64,000 nucleotides of DNA from Enterobacter cloacae complex sp. ECNIH7 (GTDB lineage: Bacteria; Pseudomonadota; Gammaproteobacteria; Enterobacterales; Enterobacteriaceae). Shown here piece after piece: positions 1 through 64,000 of the stretch (position 1 is the first letter of the stretch; each line of letters begins with the position of its first letter). The notes beneath the pieces were generated by a model. It made no database searches. It saw only the letters and a list, made by a program, of their open reading frames with translations, and was not told where the DNA came from. Made by a program: the position numbers and the translations under genes. The DNA is taken from NCBI RefSeq assembly GCF_002208095.1, contig NZ_CP017990.1:1426001-1490000 (forward strand), written 5' to 3'.

Positions 1-172
1 TGTTATCCAGCTGGACGGTGTGGTGCTCATCGAAGCCCTGAGAGGCGGCCTCATGCCGCACGGCATCCAGGCTTTCCTGAAGTAATAACGGATCGTTTCC
101 AAGAAGCAGATACGCCGCGCGCAGCCCTTCTTTGAGCTGCGCGCGGAGTTGTTCAGGATACAGCCTGATCAT
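1..172 (-). CDS. holA: DNA polymerase III delta subunit, N-terminal part (cut by window edge)
   Basis: Only the first 57 codons are present; the gene runs off the left end. The reading begins [20 protein letters not shown] and continues through LLLGNDPLLLQES, which is the start of HolA as I know it from E. coli. HolA is the clamp-loader subunit that opens the beta sliding clamp on DNA. The ATG at 172-170 overlaps the lptE stop codon, so translation is probably coupled to lptE; a second ATG one codon upstream (175) is possible. The order leuS-lptE-holA is the conserved enterobacterial operon. Confidence 0.95.
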   Translation of the reverse strand, partial: MIRLYPEQLRAQLKEGLRAAYLLLGNDPLLLQESLDAVRHEAASQGFDEHHTVQLDN

Positions 173-741
173 CATTTACCCAGAGAGTTAGCAGCAGGAA
201 GCGTGCCGGCAACGGGTTTTTCAACAATGTCAGAGCCTTGTCTGGTAGACGCTGCAATACCTGGCAGTTTACGGATCAGCTGTTCCGCCGCCTTGTCGTA
301 CATTTCGTTGATGATAATCTGCTGTTCGGCATCTTTTGCCAGCGCCGTCTGCGGGTTATCGAAGAACGAACGGTACACTTTCGTGCTGATCGGATAGATG
401 TCTTTACCCGGGATCAGGACCGCTGCGTTGACCGTCAGCACCATCTGATATTCAGCTGTACGGCCATCCTGGAAGATAGAGGCCGTATCTCTCGACAGAC
501 CACTTCCTGTAACGCGCAGAGACGGTACATCCTGGCGCAGCGTTTGTTTCTCAACAAGCTCAACGCCGTTCAGACGCAGCTGATTACGAATTGCCCGGCT
601 GAGTGGACCATTCGGATCTGATGAGTCGAAAATCATCGTTTTCATCTCAGCAGGCACCGCCGTGGTATTGCGCAGGTGCCAGCCACAGCCGGCGGTGACA
701 AGCACCGCCAGTGATAAGAGTATTGTTGCCAGTTGTCGCAC
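172..741 (-). CDS. lptE: LPS-assembly lipoprotein LptE
   Basis: This 189-residue outer-membrane lipoprotein plugs the LptD barrel and helps insert lipopolysaccharide into the outer leaflet. The N-terminus is a lipoprotein signal: basic MRQ, a hydrophobic stretch, then TAGC with the lipidated cysteine at residue 19, followed by GWHLRNTT. The body contains the family signatures [21 protein letters not shown] and [13 protein letters not shown]. coli LptE is 193 residues; the difference lies in the variable C-terminal tail. It starts 14 bases after the leuS stop and overlaps the holA start, so it is the middle gene of a leuS-lptE-holA transcript. Confidence 0.96.
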
Positions 742-755
742 GTTTCCTCCCGCGC

Positions 756-3338
756 TTAGCCAACGACCAGATTGAGCAGTTTACCCGGTACGTAGATCAC
801 TTTACGTACGGTAACGCCCTCAAGATATTTTGCGACCAGAGGTTCCTGGCCCGCGCGCTCGCGAACCTGTTCTTCGGTTGCATCGACCGCCACGGTAATT
901 TTACCGCGGACTTTGCCGTTTACCTGGACCACAACCAGCGTCGTGTTTTCAACCATCGCTGATTCGTCAGCCTGCGGCCACGGCGCGTTGTCGATATCGC
1001 CTTCGCCTTTCAGCTCCTGCCACAGGGTGAAGCTGACGTGCGGAGTGAACGGGTTCAGCATGCGAACAACAGCAAGCAGCGCTTCACGCATTAAGGCACG
1101 ATCCTGCTCGCCGTCCTGCGGAGCCTTCGCCAGCTTGTTCATCAGTTCCATAATAGCCGCAATTGCGGTATTGAAGGTCTGACGACGACCAATATCATCG
1201 GTCACTTTCGCAATCGTTTTATGAACATCGCGACGCAGCGCCTGCTGATCTTCAGTCAGTGCGGCGGCGTTCAGCGCCGGGGCATCGCCCAGTGCAGTGT
1301 GTTCGTAAACCAGTTTCCAGACGCGTTTCAGGAAGCGGTTCGCCCCTTCCACGCCGGACTCCTGCCATTCCAGGGTCATGTCCGCCGGAGAGGCAAACAT
1401 CATGAACAGACGCACGGTATCCGCACCGTAACGCTCAACCATCACCTGCGGATCGATACCGTTGTTTTTCGACTTGGACATCTTGCTCATGCCGGTGTAG
1501 ACCAGTTCATGACCTTCGGCGTCTTTCGCCTTAACGATACGGCCCTTCTCGTCACGCTCGACGATCGCATCAACCGGTGAAACCCAGTTACGCTCGCCGT
1601 TGGCACCAACATAATAGAACGCATCTGCCAGCACCATGCCCTGACACAGCAGCTGTTTTGCTGGTTCGTCAGAGTTCACCATGCCTGCATCGCGCATCAG
1701 TTTGTGGAAGAAGCGGAAGTAGAGCAGGTGCATGATGGCGTGTTCGATGCCGCCGATATAGATATCAACCGGCAGCCAGTAGTTTGCCGCATCGGAATCG
1801 AGCATACCGTCCTGATACTGCGGGCAGGTGTAGCGCGCATAGTACCAGGATGACTCCATAAAGGTGTCAAAGGTGTCGGTTTCACGCAGCGCAGGCTGTC
1901 CGTTAACGGTGGTTTTTGCCCACTCAGGATCGGCTTTAATCGGGCTGGTGATACCGTCCATGACCACGTCTTCCGGCAGGATCACCGGGAGCTGATCTTC
2001 TGGCGTTGGCATCACGGTGCCATCTTCCAGCGTCACCATCGGGATTGGCGCACCCCAGTAACGCTGACGGGACACGCCCCAGTCGCGCAGACGGAAGTTA
2101 ACTTTACGTTCGCCCACGCCCAGAGAGGCCAGCTTATCGGCGATGGCGTTGAAGCCCTCTTCGAAGCTCAGACCGCTAAATTCACCGGAGTTGAACAGGG
2201 TGCCTTTTTCAGTCAGCGCGTGTTCAGACAGGTCTGGTTCTGAACCGTCAGCCGCCAGGATGACAGGCTTGATGGTCAGGCCATATTTGGTGGCAAATTC
2301 GTAGTCGCGCTGGTCGTGACCCGGAACAGCCATCACGGCGCCAGTGCCGTACTCCATCAGAACGAAGTTGGCGGCCCAGACAGGGATTGCTTCGCCTGTC
2401 AGTGGGTGAATGGCTTTAAAGCCGGTATCAACCCCTTTTTTCTCCATCGTCGCCATGTCGGCTTCGGCCACTTTGGTGTTGCGGCACTCATCGATGAATG
2501 ACGCCAGCTCCGGATTGTTTTCCGCCGCTTTCTGCGCCAGCGGATGACCTGCGGCTACGGCCAGGTAGGTCGCGCCCATGAAGGTGTCCGGACGGGTGGT
2601 GTAGACAGTCAGAGTCTGGTCGTAGTTCTCAACGTTGAAGGTAATCTCCACGCCTTCAGAACGGCCGATCCAGTTGCGCTGCATGGTCTTAACGGTATCT
2701 GGCCAGTGATCCAGGTTATCCAGATCGTTCAGCAGCTCATCAGCGTAAGCGGTGATTTTGATAAACCACTGTGGGATCTCTTTACGCTCAACTTTGGTGT
2801 CACAGCGCCAGCAGCAGCCGTCGATAACCTGTTCGTTCGCGAGAACGGTCTGGTCATTTGGACACCAGTTAACGGCAGAGGTCTTCTTATACACCAGGCC
2901 TTTTTTGTACAGCTCGGTGAAGAACTTCTGCTCCCAACGATAGTATTCCGGGGTACAGGTTGCCAGCTCGCGGCTCCAGTCATAGCCAAAGCCCAGCATT
3001 TTGAGCTGGTTTTTCATGTACGCGATGTTGTCGTACGTCCACGGCGCCGGAGCGGTGTTGTTTTTGACCGCCGCGCCTTCCGCAGGCAGACCGAACGCAT
3101 CCCAGCCGATAGGCTGCAGAACGTTTTTACCCAGCATGCGCTGGTAGCGTGCAATCACATCGCCGATGGTGTAGTTACGCACATGGCCCATGTGTAGTCG
3201 ACCAGAAGGATAGGGAAGCATCGACAGGCAGTAATACTTCTCTTTGCTCTCGTCTTCGGTTACTTCAAAGGTGCGCTTCTCGTCCCAGTGTTGCTGGACT
3301 TTTGATTCTATCTCTTCCGGGCGGTATTGCTCTTGCAT
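756..3338 (-). CDS. leuS: Leucyl-tRNA synthetase
   Basis: Class I aminoacyl-tRNA synthetase of 860 residues, the same length as in E. coli; it charges tRNA-Leu and hydrolyses mischarged products in an inserted editing (CP1) domain. The HIGH-type motif is HMGH at residues 49-52 within [11 protein letters not shown], and the KMSKS loop appears as [10 protein letters not shown] near residue 620. The frame is open 25 codons further upstream, but the start [20 protein letters not shown] matches the family start, so I place it at 3338. It is first in an operon with lptE and holA and divergent from ybeL. Confidence 0.97.
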
Positions 3339-3552
3339 GGCAGCCAGTGGTCCTGTTTTCAATACAGCTACAAATGTAGCCAATGGATGTGGTAATTCAG
3401 ATCCGCATAGCATAGCCCAAACGCCCGCGTCAAAACAGCCTTTCGCACAAATGCGCTTTGCAGGAATTTACCGGGTCTGTGCTTCACCTGACAAAGCGGC
3501 GATGAAATAAGGTCTATTATTAGAAATAGTTACTTACCCGGGAGGCAAAATG

Positions 3553-4035
3553 ATGAACAAGGTTGCTCAATTTTACCGCGAACTGGTGGCGACACTGACG
3601 GAACGGCTGCGTAACGGCGAGCGAGATATCGATGCGCTGGTGGAGCAGGCGCGTGCCCGCGTGACGCAAACGGGTGAGTTAACGCGAACCGAAGTGGAAG
3701 AGGTGACGCGCGCCGTGCGTCGCGATCTGGAAGAGTTCGCGCGCAGCTACCAGGAGAGTCAGGAGGAGGTCACGGACAGCGTTTTTATGCGGGTGATTAA
3801 AGAGAGCCTGTGGCAAGAGCTGGCCGACATCACGGATAAAACGCAGCTGGAGTGGCGCGAGGTCTTTCAGGATTTGAACCATCACGGTGTTTATCACAGT
3901 GGTGAGGTGGTCGGGTTGGGAAATCTGGTGTGTGAGAATTGCCACCACCATATTGCGGTATACACGCCGGATGTCCTGCCGCTGTGTCCGAAATGCGGCC
4001 ACGATCAGTTCCAGCGTCGGCCGTTTGAGCCCTAA
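3553..4035 (+). CDS. ybeL: YbeL, zinc-ribbon DUF1451 family protein
   Basis: A 160-residue soluble protein of unknown function conserved in enterobacteria. The N-terminal two thirds are highly charged and helical (for example DIDALVEQARARV and EEVTRAVRRDLEEF). The C-terminus carries a zinc-ribbon-like pair of CxxC motifs, CENC and CPKC, typical of the DUF1451/zf-ribbon group. Two ATGs are adjacent; GGAGG at 3541-3545 sits 4 bases from the first and 7 from the second, so the second (3553) is preferred and gives the E. coli length. It is a single gene, divergent from leuS and followed at once by the terminator-bearing repeat. No function can be assigned from sequence. Confidence 0.92.
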   Translation: MNKVAQFYRELVATLTERLRNGERDIDALVEQARARVTQTGELTRTEVEEVTRAVRRDLEEFARSYQESQEEVTDSVFMRVIKESLWQELADITDKTQLEWREVFQDLNHHGVYHSGEVVGLGNLVCENCHHHIAVYTPDVLPLCPKCGHDQFQRRPFEP

Positions 4036-4038
4036 ATA

Positions 4039-4218
4039 AAAGCAAAACGGCAACTATGTTGCCGTTTTTAGTGTTTGCCCCCTCTCCCCGTGGGAGAGGG
4101 CTGGTGTGAGGGCATCAGGCCGCACAAGGTCAAAGCAAAACGGCAACTATGTTGCCGTTTTTAGTGTTTGCCCCCTCTCCCCGTGGGAGAGGGCTGGTGT
4201 GAGGGCATCAGGCCGCAC
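4039..4218 (+). repeat. Tandem duplication of a composite terminator + palindrome repeat
   Basis: Two identical 87-base copies (4039-4125 and 4132-4218) lie with a 93-base period. Each copy has first an intrinsic terminator (stem ACGGCAAC/GTTGCCGT followed by a T-run) and then a GC-rich palindrome (CCCTCTCC/GGAGAGGG) ending in the tail GTGAGGGCATCAGGCCGCAC. The first copy begins right after the ybeL stop and would terminate ybeL. The second overlaps the last codons of rihA on the other strand. Related units occur at 15753, 34288, 52768 and, more loosely, 58058. Confidence 0.95.
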
Positions 4219-5149
4219 TATAGTAAGCCAGTCTCTCCGCCAGCAAATCCACAAACGCCTCGCGATCGATATCTACCATCACCGTGGTATTCGCTTTATT
4301 CCCCGTCAGCGAGTAGTAATCCACCACCGTCATTCCCTGGGTGTATTTTCCCTGCGTCTCAACACCAACCCATCTGTCCACCGTGGTGAACATCTCCGGC
4401 TTCAGTAGCCAGGCAATGGTGCACGGGTCGTGCAGCGGCGCGCCGTGGAAGCCCCACTTCTCGGCTTTGTGATACTCCATAAAGAAGTCGAGCAGTTCGG
4501 CCACGGTTGTCGCGACCGTATTACCCACGGAGCGGAAGCGCTCAATATCGTCCGCCATAATCTGCGCGCGGTGGGTAACGTCCAGTCCCGCCATTACAAT
4601 CGGTAAGCCGGACTGGAAGACAATTTCCGCGGCTTCCGGGTCGACAAAGATGTTGAACTCCGCCGCAGGCGTCCAGTTCCCCAGCCCCATTGCCCCGCCC
4701 ATAATCACAATTCGGGCAATTTTATTATGCAGCTCAGGATGGCTGTTCAGCAGCAGCGCAACGTTGGTTTGCGGTCCTGTTGCCACCAGCGTTACCGGTT
4801 CTGCACTCTCACGTAGAACCTTCGCCATCAGCTCCACGGCGGTACAGTTTTGCGGCGTGAAGCCCGGCTCCGGCAGTGCCGGACCGTCCAGCCCGCTTTC
4901 ACCATGAACGTTGTCGGCAATAATCAGCTCGCGCATCAGCGGCTTCACGGCCCCGCCGGCGACAGGAATATCGGTGCGTTTGAGCAGCGTGAGCATGCGC
5001 AGCACGTTGCGCAGGGTTTTGTCTGGCGTCTGGTTTCCGGCGGACGAGGTGACGGCTTTTACCTCGAGTTCAGGGGAGGCAAGAGCGAGGACGAGCGCGA
5101 TCGCGTCGTCATGACCCGGATCGCAATCGAGAATAATAGGCTGTGCCAT
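4208..5149 (-). CDS. rihA: Pyrimidine-specific ribonucleoside hydrolase RihA
   Basis: Cytosolic nucleoside hydrolase that cleaves cytidine and uridine to base and ribose for salvage. The N-terminal calcium-binding signature of the inosine/uridine hydrolase family, DCDPGHDDA, is at residues 8-16, and the family sequences [14 protein letters not shown] and [14 protein letters not shown] follow. The start [15 protein letters not shown] (5149) is chosen to match E. coli RihA (311 residues); the frame is open four codons further. The protein is 313 residues. Its last codons (about SAA-stop) are written by the end of the second copy of the 4039-4218 repeat, so the C-terminus differs from the E. coli form, which ends near KFYA. 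Confidence 0.95.
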
Positions 5150-5269
5150 AGCGTTCTCCATACGTAGCGTTATTTTGTGACAAGGTTAACGCTGCAATGT
5201 GACGCCGACGAGAGGAACTGAGTGAAAGCGTGAAGCAGTGCGCAATCCGCAGATTGCGCACCGGGAAGG

Positions 5270-5995
5270 TTAGTGCAGGATTTTCGCAAGGAAATCTTTC
5301 GCACGCTCGGATTTCGGGTTAGCGAAGAACTCTTCTTTCGGTGAGTCTTCGACAATTTTCCCTTCGTCCATAAAGATCACGCGGTTGGCCACTTTACGGG
5401 CGAAGCCCATTTCGTGGGTCACCACCATCATGGTCATCCCTTCGTGAGCCAGCTCGACCATTACATCCAGCACTTCGTTGATCATCTCTGGATCGAGCGC
5501 CGACGTTGGCTCATCAAACAGCATTGCCACCGGATCCATACACAGCGCGCGGGCGATCGCCACACGCTGCTGTTGGCCGCCAGAAAGCTGTGCCGGGAAC
5601 TTATCGGCATGCGCCGAAAGCCCAACGCGTTCCAGCAGCTTCAGACCTTTCTCGCGCGACGCTTTTTTATCACGCTTAAGCACTTTTACCTGCGCCAGCG
5701 TCAGGTTCTCAATAATGGAGAGGTGAGGGAACAGCTCAAAATGCTGGAACACCATGCCAACGTGAGAGCGAAGCTGAGCGAGGTTGGTTTTCTTGTCGTT
5801 GACCTTGGTGCCGTTGACGACGATCTCACCCTGCTGCACCGGCTCCAGTCCGTTGACGGTTTTGATCAGCGTCGATTTACCGGAGCCGGACGGCCCGCAC
5901 ACCACCACCACGTCGCCTTTCTTGACTTCGGTGGAGCAGTCGGTCAGCACCTGAAAGTGCCCATACCATTTAGAAACATTTTTCAGGGAAATCAT
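5270..5995 (-). CDS. gltL: Glutamate/aspartate ABC transporter, ATP-binding subunit
   Basis: A 241-residue ATPase of the polar amino-acid uptake family that powers GltJK-mediated import of glutamate and aspartate. Walker A is GPSGSGKST (around residues 34-42), the ABC signature is [15 protein letters not shown], Walker B is [14 protein letters not shown], and the switch histidine lies in VVTHEMGF. Its ATG overlaps the gltK stop by one base, as expected for the last gene of gltIJKL. About 120 bases separate its end from the rihA start, and no strong terminator is obvious there. Confidence 0.97.
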
Positions 5996-6669
5996 TATAC
6001 CGTCCTTTTCTTCAGCCAGCTGACCAACAGCGACGCGCTTAAACTAATCACAAAATAGACCGCACCCGCGAAGAGCACCATTTCGACCTGCGTACCATCA
6101 CGTTCACCGATGGTTGACGCGGTACGGAAGAAGTCTGCCAGACTCAGAACGTAGACCAGCGAGGTATCCTGGAACAGCACGATGCCCTGGGTCAGCAGGA
6201 GCGGAACCATGGCGCGAAACGCCTGCGGCAGAATAATGAGCTGCATGGACTGCCAGTGCGTCATTCCCAGCGCCAGCGCGGCGCTGGATTGCCCGCGGGA
6301 GATACTCTGAATGCCCGCTCGGATAATCTCCGAGTAGTAAGCGGCCTCGAACATTGAGAACGCCACCATGGCGGAGATCAGACGGATATCGGTTTTCGGC
6401 GAAAGCCCCAGCACGTTCTGCAGGAAACCGGGCACAATCAGGTAAAACCACAGCAGCACCATCACCAGCGGGATGGAACGGAACACGTTAACGTAGGCGG
6501 TCGCAAACCAGGCGAGCGGCTTAAAGCTCGACAGGCGCATGACGGCCAGCAGGGTGCCCCAGACGATACCAATGATGATGGCAATAACGGTGATTTTTAA
6601 GGTAATCACCAGGCCATCAAGCAGGTAAGGCATGGATGGAACGATAGAACTCCAGTCAAATTCGTACAT
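5995..6669 (-). CDS. gltK: Glutamate/aspartate ABC transporter, permease subunit GltK
   Basis: A 224-residue inner-membrane permease of the HisM type. The conserved EAA loop that contacts the ATPase is visible as [26 protein letters not shown], and the sequence shows about five hydrophobic segments. It pairs with GltJ to form the channel. It begins at the last base of gltJ and overlaps gltL by one base, so the three genes are translated as a tight block. The length equals E. coli GltK. Confidence 0.96.
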
Positions 6670-7409
6670 TATTTGCCCCCCAGATTACCCGGCAGGCGGA
6701 TTTTGCGTTCAACCAGGTTCATCACCAGCATGATGAAAGCGTTAATCAGAACATACGCGAGCGTAATCGCGGTGAAGGATTCCCACGCGTGAGCGGAGTA
6801 ATCCAGCAGCTTGCCCGCCTGCGCGGCCATGTCGACCAGGCCGATAGTCGAGGCGATGGCCGAGTTTTTCACCAGGTTCATCATCTCGGAGGTCATCGGC
6901 GGAACGATAACGCGGTAGGCGTTAGGCAGCAGCACGTAGCGGTAGGTTTGGGGCAGTGTCAGGCCCATTGCCAGGCCCGCGTTTTTTTGTCCACGCGGCA
7001 ATGACTGAATGGCGGCACGCACCTGCTCGCAAACGCGCGCAGCGGTAAACAGCCCCAGACACATCATGGAGGAGACAAAGAACTGCACGTTCGGATCCAG
7101 CTCCGACTTGAACCACATGCCAATATTTTCCGGCAGCAGTTCCGGGATGACCAGATACCAGGTAAAGAATTGCACGATCAGCGGAACGTTACGGAACAGT
7201 TCCACATACAGGGTGCCAAGCGTTGAAAGAAAACGGTTAGGGACGGTGCGCAGAATACCGAACAGAGAACCGACAAGAAACGCGATAATCCACGCCGTTA
7301 TCGATAGTGCCACGGTGACCTGAAAGCCGCTCCACAGCCAGCCAAGATAGGTGGTGTTGCCGAACGGGGCTTGTTGCAGGAATATGCCCCAGTTCCAGTC
7401 TATTGACAT
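6669..7409 (-). CDS. gltJ: Glutamate/aspartate ABC transporter, permease subunit GltJ
   Basis: A 246-residue inner-membrane permease, partner of GltK. The start [17 protein letters not shown] at 7409 is the family start; the longer open frame upstream reads through the SroC region and is not coding. The EAA-type loop is [27 protein letters not shown]. Several hydrophobic helices are present (for example [20 protein letters not shown]). The gene lies downstream of gltI, separated by the SroC RNA with its terminator, so part of gltIJKL transcription is expected to end before gltJ. Confidence 0.96.
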
Positions 7410-7421
7410 AATAAACTCCAG

Positions 7422-7564
7422 AAAAAAAAGGGTAGCAGCGCTACCCTCGAAGATTGGTGAGAAGCTCATTTTTCGCGCTGAGTGGGGAACGACCACTCAA
7501 CGTATAGTCTGTCCATGCTTCCCGACAATCGAGAGGGCAGGAGTTCCCGCCCCTGTAGTTCTAA
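7422..7564 (-). ncRNA. sroC: SroC small RNA (gltI-gltJ intercistronic), ending in a terminator
   Basis: In E. coli the gltI-gltJ gap gives rise to SroC, a decay product that acts as a sponge for the GcvB RNA. Here the gap is about 155 bases and ends, on the minus strand, in a clear intrinsic terminator: stem GGGTAGC/GCTACCC (7430-7436 with 7440-7446) followed by eight Ts (7429-7422). A second hairpin candidate lies in the GC-rich GGGGCGGGAACTCCTGCCC stretch. The call rests on position, length and terminator; the 5' end is not defined by sequence. Confidence 0.7.
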
Positions 7565-8470
7565 TTAGTTAAGAGCCTTGTCGTTTGGAGATTTGAACAG
7601 CGCTTTCATGTCGTCAGACAGTTCAAAATTCATGTTCAGGTTTTTTGGTGGAATCGGGTTCTTGAACCATTTGTCGAACCATTTCTCCGCTTCGCCGGAG
7701 GTCTGCACCTGAGCGATGGTGTCATCGATCAGCTTTTTGAACTGCGGATCGTCTTTACGCAGCATACAGCCGTAGGCTTCTTTGGACTGCGCGGTACCGA
7801 CGATATCCCAGTTGTCTGGTTTTTTCGCTTTCGCACGTTCGCCCGCCAGCAGAGCATCATCCATCATAAACGCGACGGCACGACCGCTTTCCAGGGTACG
7901 GAAGGAGTCGCCATGGTCTTTCGCGCTGATGATGCGCATATCCATTTTCTTCTCGTCGTTCAGCTTGTGCAGCAGCACTTCTGACGTCGTACCAGAGGTC
8001 ACAACAACCGCTTTGCCTTTCAGGTCAGCGAAGTCTTTGATCTCGCCGCCTTTCTTCGTCAGCAGACGGGTGCCCACGACAAAGATGGTGTCAGAGAAGG
8101 CAGCCTGTTTCTGACGCTCGAGGTTGTTGGTGGTGGAGCCACACTCGAAGTCAAAGGTGCCGTTTTGCAGCAGTGGAATACGGTTCTGTGAAGTGATTGG
8201 GATCAGCTTCACCTGCAGGTCAGGTTTGTTCAGCTTTTTCTTCACAGCTTCAACGATGGCGTTGGAGTAATCCTGTGAATAGCCCACGACTTTTTGCGTG
8301 TTGTCGTAGTAAGAGAACGGGACAGAAGATTCACGGTGGCCGACCACGATGACGCCGTTTTTGGCAATCTTGTCGAGAGTGCTGCCTGCTGCCGGAGCAT
8401 CTTCAGCGTGAACCACGCCTGCAGACATTCCCATAACCAGCATTGCTGTGGCCAGTTTACGTAATTGCAT
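7565..8470 (-). CDS. gltI: Glutamate/aspartate periplasmic binding protein
   Basis: A 301-residue periplasmic solute-binding protein, the substrate-capture part of the GltIJKL importer. The start MQLRKLATAMLVMGMSAG (8470) is chosen because AAGGAG lies upstream at the right distance and the result is a classic Sec signal peptide ending near VHA at residue 22; the upstream in-frame codons lack this. Type 3 binding-protein signatures VVGHRESSVPFSYYD and YSQDYSNAIVEAVKKKL are present, as is FECGSTTNN. The leader contains a C/A-rich GcvB-type target at 8511-8528. First gene of gltIJKL. Confidence 0.96.
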   Translation of the reverse strand: MQLRKLATAMLVMGMSAGVVHAEDAPAAGSTLDKIAKNGVIVVGHRESSVPFSYYDNTQKVVGYSQDYSNAIVEAVKKKLNKPDLQVKLIPITSQNRIPLLQNGTFDFECGSTTNNLERQKQAAFSDTIFVVGTRLLTKKGGEIKDFADLKGKAVVVTSGTTSEVLLHKLNDEKKMDMRIISAKDHGDSFRTLESGRAVAFMMDDALLAGERAKAKKPDNWDIVGTAQSKEAYGCMLRKDDPQFKKLIDDTIAQVQTSGEAEKWFDKWFKNPIPPKNLNMNFELSDDMKALFKSPNDKALN

Positions 8471-8510
8471 ACCCAACTCCTTTTTTATCAGCGCCAGCGA
8501 CGCATTGATA

Positions 8511-8528
8511 CCCATTGTGATGTTGTTA
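8511..8528 (-). promoter_or_regulatory. Probable GcvB small-RNA target in the gltI leader
   Basis: The minus-strand leader of gltI has the C/A-rich stretch TAACAACATCACAATGGG about 41-58 bases before the start codon. GcvB is known to repress gltI by pairing its G/U-rich R1 loop with a C/A-rich element at roughly -57 to -45, and this element sits there. Function is inferred from composition and position. Confidence 0.65.
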
Positions 8529-8785
8529 TATCTCGCGCAGTGCGAGTGCAGTGTTATGCAAGCTTGTTAACATTTAGTCTGGCTTAATGTAAAGATTTTG
8601 CTGCGTTATTGTTTATTTTTGCGAAGCGCGCCGCACCATTCAGAGGCAAATATCTCCCGTTGCACCGTTTCGGTGCTGCCGATGATCTACGCTGGTGCGA
8701 CAAAGTTGCACGCTAAGCCAAACTGCGTTTACCTGAATAAACAAAGCAATAGGCGTGCCAGAATGGGAATCTGGAGAAAATTGTC

Positions 8786-8807
8786 GGGTGGCGGCTACGC
8801 CACCCGG
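8786..8807. repeat. REP-like hairpin in the lnt-gltI gap (8471-8822)
   Basis: The stem CGGGTGGCG (8786-8794) pairs perfectly with CGCCACCCG (8799-8807) around a GCTA loop, a typical REP-type extragenic palindrome, placed just after the lnt stop. It has no T-run but can stabilise the lnt mRNA end. The rest of the 352-base gap holds the gltI leader and, presumably, its promoter upstream of 8530; I see no other gene there. Confidence 0.75.
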
Positions 8808-8822
8808 CAACAGAAGGAAAGG

Positions 8823-10361
8823 TTATTTACGACGCTGACGCAGGCTCATCAGCACCGCGCCAAAGCCGAACAGCGCGGTCAGTACCCACAGCGGCCAGTT
8901 GCCGGTGCGCGCGTATGGCGTCAGCCCCGTGGTTGGCGTGACTTTAGTGGTCAGTACCTCGCGGGTAAACTGCGGGATCATCGCCTGAATCTCGCCCTGC
9001 GGACCAATCACAGCGGTGATGCCGTTGTTGGTGCTGCGCAGCAGCGGACGCGCCAGCTCCAGAGAGCGCATACGTGCCATCTGGAAGTGCTGCCACGGCC
9101 CGATTGATTTACCAAACCAGGCATCGTTGGAGATGGTCAGCAGATAGTCGGTATCCGGGCGGAAGTTATCGCGTACCTGCTCGCCGAGAATGATTTCGTA
9201 GCAGATGGCCGCCGTCAGGGCCAGGCCGTGCGCGTGCAGCTGAGGCTGTACGTAAGGGCCGCGGCTGAAAGAGGACATCGGCAGGTCAAAGAACGGGGCC
9301 AGCGGGCGCAGAATCGACTCCAGCGGGACAAATTCACCAAACGGCACCAGGTGGTTCTTGTTGTACCGGTCAGTGGAGTGGTAGCTGTACTCGCTATCTT
9401 TCCCGAGCGTAATGATGCTGTTGTAGGTGTCGTAGCGGTTGTGCTGATTCAGACGCGCATCGACAATCCCGGTGATCAGGGTGCTGCCGCGCGCCAGCAG
9501 CAGGTCGTTCATCATGTTGAGGAACGGCTGCTGGTTGAGCTCCAGATCGGGAATGGCAGACTCCGGCCAGATAATCAGCTGTGATTTTCCCATCACCTCT
9601 TCGGTGGCGTTGGCGTAGATCTTCAGCGTATTCAGCAGCTCTTTCTCGTCCCACTTCATGGACTGCGGGATGTTCCCCTGCACCATGGACACCTGCAGGG
9701 TGCGCTCTGGCTCGGGCGTGAACCACTGGATATAGCGCAGCGGGAAGGGCAGGGCAAACAGCACCAGCGCCACAGCCAGCGGCTTCCAGCAGCGTGTGAC
9801 CAGCGCTAATACCAGCAGGCCGCTCACCACCATCAGCAGGAAGTTGATGGCCTCAACGCCCATTACCGGCGCCAGCCCCTTCAGGGGGCCGTCAATCTGG
9901 CTGTAGCCGAACTGTAGCCACGGGAAGCCCGTCAGCACCCAGCCGCGAAGGAACTCGGTTATTTGCCAGACCACCGGCGCGGCAATGGCGACGCGCAGCC
10001 AGGTGGTTTTTGGCCACAGGCGAGAAAGGATGCCGGCGAACAGACCGGTATAGAGCGAGAGATACGCGGCGAGCAATACCACCAGGAAGACGTTTACCGG
10101 GCCAGGCATACCGCCAAACTGGGCGATGCTGACATAAACCCAGTTGATGCCTGAGCCAAACAGCCCCAGTCCCCAGAAGTAACCGATGGCCGCAGCCTGT
10201 ACCGGACGACGATTCAGGGTCAGGCCCTGAAGCCCCATCAGGGAGAGAATAGCCGCAGGCCAGATATCGTAAGGAGAAAAAGCCAGCGTACCGCTGGCTC
10301 CGAGTAACAGCGCCAGCAGCAAACGGACGCGCTGGCGTTCAAGCAGTGGGGCAAATGCCAT
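8823..10361 (-). CDS. lnt: Apolipoprotein N-acyltransferase
   Basis: Integral inner-membrane enzyme (512 residues, the E. coli length) that adds the third acyl chain to lipoproteins, needed before Lol sorting. The N-terminal half has about seven hydrophobic helices; the periplasmic C-terminal half is a nitrilase-like domain. The catalytic triad positions are present: Glu267 in IIWPESAIP, the lysine in [11 protein letters not shown] and the cysteine in AAICYEI. It starts five bases after corC ends, so it is the last gene of ybeZ-ybeY-corC-lnt. The product acts directly on lipoproteins such as LptE and ChiQ encoded in this window. Confidence 0.97.
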
Positions 10362-10366
10362 TTACA

Positions 10367-11245
10367 TTAATCTTCCAGTTTTGGCACCGGTGAGTCGTCC
10401 GGCGTTCTGACGTGAACCTGTATAATACGTCGGCTGTCGGCCATTGCCACTTTGAACTGGTAACCGTCGATGTCAACGGTCTCACCGCGCGCCGGGAGGT
10501 GGCCAAAGGCCTGCATCACCAGCCCGCCAATGGTATCGACCTCTTCATCGCTGAAGTGGGTACCGAAGGCGTCGTTGAAGTCCTCAATCGAGGCCAGCGC
10601 GCGCACGGTCCAGGTGTGGCGGCTAAGCTGACGGAAGTCGATATCTTCTTCTTCGTCGTACTCGTCTTCGATTTCGCCCACGATCAGCTCAAGAATATCC
10701 TCGATCGTGACCAGACCGGAAACGCCACCAAACTCATCAATAACAATCGCCATGTGGTAACGCTGAGAGCGAAATTCTTTCAGCATCCGATCCACACGTT
10801 TACTTTCCGGCACAACCACGGCCTGGCGTAACACTTTTTCCATGCTGAAGGCTTCGGCATCGCTGCGCATAAACGGCAGCAGATCTTTCGCCATCAAAAT
10901 CCCTTCGATGTGATCTTTGTCTTCGCTGATGACCGGGAAACGCGAGTGGGCCGATTCGATGATCACATCGAGGCACTCGTCTAGGGTCTGGTTACGTTTC
11001 AGGGTGATCATCTGCGAGCGGGGGATCATGATATCGCGAACGCGCTGGTCGGCGATGTCCATAACCCCTTCGAGCATTTCGCGCGTATCTTCGTCGATAA
11101 GGTCGTTCTGCCCGGAATCACGAATCAGCTCCAGCAGTTCATCACGGTTTTTGGGTTCGCCGTGGAAAAGCTGGTTCAGAATGAGGGAGAAAAATCCCTT
11201 TTTACTGGTTGTCGTGTCGCTACTGTGTGAATTGTCGTCGCTCAT
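10367..11245 (-). CDS. corC: CorC/YbeX, CBS-domain protein of Mg/Co homeostasis
   Basis: A 292-residue cytoplasmic protein with two CBS domains (residues about 70-190, containing [17 protein letters not shown] and [18 protein letters not shown]) and a C-terminal CorC_HlyC transporter-associated domain ([15 protein letters not shown] to the end). It lacks the membrane DUF21 domain of longer relatives. It was linked to magnesium and cobalt efflux with CorA and more recently to ribosome metabolism with YbeY. The start [18 protein letters not shown] (11245) matches E. coli; the open frame extends 15 codons further. It sits between ybeY and lnt in one operon. Confidence 0.95.
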
Positions 11246-11334
11246 GGCGTTTGTTAAGGGTTCTCTTGTTAGTTCAACGTTTACCGCCACGCGATATCCT
11301 TTCGTGGCGGCATGTGAGTCAGTCAGGTGACGGA

Positions 11335-11802
11335 CTATTCTTTCTCGGCAATGTACGGATCCTCATAGCCCAGAGCAAGCATTATCTCTGTCTCGAGGGA
11401 CTCCATCTCTTCCGCTTCGTCATCTTCAATGTGATCGTAGCCGAGCAGATGCAGGCTGCCGTGTACCACCATATGCGCCCAGTGGGCCTCAAGCGGCTTT
11501 TGCTGCTCTTTCGCTTCCTGTTCAACCACCTGACGGCAGATGATCAGATCGCCCAGCAGCGGCATCTCAATGCCCGGAGGCGCTTCAAACGGGAAAGAGA
11601 GCACGTTGGTCGGCTTATCTTTCCCGCGATAGGTCAGGTTAAGCTCATGACTTTCTGCTTCATCCACCAGGCGAATCGTAACTTCTGATTCTTCCTGAAA
11701 CTGAGGAATAACGGCATCCAGCCATTTCTGAAACTGTGCCTCATCTGGCATGCCGGAATTGTCTTCACAGGCCAGCTGTAAATCGAGGATCACCTGACTC
11801 AT
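11335..11802 (-). CDS. ybeY: Endoribonuclease YbeY
   Basis: A 155-residue metal-dependent RNase acting in 16S rRNA 3'-end maturation and ribosome quality control. The three-histidine zinc site of the UPF0054 family is intact: His114, His118 and His124 in [11 protein letters not shown], followed by an acidic tail. The conserved TNVLSFPFE is at about residues 65-73. The ATG overlaps the ybeZ stop (ATGA), pointing to coupled translation. Same length as E. coli YbeY. Confidence 0.97.
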
Positions 11803-12845
11803 TTCTGTTCTTGCTCCTGCGCTTCGCGCTTACGTTCTGCGGCCAGTTCGGCCTTACGCTTCTGATCCGCCTCTTCCCAGGCTTCATAGGCGTTAACGAT
11901 ACGCGCGACCACCGGGTGGCGTACCACGTCTTCACTGTGGAAGAAGTTAAAGCTGATTTCGTCGACCTCGGCCAGAACCTCAATCGCGTGGCGCAGGCCT
12001 GATTTGGTGCTGCGCGGCAGGTCGATCTGGGTGACGTCTCCGGTAATGACCGCTTTCGAGTTAAAGCCGATACGCGTCAGGAACATCTTCATCTGTTCGA
12101 TGGTGGTGTTCTGGCTCTCATCGAGAATGATGAACGCATCGTTCAGCGTACGACCGCGCATGTAGGCGAGCGGGGCAACTTCGATAACGTTACGCTCAAT
12201 GAGCTTCTCGACCTTCTCAAAGCCGAGCATCTCGAACAGCGCATCGTATAAAGGACGCAGATACGGGTCGACCTTTTGACTCAGATCGCCCGGCAGGAAG
12301 CCCAGCTTTTCGCCCGCTTCGACGGCAGGGCGGGTCAGCAGGATGCGACGTATCTCCTGGCGTTCCAGCGCATCTACCGCAGCGGCAACGGCCAGATAGG
12401 TTTTACCCGTACCCGCCGGACCCACGCCGAAGGTGATGTCGTGGTCGAGGATATTGGCGATGTACTGCGCCTGGTTTGGCGTACGCGGCTTAATGACGCC
12501 ACGTTTGGTCTTGATATTGATTGCTTTACCGTAGTCCGGCACGCTTTCCGCGCTTTGCTCAAGCACGCGCGCCTCTTTAATGGCGAGGTGGATCTGTTCC
12601 GGCTCTATATCCTGCGTTTCGCCGCGCATTGGGGCGGTATCAACATACAGGCTACGCAGAATGTCCGCAGCGGCGTTGACGCAGATAGGGCGTCCGGTAA
12701 GTTTGAAATGATTATCGCGACGATTGATTTCGATACCCAGACGTCGTTCCAGTTGTTTGATGTTGTCATCAAACGGCCCGCACAGGCTCAGCAGGCGAGC
12801 GTTGTCTGCTGGCTCAAGGCTAATTTCACGCGTATCTATATTCAA
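11799..12845 (-). CDS. ybeZ: PhoH-like ATPase YbeZ
   Basis: A cytoplasmic PhoH-family ATPase (348 residues with the chosen start) that partners YbeY in RNA metabolism. Walker A is [11 protein letters not shown] and Walker B is [10 protein letters not shown], followed by [11 protein letters not shown] take the TTG at 12845 as start: it directly precedes [18 protein letters not shown], the conserved N-terminus, and has AGAGGA upstream at normal distance. The frame is open another 45 codons, but that stretch has no family similarity and contains the putative promoter. First gene of ybeZ-ybeY-corC-lnt. Confidence 0.93.
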
Positions 12846-12952
12846 ACTGTTCCTCTTTAATTGTTTAACTGACCCATTGCGATAGGGCGTAATAAAACGG
12901 TCATTACCGAAATTATTCACGCCACAGAATAAAGGCGCAAGCGTTGCGGAAG

Positions 12953-12981
12953 ATATTGGGGACGATGAGAGGAAATACAAG
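12953..12981 (-). promoter_or_regulatory. Candidate heat-shock (sigma-32) promoter of ybeZYX-lnt
   Basis: On the minus strand, CTTGTAT (from 12981) and CCCCAATAT (12961-12953) are separated by 13 bases, close to the sigma-32 consensus CTTGAA and CCCCATnT. This would start transcription about 100 bases before the ybeZ TTG. The ybeZ operon is reported to be heat-inducible in E. coli; the match here is by eye. The -35 element touches the miaB hairpin. Confidence 0.5.
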
Positions 12982-13001
12982 GCCTGCCGGAAAGGCAGGC
13001 C
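12981..13001 (-). terminator. Stem-loop after miaB
   Basis: GGCCTGCC (12981-12988) pairs with GGCAGGCC (12994-13001) around a short loop, eight bases after the miaB stop. On the minus strand it is followed by TTGTATTT, only a weak U-tract, so it may be a terminator or an mRNA-end stabiliser. Confidence 0.6.
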
Positions 13002-13008
13002 AGGAGGA

Positions 13009-14433
13009 TTAAGGCTGGTAAATCCCCACGCCAGAATCGTTTTCTTTACGGGTACGAGAGATCACGGATTCCGGTGACTCGGCAATACGCAGGCCCATTT
13101 CGTCCTCGGTGCGTACCAGCTTCGCGCGCAGCGAGTTGGTCAGCACTTCAACAATCTCGACGTCCACGAATTTACCGATCATATCCGGGGTGCCCTCAAA
13201 GTTCACCACGCGGTTGTTTTCGGTACGACCGGAGAGTTCCATAATGCTCTTGCGGGAGGTGCCTTCCACCAGAATGCGCTGAACGGTGCCGAGCATACGG
13301 CGGCTCCACGCGTTGGCCTGCTGGTTAATACGCTCCTGCAGAATATACAGACGCTGCTTTTTCTCTTCTTCCGGCACATCGTCAACCATATCGGCCGCAG
13401 GTGTTCCAGGACGCGCAGAGAAGATGAAGCTGTAGCTGACGTCAAAATTCACTTCACCGATGAGCTTCATGGTGCGCTCGAAGTCATCAGCGGTTTCGCC
13501 AGGGAAGCCGACGATAAAGTCGGAGCTGATCTGGATATCCGGACGCGCTTCACGCAGCTTACGAATGGTGGACTTGTACTCCAGCACCGTATGCGGGCGG
13601 CCCATCAGGTTCAGCACGCGGTCAGAGCCACACTGAATCGGCAGGTGCAGGAAGCTCACCAGCTCTGGCGTATCGCGATACACGTCAATGATGTCGTCGG
13701 TAAACTCCATCGGGTGGCTGGTGGTAAAGCGAATGCGGTCTATACCGTCAATCGCGGCCACCAGACGCAGCAGCTCGGCAAAGCTGCCGGTGGTGCCGTC
13801 GTAGTTTTCCCCGCGCCAGGCGTTTACGTTCTGGCCCAGCAGATTCACTTCGCGAACGCCCTGTGCGGCAAGCTGCGCAATTTCAAACAGAATATCGTCT
13901 GCCGGACGGCTGACTTCTTCACCGCGGGTGTAAGGCACCACGCAGTAAGTGCAGTATTTGTTGCAGCCTTCCATGATGGAGACGAAGGCGGTCGGGCCAT
14001 CGGCGCGCGGCTCCGGCAGACGGTCAAACTTTTCGATTTCCGGGAAGCTGACGTCAACGACCGGGCTGCGGCTGCCGCGAACCTGATTGATCATCTCCGG
14101 CAGGCGGTGCAGGGTCTGAGGACCAAAGACAATATCCACATACGGGGCTCTCTGGCGGATCAGCTTACCTTCCTGCGACGCAACGCAGCCACCCACGCCG
14201 ATGATCAGGTCCGGATTTTTTCGCTTGAGAAGCTTCCAGCGGCCTAACACGTGAAAGACTTTTTCCTGCGCTTTTTCACGAATCGAACAGGTGTTCAGCA
14301 GCAGCACGTCCGCTTCTTTCACATTTTCTGTCAGCTGGTATCCGTGGGTTGAATCCAGCAGATCGGCCATCTTGGATGAATCGTATTCGTTCATCTGACA
14401 GCCCCAGGTTTTTATATGGAGTTTTTTAGTCAT
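13009..14433 (-). CDS. miaB: tRNA-2-methylthio-N6-dimethylallyladenosine synthase MiaB
   Basis: Radical-SAM methylthiotransferase of 474 residues that turns i6A37 into ms2i6A37 in tRNAs reading UNN codons. The N-terminal UPF0004 domain carries cluster cysteines Cys12, Cys49 and Cys83; the radical-SAM motif is CNKYCTYC near residue 157, and a C-terminal TRAM domain follows. The start [20 protein letters not shown] (14433) is the family start; the frame is open 40 codons further. An odd point is LPIQCGSDR, where E. coli, as I recall, has LPVQSGSDR, giving an additional cysteine near the active domain. Confidence 0.97.
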
Positions 14434-14568
14434 CGACTTGCTCAGCTCAGGATTGCAAGCCGCGTATTGTAATGCTTTGGTGGGGTTGTGACCAGTATGA
14501 AGGTTATGTGTCTCAGGACCGCAAAAATCCGGTAAACTTAAGGGATTCTCCAATAAGGAAAATTGACC

Positions 14569-15744
14569 ATGACACTCCTACACACCGAAGTTGCCGTTGT
14601 CGGCGGCGGTATGGTCGGCGGCGCGCTGGCGCTGGGGCTGGCGCAGCAGGGATTTGAGGTAACGGTAATCGAACAGGCTGCACCGCCGGCCTTCGATCCC
14701 GCCAGCAAACCGGATGTGCGCATTTCCGCTATCAGCGCGGCGTCCGTCGATCTGCTGCGCGGGCTGGGCGTCTGGGAGGCGGTGCTGGCGATGCGCGCGC
14801 ACCCCTATAGCCGTCTTGAAACCTGGGAGTGGGAAAATGCCCACGTCGCGTTTGATGCCGCTGAGCTGAAGCTGCCGCGCCTGGGTTATATGGTGGAAAA
14901 CAACGTGCTTCAGCAGGCGCTCTGGCAGGCGCTGGATGCGCACCCGAAGGTGACGCTGCGCGTTCCGGCGTCGATTAAGTCTCTACATCCTCAGGAGAGC
15001 GGGTATTCGCTGACGCTCGACAGCGGCGATGAACTGGCCGTTAAGCTCGTCGTCGGAGCGGACGGCGCTAACTCGCAGGTCCGACAGATGGCGGGAATTG
15101 GCGTTCATGCCTGGCAGTATAAGCAGTCCTGCATGCTGATTACCGTCGAGTGCGAGAATGCGCCGGGAGAAAGCACGTGGCAGCACTTTACGCCGAATGG
15201 CCCGCATGCGTTTTTACCGCTGTTTGATAACTGGGCATCGCTGGTCTGGTACGACAAACCGGCACGCATTCGCCAGCTGCAGGGGCTTTCAATGGAACAA
15301 TTGCAGCGGGAAATTCGCCTGCATTTTCCGAGCCGTCTGGGCAACGTTACGCCGGTGGCTGCCGGGGCGTTTCCCCTCACTCGGCGCCATGCTTTGCAGT
15401 ATGCCCGTGAAGGGCTGGCGCTGGTGGGCGATGCAGCGCACACCATTCATCCGCTGGCCGGGCAGGGCGTGAATCTGGGGTACCGTGATGTCGATGCGTT
15501 ACTGGATGTGCTGAGCAGCGCCCGCGGGCACGCGGAAAACTGGGCCAGCCATCAGATTCTCAAGCGTTACCAGACGCGACGCATGGCGGATAACTTTATT
15601 ATGCAGTCGGGGATGGATCTGTTCTATGCCGGGTTCAGCAATGACTTAGCCCCGGTGCGCATTCTGCGTAATATTGGATTGATGGCAGCGGAGCGTGCAG
15701 GTGGTTTGAAGCGTCAGGCGCTGAAATACGCCTTAGGACTTTAG
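14569..15744 (+). CDS. ubiF: 3-demethoxyubiquinol 3-hydroxylase (UbiF)
   Basis: FAD-dependent monooxygenase of 391 residues carrying out the last ring hydroxylation (C6) of ubiquinone synthesis. The N-terminal dinucleotide-binding motif is [17 protein letters not shown], the middle motif is [13 protein letters not shown], and the second FAD motif is [24 protein letters not shown] at 14555-14559 fits the ATG at 14569 (nine-base spacing); the in-frame TTG at 14563 is too close to it. It is monocistronic, divergent from miaB, and followed by a palindromic repeat and a bidirectional terminator. Confidence 0.96.
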
Positions 15745-15752
15745 TTTTCATT

Positions 15753-15798
15753 CCCTCTCCCCGTGGGAGAGGGTCAGGGTGAGGGCATCAGGCCGCAC
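15753..15798 (+). repeat. Palindromic repeat of the 4039 family, lacking the terminator half
   Basis: It contains the palindrome CCCTCTCC/GGAGAGGG and the complete conserved tail GTGAGGGCATCAGGCCGCAC, starting eight bases after the ubiF stop. The upstream terminator hairpin found in the copies at 4039 and 52768 is missing; the unrelated terminator at 15817 follows instead. Confidence 0.9.
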
Positions 15799-15816
15799 AA
15801 TACTAACAACAAAAAC

Positions 15817-15843
15817 AAAAAAGCCCGCAGAGCGGGCTTTTTT
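15817..15843. terminator. Bidirectional terminator between ubiF and the tRNA operon
   Basis: AGCCCGC (15822-15828) pairs with GCGGGCT (15832-15838), flanked by six As on the left and six Ts on the right, so it can stop both ubiF (plus) and the tRNA transcript (minus). Confidence 0.9.
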
Positions 15844-15853
15844 GTTACTTAAG

Positions 15854-15928
15854 TGGCTGGGGTGCAGGGATTCGAACCCCGGAATGCTGGTATCAGAAAC
15901 CAGAGCCTTACCGCTTGGCGACACCCCA
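15854..15928 (-). tRNA. glnX: tRNA-Gln (CUG), divergent copy
   Basis: 75 nt with encoded CCA; it folds as a cloverleaf with anticodon loop TTCTGAT (anticodon CTG). It differs from the neighbouring tRNA-Gln(CTG) at ten positions; eight form four compensated base pairs (7/66, 28/42, 31/39, 51/63), one makes a G-U pair (50/64) and one is position 26. The tRNA is therefore likely still functional. Last gene of the seven-tRNA operon, in the place of glnX. Confidence 0.95.
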
Positions 15929-15964
15929 ATTGCGTTAAACAAACTGCTTAACGACTTTTTAAAT

Positions 15965-16039
15965 TGGCTGGGGTACGAGGATTCGAACCTCGGAATGCCG
16001 GAATCAGAATCCGGTGCCTTACCGCTTGGCGATACCCCA
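15965..16039 (-). tRNA. glnV: tRNA-Gln (CUG)
   Basis: 75 nt with encoded CCA; acceptor TGGGGTA/TACCCCA, anticodon stem CCGGA/TCCGG and loop TTCTGAT with anticodon CTG. It matches the E. coli glnV/glnX sequence as I know it. Second from the end of the operon. Confidence 0.97.
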
Positions 16040-16079
16040 ACAATTTTTGTTGATTACCGAAAAATCGACAATCTTAATT

Positions 16080-16156
16080 TGGTGGCTACGACGGGATTCG
16101 AACCTGTGACCCCATCATTATGAGTGATGTGCTCTAACCAACTGAGCTACGTAGCC
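16080..16156 (-). tRNA. metU: tRNA-Met (elongator, CAU)
   Basis: 77 nt with encoded CCA, acceptor GGCTACG/CGTAGCC, anticodon loop CTCATAA. It lacks the initiator features (unpaired first base, GGG/CCC anticodon stem), so it is the elongator. It is identical to the copy at 16472-16548. Confidence 0.97.
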
Positions 16157-16173
16157 AGTACTGCAATCTTCGA

Positions 16174-16248
16174 TGGCTGGGGTACCTGGATTCGAACCAG
16201 GGAATGCCGGTATCAAAAACCGGTGCCTTACCGCTTGGCGATACCCCA
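16174..16248 (-). tRNA. glnW: tRNA-Gln (UUG)
   Basis: 75 nt with CCA; anticodon stem CCGGT/ACCGG and loop TTTTGAT (anticodon TTG). Identical to the adjacent copy at 16281-16355. Confidence 0.97.
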
Positions 16249-16280
16249 ATACCGCGGAGAACCGCAAAATCGAAGAAATA

Positions 16281-16355
16281 TGGCTGGGGTACCTGGATTC
16301 GAACCAGGGAATGCCGGTATCAAAAACCGGTGCCTTACCGCTTGGCGATACCCCA
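16281..16355 (-). tRNA. glnU: tRNA-Gln (UUG)
   Basis: 75 nt with CCA, anticodon TTG, identical to the copy at 16174. The tandem pair mirrors E. coli glnU-glnW. Confidence 0.97.
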
Positions 16356-16378
16356 TCCGTGCAACGCTTACCCGGGAA

Positions 16379-16463
16379 TGGTGCGGGAGGCGAGACTTGA
16401 ACTCGCACACCTTGCGGCGCCAGAACCTAAATCTGGTGCGTCTACCAATTTCGCCACTCCCGC
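16379..16463 (-). tRNA. leuW: tRNA-Leu (UAG)
   Basis: 85 nt with CCA and a long variable arm, as expected of a class II tRNA; acceptor GCGGGAG, anticodon loop TTTAGGT region with anticodon TAG. Position and sequence correspond to leuW. Confidence 0.97.
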
Positions 16464-16471
16464 AAAAAAGA

Positions 16472-16548
16472 TGGTGGCTACGACGGGATTCGAACCTGTG
16501 ACCCCATCATTATGAGTGATGTGCTCTAACCAACTGAGCTACGTAGCC
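16472..16548 (-). tRNA. metT: tRNA-Met (elongator, CAU)
   Basis: 77 nt with CCA, identical to metU at 16080. It is the promoter-proximal gene, about 40 bases from the promoter -10. Confidence 0.97.
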
Positions 16549-16586
16549 ATCTTTTTTCGCGTTACCTTATCGGCGTTGCGGGGCGC

Positions 16587-16615
16587 ATTATGCGTATAGA
16601 CCCTTGCAGCGTCAA
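16587..16615 (-). promoter_or_regulatory. Promoter of the metT-leuW-glnUW-metU-glnVX operon
   Basis: On the minus strand TTGACG (16615-16610) and CATAAT (16592-16587) are 17 bases apart, a near-consensus sigma-70 promoter. It is followed by a GCGCCCCGC discriminator, the GC-rich type associated with stringent control of stable RNA genes. The remaining bases up to the asnB terminator (16616-16731) show nothing else recognisable. Confidence 0.85.
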
Positions 16616-16731
16616 CACCTTTTTCAACGAAAATAGCCGGAATGTGACTGTTTGGTTAGGTTGCGAACAGCGTGACCGAATATTCGGCAATTATTGGTTA
16701 TTAATCAGATTTAGGCGGTGAAATGTGAGGC

Positions 16732-16760
16732 AAAAAAATCAGGCCCCTGAGGGGCCTGAT
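16732..16760 (-). terminator. asnB terminator
   Basis: A 10-bp palindromic stem, TCAGGCCCCT/AGGGGCCTGA (16739-16759), is followed on the minus strand by seven Ts, 15 bases after the asnB stop. Confidence 0.9.
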
Positions 16761-16774
16761 TGCGATCTGAGTGA

Positions 16775-18439
16775 TTATTTGTAGGCTGACTGGTGAACGC
16801 CTACCGCGCGTCCTGACGGATCGTTCATGGATTTGAAAGATTCATCCCATTCAATCGCTTTGGCAGAAGAGCAGGCGACGGACGGGCCACCCGGTACGCA
16901 CTCCGCGGCGCTCGGTACCGGGAACAGCTCTTCAAAAATTTCACGATACAGATAGGCCTCTTTCGAGCCCGGCGTGTTGTACGGGAAGCGGAAGCTCGCG
17001 GTTTCCAGCTGTTGGTCAGAAACCTGTTTCGCCGCGACCTCTTTCAGGGTGTCGATCCAGCTATAGCCTACGCCATCAGAGAACTGCTCTTTCTGACGCC
17101 ATGCCACGCTCGCCGGCAGGTAGGATTCAAAACATTCACGCAGGATATGTTTTTCCATTTTGCCGTTGCCGCACATCTTGTCCTGCGGGTTGATGCGCAT
17201 CGCCACGTCGAGGAATTTCTTATCGAGGAACGGCACGCGCGCTTCCACGCCCCAGGCCGACATCGCTTTGTTGGCACGCGCACAGTCGAACATGTGCAGC
17301 GCCTGCAGCTTGCGCACGGTCTCTTCGTGCAGCTCTTTGGCGTTTGGCGCCTTGTGGAAGTACAGGTAGCCGCCAAACACTTCGTCAGACCCTTCACCGG
17401 AGAGCACCATCTTGATGCCCATCGCTTTGATCTTACGCGACATCAGGTACATCGGCGTTGAGGCGCGGATAGTGGTTACGTCATAGGTTTCAATGTGATA
17501 GATCACATCGCGGATCGCATCCAGACCTTCCTGCACGGTGAAGTGAATCTCATGGTGCACGGTGCCGAGGTGGTTCGCCACTTCCTGCGCGGCTTTCAGG
17601 TCAGGTGCGCCTTCCAGGCCAACGGCAAAAGAGTGCAGCTGTGGCCACCAGGCTTCTGAGCGCTCCTGATCTTCCACGCGACGGGCCGCGAATTTCTTGG
17701 TGATCGCGGAGATCACGGAGGAGTCCAGACCGCCGGAGAGGAGCACGCCGTACGGCACGTCGGACATCAGGTGGCTTTTCACGGAATCTTCCAGGGCCTG
17801 ACGCAGCTCGGCTTTGTCCGTGACGTTGTCTTTCACCGCATCATAGTCGAACCAGTCGCGCTGGTAATAGGAGCGGATCTCGCCGTCTTTGCTCCACAGA
17901 TAGCTGCCCGCCGGGAACTCTTTAATGGTGCGGCATACCGGCACCAGGGCTTTCATTTCAGAGGCGACGTAGAGGTTGCCGTGCTCATCGTGGCCCATGT
18001 ACAGCGGGATAATGCCGATATGGTCACGGCCAATGAGGTAAGCGTCTTTTTCGCTGTCGTACAGGGCGAAGGCAAACATGCCCTGCAGGTCGTCCAGGAA
18101 CTCGGGCCCTTTCTCCTGATACAGCGCCAGGATCACTTCACAGTCAGAACCGGTCTGGAACGCGTAGCGGTCGCCGTATTCGGCGCGCAGCGCCTGGTGG
18201 TTGTAGATTTCACCGTTGACAGCCAGCGCGTGCGTTTTTTTCTCGTTATACAGCGGCTGTGCACCGGCGTTGACGTCAACAATAGACAGACGTTCGTGAG
18301 CCAGAATCGCTTTGTCACTGGCGTAAACGCCTGACCAGTCCGGACCGCGGTGGCGCATCAGGCGGGACAGTTCGAGTGCCTTTTTACGCAGTTCGCCCGC
18401 GTCAGTTTTAATATCCAGTACGCCAAAAATTGAACACAT
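16775..18439 (-). CDS. asnB: Asparagine synthetase B (glutamine-hydrolysing)
   Basis: A 554-residue cytosolic enzyme making asparagine from aspartate, ATP and glutamine. The start MCSIFGVLDI (18439) exposes Cys2, the nucleophile of the N-terminal class II glutaminase domain; the open frame upstream would hide it. Further motifs are RHRGPDWSG, NGEIYNH and, in the synthetase half, the PP-loop VLLSGGLDSSVISA. The length equals E. coli AsnB. It is monocistronic. The 18440-18655 gap carries its promoter region, AT-rich and without a site I can name. Confidence 0.97.
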   Translation of the reverse strand: MCSIFGVLDIKTDAGELRKKALELSRLMRHRGPDWSGVYASDKAILAHERLSIVDVNAGAQPLYNEKKTHALAVNGEIYNHQALRAEYGDRYAFQTGSDCEVILALYQEKGPEFLDDLQGMFAFALYDSEKDAYLIGRDHIGIIPLYMGHDEHGNLYVASEMKALVPVCRTIKEFPAGSYLWSKDGEIRSYYQRDWFDYDAVKDNVTDKAELRQALEDSVKSHLMSDVPYGVLLSGGLDSSVISAITKKFAARRVEDQERSEAWWPQLHSFAVGLEGAPDLKAAQEVANHLGTVHHEIHFTVQEGLDAIRDVIYHIETYDVTTIRASTPMYLMSRKIKAMGIKMVLSGEGSDEVFGGYLYFHKAPNAKELHEETVRKLQALHMFDCARANKAMSAWGVEARVPFLDKKFLDVAMRINPQDKMCGNGKMEKHILRECFESYLPASVAWRQKEQFSDGVGYSWIDTLKEVAAKQVSDQQLETASFRFPYNTPGSKEAYLYREIFEELFPVPSAAECVPGGPSVACSSAKAIEWDESFKSMNDPSGRAVGVHQSAYK

Positions 18440-18655
18440 AACCTTCTCCGTTAACCCTGTTGCTTTGTAATGTTGCTTGCTTATGAAAATGCCGCAAAGG
18501 GGCAGGGCGCGCAAGCGTTTTACGGGTGAAAACGGAAATAGTGCAACAGTGATTGCGGAATAGTGAAAAAAGAGTACGTCATGGATTATTTTATTGATGA
18601 TTGTGCAATAAAACGTGTTTTTTGTTAGATGGTGTTCTGTTTGTGTAGGCTATAA

Positions 18656-18682
18656 ATGAAAAACCACGCCCTGCGGCGTGGT
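18656..18682 (-). terminator. nagBACD operon terminator
   Basis: ACCACGCC (18663-18670) pairs with GGCGTGGT (18675-18682); on the minus strand the stem is followed by a T-rich TTTTTC tract, six bases after the nagD stop. Confidence 0.88.
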
Positions 18683-18688
18683 TCGGTA

Positions 18689-19441
18689 TCAGATGATGTC
18701 GATTTCATCGACGGAGGGGTAAATCCAGCTTGGCCGGAACGGCATCGAATCAATGTCATCAAGTTGAGAGACGCCGGAGAGGACCAGAATCGTCTCCAGA
18801 CCCGCCTGAAATCCGGCCAGAATATCGGTGCGCAGGTTGTCGCCGACAATAACGGTTTCTTCAGAGTGGGCCTGCATCTTGTTGAGCGCGGCACGAATGA
18901 TCCACGGGCTCGGTTTACCGACCACAAACGGCTGACGACCTGAGATTTTTTCGATACCGGCGCACAGCGCGCCGCAGGCCGGATAAAAACCACGGCCGTG
19001 CGTATCCGGGTTGGTAGCGATAAAGCGCGCGCCGCTGGCGACAAAGTATGCTGCCTTATGCATCATCTCCCAGTTAAAGGAGCGCGTTTCGCCGACAATC
19101 ACAAAGTCCGGGTTCACGTCAGTGATGGTAAAGCCAGCTTTGTACAGCTCGTGTATCAGTGCACCTTCACCCACCACGTAGGCTTTTTTCCCTTCCTGAC
19201 GCTTAAGAAAGTCCGCCGTGGCCATTGCCGAGGTATAAAACACGCTGTCCGGAACGTCGACGCCCGCCGTGGCAAAGCGGTTAGCCAGATCCTGACCGGT
19301 TTGGGAAGGGTAGTTCGTGAGCAGAACCAGAGGCATTCCTTTGTCGATGATGCGGTGAAGAAACTCCGCAGCACCCGGCACGGCAACGTTGTCGTGCATC
19401 AGCACGCCGTCGATATCACAAATTACATTCTTAATGGTCAT
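18689..19441 (-). CDS. umpH: UMP phosphatase of the HAD family (NagD/UmpH)
   Basis: A 250-residue HAD-superfamily phosphatase acting mainly on UMP and other nucleoside monophosphates. The catalytic aspartates are Asp9 and Asp11 in CDIDGVLMHDN; motif II is in LVLLTNYPSQ and motif IV in VIVGDNLRTDILAG. It is the last gene of nagBACD, which gave it the older name nagD, though its activity has no clear link to amino-sugar use. It starts 45 bases after nagC. Confidence 0.95.
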   Translation of the reverse strand: MTIKNVICDIDGVLMHDNVAVPGAAEFLHRIIDKGMPLVLLTNYPSQTGQDLANRFATAGVDVPDSVFYTSAMATADFLKRQEGKKAYVVGEGALIHELYKAGFTITDVNPDFVIVGETRSFNWEMMHKAAYFVASGARFIATNPDTHGRGFYPACGALCAGIEKISGRQPFVVGKPSPWIIRAALNKMQAHSEETVIVGDNLRTDILAGFQAGLETILVLSGVSQLDDIDSMPFRPSWIYPSVDEIDII

Positions 19442-19486
19442 GGACAGTCCGACATCAAAAAAAGAAGGCGTTACTATAAGGTCCGA

Positions 19487-20707
19487 TCAACTTTCCAGCA
19501 AATGCTGCAGCAGAATTCCGTTGAGCATGGCGCGTTTGACCAGCGCGAACGCGCCGATCGCCGAGCGATGGTCAAGCTTTGAACGAACCACCGGGAGGTT
19601 CTGGCGGAATGCTTTCAGCGCCTGGGTGTTAATACAGCCTTCAATGGCGGGGAGCAGCACCTTTTCCGCCTCCACAATTTCACCGGCGATCACCACTTTT
19701 TGTGGGTTAAACAGGTTAATGGCGATGGCGATGGTTTTCCCCAGATGACGGCCTACCTGCTCGATCACTTCGCAGGCCAGTGCGTCACCCTTATTGGCGG
19801 CTTTGCAGATGGTGCCAATTTTGCAATCGTCCAGCGTGACGCGGCTTTGGTAACCCTGTTCAAGGAGATGGCGAACGCGCTGCTCGATGGCCGTGTTGGC
19901 GGCAATCGTTTCAAGACAGCCGAAGTTGCCGCAGTGGCAGCGCTCCCCGAGAGGCTCAACCTGAATGTGGCCAATCTCGCCGACGTTACCGTTGCGACCA
20001 ATAAAAATACGGCCGTTAGAGATAATACCGGCGCCCGTTCCGCGGTGAACGCGCACCAGAATAGAGTCTTCGCAGTCCTGGCTCGCACCAAAGTAGTGCT
20101 CTGCCAGCGCCAGCGAGCGAATGTCGTGGCCCACAAAGCAGGTCACTTTAAAACGCTTTTCCAGCGCGTCGACCAGTCCCCAGTTTTCAACCTGAATGTG
20201 CGGCATATAGCGGATAACGCCGCTTTCGGGGTCGACCAGGCCGGGCAGAATCACGGAGATGGCGATGAGTTCGCGGATCTTGCGCTGACAGCTTTCAATA
20301 AACTGCGCGATGGTATTCAGCAGCGCATGCTCCAGCGTCTCCTGGGTGCGCTCCGGAAGAGGGTAGTGCTCTTCCGCAATGGCTTTACTGCTCAGATCGT
20401 ACAGCGTGAGCGTGGTGTCATGACGGCCCAGACGGACGCCAATGGCCTGAAAATTGCGGGTTTCGGTAATAATGGAGATGGCGCGGCGGCCCCCGGTGGA
20501 GGCCTGCTGATCGACTTCTTTGATCAGACCGCGCTCAATGAGCTGACGGGTAATTTTTGTCACGCTGGCGGGAGCAAGCTGGCTTTGTTCGGCTATCTGA
20601 ATTCGCGAGATTGGTCCGTGCTGGTCAATCAGGCGGTATACCGCCGCACTGTTAAGTTGTTTAACGAGATCGACATTACCGATTTGAGCTTGTCCGCCAG
20701 GTGTCAT
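19487..20707 (-). CDS. nagC: N-acetylglucosamine repressor NagC
   Basis: A 406-residue ROK-family transcription factor that represses nag and chiP genes until bound by GlcNAc-6-phosphate. The N-terminal winged helix-turn-helix spans about residues 15-75 (GPISRIQIAEQSQLAPASVTK region). The ROK signature with the zinc-binding cysteines is CHCGNFGCLETI, and the sugar-binding GTGAGIISNGRIF is present. It lies eight bases after nagA within nagBACD, so it is autoregulated. Candidate operators are at 22918-22934 and 27225-27247. Confidence 0.97.
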   Translation of the reverse strand: MTPGGQAQIGNVDLVKQLNSAAVYRLIDQHGPISRIQIAEQSQLAPASVTKITRQLIERGLIKEVDQQASTGGRRAISIITETRNFQAIGVRLGRHDTTLTLYDLSSKAIAEEHYPLPERTQETLEHALLNTIAQFIESCQRKIRELIAISVILPGLVDPESGVIRYMPHIQVENWGLVDALEKRFKVTCFVGHDIRSLALAEHYFGASQDCEDSILVRVHRGTGAGIISNGRIFIGRNGNVGEIGHIQVEPLGERCHCGNFGCLETIAANTAIEQRVRHLLEQGYQSRVTLDDCKIGTICKAANKGDALACEVIEQVGRHLGKTIAIAINLFNPQKVVIAGEIVEAEKVLLPAIEGCINTQALKAFRQNLPVVRSKLDHRSAIGAFALVKRAMLNGILLQHLLES

Positions 20708-20715
20708 ACTTTTAC

Positions 20716-21864
20716 TTACTCAGTGACGACCTCGTTACCATTAACGATGGTCTTAATAATTTTATAATCGTGTGTGAATGCCGTCAGGTTTGCAACCATA
20801 CCTGGTGCAATTCCGCCAAGCTGTTTATCCACGCCCATTGCGCGAGCCGGATAAAGGGTTGCCATACGCAGGACTTCATCAAGCGCAATCCCGCAATGTT
20901 CAACCAGGTTACGCACCCCTTCAATCATGGTCAAAGAGGAACCGCTCAGCGTACCGTTTTCATCCACACACAGTCCATTGCGGTAGTATATTGTTTTACC
21001 GGCAAAAATGAACTGCTCAATATTTGCACCTGCCGGTGCGGTGGCATCCGTCACCAGACAAAGCTTGTCACCTTTCAGCCGCTTAGCGTTGCGGATGTTG
21101 GTGTAATCGACGTGCATGCCGTCAGCAATAATGCCGCAGTAGACGTCTGGCTCATCCAGAATCGCCCCGACCAGACCCGGTTCACGGCCTGTGATATACG
21201 GCATGGCGTTGTATAGGTGCGTTGCGAAGGTAATCCCCGCGCGGAAACCGGCTTTCGCTTCTTTCAGCGTCGCGTTTGAGTGACCTGCTGAAACGATAAT
21301 CCCGGCACCAGCCAGTTTGCTGATGACATCCGTACCCGTCATTTCAGGCGCCAGCGTCACTTTGACGATCACATCGGCGTTCGCACACATGTAGTCAACC
21401 AGTTCCGCATCAGGTTTACGCACGTAATTCGGGTTATGCGTTCCTTTCTTGACCATATTCAGCCATGGCCCTTCAAGGTGCAGACCCAGCGCCTGGTTAG
21501 GGTGTTTGGCCAGGTATTCGCGCATCACGCGGATACCCTGCTTCATGAGGTCATCACTGCTGGTGATGAGCGTTGGCAGATAGCTGGTGCAGCCCGATTT
21601 CTCGTTGGCTTTCTGCATGATCTCCAGCGTTTCGACCGTCACCGCATCCGCGGTGTCATTGAATTGCACACCGCCGCAGCCGTTGAGCTGTACGTCGATG
21701 AAACCGGGGGAGATTACTGCTCCATTGAGTGAGCGCTGTTCAATCTCCGGCGGCAGTTCTGCCAGCGGGCAAACACGTTCAATCAGGCCATCAGCGATAA
21801 CAATCGCATGGTCATCCAGAATTTCATGGCCGGTATAAATCCGACCGTGGGTTAAAGCGTACAT
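20716..21864 (-). CDS. nagA: N-acetylglucosamine-6-phosphate deacetylase
   Basis: A 382-residue amidohydrolase converting GlcNAc-6-P to GlcN-6-P and acetate. Metal and substrate motifs are visible: [38 protein letters not shown] and the catalytic-aspartate region [10 protein letters not shown]. The length equals E. coli NagA. It is the second gene after nagB, separated by a 55-base gap with a strong hairpin (21879-21911) that may lower its expression relative to nagB. Confidence 0.97.
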
Positions 21865-21878
21865 AACGACCCCCGGTT

Positions 21879-21911
21879 AAAAAAAGCGGCCGCCTCTTGG
21901 TGAAGAGGCGG
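21879..21911 (-). terminator. Terminator-like hairpin between nagB and nagA
   Basis: A nine-base perfect stem, CCGCCTCTT/AAGAGGCGG (21890-21898 with 21903-21911), is followed on the minus strand by CCGC and then seven Ts (21885-21879). It lies inside the operon, so it is probably a partial terminator or processing and stability element. Confidence 0.65.
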
Positions 21912-21919
21912 TTATTCAA

Positions 21920-22720
21920 TTACAGACCTTTGATGTTCTCAGCTTCTAACTCGTTGAAGTATTTCAGCGTTTTAACCTTCAGCTCCATCGTGGACGGTTC
22001 GTCACAGACGATGACTGATTTCGGATGCAGCTGCAGGCAGCTGATGGTCCACATATGGTTTACGTTGCCTTCAACGGCAGCCTGGAGCGCTTGCGCTTTC
22101 ACGCCGCCCAGCACCAGAATCATCACTTCTTCGGCATCCAGCAGGGTGCCTACGCCAACGGTCAGGGCGTATTTTGGAACCTGGTTAACATCGCCGTCAA
22201 AGAAGCGGGAGTTTGCCACGCGCGTGTCATGGGTCAGCGTTTTAATACGGGTGCGGGAAGCCAGAGATGACGCCGGTTCGTTGAACGCGATATGACCATC
22301 GTTGCCCACGCCACCCATGAACAGGTGGATCTTACCGTAAGAACGGATTTTTTCTTCATACTGACGGCATTCTGCGTCAATATCAGGCGCGTTTCCATTC
22401 AGCAGGTTAATATTTTCAGATGGAATATCAACGTGATCAAAGAAATTGCGGTGCATAAAGCTATGGTAGCTTTCCGGGTGGTCTTTCGGTAAGCCAACGT
22501 ATTCATCCATATTGAAGGTTACAACATGTTTGAAGCTAACCTGGCCTGCTTTATGCATCTCAACCAGCGCCTTATAGGCGGTCAGCGGCGTGCCGCCTGT
22601 CGGAAGTCCAAGAACGAAAGGACGATCGGCGGTCGGTTTAAAGGCGTTAATGCGGTTAACGATATGGCGAGCGGCCCATTTACCGACTTGTTCAGCAGTT
22701 GCCAGGGGAATCAGTCTCAT
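21920..22720 (-). CDS. nagB: Glucosamine-6-phosphate deaminase
   Basis: A 266-residue enzyme converting GlcN-6-P to fructose-6-P and ammonia, feeding amino sugar into glycolysis. Active-site residues occur at the E. coli positions: Asp72 in [10 protein letters not shown], and Asp141, His143 and Glu148 in [11 protein letters not shown]. The phosphate-loop [13 protein letters not shown] is also present. First gene of nagBACD, read divergently from nagE; AGGTGA precedes the ATG. Confidence 0.97.
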
Positions 22721-22888
22721 TGTTCACCTCAAGAGTTAAAGTAGAAGAGTGGGCGGATGGCTATCGGAACCTGATACTTAAGCGTAACCTGGAAACTTTC
22801 AGGCCGGATCAATCCGCCTTGATTTTTTGAATGATAAAATAAGTTTTCGCTGTTAGCCAGTATAAGGGAGGGTAAATAACGATATTTG

Positions 22889-22902
22889 GTGACAAAAATC
22901 AC
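22889..22902. promoter_or_regulatory. CRP site between nagB and nagE
   Basis: GTGA-N6-TCAC at 22889-22902 matches the CRP half-site pair with the right spacing. nagB and nagE are classic CRP-activated genes, and in E. coli the site also lies in the divergent control region. Confidence 0.75.
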
Positions 22903-22917
22903 AAAAAGTACGCGTTT

Positions 22918-22934
22918 AATTTGCGATACGAATT
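22918..22934. promoter_or_regulatory. Candidate NagC operator between nagB and nagE
   Basis: AATTTGCGATACGAATT is an inverted repeat of the NagC-box type (AATTxGCG and CGxAATT halves). It lies about 20 bases from the CRP site, an arrangement fitting the known NagC/CRP control of the divergent promoters. A second, weaker box may lie near 22845. The remaining bases of the 328-base gap show no ORF of interest. Confidence 0.65.
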
Positions 22935-23048
22935 AATTTTTCACACACTCACAATGCCAGTGAAGCATCAACTGTATCTATAGTTCGTGACACAATAAAA
23001 AACAGAGCTGAGAACATGCCTTAAACGGGGTCTCATAGGGGGAAGAAA

Positions 23049-25070
23049 GTGAGTATTCTAGGTTATTTACAAAAGGTTGGCCGCGCGCTTATGGTGCCGG
23101 TCGCCACGCTGCCTGCCGCAGCCATCCTGATGGGTGTCGGCTACTGGATCGACCCCAACGGCTGGGGTAATACCAGCGCGCTGGCGGCGTTCTTTATCAA
23201 GTCAGGTTCCGCCATTATCGACAACATGTCCGTGTTGTTCGCGATTGGTGTGGCTTACGGTATGTCCAAAGACAAAGACGGTGCCGCTGCGCTGACCGGT
23301 TTTGTCGGTTTCCTCGTGTTAACCACCCTCTGCTCGCCTGCAGCGGTGGCCATGATCCAAAAAATTCCGGCGGACCAGGTTCCGGCGGCGTTCGGTAAGA
23401 TCAGCAACCAGTTTGTCGGTATCCTTGTGGGTATCATCTCCGCCGAACTGTATAACCGCTTCAGCAGCGTAGAGCTGCCGAAAGCGCTCTCCTTCTTTAG
23501 CGGTCGCCGCCTGGTTCCTATCCTGACCTCGTTTGTGATGATCGTTGTCGCGTTCATCATGATGTACGTCTGGCCGATGATCTTCGACGGTCTGGTGAAC
23601 TTCGGTGAGCACATCCAGAAACTGGGTTCTGTCGGTGCGGGCGTGTACGCGTTCTTCAACCGTCTGCTGATCCCGGTCGGTCTGCACCACGCGCTGAACT
23701 CCGTATTCTGGTTCGACGTTGCCGGTATTAACGATATCCCTAACTTCCTGGGTGGCGCACAGTCCATCGAAGCAGGTAAAGCGGTTGTCGGTATCACCGG
23801 CCGTTACCAGGCGGGCTTCTTCCCGATCATGATGTTTGGTCTGCCGGGTGCTGCGCTGGCTATCTACCACTGCGCGCGTCCAGAGAACAAAGCGAAAGTG
23901 CTGGGTATCATGATGGCGGGGGCATTCGCGGCCTTCTTCACCGGTATCACCGAGCCGCTGGAGTTCTCCTTCATGTTCGTGGCGCCGGTTCTGTATGTGA
24001 TCCACGCCGTGCTGACCGGTATCTCCGTGTTCATCGCTGCCAGCATGCACTGGATTGCCGGTTTCGGCTTCAGCGCCGGTCTGGTGGATATGGTGCTGTC
24101 GTCCCGTAACCCGCTGGCGACCCACTGGTGGATGCTGATCCCGCAAGGTCTGGTGTTCTTCGCGATCTACTACATGGTGTTCCGTTTCACTATCACCAAA
24201 TTCAACCTGATGACCCCGGGTCGTGAACTGGCCGTGGCCGGTAGCGAAGCGGATGGTCAGGATGTGAACGTGAGCGGTGCTCAGGATCAGGACGTTTCAG
24301 GCCTGGCGCGTCAGTACATCGCCGCTGTCGGCGGTTCTGACAACCTGACCGGTATCGACGCCTGTATCACTCGTCTGCGTCTGAACGTCAAAGACTCTTC
24401 CCTGGTGAACGAAGCGCTGGCTAAACGTCTGGGTGCTTCCGGTGTTATTCGCCTGAACAAAACCAGCGTGCAGATTATCGTTGGCTTTGTGGCAGAGAAA
24501 ATTGCTAACGCCATGAAAACCACCGGTCCGGTAGCCGCAGCAGAAGCTTCTGCCGCCCCTGCCGCCGCGCCAGCGGCTGCAAAACCGCAGGCGGTACCGA
24601 ACGCTAAAACGGTAGCCGCGCTGGTTTCACCGGTAACAGGTGAAGTGGTTGCGATTGAGCAGGTGCCTGACGAAGCCTTCGCCAGCAAAGCGGTGGGTGA
24701 CGGTGTGGCGGTGAAACCAACGGAAAAAATCGTTGTGTCTCCGGCGGCCGGTACCATCGTGAAAATCTTCAACACCAACCACGCGTTCTGCCTCGAAACC
24801 GAAAATGGCGCGGAGATCGTTGTCCACATGGGTATCGATACCGTTGCGCTGAACGGTCAGGGCTTTACTCGCCTGGTGGAAGAGGGCGATGAAGTGGTGG
24901 CCGGGCAGCCGATTCTGGAAATGGATCTGGACTTCCTGAACGCCAACGCGCGCTCCATGATAAGCCCGGTCGTTTGCAGCAACATCGACGACTTCAGTGG
25001 CCTGGTCATTCAGGCGAAAGGTCAGGTTGTTGCGGGGCAAACGCCGCTGTATGAGATTAAAGGCAAGTAA
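23049..25070 (+). CDS. nagE: N-acetylglucosamine PTS permease EIICBA (NagE)
   Basis: A 673-residue three-domain phosphotransferase permease importing and phosphorylating GlcNAc. Order: IIC membrane domain (1-390, with GITEPLEF at 299-306), IIB (about 415-490, phospho-cysteine Cys439 in IDACITRLRL), an Ala/Pro linker (about 493-520), and IIA (about 521-673, phospho-histidine His593 in VVHMGIDT). The start is GTG, preceded by GGGGAAG. The IIC sequence (MSILGYLQKVGRALMVPVAT...) is not the one I know from E. coli NagE, which starts MNILGFFQRLGRALQLPIAV and is about 25 residues shorter, whereas the IIA part is close to the E. coli one. It probably belongs to a separate NagE lineage or is a domain mosaic. 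Confidence 0.95.
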   Translation: MSILGYLQKVGRALMVPVATLPAAAILMGVGYWIDPNGWGNTSALAAFFIKSGSAIIDNMSVLFAIGVAYGMSKDKDGAAALTGFVGFLVLTTLCSPAAVAMIQKIPADQVPAAFGKISNQFVGILVGIISAELYNRFSSVELPKALSFFSGRRLVPILTSFVMIVVAFIMMYVWPMIFDGLVNFGEHIQKLGSVGAGVYAFFNRLLIPVGLHHALNSVFWFDVAGINDIPNFLGGAQSIEAGKAVVGITGRYQAGFFPIMMFGLPGAALAIYHCARPENKAKVLGIMMAGAFAAFFTGITEPLEFSFMFVAPVLYVIHAVLTGISVFIAASMHWIAGFGFSAGLVDMVLSSRNPLATHWWMLIPQGLVFFAIYYMVFRFTITKFNLMTPGRELAVAGSEADGQDVNVSGAQDQDVSGLARQYIAAVGGSDNLTGIDACITRLRLNVKDSSLVNEALAKRLGASGVIRLNKTSVQIIVGFVAEKIANAMKTTGPVAAAEASAAPAAAPAAAKPQAVPNAKTVAALVSPVTGEVVAIEQVPDEAFASKAVGDGVAVKPTEKIVVSPAAGTIVKIFNTNHAFCLETENGAEIVVHMGIDTVALNGQGFTRLVEEGDEVVAGQPILEMDLDFLNANARSMISPVVCSNIDDFSGLVIQAKGQVVAGQTPLYEIKGK

Positions 25071-25096
25071 TCGCTCCTGAGTAGAGTCATGCCTTA

Positions 25097-25130
25097 AGCG
25101 GCGGGGGATTATCCTCCGCCGCTTTTTTTT
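25097..25130 (+). terminator. nagE terminator
   Basis: AGCGGCGG (25097-25104) pairs with CCGCCGCT (25116-25123), with further pairing inside, followed by eight Ts. Confidence 0.92.
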
Positions 25131-25173
25131 GCAGCAAAAGCCCCCATTATTTTCTTCAGAGACGTTTTAAGGG

Positions 25174-25202
25174 TTGTCACTACGTCCGGCTTATAAGATC
25201 AT
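25174..25202 (+). promoter_or_regulatory. Candidate glnS promoter
   Basis: TTGTCA (25174-25179) and GATCAT (25197-25202) are 17 bases apart, about 40 bases before the glnS ATG. The stretch TTATAAGATCATA and the following CCGTTATACG look like the E. coli glnS control region as I remember it. Confidence 0.55.
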
Positions 25203-25240
25203 ATGCCGTTATACGTTGTTTACGCTTTGAGGAATCCACG

Positions 25241-26908
25241 ATGAGTGAGGCAGAAGCCCGCCCGAGTAACTTTATTCGTCAGATCATCGATGAAGATCTG
25301 GCCAGTGGTAAGCACACCACAGTTCATACCCGCTTCCCGCCGGAGCCGAACGGCTACCTGCATATCGGGCATGCGAAGTCCATCTGCCTGAACTTTGGCA
25401 TTGCGCAAGACTACCAGGGACAGTGCAACCTGCGTTTCGATGACACCAACCCAGTAAAAGAAGACATCGAATACGTTGAGTCCATCAAGAATGACGTGCA
25501 ATGGCTGGGCTTCAACTGGTCTGGCGATATCTGCTACTCCTCTGACTATTTTGATCAGCTGTACGCCTACGCGGTTGAACTGATCAACAAGGGTCTGGCG
25601 TATGTTGACGAACTGTCTGCTGATGAAATCCGTGAATATCGCGGTACGCTGACCGCGCCGGGCAAAAACAGCCCGTTCCGCGATCGCAGCGTGGAAGAGA
25701 ACCTGGCGCTGTTTGAAAAAATGCGTGCCGGCGGCTTCGAAGAAGGCAAAGCGTGCCTGCGTGCCAAAATCGACATGGCGTCTCCGTTCATCGTGATGCG
25801 CGATCCGGTGCTGTACCGCATTAAGTTTGCGGAACACCATCAGACCGGCAACAAGTGGTGCATCTATCCGATGTACGACTTTACCCACTGCATCAGCGAT
25901 GCGCTGGAAGGCATTACGCACTCTCTGTGTACGCTGGAGTTCCAGGACAACCGTCGTCTGTACGACTGGGTTCTGGATAACATCACCATTCCTGTGCATC
26001 CGCGCCAGTACGAGTTCTCTCGTCTGAACCTGGAATACACCGTGATGTCCAAGCGTAAGCTGAACCTGCTGGTGACCGACAAGCACGTTGAGGGCTGGGA
26101 TGACCCGCGTATGCCAACCATCTCGGGTCTGCGTCGTCGTGGTTACACTGCCGCCTCTATTCGTGAGTTCTGCAAACGTATCGGCGTGACCAAGCAGGAT
26201 AACACCATCGAAATGGCCTCCCTGGAATCCTGCATTCGCGAAGATCTCAACGAAAACGCTCCGCGCGCGATGGCGGTTATCGATCCGGTGAAACTGGTTA
26301 TCGAAAACTATCCGCAGGGTGAAAGCGAGCTGGTCTCCATGCCTAACCATCCGAACAAACCGGAAATGGGAAGCCGTGACGTGCCGTTCAGCGGCGAGAT
26401 CTGGATTGACCGCGCTGACTTCCGCGAAGAAGCCAACAAGCAGTACAAACGTCTGGTGCTGGGCAAAGAAGTGCGTCTGCGTAACGCCTACGTCATCAAA
26501 GCCGAGCGCGTAGAGAAAGATGCAGAAGGGAATATCACTACCATCTTCTGTTCATATGACGCTGAAACGCTGAGCAAAGATCCTGCAGACGGCCGCAAGG
26601 TGAAGGGCGTTATTCACTGGGTGAGCGCTTCTCACGCGCTGCCGGTAGAAATTCGCCTGTACGATCGCCTGTTCAGCGTGCCTAACCCAGGTGCAGCGGA
26701 AGACTTCCTGGCGACCATCAACCCGGAATCTCTGGTGATCAAGCAGGGTTATGCGGAGCCTTCTCTGAAAGCCGCTGAAGCGGGCAAAGCGTTCCAGTTC
26801 GAACGTGAAGGTTACTTCTGCCTGGACAGCCGTTACAGCACGGCGGAAAAATCGGTATTCAACCGTACCGTAGGTCTGCGTGATACCTGGACGAAGATCG
26901 GCGAATAA
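25241..26908 (+). CDS. glnS: Glutaminyl-tRNA synthetase
   Basis: Class I synthetase of 555 residues charging the Gln tRNAs, four of which lie 9 kb to the left. The HIGH motif is HIGH at residues 41-44 in [14 protein letters not shown]; the KMSKS counterpart is VMSKRKL near residue 267. C-terminal beta-barrel anticodon-binding sequences such as [18 protein letters not shown] and KGVIHWVSA are present. E. coli GlnS is 554 residues. GAGGAA precedes the ATG. It is monocistronic with its own terminator. Confidence 0.97.
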
Positions 26909-26936
26909 TATTGCTGGTCTGGTCAATGAGAGACAA

Positions 26937-26962
26937 ACGCCGCACCATGCGGCGTTTTTTTA
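26937..26962 (+). terminator. glnS terminator
   Basis: ACGCCGC (26937-26943) pairs with GCGGCGT (26949-26955), followed by seven Ts. Confidence 0.92.
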
Positions 26963-27224
26963 TTTAACGATCAGGGTATTAAGACAGGGCCTAAAAAGGT
27001 GTGATAAAAATATCAGGTCAATGAGGTGCTACTTATTTTTTTAAAAAAAGTTTGTGTCATTACGAAAAACAAAAAGGTGATAAAAAAGGAAAGATAATCC
27101 ATGTCTAGCCACTGAAATACCTGATAATTCCCCGCCATTGCTCGCCTCTCTGCGAATGTTACAAATCACTACCAATTATGTGCACTTCGTCATAATCCTG
27201 ACTTTTGCCCGCTAAAAAGCATTG

Positions 27225-27247
27225 ATAATTCGCGTCGCGAAAAATAA
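27225..27247. promoter_or_regulatory. Candidate NagC operator upstream of chiP
   Basis: ATAATTCGCGTCGCGAAAAAT (27225-27245) has the NagC-box pattern, with TTCGCG and CGCGAA arms and A/T-rich flanks. NagC represses chiPQ in E. coli. The 446-base gap 26909-27354 otherwise holds the glnS terminator, AT-rich DNA and the chiP leader, with no other gene. Confidence 0.65.
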
Positions 27248-27335
27248 CCTAAAGACGGTAGTTAATTCGAGGGTATTTAAAACTACCCCTGACCATTTGG
27301 TCTTTTTTATTTACGCCGCTTCAGGCGTTTTAATT

Positions 27336-27349
27336 CGTCAAAGAGGAAT
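27336..27349 (+). promoter_or_regulatory. ChiX small-RNA pairing site over the chiP ribosome-binding site
   Basis: CGTCAAAGAGGAAT is the exact reverse complement of the ChiX seed AUUCCUCUUUGACG as I recall it from E. coli, and it contains the AGAGGA ribosome-binding site six bases before the chiP ATG. In E. coli and Salmonella, ChiX silences chiP by pairing here until chb mRNA acts as a decoy. Confidence 0.8.
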
Positions 27350-27354
27350 AATCT

Positions 27355-28752
27355 ATGCGTACGTTCAGTGGCAAACGTAGTGCGCTGGCGCTGGCTATTG
27401 CCGGTGTGACAGCAATGTCGGGCCTGGTGGTGACACCAGAGGCGAAAGCGGCAGGCTTCATCGACGATTCTACCCTCACGGGCGGTATTTATTACTGGCA
27501 GCGTGAACGTGACCGTAAAGACGTCACCGAAGACAAATACAAAACTAACCTTTCTCACTCCACCTGGAACGCCAACCTGGACTTCCAGTCAGGCTATGCC
27601 GCGGATATGTTCGGTCTGGATATTGCTGCGTTTACCGCGATTGAAATGGCGGAAAACGGTGACAGCGCCCACCCGAACGAAATTGCCTTCTCCTCCAGCA
27701 ACAAAGCCTATAAAGAAGACTGGTCCGGGGATAAGAGCGGTATCAGCCTTTATAAAGCCGCTGCAAAATTTAAATACGGTCCGGTTTGGGCGCGCGGTGG
27801 TTATATTCAGCCAACCGGTCAGACTCTGTTAGCGCCGCACTGGAGCTTTATGCCGGGTACCTATCAGGGTGCGGAAGCCGGGGCGAATTTTGACTACGGT
27901 GACGCGGGGGCGTTGAGCTTCTCCTATATGTGGACCAACGAGTACAAAGCGCCGTGGCACATTGAAATGGACAAGTTCTACCAGAACGATAAAAAAACCA
28001 AAGTCGATTACCTGCACTCGCTGGGCGCGAAGTACGACTTCAAAAACGATCTGGTGCTTGAAGCGGCATTCGGTCAGGCACAAGGCTATGTCGATCAGTA
28101 TTTTGCCAAGGCCAGCTATAAATTCGATGTCGCGGGTAGCCCGCTGAGCACCAGCTACCAGTTCTACGGTACGCGCGACAAGGTCAGCAACGGTGGCGTC
28201 AACGACATTTATGACGGCACCGCGTGGCTGCAGGCGTTAACCTTCGGCTACAAGGTCGGTCAGGTTGATTTACGTCTGGAAGGCACATGGGTGAAGGCGG
28301 AAGGGCAGCAGGGCTACTTCCTGCAGCGTATGACCCCGACCTACGCCTCCTCCAACGGTCGTCTTGATATCTGGTGGGATAACCGCTCTGACTTCAACGC
28401 CGACGGCGAGAAAGCGGTCTTCTTTGGCGCAATGTATGACCTGAAAAACTGGAATCTGCCGGGCTGGGCCGTGGGTGCCTCTTACGCTTACGCCTGGGAC
28501 GCAAAACCTGCCGATATGGCCACGCCGGACGCATACTACGATCCTAACTATCGCCTGAAAGAGTCTTCCTACAGCCTCGATGCTATCTATACCCTGCAGG
28601 ATGGCCGCGCGAAAGGCACGATGTTCAAACTGCACTTCACTCAGTATGACAACCACTCCGATATCCCGAGCTATGCGGGCGGTTACGGCAACATCTTCCA
28701 GGATGAACGTGACGTGAAATTCATGGTTATTGCCCCATTCACCATCTTCTGA
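27355..28752 (+). CDS. chiP: Chitoporin ChiP
   Basis: A 465-residue outer-membrane porin of the OprD-like family for uptake of chito-oligosaccharides. The signal peptide [20 protein letters not shown] ends near EAKAA (residue 33); the mature chain is rich in alternating aromatic strands ([35 protein letters not shown]) and ends in [10 protein letters not shown], with the terminal Phe typical of barrels recognised by BamA. E. coli ChiP is 468 residues. It is co-transcribed with chiQ and lies next to the nag genes that use its substrate. Confidence 0.96.
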
Positions 28753-28796
28753 TGAACGCACCGGCGGGCTGAGTCCCGCCGGTATGGAGACTGCAC

Positions 28797-29126
28797 ATGA
28801 TGAAAAAAATCGTAATCGTCGCGTTGCTGGCATCAGGGCTGGTGGCGTGTGCTCAGAATCAGGCGCCGAAAGAGGACTCCCGTCTGAAGGAGGCGTATAG
28901 CGCCTGCATAAATACTGCGGAAGGATCGCCGGAGAAAATTCAAGCCTGTCAGAGCGTGCTGAACGTGCTGAAGAAAGAGAAAGCGCATGAGCAGTTCGCG
29001 ACGCAGGAGAACGTCCGCGTGATGGATTACCAGGCCTGTATCCAGGCGCGTAAAACCGGTAACGATCAGGAAGTGGCGAAGCGTTGCGATAAGATCTGGA
29101 ACGAGATACGCAATAACAATAAATAA
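28797..29126 (+). CDS. chiQ: ChiQ lipoprotein (YbfN)
   Basis: A small lipoprotein of 109 residues. The lipobox is LVAC with the lipidated cysteine at residue 18, after MMKKIVIVALLASG; the mature part is charged and has three further cysteines (SACINTAEG, IQACQS, DYQACIQ) and a fourth at KRCDK, which could form disulfides. It follows chiP by 44 bases containing a CCGGCGGG/CCCGCCGG hairpin (28761-28782). Two adjacent ATGs (28797, 28800) are equally plausible after TGGAGA. Its role in chitosugar uptake is not established. Confidence 0.9.
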   Translation: MMKKIVIVALLASGLVACAQNQAPKEDSRLKEAYSACINTAEGSPEKIQACQSVLNVLKKEKAHEQFATQENVRVMDYQACIQARKTGNDQEVAKRCDKIWNEIRNNNK

Positions 29127-29135
29127 GTGCTTTAC

Positions 29136-29211
29136 GCCCGGTGGCGCTGCGCTTGCCGGGCCTACAAAGGTGTCATAGCCCGTGGGCCCGGTAAGCGCAG
29201 CGCCACCGGGC
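29136..29211. repeat. Inverted pair of REP elements (BIME-like) after chiQ
   Basis: 29136-29162 and 29185-29211 are near-perfect inverted copies (26 of 27 bases) of a GCCCGGTGGCGC... REP unit, together able to form a long hairpin. It lies between the convergent genes chiQ and fur and ends in CTTTTTC, so it can also terminate chiPQ. Confidence 0.9.
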
Positions 29212-29221
29212 TTTTTCAGGC

Positions 29222-29250
29222 AAAAAAAAAGCCAACCTTGCGGCTGGCTC
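29222..29250 (-). terminator. fur terminator
   Basis: On the minus strand GAGCCAGCCGCAAGGTTGGC forms a hairpin (arms AGCCA and TGGCT) followed by nine Ts (29230-29222), 16 bases past the fur stop. Confidence 0.88.
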
Positions 29251-29266
29251 AGAGTATGAATACTGA

Positions 29267-29713
29267 TTATTTCGCGTCGTGCGCGTGGTCGTCTTCGCGG
29301 CAGTCGCCTTCAGCGCAGTGACCGTAAAGATACAGGCTGTGGTTCGTCAGGCGGATGCCATGACGCGCCGCGATTTCACGCTGGCGTGATTCAATGGAAT
29401 CATCGCTGAATTCAATGACCTTGCCGCAATCGAGGCAGATCAGGTGATCGTGGTGCTGCTGCTGGGTCAGTTCGAAAACAGATTTACCGCCTTCGAAATT
29501 ATGACGGGTAACAATGCCCGCGTCATCAAACTGGTTCAGCACGCGATAGACGGTAGCCAGCCCGATCTCTTCACCCATGTCGATAAGACGTTTATAGAGG
29601 TCTTCCGCACTGACATGGTGATTGTCTGGACCCTGAAGCACTTCAAGGATTTTTAACCGAGGAAGCGTAACTTTCAGGCCAGCCTTCTTTAATGCGGTAT
29701 TGTTGTCAGTCAT
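29267..29713 (-). CDS. fur: Ferric uptake regulator Fur
   Basis: A 148-residue iron-dependent dimeric repressor. The N-terminal winged helix includes TLPRLKILEVLQ and LATVYRVLNQFDDAGI (recognition helix region). Metal sites are intact: the HHDHLICLDCGK stretch with Cys93 and Cys96, and Cys133 and Cys138 in GHCAEGDC. Only the last residues (HAHDAK) differ visibly from E. coli. The ATG overlaps the stop of the small uof ORF (ATGA), so translation is likely coupled, as known for E. coli fur, where RyhB acts on uof. Confidence 0.97.
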   Translation of the reverse strand: MTDNNTALKKAGLKVTLPRLKILEVLQGPDNHHVSAEDLYKRLIDMGEEIGLATVYRVLNQFDDAGIVTRHNFEGGKSVFELTQQQHHDHLICLDCGKVIEFSDDSIESRQREIAARHGIRLTNHSLYLYGHCAEGDCREDDHAHDAK

Positions 29714-29790
29714 GCGGAATCTGTCCTGTTGCTAAACGATTCACTTCTGTAGGAAGTGACAGAAAATGCACCCGGGATAATGCGTCTCAT
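29710..29790 (-). CDS. uof: Uof, upstream ORF of fur (26 codons)
   Basis: A 26-residue reading frame, MRRIIPGAFSVTSYRSESFS and on to TDSA, ending in a TGA that overlaps the fur ATG by four bases (ATGA). In E. coli a 28-codon uof is translationally coupled to fur and is the site where RyhB lowers Fur synthesis. The position, MxRII start and overlap support the same arrangement. Its ATG is embedded in a TATAATG sequence, so it is translated only from transcripts starting further upstream, probably within the fldA-fur gap or from fldA. A TCACTTC/GAAGTGA stem-loop lies in the middle. Confidence 0.65.
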   Translation of the reverse strand: MRRIIPGAFSVTSYRSESFSNRTDSA

Positions 29791-30003
29791 TATAGAACTG
29801 CCATGGCTAAATGAAAACTGCAAGTCTCAGGCAAAATATGCTTATAAAAACGTGGTATCACCAACAAACTTGCTCAATGGAAAACCACGTTTTATCAGGG
29901 AGACATTGTACAGGTCTGGGCGAAAAAGTTAAAAGATTGTAGCGATTAATTTAATCGGTTTGACCTGGGGCATGGGCGCAACCGCAGTTGCGCCGCGATA
30001 AAA

Positions 30004-30534
30004 TCAGGCGTTCAGAATATCATCCAGGTGCAGTTCCTCGCGGATCTGCTTAACCCACTTCTCAACACGCTCTGCGGTCAGCTCTGGCTGACGGTCTTCG
30101 TCGATGGCCAGACCCACGAAATGATCGTCATCGGCCAGGCCTTTAGACGCTTCGAAGTGGTAACCGGCGGTCGGCCAGTGACCTACGATAACCGCGCCGT
30201 TCGGCTCAATGATATCGCGGATGGTGCCCAGCGCGTCACAGAAGTATTCGGCGTAGTCTTCCTGATCGCCACAGCCAAAAAGGGCGACCAGCTTACCGTT
30301 GAAGTCCACTTCTTCCAGCGTCGGGAAAAAATCATCCCAGTCGCACTGGGCTTCACCGTAGTACCAGGTTGGAATGCCCAGCAGCAGAATGTCATAGCCT
30401 TCGAGATCTTCTTTGCTGCTCTTGGCGATGTCATGCACATCAGCAACGTCTTTACCGAGCTGTTTTTGAATGTTTTTCGCGATATTTTCGGTATTGCCGG
30501 TATCACTGCCAAAGAAAATGCCGATGATTGCCAT
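30004..30534 (-). CDS. fldA: Flavodoxin 1
   Basis: A 176-residue FMN electron carrier used by IspG/IspH, MetH and pyruvate formate-lyase activation. The phosphate-binding loop is [12 protein letters not shown] at residues 9-20; the FMN-stacking regions are [11 protein letters not shown] and [12 protein letters not shown]. The start [13 protein letters not shown] (30534) matches E. coli; the longer frame is spurious. It lies upstream of fur in the same direction. The 29791-30003 gap holds a GGCGCAAC/GTTGCGCC hairpin (29975-29994) without a T-run, and the TATAAT-containing fur promoter. Confidence 0.97.
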
Positions 30535-30689
30535 GAGTAAAATAACCTCTTGAAACTTAATAGTATGGTGGCGCAATTTGGCCACGGATAAGGGCAATAA
30601 TAGCAGAACTGGCAACCCTGCGGAAACAGCTATCGCGCAGGACTGCACTCTGTGCTACATGAAAAGGGTAATTAAGGGAATTTTCAGAC

Positions 30690-30977
30690 TTATGCCTGGC
30701 CGCGCAACGTCTCAAGCTGGGCGATCAGCATCTCTTCAATGAGCTCGCTACGGCTGATATTTCGGGCCTCGGCCAGCTCATTAAGTGCATCGACCGCGTC
30801 GGCGTTGAGCTTCAGTTCGACACGCTTAAGCCCACGATTTTTATCGCGTTTAAGCTGGTTGCGTTTATTGATACGCAGCTGTTCATCGCGCGAAAGCGGA
30901 TTCGTCTTGGGTCGTCCCGGGCGACGCTCATTCGCGAACAGATCTAGTGTCGTACGGTCCGTTTGTTCTTTGGCCAT
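30690..30977 (-). CDS. ybfE: YbfE, small ribbon-helix-helix-like protein
   Basis: A 95-residue basic protein. The N-terminal part is Arg/Lys-rich and polar (RRPGRPKTNPLSRDEQL); the C-terminal half, LKRVELKLNADAVDALNELAEARNISRSELIEEML, has the strand-helix-helix pattern of ribbon-helix-helix DNA-binding domains. E. coli YbfE (97 residues) is a member of the LexA regulon with no settled function. Here the expected LexA box is degraded (see 31092-31111). It lies between fldA and ybfF on the same strand. Confidence 0.9.
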   Translation of the reverse strand: MAKEQTDRTTLDLFANERRPGRPKTNPLSRDEQLRINKRNQLKRDKNRGLKRVELKLNADAVDALNELAEARNISRSELIEEMLIAQLETLRGQA

Positions 30978-31091
30978 GATTCTGAGACTTCGGGGGAAAC
31001 ACGCCGCCCTGCTAATGCCCGGGCGATAAGCGCGCCATCATACATCACCAAAAACGGCACGCCAACGACTGGACGCCTGCAGCCTTCCAGT

Positions 31092-31111
31092 CGCTTTCTT
31101 TTTAATCAATT
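31092..31111 (-). promoter_or_regulatory. Degenerate LexA-box position upstream of ybfE
   Basis: The minus strand reads AATTGATTAAAAAGAAAGCG, aligned with the E. coli ybfE LexA operator AACTGATTAAAAACCCAGCG (from memory), but with the essential CTG and CAG triplets changed. It overlaps the ybfF stop. A CGACTGGA/TCCAGTCG hairpin (31066-31093) abuts it. I expect no LexA binding. Confidence 0.4.
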
Positions 31112-31879
31112 TGCAGTATCAGCGAGATAGCGGCGAATGGCGCGCAGCACAGCATCCGGTTTTTCCGCATGCACCCAGTGCCCGGCACCGGCAATCACGT
31201 GGGCGCGAGCCTGCGGGAATTGGGCCAGCAGCGTGTCGCGGTACGCGTCGGTAACGTAAGGCGAGTTGCCGCCGCGAATAAAGAGAGTGGGGTATGGCCA
31301 GGCGGGGACGGTTTCCCAGCCGACGATGTTATTGTACTGGTCCCAGAGCACCGGCACGTTAAAACGCCATTGCCCGTCAACAAACGACTTCAGCAGAAAC
31401 TGAACGACGCCTTCTTCATTAAGATGCTCACGCATTACGGCAGCCGCCTGTTGGCGCGTCGCGACACCCGCTTCTGTGACCGCATTAATAGCGGCAAAAA
31501 TCTCGTCGTGACGGCGAACGTCATAATCCACGGGCGCGACGTCAATCACCACCAGGCCGCTAATACGGTCCGGGGCCAGTGCCGTCAGGGCCATCACCGC
31601 TTTGCCACCCATTGAATGCCCGATGAGGGTCACCTTTTGCAGGTCGTGGGCATCCAGCGTATCCAGCAGATCCTGCGCCATCGCCGCGTAGGTCATCTCG
31701 TCGGAACGCCCGGAAAGACCATGATTGCGCATATCGACCTGTAAAATATCGTGGTCGGTAACCAGATCGCGCGCCAGCACGCCCAGGTTATCCAGACTAC
31801 CAAAAAGCCCGTGAACCAGTACGATGGGAGAATTATTGTTCGGCGATTGTGCAGTTTGCGCTCGGGTATTCAATTTCAT
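31106..31879 (-). CDS. ybfF: Acyl-CoA esterase YbfF (alpha/beta hydrolase)
   Basis: A 257-residue alpha/beta hydrolase with esterase activity on short acyl esters. The catalytic triad is at the E. coli positions: Ser89 in the nucleophile elbow GHSMGG, Asp113 in VVIDVAP and His234 in GAGHWVHAEK. The oxyanion motif is LVHGLFGS near residue 21. E. coli YbfF is 254 residues. It is divergent from seqA across a 183-base gap that should hold both promoters. Confidence 0.95.
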   Translation of the reverse strand: MKLNTRAQTAQSPNNNSPIVLVHGLFGSLDNLGVLARDLVTDHDILQVDMRNHGLSGRSDEMTYAAMAQDLLDTLDAHDLQKVTLIGHSMGGKAVMALTALAPDRISGLVVIDVAPVDYDVRRHDEIFAAINAVTEAGVATRQQAAAVMREHLNEEGVVQFLLKSFVDGQWRFNVPVLWDQYNNIVGWETVPAWPYPTLFIRGGNSPYVTDAYRDTLLAQFPQARAHVIAGAGHWVHAEKPDAVLRAIRRYLADTAN

Positions 31880-32062
31880 GGCAAAGTTCTTTTTTTACGT
31901 ATGTCAGGTTAGGGTATCATGTTGACCATTCTGCCGCCCGGCTGCAAGGTTCCAGTTTAATCTGACTTTTGCTGCCAACCTGGTTTGACGCTATCCGCTG
32001 TTGGGATTTGACCTTATAATCCCAATGACTTGTATTCAGATAAGATATCGCACTGGATTAAG

Positions 32063-32611
32063 ATGAAAACAATCGAAGTTGATGACGAACTCTATCAGTA
32101 TATTGCCAGCCAGACGCGGCATATCGGGGAGAGCGCGTCCGACATTTTACGGCGCATGCTTAAAATTTCCGCCGCTTCACAGCCTGCTACCCCAGTCACC
32201 AAAGATGTCGTGTCTCAGCCGAGCGTTGTTGCACAAGCAAAACCTGCCGTGACGCCGGCAAAAGATAAAGTGCGCGCGATGCGCGAGCTGCTGCTCTCCG
32301 ATGAATACGCGGAGCAGAAAAAGGCCGTTAACCGCTTTATGCTGGTGCTGTCTACACTTTACTCACTGGATAACAAAGCGTTTGCTGAAGCGACCGAGTC
32401 GCTTCACGGCCGTACTCGCGTCTATTTCGCAGGCGACGAGCAGACGCTGCTGCAAAATGGCAATCAAACCAAACCCAAACATGTTCCTGGCACCCCGTAC
32501 TGGGTGATCACCAATACCAATACGGGCCGCAAGTGCAGCATGATTGAACACATCATGCAGTCCATGCAGTTCCCGGCGGAATTGATTGAAAAGGTTTGCG
32601 GTACAATTTAA
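32063..32611 (+). CDS. seqA: Replication-sequestration protein SeqA
   Basis: A 182-residue protein that binds hemimethylated GATC clusters, sequesters oriC and limits reinitiation. The N-terminal multimerisation region (MKTIEVDDELYQYIASQTRH, then SASDILRRML) is joined by a variable Pro/Val/Ala linker to the C-terminal DNA-binding domain (from about residue 70: RELLLSDEYAEQK, SLHGRTRVYF, KHVPGTPYWVITNTNTGRK). The start at 32063 is chosen for MKTIEVDDE; the track extends 11 codons further without similarity. pgm follows 24 bases later, forming the known seqA-pgm operon. Confidence 0.97.
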   Translation: MKTIEVDDELYQYIASQTRHIGESASDILRRMLKISAASQPATPVTKDVVSQPSVVAQAKPAVTPAKDKVRAMRELLLSDEYAEQKKAVNRFMLVLSTLYSLDNKAFAEATESLHGRTRVYFAGDEQTLLQNGNQTKPKHVPGTPYWVITNTNTGRKCSMIEHIMQSMQFPAELIEKVCGTI

Positions 32612-32635
32612 CCCTTGCATCAGAAGGACCCGGTA

Positions 32636-34276
32636 ATGGCAAATCACAGCCGTGCAGGCCAACCTGCACAACAAAGCGATTTGATTAACGTCGCTCAGCT
32701 GACCGCGCAGTATTATGTGCTGAAACCGGTCGTGGGCAACGCAGAACACGCAGTGAAGTTTGGTACATCCGGTCACCGCGGCAGCGCGGCGCGCCACAGC
32801 TTTAACGAACCGCACATTCTGGCCATTGCTCAGGCCATTGCGGAAGAGCGCGCTAAAAACGGCGTTACCGGTCCGTGCTACGTGGGGAAAGATACCCATG
32901 CCTTGTCTGAACCGGCGTTCATCTCTGTTGTGGAAGTGCTGGCGGCAAACGGCGTCGACGTGATTGTTCAGGAGAACAATGGCTTCACCCCAACCCCTGC
33001 GGTCTCTAACGCCATCCTGGTGCACAACAAAAAAGGTGGCGCGCTGGCTGACGGTATCGTTATCACGCCATCCCACAACCCGCCGGAAGACGGTGGTATC
33101 AAATACAACCCGCCTAACGGCGGCCCGGCCGATACTAACGTCACCAAAGTGGTGGAAGATCGTGCGAACGCGCTGCTGGCTGACGGTCTGAAAGGCGTGA
33201 AGCGCATTTCTCTGGATGCTGCCATGGCGTCCGGTCACGTGAAAGAGCAGGATCTGGTTCAGCCGTTCGTGGAAGGGCTGGCGGATATCGTCGATATGGC
33301 GGCCATCCAGAAAGCCGGGCTGAAGCTGGGCGTGGATCCGCTGGGCGGCTCCGGTATCGAATACTGGAAACGTATCGCCGAGCATTACAAGCTGGATCTG
33401 ACCATCGTGAACGATCACGTCGATCAGACCTTCCGCTTTATGCACCTGGACAAAGACGGCGCGATCCGTATGGACTGCTCCTCCGAGTGCGCGATGGCGG
33501 GCCTGCTGGCGCTGCGTGATAAATTCGATCTGGCGTTTGCTAACGACCCGGATTATGACCGTCACGGTATCGTCACCCCTGCCGGGCTGATGAACCCGAA
33601 CCACTATCTGGCTGTTGCAATTAACTATCTGTTCCAGCACCGCCCGCAGTGGGGCAAAGAGGTGGCCGTCGGTAAAACGCTGGTTTCCTCCGCGATGATC
33701 GACCGCGTGGTCGAGGCGCTGGGTCGCAAACTGGTGGAAGTGCCGGTCGGCTTCAAATGGTTCGTTGATGGTCTGCACGACGGCAGCTTCGGCTTCGGCG
33801 GTGAAGAGAGCGCGGGCGCATCTTTCCTGCGTTTCGACGGCACGCCATGGTCAACCGATAAAGACGGCATCATCATGTGCCTGCTGGCGGCGGAAATCAC
33901 CGCTGTCACCGGTAAGAACCCGCAGGAACACTACAACGACCTGGCGGCACGCTTTGGTGCACCAAGCTATAACCGTATTCAGGCTGGCGCGACGTCAGCC
34001 CAGAAAGCGGCCCTGTCCAAACTCTCTCCTGAGATGGTCAGCGCAAGCACCCTGGCGGGCGATCCGATCACTGCTCGTCTGACGGCGGCACCGGGCAACG
34101 GCGCATCCATTGGTGGTCTGAAAGTGATGACCGAGAACGGCTGGTTCGCCGCGCGTCCGTCCGGTACGGAAGATGCGTACAAAATCTATTGCGAAAGCTT
34201 CCTCGGCGCTGAGCACCGTCAGCAGATTGAGAAAGAAGCGGTAGAGATTGTCAGCGAAGTGCTGAAAAACGCGTAA
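32636..34276 (+). CDS. pgm: Phosphoglucomutase
   Basis: A 546-residue enzyme interconverting glucose-1-P and glucose-6-P, linking glycogen, galactose and cell-envelope sugar nucleotides with glycolysis. The phosphoserine is Ser146 in [12 protein letters not shown]; metal binding is by the NDPDYDRHG loop; sugar binding by [13 protein letters not shown]; and phosphate binding by [11 protein letters not shown]. The start at 32636 ([20 protein letters not shown]) follows AAGGA. Second gene of seqA-pgm; convergent with potE across a repeat-filled gap. Confidence 0.97.
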
Positions 34277-34287
34277 GTGCGGTATGG

Positions 34288-34420
34288 GTGCGGGCTGATG
34301 CCCTCACCCCGGCCCTCTCCCATAGGGAGAGGGAGAAAACACTAAAAGCGGCAACCCATGGGTTGCCGTTTTGCTTTGACCTCGAAGGCCCGGTAAGCGC
34401 TAGAGCCACTGGGCTTTTTT
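34288..34420 (-). repeat. Composite terminator/palindrome repeat (inverted) plus REP hairpin, pgm-potE gap
   Basis: 34288-34380 is the reverse complement of the 4039-family unit: tail GTGCGGGCTGATGCCCTCAC (one mismatch), palindrome CCCTCTCC/GGGAGAGGG, then the hairpin CGGCAACCC/GGGTTGCCG (34349-34368) with matching flanks (CACTAAAA, TTTTGCTTTGAC). Directly after it, 34386-34420 is a REP-like GCCCGGTAAGCGC...GGGC hairpin with a T-run. Between them these elements fill the space between the convergent pgm and potE and can terminate both. Confidence 0.85.
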
Positions 34421-35733
34421 TAACTATGCTTATTCTTCAATTCAAACCGCGGTGACACCAGACCGTACAGCGTCCAGCCCATAAAGGTCACCATTGCCCC
34501 GTAGAGCATCGCTTCCTGGCCGGATGAGTAGAGCGCATAGAAGCTGTAGATTGCCCCAATCAGCGCCACGATATTGGCCGCACGCGCTTTGCGGGGATCC
34601 ACCTTCGCCACCTTCTGGATGATCACCAGCGCTGCCATCGACAGAATATACGGAATGATGTTCGTCACCACCGCCAGGTTGACCAGCACGTTGAACTGGC
34701 TGTTCAGCGACGGGCTAATAGTCATCAGCGACAATCCGCTCTGGAAGATGACAATCGCCAGCATGCCCTGCACCGGCGCATCCGCTTTGGTCACGCGGGA
34801 GAAGATTTTTGGGAAGTAACCTTCATCAGCCGAGGATTTAAACACCTGTGCGATGGTGAACTGCCAGCCGAGGAGTGAACCGCAGCAGGACATCACCATC
34901 AGACCCATAATCACCTTCCCGACTTCCGGCGTGAACATCTGCGCGAAGGCCAGCCCAAACGGCGCTGTAGAGTTTGCCAGATCCATGTTTGGCACAATCC
35001 CGGCAATCACGTTAGTCGAGACGATATAGATCACCGCCGCGCCCAGCGTGCCGCCGAGGACCGCAATCGGCACGTTCTTTTCAGGATTCTCTACCACTTC
35101 CGCGTTCGCGCAGGCGGATTCCAGACCCAGGAAGGCCCAGAGCGTCATGGCGATAGAAGAGCCGACCGCGGTAAAGAACGGCACATGGTGCGGGTTCCAG
35201 GAGTTGGCGTAGAGCGTCGGGCTAAACCAGAACCAGCCGATGATGCACAGGCCGACAACCGGGATAATCACGCCCCAGACGGTGATGCTGGATAGCTGTC
35301 CGGTGATACGCGCGCCGCCAAAGTTAGCCACGGTGCAGATCCACAGCACTCCGATGGTCGCCAGCCCAATTTGCACAGGACTGAGCGTCGCGCCAAACAG
35401 CTCCGTACCGTAGCCCACGGCGGAGATGGCAATCGCCACGTTGGCGATCAGCAGCGACACGCCGTAGGTGTAGTTGGCCATAAAGTTGCCCGACTTGCCA
35501 AAGGCATATTCGGCATAGCCGCCCATGCCGCCTGACTTACGGCTGAACATCCCGCACTTGGCGAACGCCCACGCCAGCGCCATTGAACCGACTGCCGTCA
35601 CCAGCCAGGAGATGATAGAGATGGTACCCACCTCTGCCAGTTTGGTGGGCAGCATGATAATCCCGGAGCCCATCATGTTCACCATGGTGAGGATGGTCAG
35701 CTGCACCACGCCCATCTTATTGGACTTACTCAT
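34420..35733 (-). CDS. potE: Putrescine/ornithine antiporter PotE
   Basis: A 437-residue inner-membrane antiporter of the APC superfamily with about 12 hydrophobic segments; it exports putrescine in exchange for ornithine (or imports putrescine with protons), completing the SpeF acid-response cycle. The N-terminal NMMGSGIIMLPTKLAEVG carries the family GSGI unwound-helix motif in TM1, and SIAMTLWAFLGLESACANAE corresponds to TM6. Its ATG overlaps the speF stop (ATGA), indicating coupled translation. E. coli PotE is 439 residues. Confidence 0.96.
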   Translation of the reverse strand: MSKSNKMGVVQLTILTMVNMMGSGIIMLPTKLAEVGTISIISWLVTAVGSMALAWAFAKCGMFSRKSGGMGGYAEYAFGKSGNFMANYTYGVSLLIANVAIAISAVGYGTELFGATLSPVQIGLATIGVLWICTVANFGGARITGQLSSITVWGVIIPVVGLCIIGWFWFSPTLYANSWNPHHVPFFTAVGSSIAMTLWAFLGLESACANAEVVENPEKNVPIAVLGGTLGAAVIYIVSTNVIAGIVPNMDLANSTAPFGLAFAQMFTPEVGKVIMGLMVMSCCGSLLGWQFTIAQVFKSSADEGYFPKIFSRVTKADAPVQGMLAIVIFQSGLSLMTISPSLNSQFNVLVNLAVVTNIIPYILSMAALVIIQKVAKVDPRKARAANIVALIGAIYSFYALYSSGQEAMLYGAMVTFMGWTLYGLVSPRFELKNKHS

Positions 35734-37928
35734 AATTTCTCTCCTTTCAGCAGCGCGGGCTGAGCGGCGGGTTGTTTGATGACGTTACAGCGAACCTCTT
35801 TGCGACCCTCACACTCCTCGACGTACACACCCTGCAGCTCCGGCGCGAAGCCCGGCAGAAGGTTGATGCCTTCTTCCAGCGCGGCAAAGTAGCGCAGCAC
35901 GGAACCGCCCCAGACTTCCCCTGGAACCACGCACAATACCCCCGGTGGATAAGGGAGCGCGCCTTCGGCGGCGATGCGGCCTTCCGCGTCGCGCAGGGAG
36001 ACCAGTTCAACTTCACCGCGCAGATAGGCGTAGTTCGCGTCCTGCGGGTTCATCATCACGCGCGGGAAGTGAGACTTGCGGAACATCTCTTTCTGCAGCT
36101 GTTTCACGTTGTGGCGGGCGTACAGGTCATGCATCTCCTGGCAGATCTGGCGCAGGGTGTAATCCGCGTAACGTTCCGGATGTTGTTTGTAGAGAGAAGG
36201 CAGGACGTCTTTCAGCGGAACATCGCTCTCGAGCAGTTTTTCGAAGCGCACCAGCTGCGCCACCAGCTGTTGCAGTTTGCCCATATCTTCCGCAGGCGTG
36301 AGCAGGAACAGGATCGAGTTGAGATCGCATTTTTCCGGCACGATGCCGTTTTCACGCAGGAAGTTGGCAAGGATAGTGGCGGGCACGCCGAAGTCGTCAT
36401 ACTCCCCGGTGCGGGCGTTGATGCCCGGTGTGGTCAGCAGGAGCTTGCACGGGTCGATAAAATACTGATGCTCAGCGTAGCCTTCAAAAGCGTGCCAGTT
36501 TTCACCCGGTACGAAGTGGAAGAAGCGCAGATCGGTCGCAATTTCCGCCGTGTCCCAGCTTTCCCACGGGCGGCCATCCACCGTTTCCGGCACGAAGGGG
36601 CGCAGATACCGGCAGTTCTCCAGGATCAGCTTGCGCGCTTCGATACCGTTCACCACGCAGTCCATCCACATGTTGCGGCCGCTCTGGCCTTCATGCATAC
36701 GGGCGTTAATGTCCAGCGCAGCGAACAGCGGATAAAACGGGCTGGTGGAGGCGTGCATCATAAAGGCATTGTTCAGCCGCTTGTGCGGGACATAGCGCTG
36801 TTGCCCTTTGATATGGCTGTCTTTCTTATGGATTTGCGAGGTCTGCGAGAAGCCGGCCTGCTGTTTATGCACGGACTGGGTGACCAGGATCCCCGGATCG
36901 TTTTCGTTCAGCTCCAGCAGCAGCGGAGAGCAGTCGGCCATCATCGGAATAAACTGCTCGTAACCCACCCAGGCGGAGTCAAACAGGATGTAATCACACA
37001 GATGCCCAATCTTATCCACCACCTGACGGGCGTTATAGATGGTGCCATCGTAGGTACCCAGCTGGATCACCGCCAGGCGGAACGGACGCGCATCGCGTGC
37101 ACGGCCCGGCGCCACCTCTGTCACCAGCTCGCGCAGGTAGCTCTCTTCAAAACAGTGGGCGTCAATGCCGCCAATAAAGCCGTACGGGTTGCGCGCGGTT
37201 TCCAGATAGACCGGCGTTGCGCCAGCCTGGAGGAGGGCACCGTGATGGTTAGACTTGTGGTTGTTACGGTCAAACAGCACCAGGTCGCCCGGGGTGAGCA
37301 GGGCGTTAAGCACCACTTTGTTGGATGATGAGGTTCCATTCAGCACGAAGTAGGTCTTATCGGCATTAAAGACCTTTGCCGCATGCTGCTGGGCGATGCA
37401 CGGCGCGCCTTCGTGGATCAGCAAATCGCCCATCGCCACGTCGGCGTTACACAGGTCGGAGCGGAAAAGCGTCTCACCAAAGAAATCGACAAACTGATTA
37501 CCGGCAGGATGACGGCGGAAGAACTGGCCACCCTGATGCCCCGGGCAGTCAAACGCGCTGTTGCCCTGCTTCACATAGTCGACCAGGGCGCGGAAAAACG
37601 GCGGGCGCAGCTGGGTTTCATACTTCTGGGCTGCCGCTTCCAGCTGGCGTCCATAAAAGTCGTTGCTGGTATCTGAATACTCAAATACGCCGTGAATGCG
37701 CGATAAATAGTCTGCCGGAATGAATTCCTCTTTGTGCGTCGCGACAAAAACAGGAATGCCAAAACCGGTGGCTTCTATTTCGTCCAGGATACCGCTGGCA
37801 ATATCCGTGACCGCCAGAACAATGGCGGCAACATCAATATAATCAGAGGCACGGACATCTACCAGTTCACGCTGGGTAGTAAAGCAATCCGGACATGCAC
37901 GGCTGGCTGCGATTTTTAAACTTTTCAT
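35730..37928 (-). CDS. speF: Inducible ornithine decarboxylase SpeF
   Basis: A PLP enzyme of 732 residues, the E. coli length, converting ornithine to putrescine with proton consumption under mild acid stress. The PLP lysine is Lys355 in QSVHKQQAGFSQ; the N-terminal wing (1-110) resembles a response-regulator fold; FVLNGTSSSNKVV and LFDSAWVGYEQF are further conserved core segments. It is read after the leader peptide gene speFL, with 255 bases of structured leader between them, including TCGATTTC/GAAATCGA (37962-37987). potE follows with a four-base overlap. Confidence 0.97.
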   Translation of the reverse strand: MKSLKIAASRACPDCFTTQRELVDVRASDYIDVAAIVLAVTDIASGILDEIEATGFGIPVFVATHKEEFIPADYLSRIHGVFEYSDTSNDFYGRQLEAAAQKYETQLRPPFFRALVDYVKQGNSAFDCPGHQGGQFFRRHPAGNQFVDFFGETLFRSDLCNADVAMGDLLIHEGAPCIAQQHAAKVFNADKTYFVLNGTSSSNKVVLNALLTPGDLVLFDRNNHKSNHHGALLQAGATPVYLETARNPYGFIGGIDAHCFEESYLRELVTEVAPGRARDARPFRLAVIQLGTYDGTIYNARQVVDKIGHLCDYILFDSAWVGYEQFIPMMADCSPLLLELNENDPGILVTQSVHKQQAGFSQTSQIHKKDSHIKGQQRYVPHKRLNNAFMMHASTSPFYPLFAALDINARMHEGQSGRNMWMDCVVNGIEARKLILENCRYLRPFVPETVDGRPWESWDTAEIATDLRFFHFVPGENWHAFEGYAEHQYFIDPCKLLLTTPGINARTGEYDDFGVPATILANFLRENGIVPEKCDLNSILFLLTPAEDMGKLQQLVAQLVRFEKLLESDVPLKDVLPSLYKQHPERYADYTLRQICQEMHDLYARHNVKQLQKEMFRKSHFPRVMMNPQDANYAYLRGEVELVSLRDAEGRIAAEGALPYPPGVLCVVPGEVWGGSVLRYFAALEEGINLLPGFAPELQGVYVEECEGRKEVRCNVIKQPAAQPALLKGEKL

Positions 37929-38183
37929 CTTTCTCTCTTTATTTTAGGTAATAGGCGTCCCTCGATTTCCTGCAAGAAAGAAATCGATAATTTACCGGAA
38001 AAAAAAGCAAAGGGTGGCCGCTGATTAAAATCAGTGAATTGCTTTTTTAATGATTGAAATTCAGTCCGCCCGGTGCGGATGAGTCTGAATTAAAATGAAT
38101 GAGCGCACGAGTTCACAGGCAATGGCCTGTAAAATAAGGTGTTTCAGGATAACCTGTAAGCGGGTGCGCCAGAAGTCGAAGGA

Positions 38184-38288
38184 CTACCGGGCATTAAAGA
38201 GATGAAAGTCAAAGCAGCTTCGGTGGGCAAACATCATGATATGTGTTGTCCGCCTTATATGGGGCATTAAGCGATTGTTGTTTTCCAT
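38184..38288 (-). CDS. speFL: SpeFL, ornithine-sensing leader peptide (34 residues)
   Basis: A 34-codon frame upstream of speF encodes MENNNRLMPHIRRTTHIMMF, followed by AHRSCFDFHLFNAR and a TAG. It is the counterpart of E. coli SpeFL, whose nascent chain binds ornithine in the ribosome tunnel, stalls the ribosome and relieves Rho-dependent termination before speF. The HIRRTTHIM core and the FDFHxFNAR end are conserved; from memory it differs from E. coli at about six positions (5, 7, 19, 24, 25, 30). GAAAGGAAAATGAAAC provides the ribosome-binding site. It is too short for standard gene callers. Confidence 0.92.
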   Translation of the reverse strand: MENNNRLMPHIRRTTHIMMFAHRSCFDFHLFNAR

Positions 38289-38323
38289 GTTTCATTTTCC
38301 TTTCAGTAATTGAAAGCATGGTC

Positions 38324-38364
38324 ATTTTATCCAGGAAAAGGCGATTAACCGTGAGGTAGATCAC
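38324..38364 (-). promoter_or_regulatory. Candidate CRP-dependent promoter of speFL-speF-potE
   Basis: GTGA-N6-TCAC (38351-38364) lies inside a longer imperfect palindrome, TTAACGGTGA...TCACGGTTAA. On the minus strand a TAAAAT -10 (38329-38324) follows with its centre 31 bases away, which would put the CRP site near -41, the class II geometry. The start would be about 38317, 29 bases before the speFL ATG. The rest of the 38289-38567 gap is AT-rich, with an AATAACCC/GGGTTATT stem (38481-38511) after kdpE. Confidence 0.55.
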
Positions 38365-38567
38365 CGTTAACCGATCAAATCAGAAATAAATATTCGTTTT
38401 AGATGAATATCGCAGATCAAAATTCTGATTTGTTGGTGTTACGTTAACAGGTTGTGTTATCAATGTTTTAAATGAACAAGAATAACCCGTAAAAATAATG
38501 CATGGGTTATTTATGAAATATTTTCTGAGGTATTTTGATTTTATTTAAAAATAAAATGAATAGTTAT

Positions 38568-39245
38568 TCAAAGCATAAACCGATAACCGATACCGGTTTC
38601 AGTTAATAAATGGCGAGGGCGAGCGGGATCAACTTCGAGTTTCTGACGAAGATGTCCCATATATATGCGTAAATAATGACTATGTTCCACCGCGTTGGGC
38701 CCCCACACCTGACTTAGCAGCTGGCGTTGGGTGAGAACCTTGCCGTGGTTGTTGAGCAGAACGGCGAGCAGGCGAAATTCTATTGGCGTCAAATGGATTT
38801 CTTCTTCACCGCGCACAATACGCCGCGCGGCCAGGTCAACCCGGATATCCCCAAACGTGTAGGTTGGGTCAGCAGGCGTGGTGGCGCTGTGGCGACGCAG
38901 CGCCACGCGAAGGCGAGCCTGTAGTTCGCCGATACCAAAAGGTTTAATCAGATAGTCATCCGCCCCGGCATCCAGCGCCGCGATTTTATCCATCTCTTCC
39001 GTACGCGCGGAGAGCACGAGGATCGGCATCTGGCTCCACTGGCGGACTTCACGAATAAAATCGATGCCGTCGCCGTCCGGGAGTCCAAGATCGAGGATCA
39101 CCAGGTCCGGCTTGCGGGTGGCGGCTTCAATTAAACCCCGCTGAAGCGTACCCGCATCATGAACGCGCAGACCGTCCCCTTCCAGCGCAGCGCGCAGAAA
39201 ACGGCTAATGGCGATCTCATCTTCAACAATCAGAACGTTGATCAC
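38568..39245 (-). CDS. kdpE: KdpE, potassium-response regulator
   Basis: An OmpR-family response regulator of 225 residues activating kdpFABC. The receiver domain has the acidic pocket VEDE near residue 9, phospho-acceptor Asp52 in LVILDLGLPDGDG and the switch lysine in YLIKPFGIGEL. The C-terminal winged-helix domain covers about 125-225 (LTPIEFRLLAVLLNN, VWGPNAVEHSHYLRIYMGHL). It overlaps the end of kdpD by four bases. A matching DNA site is seen at 46429-46453. Confidence 0.97.
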   Translation of the reverse strand: MINVLIVEDEIAISRFLRAALEGDGLRVHDAGTLQRGLIEAATRKPDLVILDLGLPDGDGIDFIREVRQWSQMPILVLSARTEEMDKIAALDAGADDYLIKPFGIGELQARLRVALRRHSATTPADPTYTFGDIRVDLAARRIVRGEEEIHLTPIEFRLLAVLLNNHGKVLTQRQLLSQVWGPNAVEHSHYLRIYMGHLRQKLEVDPARPRHLLTETGIGYRFML

Positions 39246-41929
39246 AAATCCTCTGGTAATTCATTAAGTTCTGGCGGGGTTTCAAGAGGAAGTGTAACAC
39301 AAAACCGCGCGCCGCCTTCGGGACGATTCTCTGCGGAGATGGACCCGCCGTGGACGTCAATGATCGCCTGGCAAATCGCCAGCCCCAGCCCCACGCCCGG
39401 AATGGCCGACTCCTTATTGCCGCGCGCGAATTTTTCGAAAATAGCCAACTCCTGCCCGGCGGGAATGCCGGGGCCGGTATCCCAGACGTCAAGGTGAAGC
39501 GTGCCGTCGTCCACCATCGCATCCACGCCTATTTGCGCGCTGGCGCCAGCATATTTGCCGGCATTTTCCAGCAGGTTGATCAGCACCCGTTCAAACAGCG
39601 GACCATCAACGTGAATTAAGGTCAGGGGCTCGGGCATGTTCAGCGCAATATGCCGCCCGCCCAGGCCGGGTTCAAGCATTTTCAGAGCGCTGCCCACCAC
39701 CTCTTCAAGCGTGAGCCACTCTTTTTTGAGGTTAAAACCGCCTGACTGGATACGCGCCATATCGAGCAGGTTATTCACCAGACGCGTGGTATTCAGCACA
39801 TGCTGGCGGATCTCGCTGGCCTGAAGCGCGTGTTTAGAGCCTTCCGACGCCAGGTCCAGCGTCAGAATTTCTGACTGACCAAACAGGACGGTGAGCGGGG
39901 TTCGCAGATCGTGAGACAGCGCCGCCAGCAGCGAGTTACGAATGCTTTCACGCTCGCTCGCCAGCCGGGCCTGTTCTTCGCTGGCGGTGAGGGCCAGCCG
40001 CTCCAGCGCGCTGGCAACCAGCAGCGTAAAGGTCTCCAGCAGCCGCTGCTGTTCGGGGATCATCAGCTGGCGCAGGTTTGAGGGCTCAACAATCACCAGC
40101 CCCTGATTTTTATCGGCGCTGCGCAGCGGCAGAATTTGATAGGGCACGCCGGGCAGGGTGTCGGTCCCTGCGCCCGCAGGTAACCCTTTGTCAAAGCTCC
40201 AGCGCGCGATGGCTTCGTCCCAGGGCGTCATGCCTGAGGCTGACGTTAGCGGGCGCAGCTTGCCGTGCTCGTCCGGGAGCAAAATCAGGTTGCTGGCATG
40301 AAACGTCGAGCGAATAAACTGCTCGCTGGTCTGCACGATATCCAGCGGCGTGCGTCCCACCGCCAGCGATTTCGACATCTCATAGAGATGGCGCGTGCGC
40401 TGCTCGCGATAGCGGGCAATACGCGCCTGGTAGCGCACGCCCGCCGTCAGATTCCCGATCACCAGCCCGACGGTGAGCATCACCGCGAAGGTAAGAATGT
40501 ACTGTACGTCCGACACCGCGAGCGTCCCTCGCGGAGCAATAAAGAACAGATCGAAGCTGATGACGTTGATCACCGTCGCCAGTACCGACGGCCAGCGCCC
40601 GTAAAAGAGCGCCACCACCACTACGCCAAGCAGGTAGATCATCACCAGGTTGGCGGCATCAAACGCGATCAGCCACTGGCTGGCAATCACGGTAATCAGG
40701 GCGCAGAGCACGACGGCGACAAGACAGCCGCGCAGCTGAATGCGCCATTTATCGCTGAAGGCACGGCTGTCCGGCGCGCGGCTGGGTAACGGCGTGGGCT
40801 TATCATCCAGCGCCACGATCACCAGGTCCAGATCCGGTGCGCGGCGGGCCAGCTTGTCGGCAAACGATTCGCGGCTAAACCAGCGGCGATGCTGGCGACG
40901 GCCAATCACGATTTTCCCCAGATTGTGCTCACGGGCATAGCGCAAAATAGCTTTATCTTCCTGAGGGTCGGAAAGGGTGGCGGTTTCGGCACCCAGCTCC
41001 TGCGCCAGGCTAAGCGAACTCAATATCGCGCGGCGCTGGTTCTCGGGCAGCGCGTGCAGCTGCGGCGTTTCGACATACACCGCATGCCAGACGCTGCCAA
41101 ATTTGGCCGCCAGGCGCGCGGCGGTGCGGACAAGCTTTTCATTGCCGCTGCCGTGCCCTACGCACAGCAGGATGGCATCTCGCGTATGCCAGACGCGCTC
41201 CTGGCCCTGCAGATCGCGCCAGGCACGCATCTGATCGTCGACGCGATCGGCAGTACGACGCAGGGCCAGCTCGCGCAGGGCAATCAGGTTACCTTTACGG
41301 AAGAAATGTTCGATGGCGCGCTCGGCCTGGCCGGCGATATAGACTTTGCCTTCATGCAGGCGCTGGCGCAAATCGTCGGGGGGCAGGTCGACCAGTACCA
41401 CTTCATCGGCAGAATCAAAGAAGGGGTCGGGCACCGTCTCGCGCACCTGAATCCCGGTCACGCCGCTGACCACGTCGTTCAGGCTCTCCAGATGCTGAAC
41501 GTTAACCGTCGTGAAAACATCGATGCCGGCTTCAAGCAGCTCTTCAACATCCTGCCAGCGTTTTGGATGGCGCGAGCCTGGCGCATTGCTGTGCGCCAGT
41601 TCGTCCATCAGGATAAGGGCGGGACGGCGGGCGAGGGCGGCATCAAGATCGAATTCGGTGACTAGCCGACCGCGGTGGCTGATACGGCGGGGCGGCTGGG
41701 TGGCCAGCCCCTTCAGCAGCGATGCGGTCTCTTTGCGTCCGTGGGTTTCTACCACGCCTATCAATATATCGAGCCCCTGCGCCCGAAGCCGCTGGGCTTC
41801 CGTCAGCATGGCGAAGGTTTTCCCGACGCCTGCGCAGGCGCCAAAGAAAATTTTCAGTTTGCCGCGATGGGCTTCGGCCGTCTGTTCAAGCAGCCTGTCC
41901 GGATCCGGGCGCATGGGCTCGTCGGTCAT
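39242..41929 (-). CDS. kdpD: KdpD, potassium-sensing histidine kinase
   Basis: An 895-residue membrane sensor kinase. Domains: N-terminal KdpD domain with Walker A GACAGVGKTFAM (residues 30-41), a universal-stress-protein-like domain (about 250-375), four membrane helices (about 398-497), a GAF-like region (about 520-645), and HisKA with phospho-histidine His673 in ALSHDLRTPLT, followed by the ATPase domain (DTGPGIP and GVGLGLAICQAI). It senses low potassium and phosphorylates KdpE. It starts right after kdpC ends and overlaps kdpE by four bases. Confidence 0.97.
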   Translation of the reverse strand: MTDEPMRPDPDRLLEQTAEAHRGKLKIFFGACAGVGKTFAMLTEAQRLRAQGLDILIGVVETHGRKETASLLKGLATQPPRRISHRGRLVTEFDLDAALARRPALILMDELAHSNAPGSRHPKRWQDVEELLEAGIDVFTTVNVQHLESLNDVVSGVTGIQVRETVPDPFFDSADEVVLVDLPPDDLRQRLHEGKVYIAGQAERAIEHFFRKGNLIALRELALRRTADRVDDQMRAWRDLQGQERVWHTRDAILLCVGHGSGNEKLVRTAARLAAKFGSVWHAVYVETPQLHALPENQRRAILSSLSLAQELGAETATLSDPQEDKAILRYAREHNLGKIVIGRRQHRRWFSRESFADKLARRAPDLDLVIVALDDKPTPLPSRAPDSRAFSDKWRIQLRGCLVAVVLCALITVIASQWLIAFDAANLVMIYLLGVVVVALFYGRWPSVLATVINVISFDLFFIAPRGTLAVSDVQYILTFAVMLTVGLVIGNLTAGVRYQARIARYREQRTRHLYEMSKSLAVGRTPLDIVQTSEQFIRSTFHASNLILLPDEHGKLRPLTSASGMTPWDEAIARWSFDKGLPAGAGTDTLPGVPYQILPLRSADKNQGLVIVEPSNLRQLMIPEQQRLLETFTLLVASALERLALTASEEQARLASERESIRNSLLAALSHDLRTPLTVLFGQSEILTLDLASEGSKHALQASEIRQHVLNTTRLVNNLLDMARIQSGGFNLKKEWLTLEEVVGSALKMLEPGLGGRHIALNMPEPLTLIHVDGPLFERVLINLLENAGKYAGASAQIGVDAMVDDGTLHLDVWDTGPGIPAGQELAIFEKFARGNKESAIPGVGLGLAICQAIIDVHGGSISAENRPEGGARFCVTLPLETPPELNELPEDL

Positions 41930-42505
41930 TTAGTTTTTCCTTAGCGCGTCCAGCGCCAGATTCAGCTCAACAATATTCACCACGGGCATGCCGATAAAGC
42001 TGACCAGCGGCTTTTGCGTGTGCTCTGCAACCAGCTGGCTAACCTGCTCGACGGTCAGCTGACGGGCCGCGGCGACGCGCGGGATTTGCCATGCCGCGGC
42101 TGCCGGCGTCAGGCTGTAGTCCAGCCCGCTGGCCGAGGCGGTCACCAGCTCTACGGGCACCTCACGGCTGGCCTGCGGATTAGCGGCGCGCAGGGCTGCC
42201 ACGCGCTCAGCAACGGCTTTTTCCAGCTCGGGGTTGCTGCCCGCCAGGTTACTGCCGCCGGATGCCATCGGATTATACGGGCTTTCGGCAGTGGCGGAAG
42301 GGCGTCCCTGGAAGTAACGGGCATCCGTAAAGTTCTGACCAATCAGGCGCGAACCGCGGTTTTCACCGTTTTGCATAATCAGCGAGCCGTTGGCCCGATC
42401 CTTAAACCACCACTGGCCCAGCGCGGTGGTCACCAGCGGGTACAGCCCGCCGGTAATGAGAGACAGCAGAATAAACAGAAGTATAGCGGGGCGTAACATC
42501 GTCAT
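41930..42505 (-). CDS. kdpC: KdpC, potassium-transporting ATPase subunit
   Basis: A 191-residue subunit with one N-terminal membrane helix ([21 protein letters not shown]) and a periplasmic domain that stabilises the KdpFABC complex. Family signatures are [32 protein letters not shown] and [12 protein letters not shown] choose the ATG at 42505: AAGG lies eight bases before it, and the result matches the E. coli length (190). The longer call uses a GTG at 42514 without a ribosome site in the right place. Confidence 0.93.
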
Positions 42506-42517
42506 TTGATTCACCTT

Positions 42518-44566
42518 TTAAACCAGGCCGAACAGCGTCAACAGCAGGTCGATCACCTTGATACCGATGAAGGGCACCACCAGCCCGCCCAGCCCGTAAA
42601 TCCACAGGTTGCGGCGCAGCATGGCGGCGGCCGTGAGCGGCTTATAGCTCACGCCTTTCAGCGCGAGCGGGATCAGGAAGACAATAATCAGAGCGTTAAA
42701 GATCACTGCGCTCAGGATGGCCGATGCCGGAGAGTGCAGGTGCATCACGTTCAACGCGTTTAACTGCGGGTAGGTTGCAGCAAACGCCGCCGGAATGATG
42801 GCGAAATATTTCGCCACGTCGTTGGCGATACTGAACGTGGTCAGCGAGCCGCGCGTCATCAGCATCTGCTTGCCAATGTGCACCACTTCAATCAGCTTGG
42901 TCGGGTTTGAGTCGAGGTCGACCATGTTGCCCGCCTCTTTTGCGGCCTGGGTACCGGAGTTCATCGCCACCGCCACGTCGGCCTGCGCCAGGGCTGGGGC
43001 GTCGTTGGTACCGTCGCCGGTCATCGCCACCAGACGGCCTTCCGCCTGATACTGACGAATCAGCGCCAGTTTCGCTTCCGGTGTGGCTTCGGAAAGAAAA
43101 TCATCCACGCCCGCTTCGGCGGCAATCGCCGCGGCGGTAAGACGGTTATCCCCGGTGATCATCACCGTTTTGATCCCCATTTTACGCAGCTGGGCAAAGC
43201 GCTCCTTGATGCCGCCTTTGACGATATCCTTCAGGGCTATCACCCCCAGCACGTGTGCGCCCTCGGCCACCACCAGCGGCGTCGCCCCCTGACGGGCCAC
43301 GCTTTCGACCAGGCTGTCCACTTCCGATGGGAAGTGGCCGTTGTTGGCCTCAATGTGGCGACGGATGGCGTCAACAGAGCCTTTACGGATCATGCGATCC
43401 TGAATGTTAATGCCGCTCATACGGGTTTGCGCCGTGAAGGGCACGAAAGTGGCGTGCAGGCTCTGAACGTCGCGCTGGCGCAGGTTAAAGCGCTGCTTGG
43501 CGAGGATCACGATACTGCGGCCTTCCGGGGTTTCATCGGCTAGCGAAGAGAGCTGTGCGGCATCCGCCAGCGTTTTTTCATCCACGCCCGGGGCGGGCAG
43601 GAAATCTGACGCCTGGCGGTTACCGAGGGTAATAGTCCCGGTTTTATCCAGCAGTAAGACGTCCACGTCACCGGCGGCTTCCACCGCCCGCCCGCTGGTG
43701 GCGATGACGTTGGCACCGAGCATACGGCTCATGCCGGCTACGCCGATGGCTGACAGCAGGCCACCAATGGTGGTGGGGATCAGGCAGACTAGCAGCGCCA
43801 CCAGCACCGTGATGGTGACCGCGGTGCCGCCATAGGCGGAAAACGGCCACAGCGTCGCGGTTGCCAGCAGGAAGACGATGGTCAGGGCCACCAGCAGGAT
43901 GGTCAGGGCAATCTCGTTCGGCGTTTTACGACGCTGCGCGCCTTCCACCATGGCGATCATCCGGTCGAGGAAGGTTTCCCCCGGGTTAACGCTACACTGG
44001 ATCACCAGCCAGTCGGAGAGAATGCGCGTCCCGCCCGTCACGGAGGCGAAATCGCCGCCGGATTCGCGGATAACCGGCGCGGATTCCCCGGTAATGGCGC
44101 TTTCGTCCACCGAGGCGCCCCCTTCGATGACTTCACCGTCGCAAGGGATAATGTCCCCGGCTTCCACCAGCACCACATCGCCTTTGCGCAGTTCATCCGC
44201 CGGAACGTGGTCCATCTGCGCGCCGTATTTCGGTTCACGTAGCTTGCGCGCGAAGGCGGTTTTCTTCACCCCTTTCAGGCTGTTGGCCTGGGCTTTACTC
44301 CGGCCTTCCGCCAGCGCTTCCGCAAAGTTGGCGAACAGCACGGTAAACCACAGCCACAGGCTGATGGCGCCGGTAAACATCGCATTTCCCGGCATGTGGC
44401 CCGTACCCATGGCAATCGCCAGGGCGGTGGTCAGCACGCTTCCCGCCCAGACAATAAACATCACTGGGTTGTGCCACTGCACGCGCGGACTCAGCTTTTT
44501 CACCGCATCCATGAGCGCCTGGCGAACTAATGACGGTTCGAACAGGGCCAGTTGTTTACGACTCAT
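42518..44566 (-). CDS. kdpB: KdpB, potassium-transporting P-type ATPase
   Basis: The 682-residue P-type ATPase subunit that drives high-affinity potassium uptake. The phosphorylated aspartate is Asp307 in [10 protein letters not shown]; the actuator loop is TGESAPV at 159-165, where Ser162 is the inhibitory phosphorylation site known from E. coli; the hinge motif is [17 protein letters not shown]. About seven membrane helices. The length equals E. coli KdpB. It lies between kdpA and kdpC with short gaps. Confidence 0.98.
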
Positions 44567-44584
44567 GACAATTTCTCCGCAAAA

Positions 44585-46264
44585 TCAGCGTAAAGAGAGG
44601 TATTCCGCGACCGGGCCTAACGCGAGGGCGGGGATAAAGGTCAGGGCGCCGACCAGTAAAACGGTACCCGTCAGCAGGCCGATAAACAGCGCGCCGTGGG
44701 TCGGCAATGTCCCGGTGGTGGTCGGTTGGATTTTTTTATTCACCAGCGATCCGGCAATCGCCAACACCGGCACAATGATCCCAAAGCGACCCACAAACAT
44801 GCAGAACGCCAGCAGGCAGTTCCAGAACGGTGAGTTGGCGCTTAACCCCGCAAAGGCGCTGCCGTTGTTGTTGGCGGCAGAAGAGACGGCATACAGCACT
44901 TCACTAAAACCGTGAATGCCGGGGTTAAAGATGCCGCTGCGTCCGGCCTCGGTCATCAGCGCCAGCGCGGTGCCGAGCAGCACAAGCGCCGGGGTGACCA
45001 GAATCGCCAGCGCGGTTAATTTCATCTCGCGAACGTCGATTTTTTTACCGAGGTATTCCGGGGTGCGGCCAATCATCAAACCGGCAATAAACACCGCCAG
45101 CAGCACGAACAGCAGCATGCCGTACAGACCCGAACCTACGCCGCCAAAGACGACTTCGCCAATCTGCATCAGCCACATCGGGATCATGCCACCCAGCGCC
45201 GTAAAGGAATCATGCATGGCGTTGACTGCCCCGCACGAGGCCGCCGTGGTGACCACCGCATACAGGCTGCTGGCGAGAATGCCAAAGCGGCTCTCTTTAC
45301 CTTCCATGTTGATATTGCTGTTGGCCCCCAGCTGCATGAAATGGCTGTTGCCGCTCCATTCAGCCCACATCACCAGCGCCACGCAGACCACAAAGATCAG
45401 AGACATGGTCCAGAGCAAGGTGCGGCCCTGACGGCGATCGTTAACCACATCACCAAAGGCAAAGCAGAGCGCGGCGGGGATCAGGAAAATCGCCAGCATC
45501 TGCACATAATTTGTCAATGCGGTAGGGTTTTCAAATGGATGCGACGAGTTGGCGTTGAAGAAGCCACCTCCGTTCGTCCCGAGCATTTTGATGGCTTCCT
45601 GTGACGCTACAGGCCCCATCGGCAGGAGCTGTTTTGCACCTTCCAGCGAGGTATAGGACGCGTAAGGCATCAGGTTTTGCAGGCTGCCCTGCTGGATGAA
45701 GAACAGAGCGATCAGCAGCGCAATTGGCAGCAGGATCCACAGCGTAATGCGGGTCAAATCCACCCACGCGTTACCCAGGGTATTGATTTTCTGACGCGCA
45801 AACGCACGCGTCAGCGCGAAGATCACCGCGATACCGCTGGCGGCAGAGAGGAAGTTTTGCACGGTTAACCCGACCATCTGGCTGAAATAGCTCAGCGTGG
45901 TTTCACCGGCGTAGGACTGCCAGTTGGTGTTAGTGACAAAGCTCACCGCCGTGTTCAGCGCAAGATGCCAGGACAGGCCCGGTAACTGTTGCGGATTCAG
46001 CGGCAGGATGCCCTGCAACATCAGCATGGCAAAAAGCGCAATGAGCCCAACGATATTCAGCAGCAGAATGGCGATCAGATACTGACGCCAGCTCATCTCC
46101 CGATCGTCTATTCCCAGTACGCGCCAGATCCCTTTTTCAACGCTTCCCGTGCCGGGCAAAGGGACGTTGTTGATTAATCGTGCCAGTCCCGATCCCAGTG
46201 GCCTTGCCAGAATGAACAGTACCACTAAGAAGCTGGCAATAAGCAGAAACGCCTGAGCAGCCAT
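44585..46264 (-). CDS. kdpA: KdpA, potassium-channel-like subunit
   Basis: A 559-residue integral membrane subunit related to Trk/Ktr channels; it binds and selects potassium. The repeated P-loop regions are visible, for example [18 protein letters not shown] and [21 protein letters not shown], with about ten hydrophobic segments. E. coli KdpA is 557 residues. Its ATG overlaps the kdpF stop (TGATG). Confidence 0.97.
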
Positions 46265-46353
46265 CAGAAGGCCTCCGCATTAATCAGGGCATAGACCAGA
46301 TAACCCAATAACAGGAACACCAGCACGATGCCGGCAATAAGACCTGCACTCAC
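46264..46353 (-). CDS. kdpF: KdpF, small membrane subunit of the Kdp pump (29 residues)
   Basis: A single-helix peptide, read from GTG: (M)[19 protein letters not shown] and then YALINAEAF, 29 residues as in E. coli, where it stabilises KdpFABC. GGAGG lies six bases before the GTG. A longer open frame begins at 46467, but it runs through the kdp promoter region and lacks similarity. First gene of kdpFABCDE. Confidence 0.93.
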
Positions 46354-46428
46354 AATCCACCTCCGGGTGACTTTTGTTGTTGTGCTAACGGTAGGATTTC
46401 CGGCGCAAAGATTTCGCAAAAATGGGGA

Positions 46429-46453
46429 GGGCGGGTGTAAAAAAAGTATAAAA
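46429..46453 (-). promoter_or_regulatory. KdpE-binding site of the kdpFABC promoter
   Basis: On the minus strand, TTTATACTTTTTTTACACCC followed by GCCC is almost the E. coli KdpE operator as I know it (a T-rich stretch followed by CACCCCGCCC). It lies about 75-100 bases before the kdpF start. The 46354-46662 interval also contains the divergent ybfA promoter region, whose elements I cannot fix. Confidence 0.85.
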
Positions 46454-46662
46454 ATGGCAAAGCCCACAATTTAACTATTGATAAGTAAGCTGTTAACTTT
46501 TTTGTAACTTAATTACGGCGTGAGTGTAAATTTTTGCTAAACGGACGAAAATAAGTGGTCGGATGAGTAGTAAAATTACAAACAAAGCGATATTATTTTA
46601 GCCAGGTCACAGATTTTGAATTTTCCGGATGACGTTTCCGGCCAACTATAGGGGAGAAAAAT

Positions 46663-46869
46663 ATGGATCTTTATAAAGAGTATCCGGCTCATATCGTGTT
46701 CTTGCGCCGCGCTTTCGCCGTAGTGGCTGGCGTGCTGGCTCTGCCGGTGATGCTGTTCTGGAAAGATCGTGCACGTTTTTATAGCTATCTGCACCGCGTC
46801 TGGGCGAAAACCAGCGAGAAGCCGGTGTGGATGGATCAGGCCGAGAAAGCGACCTGCGATTTCTACTGA
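46663..46869 (+). CDS. ybfA: YbfA, small DUF2517 family protein
   Basis: A 68-residue protein of unknown function, the same length as E. coli YbfA. It has one hydrophobic segment ([23 protein letters not shown]) followed by a conserved basic and aromatic part ([21 protein letters not shown] and WMDQAEKAT). GGGGAG precedes the ATG. It is divergent from kdpFABC and ends in a strong terminator. Confidence 0.92.
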
Positions 46870-46892
46870 TACGAAGACTACACATAGCAATA

Positions 46893-46927
46893 AAAAAACC
46901 GCCAACAGCAATGTGGCGGTTTTTTTG
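46893..46927 (+). terminator. ybfA terminator
   Basis: AACCGCCA (46897-46904) pairs with TGGCGGTT (46914-46921), followed by seven Ts; As precede the stem, so it may work in both directions. Confidence 0.92.
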
Positions 46928-47230
46928 TCCCTCGGGATTCGCGGTCCGTTGGGTGGTTTTGCAGCCCCTACCCGGGTTTTTTATCATACCCTCCTGTAAG
47001 CAGATGGCAATCCCTCGAAGCCTTTATAAATTCCTAATTTTATTCGAGTATCTTACCTTCTCAGCGGATGTTAATTATGATGCTGCGTCCCTTTCCGCCA
47101 TCTCGCAAATGGGCATCGGTCCTGGGAAAGGTGTATTTACAGCCGTAAAGCAGCCCGCCTACCCGGGCTTGTGTCCACCGACTTATCACCGGTGGTGAAC
47201 GGTGGAGCGGTTAGCAGCAGGGACCGCATA

Positions 47231-47338
47231 ATGAAACGCTATTTTTGCATCGCGTTCATTGTCGCCAGCGTACTCGTTGTAAAGAGCGATGAGCCGAATG
47301 GGTTTGTCGTTTTATCCACGATAGCGCAGGACAAGTAG
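47231..47338 (+). CDS. Unrecognised 35-residue peptide with a hydrophobic N-terminus
   Basis: A complete mini-gene: AGGGA (47219-47223), seven bases, ATG, 35 codons, TAG, then a strong intrinsic terminator four bases later. The peptide starts MKRYFCIAFIVASVLVVKSD and continues with EPNGFVVLSTIAQDK: two basic residues, then about 15 hydrophobic residues, like a single membrane helix or signal, and a short polar tail. The leader before it folds (CCACCG and CGGTGG arms around 47175-47206). I recognise no family; the architecture recalls small membrane peptides or type I toxins, but no antisense RNA is evident. The upstream stretch 46928-47230 shows no other gene. In E. coli this interval holds rhs-related genes and ybgA instead. 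Confidence 0.5.
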   Translation: MKRYFCIAFIVASVLVVKSDEPNGFVVLSTIAQDK

Positions 47339-47342
47339 CGCC

Positions 47343-47367
47343 AAGGCCGCCTCGGGCGGCCTTTTTT
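47343..47367 (+). terminator. Terminator of the 47231 mini-gene
   Basis: AAGGCCGCC (47343-47351) pairs with GGCGGCCTT (47355-47363) around a three-base loop, with six Ts at 47362-47367. Its placement a few bases after the TAG supports 47231-47338 being a real transcription unit. Confidence 0.92.
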
Positions 47368-47467
47368 ATTTCATCCCGTCTACACTTCATGGCAAAGTAG
47401 TTCAATGCATGCTTTTTCCTTTTACGGCATGCCCTTACGGACATAATGGATAATTGCCTGGAGTTTT

Positions 47468-48880
47468 ATGCCCACCCATCTGGTTTGGTTTCGCGCGGAC
47501 CTGCGCGTACATGACAACATCGCCCTTGCGGCAGCCTGCCGCGCCAAAGACGCTAACGTATTGGCACTGTTTATGGCCACGCCCGAGCAGTGGCGGCAGC
47601 ACGATATGGCCCCCCGGCAGGCGGCCTTGCTCCGGGCGTATCTGAACGATCTGCAGCACTCGCTCGCTGGAAAAGGCATACCGCTTCTCTATAAAGAGGT
47701 GGGTGATTTTGCCGCACAGCTTCAGACGGTGCAGGAGCTCTGTAAGCAGCACAAGGTCACGCATCTTTTTTACAACTATCAGTACGAATTCAACGAGCAG
47801 CAGCGTGACCGTCAGCTGGAGAAGATGCTGGAAGGGGTGGTCTGCGAAGGGTTTGATGACAGCGTGATGCTGGCTCCGGGCAGCGTGATGACCGGCAACC
47901 ACGAGATGTATAAAGTTTTTACTCCGTTCAAAAATGCCTTTATCAAACGTCTGAAAGAGGCGCTGCCGGAGTGCGTTGCCGCGCCTGCCGTGCGAGGCGA
48001 AGCCATAAAAGAGCTGCCTGAGCTGACGTTTGATTACCCTCAGCAGCCGTTTGATGAAACGCTGTTCCCCGCCGATGAGAAATCTGCCATCGCCCAACTG
48101 CGCCAGTTCTGCAAGCAGGACGCGGCCAGTTACGACGCGCGTCGGGATTTTCCCGCCATCGAGGGTACCAGCCGCCTGTCGGCCTGTCTGGCGCTGGGTG
48201 CGATCTCACCGCGCCAGTGTTTGCATCGTCTGCTGGCGGAGCAGCCGCAGGCGTTGGAGGGCGGCGCAGGGTCTGTCTGGCTGAATGAGCTTATCTGGCG
48301 CGAGTTTTATCGTCATCTGATGACCTTTCATCCTGGTTTGTGTAAGCATCGGCCCTTCATTGGCTGGACCGATAATGTAAAGTGGCAATCGAATGATAAG
48401 CAGCTGAAAGCCTGGCAAAGCGGGCAGACGGGCTATCCGATAGTCGATGCCGCCATGCGTCAGCTTAATGAGACGGGGTGGATGCACAACCGCCTGCGGA
48501 TGATTACCGCCAGCTTTCTGGTGAAGGATCTGCTTATCGACTGGCGTATCGGAGAGCGCTATTTTATCTCTCAGCTGATCGATGGCGATCTCGCGGCGAA
48601 TAACGGCGGCTGGCAGTGGGCGGCCTCTACCGGCACCGATGCCGCACCCTATTTCCGGATTTTCAATCCGACCACGCAGGGGCAAAAATTTGATGCGGAC
48701 GGCGAGTTTATCCGCCGCTGGGTTCCTGAACTTAACGGTATACCTGCTAAAGCGATCCACGAACCGTGGGCATGGGCGGATAAACAGCGTGTAAAGCTGG
48801 ATTACCCTCGTCCGATTGTCGACCATAAACAGGCGCGTGTCGCCACGCTGGCGGCGTACGAAGCTGCCCGCAAAGCATAA
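47468..48880 (+). CDS. phrB: Deoxyribodipyrimidine photolyase
   Basis: A 470-residue light-dependent DNA repair enzyme of the class I CPD photolyase family. The N-terminal antenna (folate) domain begins MPTHLVWFRADLRVHDN; the C-terminal FAD domain contains EGTSRLSACLALG, WLNELIWREFYRHL, GWMHNRLRMITASFLVKDLL and ANNGGWQWAASTGTDAAPYF, the FAD and lesion-binding signatures. GGAG precedes the ATG. In E. coli ybgA lies directly upstream; here it is absent. ybgI follows ten bases after. Confidence 0.97.
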   Translation: MPTHLVWFRADLRVHDNIALAAACRAKDANVLALFMATPEQWRQHDMAPRQAALLRAYLNDLQHSLAGKGIPLLYKEVGDFAAQLQTVQELCKQHKVTHLFYNYQYEFNEQQRDRQLEKMLEGVVCEGFDDSVMLAPGSVMTGNHEMYKVFTPFKNAFIKRLKEALPECVAAPAVRGEAIKELPELTFDYPQQPFDETLFPADEKSAIAQLRQFCKQDAASYDARRDFPAIEGTSRLSACLALGAISPRQCLHRLLAEQPQALEGGAGSVWLNELIWREFYRHLMTFHPGLCKHRPFIGWTDNVKWQSNDKQLKAWQSGQTGYPIVDAAMRQLNETGWMHNRLRMITASFLVKDLLIDWRIGERYFISQLIDGDLAANNGGWQWAASTGTDAAPYFRIFNPTTQGQKFDADGEFIRRWVPELNGIPAKAIHEPWAWADKQRVKLDYPRPIVDHKQARVATLAAYEAARKA

Positions 48881-48890
48881 GAGAGTGATG

Positions 48891-49634
48891 ATGAAAAACA
48901 GCGAACTGGAAAGCCTGATTAACGAAAAACTGAACAGCACCTCCTTCAGCGATTACGGTCCGAACGGGCTCCAGGTTGAAGGCCGTGAGACGGTGCAAAA
49001 AATTATCACCGGCGTGACGGCAAGCCAGGCGCTGCTGGACGAGGCCGTTCGTCAGAACGCCGACGCGGTGATTGTTCATCACGGTTACTTCTGGAAAAAC
49101 GAATCGCCGATTATTCGTGGGATGAAGCGCAATCGCCTGAAAACGCTGCTGGCTAATGACATCAACCTGTACGGCTACCATCTGCCGCTGGATGCGCACC
49201 CGGAGCTCGGCAACAACGTCCAGCTGGCGCAGCTACTGGGGATTACCGTGATGGGTGAAATTGAGCCGCTGGTGCCGTGGGGCGAGCTGGCGATGCCGGT
49301 TCCGGGGCTGGAGCTGGCCTCGTGGATTGAAGCGCGCCTGGGCCGTCGTCCGCTGTGGAGCGGTGATACCGGTCCGGATACGGTGAAGCGTGTCGCATGG
49401 TGTACCGGTGGCGGTCAGGGCTTTATCGACAGCGCCGCGCGTTTCGGTGTTGATGCCTTTATCACCGGCGAGGTTTCCGAGCAGACCATTCACTCGGCGC
49501 GTGAACAGGGGCTGCATTTTTACGCCGCTGGCCATCATGCCACCGAGCGCGGCGGCATTCGCGCCCTCAGCGAGTGGCTGACGGAAAATACCGATCTGGA
49601 TGTGACCTTTATTGATATCCCTAACCCAGCCTGA
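48891..49634 (+). CDS. ybgI: YbgI, Nif3-family metal-binding protein
   Basis: A 247-residue protein of the Nif3 (DUF34) family, a toroidal hexamer with a dinuclear metal site; its physiological reaction is unsettled (proposed GTP cyclohydrolase-like metal hydrolase). The metal ligands His63 and His64 in VIVHHGYFW, the HLPLDAHPELGNN segment and the C-terminal AGHHATERGG are present. I start at 48891 (MKNSELESLINEKL) as in E. coli; the open frame extends into phrB. It leads the ybgI-pxpBCA-nei cluster. Confidence 0.95.
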   Translation: MKNSELESLINEKLNSTSFSDYGPNGLQVEGRETVQKIITGVTASQALLDEAVRQNADAVIVHHGYFWKNESPIIRGMKRNRLKTLLANDINLYGYHLPLDAHPELGNNVQLAQLLGITVMGEIEPLVPWGELAMPVPGLELASWIEARLGRRPLWSGDTGPDTVKRVAWCTGGGQGFIDSAARFGVDAFITGEVSEQTIHSAREQGLHFYAAGHHATERGGIRALSEWLTENTDLDVTFIDIPNPA

Positions 49635-49648
49635 CGAGAGGTAGTTAA

Positions 49649-50305
49649 GTGCAGCGAGCGCGTTGTTATCTTCTGGGTGAAACCGCAGTGGTTCTGGAGC
49701 TTGAACCACCGGTGACGCTTGCCACGCAAAAGCGTATCTGGCGGCTGACCCAGCGTCTGGCCGACATGCCTGAAGTGGTTGAGACCATTCCGGGTATGAA
49801 TAACATAACCGTCGTGCTGCGTAGCCCGCATACCCTGGCGCTGGATGCCATTGAACGTTTGCAGCGCTGGTGGGAAGAGAGTGAGGCGCTGGAACCGGAG
49901 TCGCGTGCCATTCAGATCCCGGTCGTTTATGGCGGTACGGGTGGGCCAGATCTTGGCGTGGTGGCAGACCACTGCGGATTAACAGAAAAGCAGGTTGTTG
50001 AGCTGCACAGTTCGGTTGACTACGTGGTCTGGTTCCTTGGGTTTCAGCCCGGATTCCCGTATCTGGGCGGATTATCTCCCCGGCTGCATACGCCACGCCG
50101 TGCCGAGCCGCGCGTGAGCGTGCCGGCGGGGACGGTGGCTATCGGCGGTGAGCAGACCGGCGTATACCCGCTAACTTCGCCCGGCGGCTGGCAGCTTATT
50201 GGGCATACCGCGACACCGTTATTTGAACCCGGGCTGGAGACGCCAATACTCTTGCGTCCCGGCGACACCCTTCGCTTTATTCCGCAGAAGGAGGGGGTAT
50301 GTTAA
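49649..50305 (+). CDS. pxpB: 5-oxoprolinase subunit PxpB (YbgJ)
   Basis: A 218-residue subunit of the prokaryotic 5-oxoprolinase, which hydrolyses 5-oxoproline to glutamate with ATP. It belongs to the KipI/AHS1 family: [17 protein letters not shown], followed by [20 protein letters not shown] and [12 protein letters not shown], is the cyclophilin-like signature. The start is GTG after GAGAGG. It overlaps pxpC by seven bases. Confidence 0.95.
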
Positions 50306-51231
50306 CACTTATTCGCGCCGGGCTTTACACCTCCGTACAGGATGCCGGCCGCTTTGGTCTGCGCCAGTCGGGCGTGAGCTACTGCGGTGCGCTTGACCGT
50401 CCTTCGCTGGAGATTGCCAACCTGCTTGTGGGCAACGAAGGCAGCACGGCGGCGCTAGAAATTACGCTGGGTCAGTGTGTGATTGAGTTTGGTCAGGAAA
50501 CCTGGTTTGCCTTAACCGGCGCAGGGTGTGATGCGACGCTGGATGGCAAAGCGGTGTGGACCGGCTGGCGGCTGCGGGCGAAAGCCGGGCAGCGCCTGAC
50601 GCTCAAACGTCCGCTGCACGGTGTGCGTAGCTATCTCGCGGTGGCTGGCGGCATTGACGTGCCGGAGGTGCTGGGTTCATCCAGTACCGATCAGAAGGCC
50701 GGGATCGGCGGTCACGAAGGACGTTTGTTGCGCGACGGCGATCGGCTGGCAATCAAACCCTCCGCGCGCCATTTCTCGACCACGCAGGGCGTAAAACAGC
50801 TGCTGTGGGGAAACCAGATCCGCGCCTTACCGGGGCCGGAATATCATGAGTTTGACGAGGCTTCTAAAGAGTCCTTCTGGCGTGCGCCGTGGAAGATCAG
50901 CCCGCAGAGTAACCGCATGGGCTACCGCCTTCAGGGGCAGCCGCTGACCCGCACGACGGACCGGGAGCTGCTCTCCCACGGTTTATTGCCTGGGGTTATT
51001 CAGGTGCCGGGAAACGGTCAGCCCATCGTATTAATGAACGATGCGCAAACTACCGGCGGCTATCCGCGCATTGCCTGCATCATTGAAGCGGATCGCTACC
51101 ATCTGGCGCAAATTCCCCTCGGCCAGCCGATTCACTTCGTGCAGTGTTCGCTGGAGGAGGCGCTTAAGGCGCGGCAGGATCAGCAGCGTTATCTTGAACA
51201 GCTGGCGTGGAGGCTTGATGGTAAAGATTGA
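50299..51231 (+). CDS. pxpC: 5-oxoprolinase subunit PxpC (YbgK)
   Basis: A 310-residue subunit of the KipA/AHS2 family, partner of PxpB. Signatures include [21 protein letters not shown] at the N-terminus, [20 protein letters not shown] in the middle and [12 protein letters not shown] with [18 protein letters not shown] in the C-terminal half. Overlaps at both ends (7 bases with pxpB, 14 with pxpA) show coupled translation. Confidence 0.95.
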
Positions 51232-51958
51232 TTTGAACGCCGATCTGGGGGAGGGAAGCAGCGCTGATTCGGAACTGATGACCCTGGTCACCTCGGTCAA
51301 TATCGCCTGCGGCTTTCACGCGGGTGATGCCCAAACCATGCTGGAGAGCGTGCGTAATGCCATTAAAAACGGCGTCGCGATTGGGGCTCACCCCAGCTTT
51401 CCCGATCGGGAAAACTTTGGCCGTACGGCGATGGATCTGCCCCCTGAGACGGTCTACGCTCAGGTGCTCTACCAGATCGGCGCGCTGGAGGCGATGGTGC
51501 GCGCCCAGAACGGCGTGATGCGCCACGTGAAGCCGCACGGCATGCTCTACAACCAGGCGGCGAAAGATGCGGATCTGGCGGACGCCATTGCCCGCGCGGT
51601 GCGGGACTGTAATCCGCAGCTGATTCTGGTAGGCCTTGCGGGCAGCCAGCTGATTCGTGCCGGAGAACGGCTGGGCCTGACCACCCGTCAGGAAGTGTTT
51701 GCCGATCGGGGATACCAGCCGGACGGCAGCCTGGTGCCGCGGACGCAGGCCGGGGCGCTGATTACCGACGAAGCTAAAGCGCTGGCGCAGACGCTGGAGA
51801 TGGTGCGCGCCGGGCGGGTGATCGCCGTGGACGGAACACCGGCAAACGTGCAGGCCGATACGGTATGTTTACACGGCGATGGCGAGCATGCGCTCCAGTT
51901 CGCGCGCCGCTTGCGGGCAGCGTTCTCTGAAGAGGGTATCCTCGTCAGCGCCGAATAA
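51218..51958 (+). CDS. pxpA: 5-oxoprolinase subunit PxpA (YbgL, LamB/YcsF family)
   Basis: A 246-residue protein of the LamB/YcsF family, a deacetylase-like TIM barrel thought to open the 5-oxoproline ring. Family motifs: [13 protein letters not shown] at the N-terminus, [42 protein letters not shown] and [18 protein letters not shown] start at the ATG 51218 (GGAGG at 51209-51213); the much longer open frame lies inside pxpC and is not coding. Confidence 0.95.
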
Positions 51959-51977
51959 TGACGATAAGGACACAAAA

Positions 51978-52769
51978 ATGCCTGAAGGTCCGGAGATCCG
52001 CCGCGCGGCGGATAGCCTGGAGGCGGCGATAAAGGGCAAACCCCTGACGGATGTCTGGTTTGCTTTTCCTCAACTGAAACCGTTTGAATCACAGCTGGTG
52101 GGCCAGACGGTGACCCATATTGAAACGCGCGGCAAAGCCTTGCTTACGCACTTTTCCCATAACCTGACGTTATATAGCCATAACCAGCTTTACGGCGTCT
52201 GGCGCGTGGTGGAGGCGGACGAGCAGCCGCAAACCACTCGCGTGCTGCGCGTCAGGCTGCAAACGGCGGATAAGGCGATCCTGCTCTATAGTGCGTCGGA
52301 TATCGAAATGCTTACGCCGGAGCAGCTGCTGACGCACCCGTTTCTGCAGCGGGTCGGGCCGGACGTGCTGGACATGCGCCTGACGGCGAGCGACGTGAAG
52401 GCCCGGCTGTTATCACCTAAATTTCGTAACCGACAGTTTTCCGGTTTGTTTCTCGACCAGGCCTTTCTGGCCGGGCTGGGCAACTACCTGCGGGTAGAGA
52501 TCCTCTGGGAAGTCGGGCTGGCGGCGCAGCATAAAGCGTCTGAGCTGAATGATGAACAGCTGGAGGCGTTGTCCCACGCGCTGCTGGATATTCCGTGGCT
52601 CTCGTACAACACGCGCGGCGTGGCGGATGAGAACACGCATCACGGGGCGCTGTTCCGGTTCAAGGTGTTTCATCGGGCGGGGAAGAAGTGCGAGCGATGC
52701 GGCGGGATTATCGACAGGATTATGCTCTCTTCCAGACCTTTTTACTGGTGCCCGCACTGCCAGAAATAA
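51978..52769 (+). CDS. nei: Endonuclease VIII (Nei)
   Basis: A 263-residue DNA glycosylase/AP lyase removing oxidised pyrimidines. After Met removal the catalytic Pro and Glu are the first residues ([12 protein letters not shown]). The helix-two-turn-helix and C-terminal zinc finger (CERC ... CPHC in [10 protein letters not shown] and FYWCPHCQK) are complete. The start at 51978 is required for the N-terminal proline. Last gene of the phrB-ybgI-pxpBCA-nei run; a composite terminator repeat begins at its stop. Confidence 0.97.
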
Positions 52770-52858
52770 AAGTAAAACGGTAACCCTTGGGTTACCGTTT
52801 TTAATGTTTTCACCCTCTCCCTGTGGGAGAGGGTCGGGGTGAGGGCATCAGGCCGCAC
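52768..52858 (+). repeat. Composite terminator/palindrome repeat after nei
   Basis: Same architecture as 4039-4125: the hairpin ACGGTAACCC/GGGTTACCGT with a T-run, TAATGTTTT, the palindrome CCCTCTCC/GGGAGAGGG, then the tail GTGAGGGCATCAGGCCGCAC. It begins on the last bases of the nei stop and ends ten bases before the gltA stop, filling the whole gap between the convergent genes. Confidence 0.92.
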
Positions 52859-52868
52859 CCAACATCTT

Positions 52869-54152
52869 TTAGCGCTTCAGGTCAGACTTAAAATCACGCT
52901 GCTCGTAGCCGGTATACAGCTGACGAGGACGGGCGATTTTCATGCCTTCGCTGTGCATTTCGTTCCAGTGCGCAATCCAGCCTACGGTACGGGCCATAGC
53001 GAAGATCACGGTGAACATGGAAGACGGAATGCCCATCGCTTTCAGAATAATGCCAGAGTAGAAATCGACGTTCGGGTAGAGTTTCTTCTCGATGAAGTAC
53101 GGGTCGTTCAGTGCGATGTGTTCCAGCTCCATCGCCACTTCCAGCAGATCATCTTTGGTACCCAGCTCTTTCAGCACTTCGTGGCAGGTCTCACGCATGA
53201 CGGTGGCGCGCGGGTCGTAGTTTTTGTAAACACGGTGACCGAAGCCCATCAGGCGGAAGGAGTCATTCTTGTCTTTCGCGCGACGCACGAACTCAGGAAT
53301 GTGCTCAACGGTGCTGATCTCTTCCAGCATCTTCAGTGCCGCTTCGTTCGCGCCGCCGTGCGCCGGTCCCCACAGGGAAGCGATGCCCGCAGCGATACAG
53401 GCGAACGGGTTCGCGCCTGAAGAGCCCGCGGTACGGACGGTAGAGGTAGAGGCGTTTTGTTCGTGGTCAGCGTGCAGGATCAGAATACGGTCCATTGCGC
53501 GTTCCAGCACCGGGTTCACTTCGTACTCTTCGCACGGTGTGGAGAACATCATGCGCAGGAAGTTACCCGCGTAGGAGAGGTCGTTGCGCGGATACACAAA
53601 CGGCTGGCCGATGGAGTATTTGTAGCACATCGCCGCCATGGTAGGCATTTTGGACAGCAGGCGGAACGCCGCGATATCACGGTGACGCGGGTTATTCACG
53701 TCAAGGGAGTCGTGGTAGAACGCCGCCAGCGCACCGGTGATACCGCACATCACCGCCATCGGGTGAGAGTCACGGCGGAACGCATGGAACAGACGGGTAA
53801 TCTGCTCATGGATCATGGTGTGACGGGTCACGGTGGTTTTGAATTCATCGTACTGTGCCTGCGTCGGTTTTTCGCCGTTCAGCAGGATGTAGCACACTTC
53901 CAGATAGTTGGATTCGGTGGCTAACTGATCGATGGGGAAGCCGCGATGGAGCAGGATACCTTCGTCACCGTCAATGTAGGTGATTTTGGATTCGCAAGAT
54001 GCGGTAGAGGTAAATCCAGGGTCAAAGGTGAATACACCTTTAGAGCCCAGCGTACGGATATCAATAACATCCTGACCGAGCGTGCCTTTTAGCACATCCA
54101 GTTCAATAGCAGTGTCACCATTTAGGGTGAGCGTTGCCTTTGTATCAGCCAT
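52869..54152 (-). CDS. gltA: Citrate synthase (type II)
   Basis: A 427-residue hexameric, NADH-inhibited citrate synthase catalysing the entry step of the TCA cycle. Catalytic regions: the first His in [13 protein letters not shown], the second in [14 protein letters not shown], and the Asp in [10 protein letters not shown]. The N-terminal beta-domain ([20 protein letters not shown]) is typical of the Gram-negative form. AGGAGAC precedes the ATG. It is divergent from sdhCDAB with about 650 bases between the genes. Confidence 0.98.
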
Positions 54153-54550
54153 TTACGGTCTCCTTAGCGCCTTATGCTTAAGACTGCGCTTTACCGGATT
54201 TGCTTTCAGCTGTTAATCACCGTTACCAGATTGTTATTTGGCTTTCCGCTCAGCTCACGAGGACAAACCAGGGTACAGAGCTATGGCGCCTTGCAGGTAA
54301 ACGAATGAAATATCAGTGAAACCACAGCAAATCAGCGTTTTTGCAGTCCGAATTATTCAAACCTGTATATCACTAATAACTGTCCTGATAACTTCGGTCA
54401 ATACCATCACACTGTTACATAACTATTTGTCAGGTGAAAGAGAGACCTCATAACTTTTGCGCATTATATGCCTTTTCTGATGACGTTTGTAACAATATTG
54501 TTTAACATTTGTCAAATCAGATGATTAAAAATTAAAAAGATGTTGTTATC

Positions 54551-54564
54551 GTGACCCTGATCAC
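54551..54564. promoter_or_regulatory. CRP site in the gltA-sdhC control region
   Basis: GTGA-N6-TCAC at 54551-54564 (GTGACCCTGATCAC) lies about 80 bases upstream of the predicted sdhC start. CRP activation of both gltA and sdh is known in E. coli. Other A/T-rich stretches at 54400-54540 may hold ArcA sites, which I cannot define by eye. Confidence 0.7.
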
Positions 54565-54602
54565 TGTTCCAGAGAAAACCCGACAAACTGTATGTAGGTT
54601 AA

Positions 54603-54631
54603 TTGTAATGATTTTGTGAACGGCCTATACT
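54603..54631 (+). promoter_or_regulatory. sdhC promoter
   Basis: TTGTAA (54603-54608) and TATACT (54626-54631) are 17 bases apart, and the downstream sequence TGCCGCCAGGTCTCCGGAAC is that of the E. coli sdhC start region as I remember it. The leader to the sdhC ATG is about 170 bases. The 54153-54806 interval contains no gene beyond these control elements. Confidence 0.8.
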
Positions 54632-54806
54632 GCCGCCAGGTCTCCGGAACACCCTGCAATCCCGAGCCACCCAGCGTTGTAACGTGTCGTTTAAGCATCT
54701 GGAAGCAGTGTTTTGCATGACGCGCAGTTATAGAAAAGGAACGCTGCTTGACCCGCATCGCAGTCCGGAGGAAGGAAACAATAAGAACAGCATGTGGGCG
54801 TTATTC

Positions 54807-55196
54807 ATGATAAGAAATGTGAAAAAACAAAGACCTGTCAATCTGGATCTCAAAACGATCCGGTTCCCTGTAACAGCAATAGCGTCCATTCTGCACCGTG
54901 TTTCTGGTGTGATTACGTTTGTGGCGGTCGGTATTTTGCTGTGGTTACTGGGCACCAGCCTCTCTTCCCCTGAAGGATTCCTCCAGGCCTCTGCCATCAT
55001 GAACAGCTTCTTCGTGAAATTCATCATGTGGGGCATTCTGACCGCGCTGGCGTACCATGTCGTTGTGGGTGTTCGCCATATGCTGATGGACTTTGGCTAC
55101 CTGGAAGAGACTTTCGAAGCCGGGAAACGCTCCGCTAACATTTCATTTGTGATTACTGTCGTGCTTTCACTTCTCGCAGGAGTTCTCGTATGGTAA
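54807..55196 (+). CDS. sdhC: Succinate dehydrogenase cytochrome b556 subunit
   Basis: A 129-residue membrane anchor with three helices that binds haem b and quinone together with SdhD. The N-terminal [20 protein letters not shown] and the haem-ligand region [20 protein letters not shown] are conserved. I use the ATG at 54807 to match E. coli; an in-frame ATG five codons upstream (54792) is possible. It overlaps sdhD by seven bases and opens the sdhCDAB-sucABCD operon. Confidence 0.95.
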
Positions 55197-55537
55197 GCAA
55201 CGCCTCCGCATTAGGACGCAACGGCGTACATGACTTCATTCTGGTCCGTGCTACCGCCATCGTTCTCACTCTTTACATCATCTATATGATCGGTTTCTTC
55301 GCGACCAGCGGCACGCTGACGTGGGAAATCTGGAGTGGGTTCTTCGGATCTGCCTTCACCAAAGTGTTCACCCTGCTGGCTCTGTTCTCCATCCTTATTC
55401 ATGCGTGGATTGGCATGTGGCAGGTGTTGACCGATTACGTTAAACCGCTGGCGATTCGCCTCCCACTGCAGCTGGCCATTGTTGTTGCACTGGTGGTTTA
55501 CGTTATTTATGGATTCGTTGTGGTGTGGGGTGTGTAA
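55190..55537 (+). CDS. sdhD: Succinate dehydrogenase membrane anchor SdhD
   Basis: A 115-residue three-helix anchor; the second haem-ligand region is in [20 protein letters not shown] (the His), which also lines the quinone site with the Tyr. The length equals E. coli SdhD. The stop codon shares one base with the sdhA ATG (TAATG). In E. coli RyhB represses sdh by pairing at the sdhC/D junction; I did not verify a site here. Confidence 0.96.
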
Positions 55538-57303
55538 TGAAACTGCCAGTCAGAGAATTTGATGCTGTTGTAATTGGTGCCGGTGGCGCAGGTATGCGTG
55601 CCGCACTGCAAATTTCCCAGAGCGGCCAGACCTGTGCGCTGCTCTCTAAAGTTTTCCCGACCCGTTCCCACACTGTGTCTGCGCAGGGCGGTATCACCGT
55701 TGCGCTGGGTAACTCCCATGAAGATAACTGGGAATGGCACATGTACGACACGGTAAAAGGTTCCGACTACATCGGCGACCAGGATGCCATCGAATATATG
55801 TGTAAAACCGGCCCGGAAGCGATTCTGGAGCTGGACCACATGGGTCTGCCGTTCTCCCGTCTGGAAAATGGCACTATCTATCAGCGTCCGTTTGGCGGCC
55901 AGTCGAAAAACTTCGGCGGCGAGCAGGCGGCACGCACCGCGGCGGCGGCTGACCGTACCGGTCACGCACTGCTGCACACCCTGTATCAGCAGAACCTGAA
56001 AAATCATACCACCATCTTCTCCGAGTGGTACGCGCTGGATCTGGTGAAAAATGCCGATGGCGCAATCGTCGGCTGTACCGCGCTGTGCATCGAAACCGGT
56101 GAAGTGGTTTACTTCAAAGCCCGCGCTACCGTGCTGGCTACCGGCGGCGCAGGCCGTATCTATCAGTCCACCACCAACGCCCACATCAACACCGGTGACG
56201 GTGTCGGCATGGCTATCCGCGCGGGCGTGCCGGTGCAGGATATGGAAATGTGGCAGTTCCACCCAACCGGTATCGCCGGTGCGGGCGTTCTGGTAACAGA
56301 AGGCTGCCGCGGTGAAGGTGGCTACCTGCTGAACAAACACGGCGAGCGCTTCATGGAGCGTTATGCCCCGAATGCGAAAGACCTGGCGGGTCGTGACGTG
56401 GTGGCGCGTTCCATCATGATCGAAATCCGTGAAGGCCGCGGCTGTGACGGCCCATGGGGTCCACACGCGAAGCTGAAGCTCGACCACCTGGGTAAAGAAG
56501 TTCTGGAGTCCCGTCTGCCGGGCATCCTGGAACTGTCCCGCACCTTCGCACACGTCGACCCGGTGAAAGAGCCGATTCCGGTTATCCCAACCTGCCACTA
56601 CATGATGGGCGGTATTCCGACCAAAGTGACCGGTCAGGCGCTGACCGTAAACGAGCAGGGCGAAGACGTGGTTATTCCTGGCCTGTTCGCGGTAGGCGAA
56701 ATTGCCTGCGTATCCGTACACGGTGCAAACCGTCTGGGCGGCAACTCCCTGCTGGACCTGGTGGTGTTTGGTCGTGCGGTGGGCCTGCATCTGCAGGAAT
56801 CTATTGCCGAGCAGGGCGCGCTGCGTGACGCGACCGACGACGAAATTGATGCCTCTCTTGAGCGTCTCAACCGCTGGAACGGTAACCGCAACGGCGAAGA
56901 TCCGGTGGAAATCCGTAAAGCGCTGCAGGAATGCATGCAGCACAACTTCTCGGTATTCCGTGAAGGCGACGCGATGGCCAAAGGTCTTGAGCAGCTGAAA
57001 GCGATCCGCGAGCGTCTGAAAAATGCCCGTCTGGACGACACCTCCAGCGAATTCAACACCCAGCGCGTTGAGTGCCTGGAGCTGGATAACCTGATGGAAA
57101 CCGCGTTCGCGACGGCGATGTCGGCAAACTTCCGTACCGAAAGCCGTGGCGCGCATAGCCGCTTCGACTTCCCGGATCGTGATGACGAAAACTGGCTGTG
57201 CCATTCCCTGTATCTGCCAGAGTCGGAATCCATGACGCGTCGTAGCGTCAACATGGAACCGAAACTGCGTCCGGCGTTCCCGCCGAAGATTCGTACTTAC
57301 TAA
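55537..57303 (+). CDS. sdhA: Succinate dehydrogenase flavoprotein subunit
   Basis: A 588-residue catalytic subunit oxidising succinate to fumarate. FAD-binding motif [14 protein letters not shown] at 11-24; covalent FAD at His45 in [10 protein letters not shown]. Active-site segments are [13 protein letters not shown] and [11 protein letters not shown], and the capping-domain Arg lies near GGIPTKV. Length equals E. coli. Starts inside the sdhD stop. Confidence 0.98.
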
Positions 57304-57318
57304 TGCGGAGACAGGATA

Positions 57319-58035
57319 ATGAAACTCGAATTCTCAGTTTATCGTTATAACCCGGATGTTGATGATGCTCCGCGTATGCAGGACTACACCCTGGAAGCGG
57401 AAGAAGGTCGCGACATGATGCTGCTGGATGCCTTAATCCAGCTGAAAGAAAAAGATCCTACGCTGTCGTTCCGCCGCTCCTGTCGTGAAGGGGTGTGTGG
57501 TTCTGACGGGGTGAACATGAACGGCAAAAATGGCCTGGCCTGCATCACGCCAATTTCAGCGCTGCAGCGTCCTGGTCAGAAAATTGTTATCCGTCCTCTG
57601 CCAGGCCTGCCGGTCGTGCGTGATTTGGTGGTAGACATGGGGCAATTCTATGCACAATATGAGAAGATTAAGCCTTACTTATTGAATAATGGGCAAAATC
57701 CACCCGCTCGCGAGCACTTACAGTCTCCTGAGCAGCGTGAAAAACTCGATGGGTTGTACGAGTGTATTCTCTGCGCATGCTGTTCAACGTCCTGCCCGTC
57801 GTTCTGGTGGAACCCGGACAAGTTTATCGGCCCGGCCGGTTTGCTGGCTGCCTATCGCTTCCTGATCGATAGCCGCGACACCGAAACCGATAGCCGTCTG
57901 GAAGGACTGAGTGACGCTTTCAGCGTATTCCGCTGCCATAGCATCATGAACTGCGTCAGTGTGTGTCCGAAGGGGCTGAACCCGACGCGCGCCATCGGCC
58001 ATATTAAGTCGATGCTGCTGCAGCGCAGTGCGTAA
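57319..58035 (+). CDS. sdhB: Succinate dehydrogenase iron-sulfur subunit
   Basis: A 238-residue electron-transfer subunit. The 2Fe-2S ligands lie in SCREGVCGSDG and the following GLAC; the 4Fe-4S and 3Fe-4S ligands in CILCACCSTSCPS, CHSIMNCVSVCPKGLNP. The length equals E. coli SdhB. It passes electrons from FAD to quinone at SdhCD. Sixteen bases after sdhA; followed by a repeat-rich gap before sucA. Confidence 0.98.
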   Translation: MKLEFSVYRYNPDVDDAPRMQDYTLEAEEGRDMMLLDALIQLKEKDPTLSFRRSCREGVCGSDGVNMNGKNGLACITPISALQRPGQKIVIRPLPGLPVVRDLVVDMGQFYAQYEKIKPYLLNNGQNPPAREHLQSPEQREKLDGLYECILCACCSTSCPSFWWNPDKFIGPAGLLAAYRFLIDSRDTETDSRLEGLSDAFSVFRCHSIMNCVSVCPKGLNPTRAIGHIKSMLLQRSA

Positions 58036-58057
58036 GTAGTGAGAGGGGAGCGGTGTT

Positions 58058-58165
58058 CCCCTCACCCTAACCCTCTCCCTAAGGGAGAGGGGACAGATTG
58101 CAGGAAATCTTTAAAAACTGCCGACGGCATTCCCCCTCTCCCTTAGGGAGGGGTAGGGGTGAGGG
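58058..58165. repeat. Inverted pair of palindromic repeats between sdhB and sucA
   Basis: 58058-58092 and 58132-58165 are near-inverted copies of a unit made of CCCTCACC and a CCCTCTCCC/GGGAGAGGG palindrome, related to the palindrome half of the 4039 family but without its conserved tail. Together they could form a long hairpin in the sdhB-sucA mRNA. Further on, AAGCAT/ATGCTT (58278-58293) sits just before the sucA ribosome site. Confidence 0.8.
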
Positions 58166-58304
58166 TAAAGACCCTTAGACAGTTTCTAAAGGTTCCTTCG
58201 CGGGCCAAAGTAAAAGAGCTCGCAGGTGAACCCCGGCACGTACACGTGGTGTGCGTGGTAGTTTCTACGGCGAAAGTAAGCATAAAAATGCTTAAGGGAT
58301 CACG

Positions 58305-61112
58305 ATGCAGAACGGCGCAATGAAAGCCTGGCTGGACTCTTCTTTCCTTTCTGGTGCGAACCAGAGCTGGATTGAACAGCTCTATGAAGACTTCTTAACC
58401 GATCCTGACTCAGTGGACGCAAACTGGCGTTCCATGTTCCAGCAGTTGCCTGGCACAGGGGTCAAACCGGATCAATTCCATTCCAAAACACGTGATTATT
58501 TCCGTCGTCTGGCGAAGGATGCCTCACGTTACTCTTCTGCGATTTCCGACCCTGACACCAATGCGAAGCAGGTTAAAGTCCTGCAGCTTATCAACGCTTA
58601 TCGCTTCCGCGGTCACCAGCATGCGAATCTCGATCCGCTGGGACTGTGGAAACAAGACCGTGTGGCCGATCTCGATCCGGCATATCACGATCTGACCGAG
58701 GCCGATTTCCAGGAAAGCTTTAACGTAGGTTCCTTTGCCATCGGCAAAGACACGATGAAGCTGGGCGATCTGATTGACGCGCTCAAGCAAACCTACTGCG
58801 GCTCCATCGGCGCGGAATACATGCACATTACCTCTACCGAAGAGAAACGCTGGATCCAGCAGCGCATCGAATCCGTAGCGGGTCACGCGACCTTCTCAGC
58901 TGACGAGAAAAAACGCTTCCTGAACGAACTGACCGCAGCGGAAGGGCTTGAGCGCTATCTGGGCGCGAAATTCCCGGGCGCAAAACGCTTCTCGCTGGAA
59001 GGCGGCGATGCGCTGGTGCCGATGCTGAAAGAGCTGATTCGTCACGCAGGCAAGAGCGGCACCCGTGAAGTGGTTCTGGGTATGGCGCACCGTGGTCGTC
59101 TGAACGTGCTGGTCAACGTGCTGGGTAAAAAACCTCAGGACCTGTTCGACGAGTTCGCGGGCAAACATAAAGAACACCTCGGCACCGGCGACGTGAAGTA
59201 CCACATGGGCTTCTCGTCAGATATCGAAACCGAAGGCGGTCTGGTTCACCTGGCGCTGGCGTTTAACCCGTCACACCTGGAAATCGTTAGCCCGGTGGTT
59301 ATCGGTTCCGTGCGTGCGCGTCTGGATCGTCTGGACGAGCCGAGCAGCAATAAAGTGCTGCCGATCACCATCCACGGCGATGCGGCGGTAACAGGGCAGG
59401 GCGTAGTTCAGGAAACCCTGAACATGTCGAAAGCGCGTGGTTACGAAGTGGGCGGTACCGTTCGCATCGTGATTAACAACCAGGTGGGCTTTACCACCTC
59501 TAACCCGCTTGACGCGCGTTCTACCCCGTACTGCACCGACATCGGTAAGATGGTGCAGGCGCCAATCTTCCACGTTAACGCGGATGACCCGGAAGCCGTT
59601 GCTTTCGTTACCCGTCTGGCGCTGGATTTCCGTAATACCTTTAAACGCGATGTGTTCATTGACCTCTTCTGCTACCGCCGTCACGGCCACAACGAAGCGG
59701 ACGAGCCAAGTGCAACCCAGCCGTTGATGTATCAGAAAATCAAAAAACACCCGACCCCGCGCAAAATCTATGCTGACAAGCTGGAGAGCGACAAAGTGAC
59801 GACGCTGGAAGATGCGACCGAAATGGTCAACCTCTACCGCGACGCGCTGGATGCGGGTGAATGCGTGGTCAAAGAGCTGCGCCCGATGAACATGCACTCC
59901 TTTACCTGGTCGCCGTACCTCAACCACGAATGGGATGAGAGCTACCCGAACAAGGTTGAGATGAAGCGCCTGCAGGAGCTGGCTAAACGCATCAGCACCG
60001 TACCGGACGCTATCGAGATGCAGTCTCGCGTGGCGAAAATCTACGCTGACCGTCAGTCCATGGCGGCAGGCGAGAAGCTGTTCGACTGGGGCGGCGCGGA
60101 AACGCTGGCCTACGCAACGCTGGTTGACGAAGGTATTCCTGTTCGTCTGTCCGGTGAAGATGCCGGCCGTGGGACCTTCTTCCACCGTCACGCGGTTGTT
60201 CACAACCAGTCCAACGGTTCAACCTACACCCCGCTGCAGCACGTGCACAACGGTCAGGGCCAGTTCAAGGTCTGGGACTCCGTGCTGTCTGAAGAAGCGG
60301 TTCTGGCCTTCGAATACGGTTACGCCACCGCAGAACCACGCACTTTGACCATCTGGGAAGCGCAGTTCGGTGACTTTGCCAACGGTGCGCAGGTTGTTAT
60401 CGACCAGTTCATCTCCTCCGGCGAGCAGAAGTGGGGCCGTATGTGTGGCCTGGTAATGCTGCTGCCGCACGGTTATGAAGGTCAGGGTCCGGAGCACTCC
60501 TCCGCGCGTCTGGAACGTTATCTGCAGCTCTGCGCCGAGCAGAACATGCAGGTCTGCGTGCCGTCCACCCCGGCTCAGGTCTACCACATGCTGCGTCGCC
60601 AGGCGCTGCGCGGTATGCGCCGTCCGCTGGTGGTGATGTCGCCGAAATCCCTGCTGCGTCACCCGCTGGCCGTGTCCAGCCTGGAAGAACTGGCGAATGG
60701 CACCTTCCTGCCAGCCATCGGTGAGATTGACGAGCTGGATCCGCAGGGCGTGAAGCGCGTGGTGATGTGTTCTGGTAAGGTTTATTACGACCTGCTGGAA
60801 CAGCGCCGCAAGAACGATCAGAAAGATGTCGCCATCGTGCGTATCGAACAGCTTTATCCGTTCCCGCATCAGGCGATGCAGGAAGTGCTGAAACAATATG
60901 CTCACGTACATGATTTTGTCTGGTGCCAGGAAGAGCCGCTTAACCAGGGCGCATGGTACTGCAGCCAGCATCATTTCCGTGAAGTGATTCCATTTGGGTC
61001 AGCCCTGCGTTATGCAGGTCGCCCGGCCTCCGCCTCTCCGGCGGTAGGGTATATGTCCGTTCACCAGAAGCAGCAACAAGATCTGGTCAATGACGCGCTG
61101 AACGTCGATTAA
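58305..61112 (+). CDS. sucA: 2-oxoglutarate dehydrogenase E1 component
   Basis: A 935-residue thiamine-diphosphate enzyme decarboxylating 2-oxoglutarate and transferring succinyl to the lipoyl group of SucB. The N-terminus ([21 protein letters not shown]) is the E2-binding segment; TPP and substrate residues are in [39 protein letters not shown] and NNQVGFTT, with the C-terminal [17 protein letters not shown]. coli SucA is 933 residues. AAGGGATCACG precedes the ATG. Confidence 0.98.
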
Positions 61113-61126
61113 TTAAAGGATACAAA

Positions 61127-62347
61127 ATGAGTAGCGTAGATATTCTTGTTCCCGACCTGCCTGAATCCGTAGCAGATGCGACCGTCGCTACCTGGCACAA
61201 AAAACCAGGCGATGCCGTTAAGCGCGATGAAGTGCTGGTAGAAATCGAAACTGACAAAGTGGTACTGGAAGTACCGGCTTCGGCGGATGGCGTTCTGGAC
61301 GCGGTGCTGGAAGATGAAGGTACCACCGTAACTTCTCGTCAGATCCTGGGTCGCCTGCGTGAAGGCAACAGCGCGGGCAAAGAGTCCAGCGCGAAATCTG
61401 AAGAGAAAGCCTCTACGCCGGCTCAGCGCCAGCAGGCTTCTCTGGAAGAACAGTCTAACGACGCCCTCAGCCCGGCGATCCGTCGCCTGCTGGCTGAACA
61501 CAGCCTCGACCCGGCAGCCATCAAAGGCACCGGTGTGGGTGGTCGTCTGACCCGCGAAGACATCGACAAACACCTTGCGAAAGCGCCAGCTCAGGCAGAA
61601 GCGAAAGCCCCTGCGGCAGCACCGGCAGCACAGCCTGCTCTGGGTGCCCGCAGCGAAAAACGCGTCCCGATGACCCGCCTGCGTAAGCGCGTGGCCGAGC
61701 GTCTGCTGGAAGCGAAAAACTCCACCGCGATGCTGACCACCTTCAACGAAGTGAACATGAAGCCAATCATGGACCTGCGCAAGCAGTACGGTGACGCGTT
61801 TGAAAAACGTCACGGTATCCGTCTGGGCTTTATGTCCTTCTACGTGAAAGCGGTAGTTGAAGCGCTGAAACGCTACCCGGAAGTGAACGCGTCTATTGAC
61901 GGCGATGACGTGGTTTACCACAACTATTTCGACGTCAGCATGGCGGTTTCTACTCCACGCGGCCTGGTAACGCCGGTTCTGCGTGATGTGGATACCCTGG
62001 GTATGGCTGACATCGAGAAAAACATTAAAGAGCTGGCTGTTAAAGGCCGCGACGGCAAGCTGACCGTAGACGACCTGACCGGCGGTAACTTCACCATTAC
62101 CAACGGCGGCGTATTCGGCTCGCTGATGTCTACCCCGATCATTAACCCGCCGCAGAGCGCGATCCTGGGTATGCATGCCATTAAAGATCGCCCTATGGCG
62201 GTAGACGGTAAAGTTGAGATCCTGCCAATGATGTACCTGGCGCTCTCTTACGATCACCGCCTGATCGACGGCCGCGAGTCCGTGGGCTTCCTGGTCGCGA
62301 TTAAAGAGCTGCTGGAAGATCCAACCCGTCTGCTGCTGGACGTCTAG
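61127..62347 (+). CDS. sucB: 2-oxoglutarate dehydrogenase E2 component (succinyltransferase)
   Basis: A 406-residue core of the complex. The lipoyl domain (1-80) carries the lipoylated Lys44 in [11 protein letters not shown]; then comes an Ala/Glu linker, the peripheral-subunit-binding domain ([20 protein letters not shown], about 115-150) and, after an Ala/Pro-rich linker, the catalytic domain with His377 and Asp381 in [11 protein letters not shown]. It starts 14 bases after sucA. E3 (lpd) is encoded elsewhere. Confidence 0.98.
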
Positions 62348-62359
62348 TTTTGCAGTCTT

Positions 62360-62384
62360 GCCCGGCGGCGTATGGCTGCCGGGC
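62360..62384 (+). repeat. REP-like hairpin between sucB and sucC
   Basis: GCCCGGCGGC (62360-62369) pairs with GCTGCCGGGC (62375-62384) with one mismatch. A single REP-type palindrome in the 83-base sucB-sucC gap, which may stabilise the upstream mRNA. Confidence 0.85.
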
Positions 62385-62430
62385 CAATAAAAGCACGACC
62401 TAACGATTACCTGAAGGATGGATAGAACAC

Positions 62431-63597
62431 ATGAACTTACATGAATATCAGGCCAAACAGCTGTTTGCCCGGTATGGCTTACCGGCTCCGGTGGGTTATG
62501 CCTGTACTACCCCGCGTGAAGCAGAAGAAGCCGCATCTAAAATCGGTTCCGGCCCTTGGGTAGTTAAGTGTCAGGTTCACGCTGGTGGCCGTGGTAAAGC
62601 GGGCGGTGTGAAGGTTGTTAAGAGCAAAGAAGAGATTCGTGCGTTTGCTGAACATTGGCTCGGCAAGCGTCTGGTAACGTACCAGACAGATGCGAACGGC
62701 CAGCCGGTTAACCAGATCCTGGTTGAAGCGGCGACCGACATCGCAAAAGAACTGTACCTGGGCGCGGTTGTTGACCGTAGCTCCCGTCGCGTGGTGTTCA
62801 TGGCGTCTACCGAAGGCGGCGTGGAAATCGAAAAAGTGGCGGAAGAAACCCCGCACCTGATCCACAAAGTGGCAATCGATCCGCTGGCGGGCCCAATGCC
62901 TTATCAGGGTCGCGAGCTGGCGTTCAAACTGGGCCTGGAAGGCAAGCTGGTTCAGCAGTTCACCAAGATTTTCATGGGTCTGGCGAACATCTTCCTGGAG
63001 CGCGACCTGGCGCTGATCGAGATCAACCCGCTGGTGATCACCACTCAGGGCGACCTGATCTGCCTCGACGGCAAGCTGGGCGCTGACGGCAACGCGCTGT
63101 TCCGCCAGTCGGATCTGCGCGAAATGCGCGACCAGTCTCAGGAAGATCCGCGTGAAGCACAGGCTGCACAGTGGGAGCTGAACTACGTGGCGCTGGACGG
63201 CAACATCGGCTGCATGGTTAACGGTGCGGGCCTGGCAATGGGCACCATGGACATCGTTAAGCTGCACGGCGGTGAGCCAGCAAACTTCCTCGACGTAGGC
63301 GGTGGCGCAACCAAAGAGCGCGTAACCGAAGCGTTCAAAATCATTCTCTCTGACGACAACGTGAAGGCCGTTCTGGTTAACATCTTCGGCGGCATCGTTC
63401 GTTGCGACCTGATCGCCGACGGTATCATCGGTGCGGTAGAAGAAGTGGGTGTTAACGTTCCGGTGGTTGTACGTCTGGAAGGTAACAACGCTGAACTCGG
63501 CGCGAAAAAACTGGCTGACAGCGGCCTGAATATTATTGCAGCGAAAAGTCTGACGGATGCAGCTCAGCAGGTTGTTGCCGCAGTGGAGGGGAAATAA
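62431..63597 (+). CDS. sucC: Succinyl-CoA synthetase, beta subunit
   Basis: A 388-residue ATP-grasp subunit that, with SucD, makes ATP (or GTP) and succinate from succinyl-CoA. The N-terminal ATP-grasp part starts [37 protein letters not shown] binds nucleotide; IEINPLVIT ligates magnesium; the C-terminal carboxylate-binding ligase domain includes [17 protein letters not shown]. Length equals E. coli. Stop and sucD start overlap (TAATG). Confidence 0.98.
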
Positions 63598-64000
63598 TGT
63601 CAGTTTTAATTAATAAAGATACCAAGGTTATCTGCCAGGGCTTCACCGGTAGCCAGGGGACTTTCCACTCCGAACAGGCGATTGCCTACGGCACGCAGAT
63701 GGTTGGCGGCGTAACGCCAGGTAAAGGCGGTACCACGCACCTGGGCCTGCCGGTATTCAACACCGTGCGTGAAGCCGTAGAAGCGACGGGCGCAACCGCG
63801 ACCGTGATCTACGTTCCGGCACCGTTCTGCAAAGACTCCATTCTGGAAGCGATCGACGCAGGCATCAAACTGATCATCACTATTACTGAAGGCATCCCGA
63901 CGCTGGATATGCTGACCGTGAAGGTGAAGCTGGATGAAGCAGGCGTGCGCATGATCGGCCCGAACTGCCCTGGCGTTATCACCCCGGGCGAGTGCAAAAT
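63597..64000 (+). CDS. sucD: Succinyl-CoA synthetase, alpha subunit (cut by window edge)
   Basis: The first 134 codons of SucD are present. The CoA-binding Rossmann domain is recognisable: [53 protein letters not shown] and [12 protein letters not shown]. The phosphorylated histidine of the family lies beyond the window. Its start overlaps the sucC stop by one base. Confidence 0.97.

Follow-up and report, generated by a model that had tools for sequence, protein, structure and literature searches.

What is the repeat that stands behind several genes of Enterobacter cloacae complex sp. ECNIH7, and does it belong to a family that already has a name? The window analysed here is a stretch of 64,000 nucleotides (contig NZ_CP017990.1), in which an earlier note, made from the sequence alone, had described a unit composed of a hairpin terminator, a palindrome and a tail, and had taken it for an unrecognised element, mobile or gene-converting, that is distinct from REP. 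We have followed this repeat through the genome of its host, through other genomes of the genus and beyond.

Architecture of the unit and identity of its palindrome

The composite unit is 92-95 bp long and runs in the order hairpin, spacer, BoxC and tail (Table 1), with AGGTAAAAGC (or a close variant) at one end and CATCAGGCCGCAC at the other. The order and coordinates first given for the units were right, the shared sequence beginning 2-5 bases further 5' (AAATAAAAGC, AGGTCAAAGC). The full units do follow stop codons as claimed, but not strictly after them: the 5' end of the unit overlaps the stop of the ybeL-like gene (4033-4035) in one case and that of nei (52767-52769) in another, and the stop codon of rihA (minus strand, end 4208) falls in the tail of composite unit 2. 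A REP-like end adjoins the 5' side of the pgm-potE unit (34288-34382).

Table 1 Composite units and BoxC copies in the window.
Feature	Position	Strand	Parts
Composite unit 1, after ybeL-like gene (PRK11032)	4034-4125	+	5' box 4034-4043; terminator-like hairpin 4044-4068; spacer; BoxC 4080-4112; tail 4113-4125
Composite unit 2, tandem copy of unit 1 with the same hairpin loop	4127-4218	+	hairpin 4137-4161; BoxC 4173-4205; tail 4206-4218
BoxC type B with tail, without AAAACGG hairpin, after ubiF-like gene (end 15744)		+	BoxC 15753-15785; tail to 15798
Composite unit between convergent pgm (end 34276) and potE (end 34420)	34288-34382	-	hairpin 34345-34372; BoxC 34301-34333; tail 34288-34300
Composite unit between convergent nei and gltA (end 52869)	52764-52858	+	hairpin 52774-52801; BoxC 52813-52845; tail 52846-52858
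Inverted BoxC pair after sdhB, without hairpin module	58059-58165		type A 58059-58091 (-); degenerate copy 58134-58165 (+)

The palindrome is not a new sequence. Together with GTGAGGGC it is the known repeat BoxC / PIT / TM_ECO, a potential intrastrand triplex (PMC4666352), and positions 52813-52846 match copy 20 of TM_ECO in E. coli MG1655 letter for letter (PMC4666352). The strict pattern CCCTCNCCC N3-6 GGGNGAGGG N3 GGGNGAGGG, in which PMC4666352 permits one mismatched pair, has 141 exact matches in the genome and none with a reversed control; the window copies at 15753, 34301, 52813 and 58059 follow it exactly, and mismatches are found in the tandem pair 4080/4173 and in copy 58134. The window repeat shares with BoxC as described in PMC4666352 the palindrome, a third G-rich strand, loops of types A and B, an intergenic position (a small number of copies reach into the end of a called gene) and inverted A+B pairs, and the CATCAG..CGCAC tail is also present 3' of E. 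coli BoxC copies 1 and 20. Thus a named family accounts for half of the composite, since BoxC/PIT/TM_ECO supplies the palindrome and some or all of the tail. The earlier note had held that a full match to a named family would speak against its proposal; such a match exists for BoxC, whereas the hairpin has none.

Unlike the composite, the BoxC motif in PMC4666352 spans 34-37 bases and comprises no terminator module, an older definition covering 56 bases. According to the same source BoxC was already known in the 1990s and has had no function assigned to it since, its triplex is seen in vitro while in vivo footprints do not favour a stable triplex, and earlier tests cited there gave no terminator activity (PMC4666352). 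Among the literature matches listed, judged by titles and the beginnings of abstracts, no BoxC-terminator composite was found; the BoxC half is already known, and for the terminator half these matches contained no published account. Rfam, at the gathering threshold, gave 9 matches in the window, none of them at the composite units.

Linkage of hairpin and BoxC

The hairpin pattern AAAACGGYAAC occurs at 43 places in the genome (control 0), and at 42 of these a BoxC palindrome with at most 3 substitutions lies immediately 3' in the same orientation, which argues that hairpin, spacer, BoxC and tail are one unit, dispersed as first proposed; the 43rd hairpin runs into a REP and is a truncated unit. 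In 41 of 46 host-genome units the hairpin-BoxC spacing, measured by a fuzzy match, is 9-11 bases, and the 5' box upstream of the hairpin is common to the units.

Could BoxC instead prefer to insert just downstream of intrinsic terminators, so that the hairpin is the host's own terminator at each target? Some BoxC copies indeed follow quite different terminator-like hairpins (e.g. 61955, 2619436 and 3453756 of the host genome), and an unrelated hairpin precedes E. coli BoxC copy 20 at ilvC-ppiC with the same AGTGTTTT spacer. Outside the genus, 19 of 33 such hairpins have a BoxC and 14 have no recognisable one, so that the hairpin can exist without BoxC; BoxC-less hairpins at loci L355 and L359 lie, by sequence, apparently at the end of pgm. 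Targeting of this kind would however require host terminators at about 40 loci to have the same 11-base arms, and it sits poorly with the near-complete association of hairpin and BoxC, the only exception being a truncated unit, and with a shared 5' box on the far side of the hairpin. We consider it unlikely.

A predicted two-way terminator at convergent gene ends

The hairpin has the sequence features of an intrinsic terminator (G+C stem, short loop and T tract), and its stem is flanked by A and T tracts in all 46 units, with 5-7 T in 8 bases and 6-9 A in 12. In a scan of three window hairpins, both strands read as terminator-like at 4044 and 52774, and the plus strand does at 4137; the stem of the fourth hairpin (34345-34372) contains one A-C mismatch. 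Two-direction terminators were predicted in 71 of 74 composite alleles and 10 of 13 hairpin-only alleles, against 1 of 14 BoxC-only and 7 of 39 other alleles. The arms are paired in 503 of 506 cells (at most 492 in 1000 shuffles), and 17 two-sided arm changes were counted over five pairs (at most 8 in 1000 shuffles), a single C-G/T-A pair accounting for 11, in a set of 46 host-genome units that are related copies, tandem copies included. Template-switch correction of imperfect palindromes is another possible source of such arm covariation. The loops vary, 37 being distinct among the 46 units, and tandem copies do not have the same loop in every case. The hairpin is probably an intrinsic terminator that reads both ways, and the terminator ascribed to the repeat is upheld as a prediction.

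Placement agrees with the claim that the units lie at convergent gene ends. With gene orientations taken from a purpose-made hexamer gene caller, not from annotation, 36 of the 49 composite-bearing gaps in the host-genome regions are convergent and none is divergent, whereas gaps without an element are convergent in 14 and divergent in 41 of 115 cases (Fisher P 2e-14). Since the composite is mostly found between convergent genes, it is probably a ready-made two-way terminator. BoxC alone is also enriched there (29 of 57 gaps convergent; composite versus BoxC alone, P 0.027), and the placement is therefore not due to the terminator alone.

REP can protect mRNA 3' ends, and the hairpin might likewise have a structural role or stabilise mRNA at the 3' end, with template switching or cruciform repair keeping it palindromic. 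Free loops beside near-perfect arms are what palindrome correction would yield, and the sites alternate with REP. A hairpin that serves stability has no need, however, of the A/T tracts found beside every stem, and the strong bias to convergent gaps also speaks against this explanation, to which we give a low probability. That terminators stand beside BoxC by chance draws on the simplicity of terminators and on nothing beyond it, and is refuted to a practical certainty by the empty reversed-pattern controls, the 42 of 43 hairpins with BoxC and the regular hairpin-BoxC distance.

Dispersal and turnover of the units

Correia elements and other MITEs carry regulatory signals, and the composite resembles them as a small dispersed repeat that brings a transcription signal; it differs from them in having no visible terminal inverted repeats or target duplications. 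By eye, no terminal inverted repeat was seen in the unit, and those of the alleles read that lack the unit are for the most part REP/BIME and offer no clean empty site for a target-duplication comparison. Uptake-sequence terminators are built from a repeated word that is present as an inverted pair, and so is the composite hairpin. These terminators, which are named in PMC2267715, were dropped as an explanation since AACGGYAAC is little over-represented singly: 88 of the 99 sites in the host-genome stretches belong to hairpin arms, which leaves 11 single ones against 5.6 expected. Like classic REP/BIME the composite consists of short palindromic repeats at gene ends, and elsewhere in the genus REP/BIME are found at the same orthologous sites as the unit, but the sequence is different and lacks the GTAG tag that classic REP/BIME carry (PMC3733652), in line with the original distinction from REP. 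Neither a GTAG nor a CGTC tag was found at the unit ends. The Y1 transposase model PF01797 had no match in the host genome and matched in 6 of 36 genomes of the genus; with no Y1 match in the host, a RAYT-driven REP was discarded.

A 90-base unit query matched in all 36 genomes of the genus, and in 35 of them (all but G019) there was a composite or a match of nearly full length. Comparison of occupied with alternative sites, as the earlier note had suggested, covered 142 alleles at five orthologous sites: at four of them composite and REP alleles are both present, polymorphic between species, the unit alternating with REP/BIME DNA through 6-8 changes on the flank tree. At site A, BoxC stands without the hairpin in 10 of 26 genomes, and the terminator is therefore dispensable there; at site C two quite different hairpin classes occur, so that a single arrival is not certain. 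Copies taken from one site in different genomes have a likeness of 84.8-90.5% (five sites), compared with 82.8% for different sites of one genome and 82.0% for copies that differ in both genome and site. The higher likeness at the same site points to old dispersal and allele replacement and not to ongoing conversion between loci, an idea that we have dropped, the last two values being nearly equal. As to mobility, past dispersal stands, but the analysis turned up no transposase, target duplication or active copy.

In E. coli, the unit query finds a match in 4313 of 5426 genomes, and in 2470 there is a place where 80% of the query or more is covered. The AAAACGG hairpin is absent, however, at the four E. 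coli loci read (the top match, L160, and MG1655 BoxC copies 1, 4 and 20, the latter being 3 of the 23 in the table of PMC4666352), and query coverage alone therefore does not show a composite. The query had no match in phages; it matched 87 of 72,556 plasmid records, 12 of them over at least 80% of its length.

Taken with the linkage and the predicted terminator, we think it likely that the repeat is a composite of BoxC type B with a fixed bidirectional intrinsic terminator 5' of it, dispersed long ago. On this view an ancestral BoxC would have become joined to a terminator and, in this combined form, have been copied around the chromosome long ago. Inheritance and tandem duplication would have followed, and REP/BIME alleles would have displaced units or been exchanged with them, most probably through recombination in the conserved genes on either side. 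Transcription from the genes on both sides would stop at the hairpin; selection would keep the terminator at convergent gene ends, and BoxC would have made it a dispersed repeat.

More tentatively, and we would not yet bet on it, convergent Enterobacter gene ends may use interchangeable, dispersed terminator cassettes, the BoxC-borne bidirectional terminator and REP/BIME alleles being rivals for the same sites and exchanged between species through recombination. The replacement by REP/BIME makes sequence turnover at gene ends visible between species, and the units give dozens of naturally occurring terminator variants whose arms hardly change while the loops are free. A scan for terminators only, or for BoxC only, catches just half of each element. 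With a large subfamily joined to a predicted two-way terminator, BoxC gains a role that can be tested. If the cassette reading is true, terminators would be spread and exchanged like mobile genes, and BoxC would be a vehicle that spreads them.

BoxC and a terminator-like hairpin in one composite unit

The palindrome has the pattern CCCTCNCCC-N3-6-GGGNGAGGG-N3-GGGNGAGGG and belongs to BoxC (synonyms PIT element and TM_ECO), a potential intrastrand triplex (PMC4666352). That paper counts 23 copies in E. coli MG1655 and 143 in Enterobacter asburiae LF7a, describes types A and B plus inverted A+B pairs, assigns BoxC no function, and cites older work in which it had neither promoter nor terminator activity. 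E. coli copy 20 as given there has exactly the sequence of window positions 52813-52846, and the CATCAG..CGCAC tail is found also 3' of E. coli copies 1 and 20. In the ECNIH7 genome (5.39 Mb; the window is 1426001-1490000 of contig 1), the strict pattern matches 141 times and its reversed control never.

The hairpin AAAACGGYAAC-N2-8-GTTRCCGYTTT occurs at 43 places in this genome (control 0). At 42 of them a BoxC palindrome (up to three substitutions) follows immediately 3' in one orientation, while the 43rd, at 3408446, is followed by TTTTTAG and then a REP instead of BoxC. This constant order and orientation indicates one composite unit, roughly AGGTAAAAGC, hairpin, TARTGTTTKC, BoxC type B and CATCAGGCCGCAC, 92-95 bp long. 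We retrieved 100 stretches around the first 100 listed of the 141 BoxC copies, every one of the 43 hairpins and a number of BLAST hits, copies within the window being read from the window itself; the hairpin is present at 22 of the 104 strict BoxC copies therein (13 exact, nine with up to three substitutions) and absent at 82. Looser searches of these stretches give 46 or 61 units, depending on the search. Tandem arrays reach four units, with the same loop repeated in some (the window pair, L169, L252, L253) and different loops in others (L165, L167, the third unit of L175, the pair 1198628/1198722).

All units named in the earlier note were found in place, near leuS, PRK11032 (ybeL-like), rihA, ubiF-like, pgm, potE, nei, gltA and sdhB, and no Rfam match at them reached gathering level. 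That note had not identified the palindrome: the BoxC half of the element proved to be a named repeat, and only the hairpin half stays without a description in the literature searched. The composite is real, half known and half new to that literature. The rihA stop codon falls within the tail (4206-4218) of the second tandem unit, so that the element provides the end of the protein.

Units and adjoining features in the window
Feature	Position	Strand
Composite, tandem pair, first	4034-4125	
Composite, tandem pair, second	4127-4218	
BoxC and tail without hairpin	15753-15798	
Seven consecutive tRNA matches, adjoining the BoxC at 15753	15857-16548	minus
Composite, full	34288-34382	minus
Composite, full	52764-52858	
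Inverted BoxC pair	58059-58165	

Arm pairing, predicted termination and gene orientation

Across 46 ECNIH7 units, with 37 distinct loops, 503 of 506 arm cells are paired and 17 two-sided changes are spread across five pairs, a single C-G/T-A pair accounting for 11; the maxima in 1000 shuffles were 492 paired cells and eight such changes, a test that overstates the strength because copies are related and tandem copies counted. In genome_contigs, a wider genome collection, 121 units gave 1327/1331 paired cells and 27 two-sided changes (shuffle maxima 1312 and 12), this set being chosen by a pattern fixing most positions and including some orthologous loci. The stem is flanked by T and A tracts, and a terminator scan called both strands at 4044 and 52774 and the plus strand only at 4137. 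A crude test (fold plus T-run) on alleles of five orthologous gene gaps, sites A-E, omitting 2 of 142 alleles longer than 700 bases, predicted terminators in both directions for 71/74 composite, 10/13 hairpin-only, 1/14 BoxC-only and 7/39 other alleles. Selection on a putative terminator is the simplest reading of the arm conservation; palindrome correction by template switching could leave the same pairing signal.

Gap orientation differs between composite and neither (P 2e-14 in ECNIH7, 6e-42 in genome_contigs, whose species are not independent) and between composite and BoxC only (P 0.027 and 0.008); the former contrast is inflated more than the latter, since a gap grows longer with an element in it and very short convergent gaps fall outside the size range.

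Orientation of genes (our own gene caller) flanking gaps of 30-600 bases
Set	Gap content	n	Convergent	Codirectional	Divergent
ECNIH7	composite	49	36	13	0
ECNIH7	BoxC only	57	29	27	1
ECNIH7	neither	115	14	60	41
genome_contigs	composite	117	88	29	0
genome_contigs	BoxC only	21	9	11	1
genome_contigs	neither	472	53	266	153

Distribution and alleles at orthologous sites

A 90-base unit query matches 36/36 genus genomes (ECNIH7 counted) and, weakly, 3/24 from other families. A composite or near full-length alignment was seen in 35 of the 36; G019 showed neither. Within the family, the strict composite pattern occurs in 10/198 genomes (7/154 genera) and the hairpin in 17/198. We read all 33 hairpins that these genomes have outside the genus: 19 carry a BoxC-like palindrome (up to four substitutions) and 14 do not. 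Of the 14, one adjoins masked sequence, and BoxC remnants can be made out by eye in at least two (L370, L371). At least 120 genome_contigs stretches match; the 80 listed come from Enterobacter, Leclercia, Lelliottia, Pluralibacter, Silvania, Huaxiibacter, Pseudenterobacter, Klebsiella oxytoca and unclassified Enterobacteriaceae. The AAAACGG-type hairpin is absent from all four E. coli BoxC loci read. At copy 20 (MG1655 ilvC-ppiC, L161) an unrelated perfect hairpin precedes the same AGTGTTTT spacer and BoxC, and this arrangement may be the composite's counterpart in E. coli. In 2470/5426 E. coli genomes some place covers 80% or more of the unit query; one of these was read.

Sites A-E were looked for in the 36 genus genomes, and of the 150 stretches taken, 30 for each site, 142 were readable. 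Presence of any unit part (hairpin or BoxC) was placed on a FastTree tree of flanking gene ends from 34 genomes. Its agreement with the tree does not exceed chance at sites B-D but does so at E, the number of changes being rough because the tree is built on the same recombining regions.

Alleles at five sites (classes assigned by fuzzy patterns) and state changes on the flank tree
Site	Composite	BoxC without hairpin	Hairpin without BoxC	REP	Other	Changes	Shuffled mean	Shuffles as low
A, ybeL-rihA	16	10						
B, pgm-potE	16		4	6	1 BoxC + REP; 1 neither (L215, simple terminator)	at least 7	6.4	500/500
C, nei-gltA	20		1	9		at least 7	7.9	150/500
D	19		2	8		at least 8	7.2	500/500
E	9	3		16	1 hairpin + REP	at least 6	9.7	4/500

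Unit identity is 84.8-90.5% at the same site across genomes, 82.8% between sites of one genome and 82.0% when both differ; for REP and other alleles it is 58-75% at the same site and 49% at different sites. Each site thus appears to retain its own unit and REP allele, since lost, replaced or exchanged between species. Two hairpin classes coexist at site C, and more than one arrival there is therefore possible.

In ECNIH7, 7/46 units are preceded at a distance of 0-6 bases by a half REP (GCCGGGTGGCG, with up to one substitution), and 2/46 by a complete REP end one base away; a reversed half REP begins at the 3' end of 2/42. The 121 genome_contigs units have 23 half-REP matches and seven REP ends 5', and a reversed half REP 3' in 1/100. 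Site C mosaics L237, L243 and L247 run from half REP into unit. Exchange points 5' of the unit are thus mostly located at REP loops, and these junctions may have arisen when units inserted into REPs or when alleles recombined.

Other BoxC-bearing repeats and a proposed role for the composite

L413 (site D), L433 and L435 (site E) hold a few-hundred-bp repeat with its own BoxC, in context AATAATGCCTGCAC ... GGAACATACGGCT, in or beside the unit's BoxC palindrome, which lies on both sides of it in L413; L439 has a similar repeat. A resembling AATAATGCC...GACG context surrounds ECNIH7 BoxC copies at 644706, 673849, 974746, 1103733, 2475336 and 2558123, so a second, larger BoxC-bearing family seems present in this genome. 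The loop of the BoxC palindrome in L416 (site D) is interrupted by an IS-like insert of ~1.3 kb that has inverted ends, and BoxC may thus serve as an insertion sequence landing site.

Beyond the structure, covariation, placement and polymorphism of the composite, which are demonstrated, we propose that the unit would terminate transcription of both neighbouring genes. BoxC would have fused with a terminator in an ancient event, the composite then dispersing by some route (no Y1 transposase match was found in the ECNIH7 genome), and its alleles would be exchanged through homologous recombination. The interest of the composite is that it gives BoxC a testable role.
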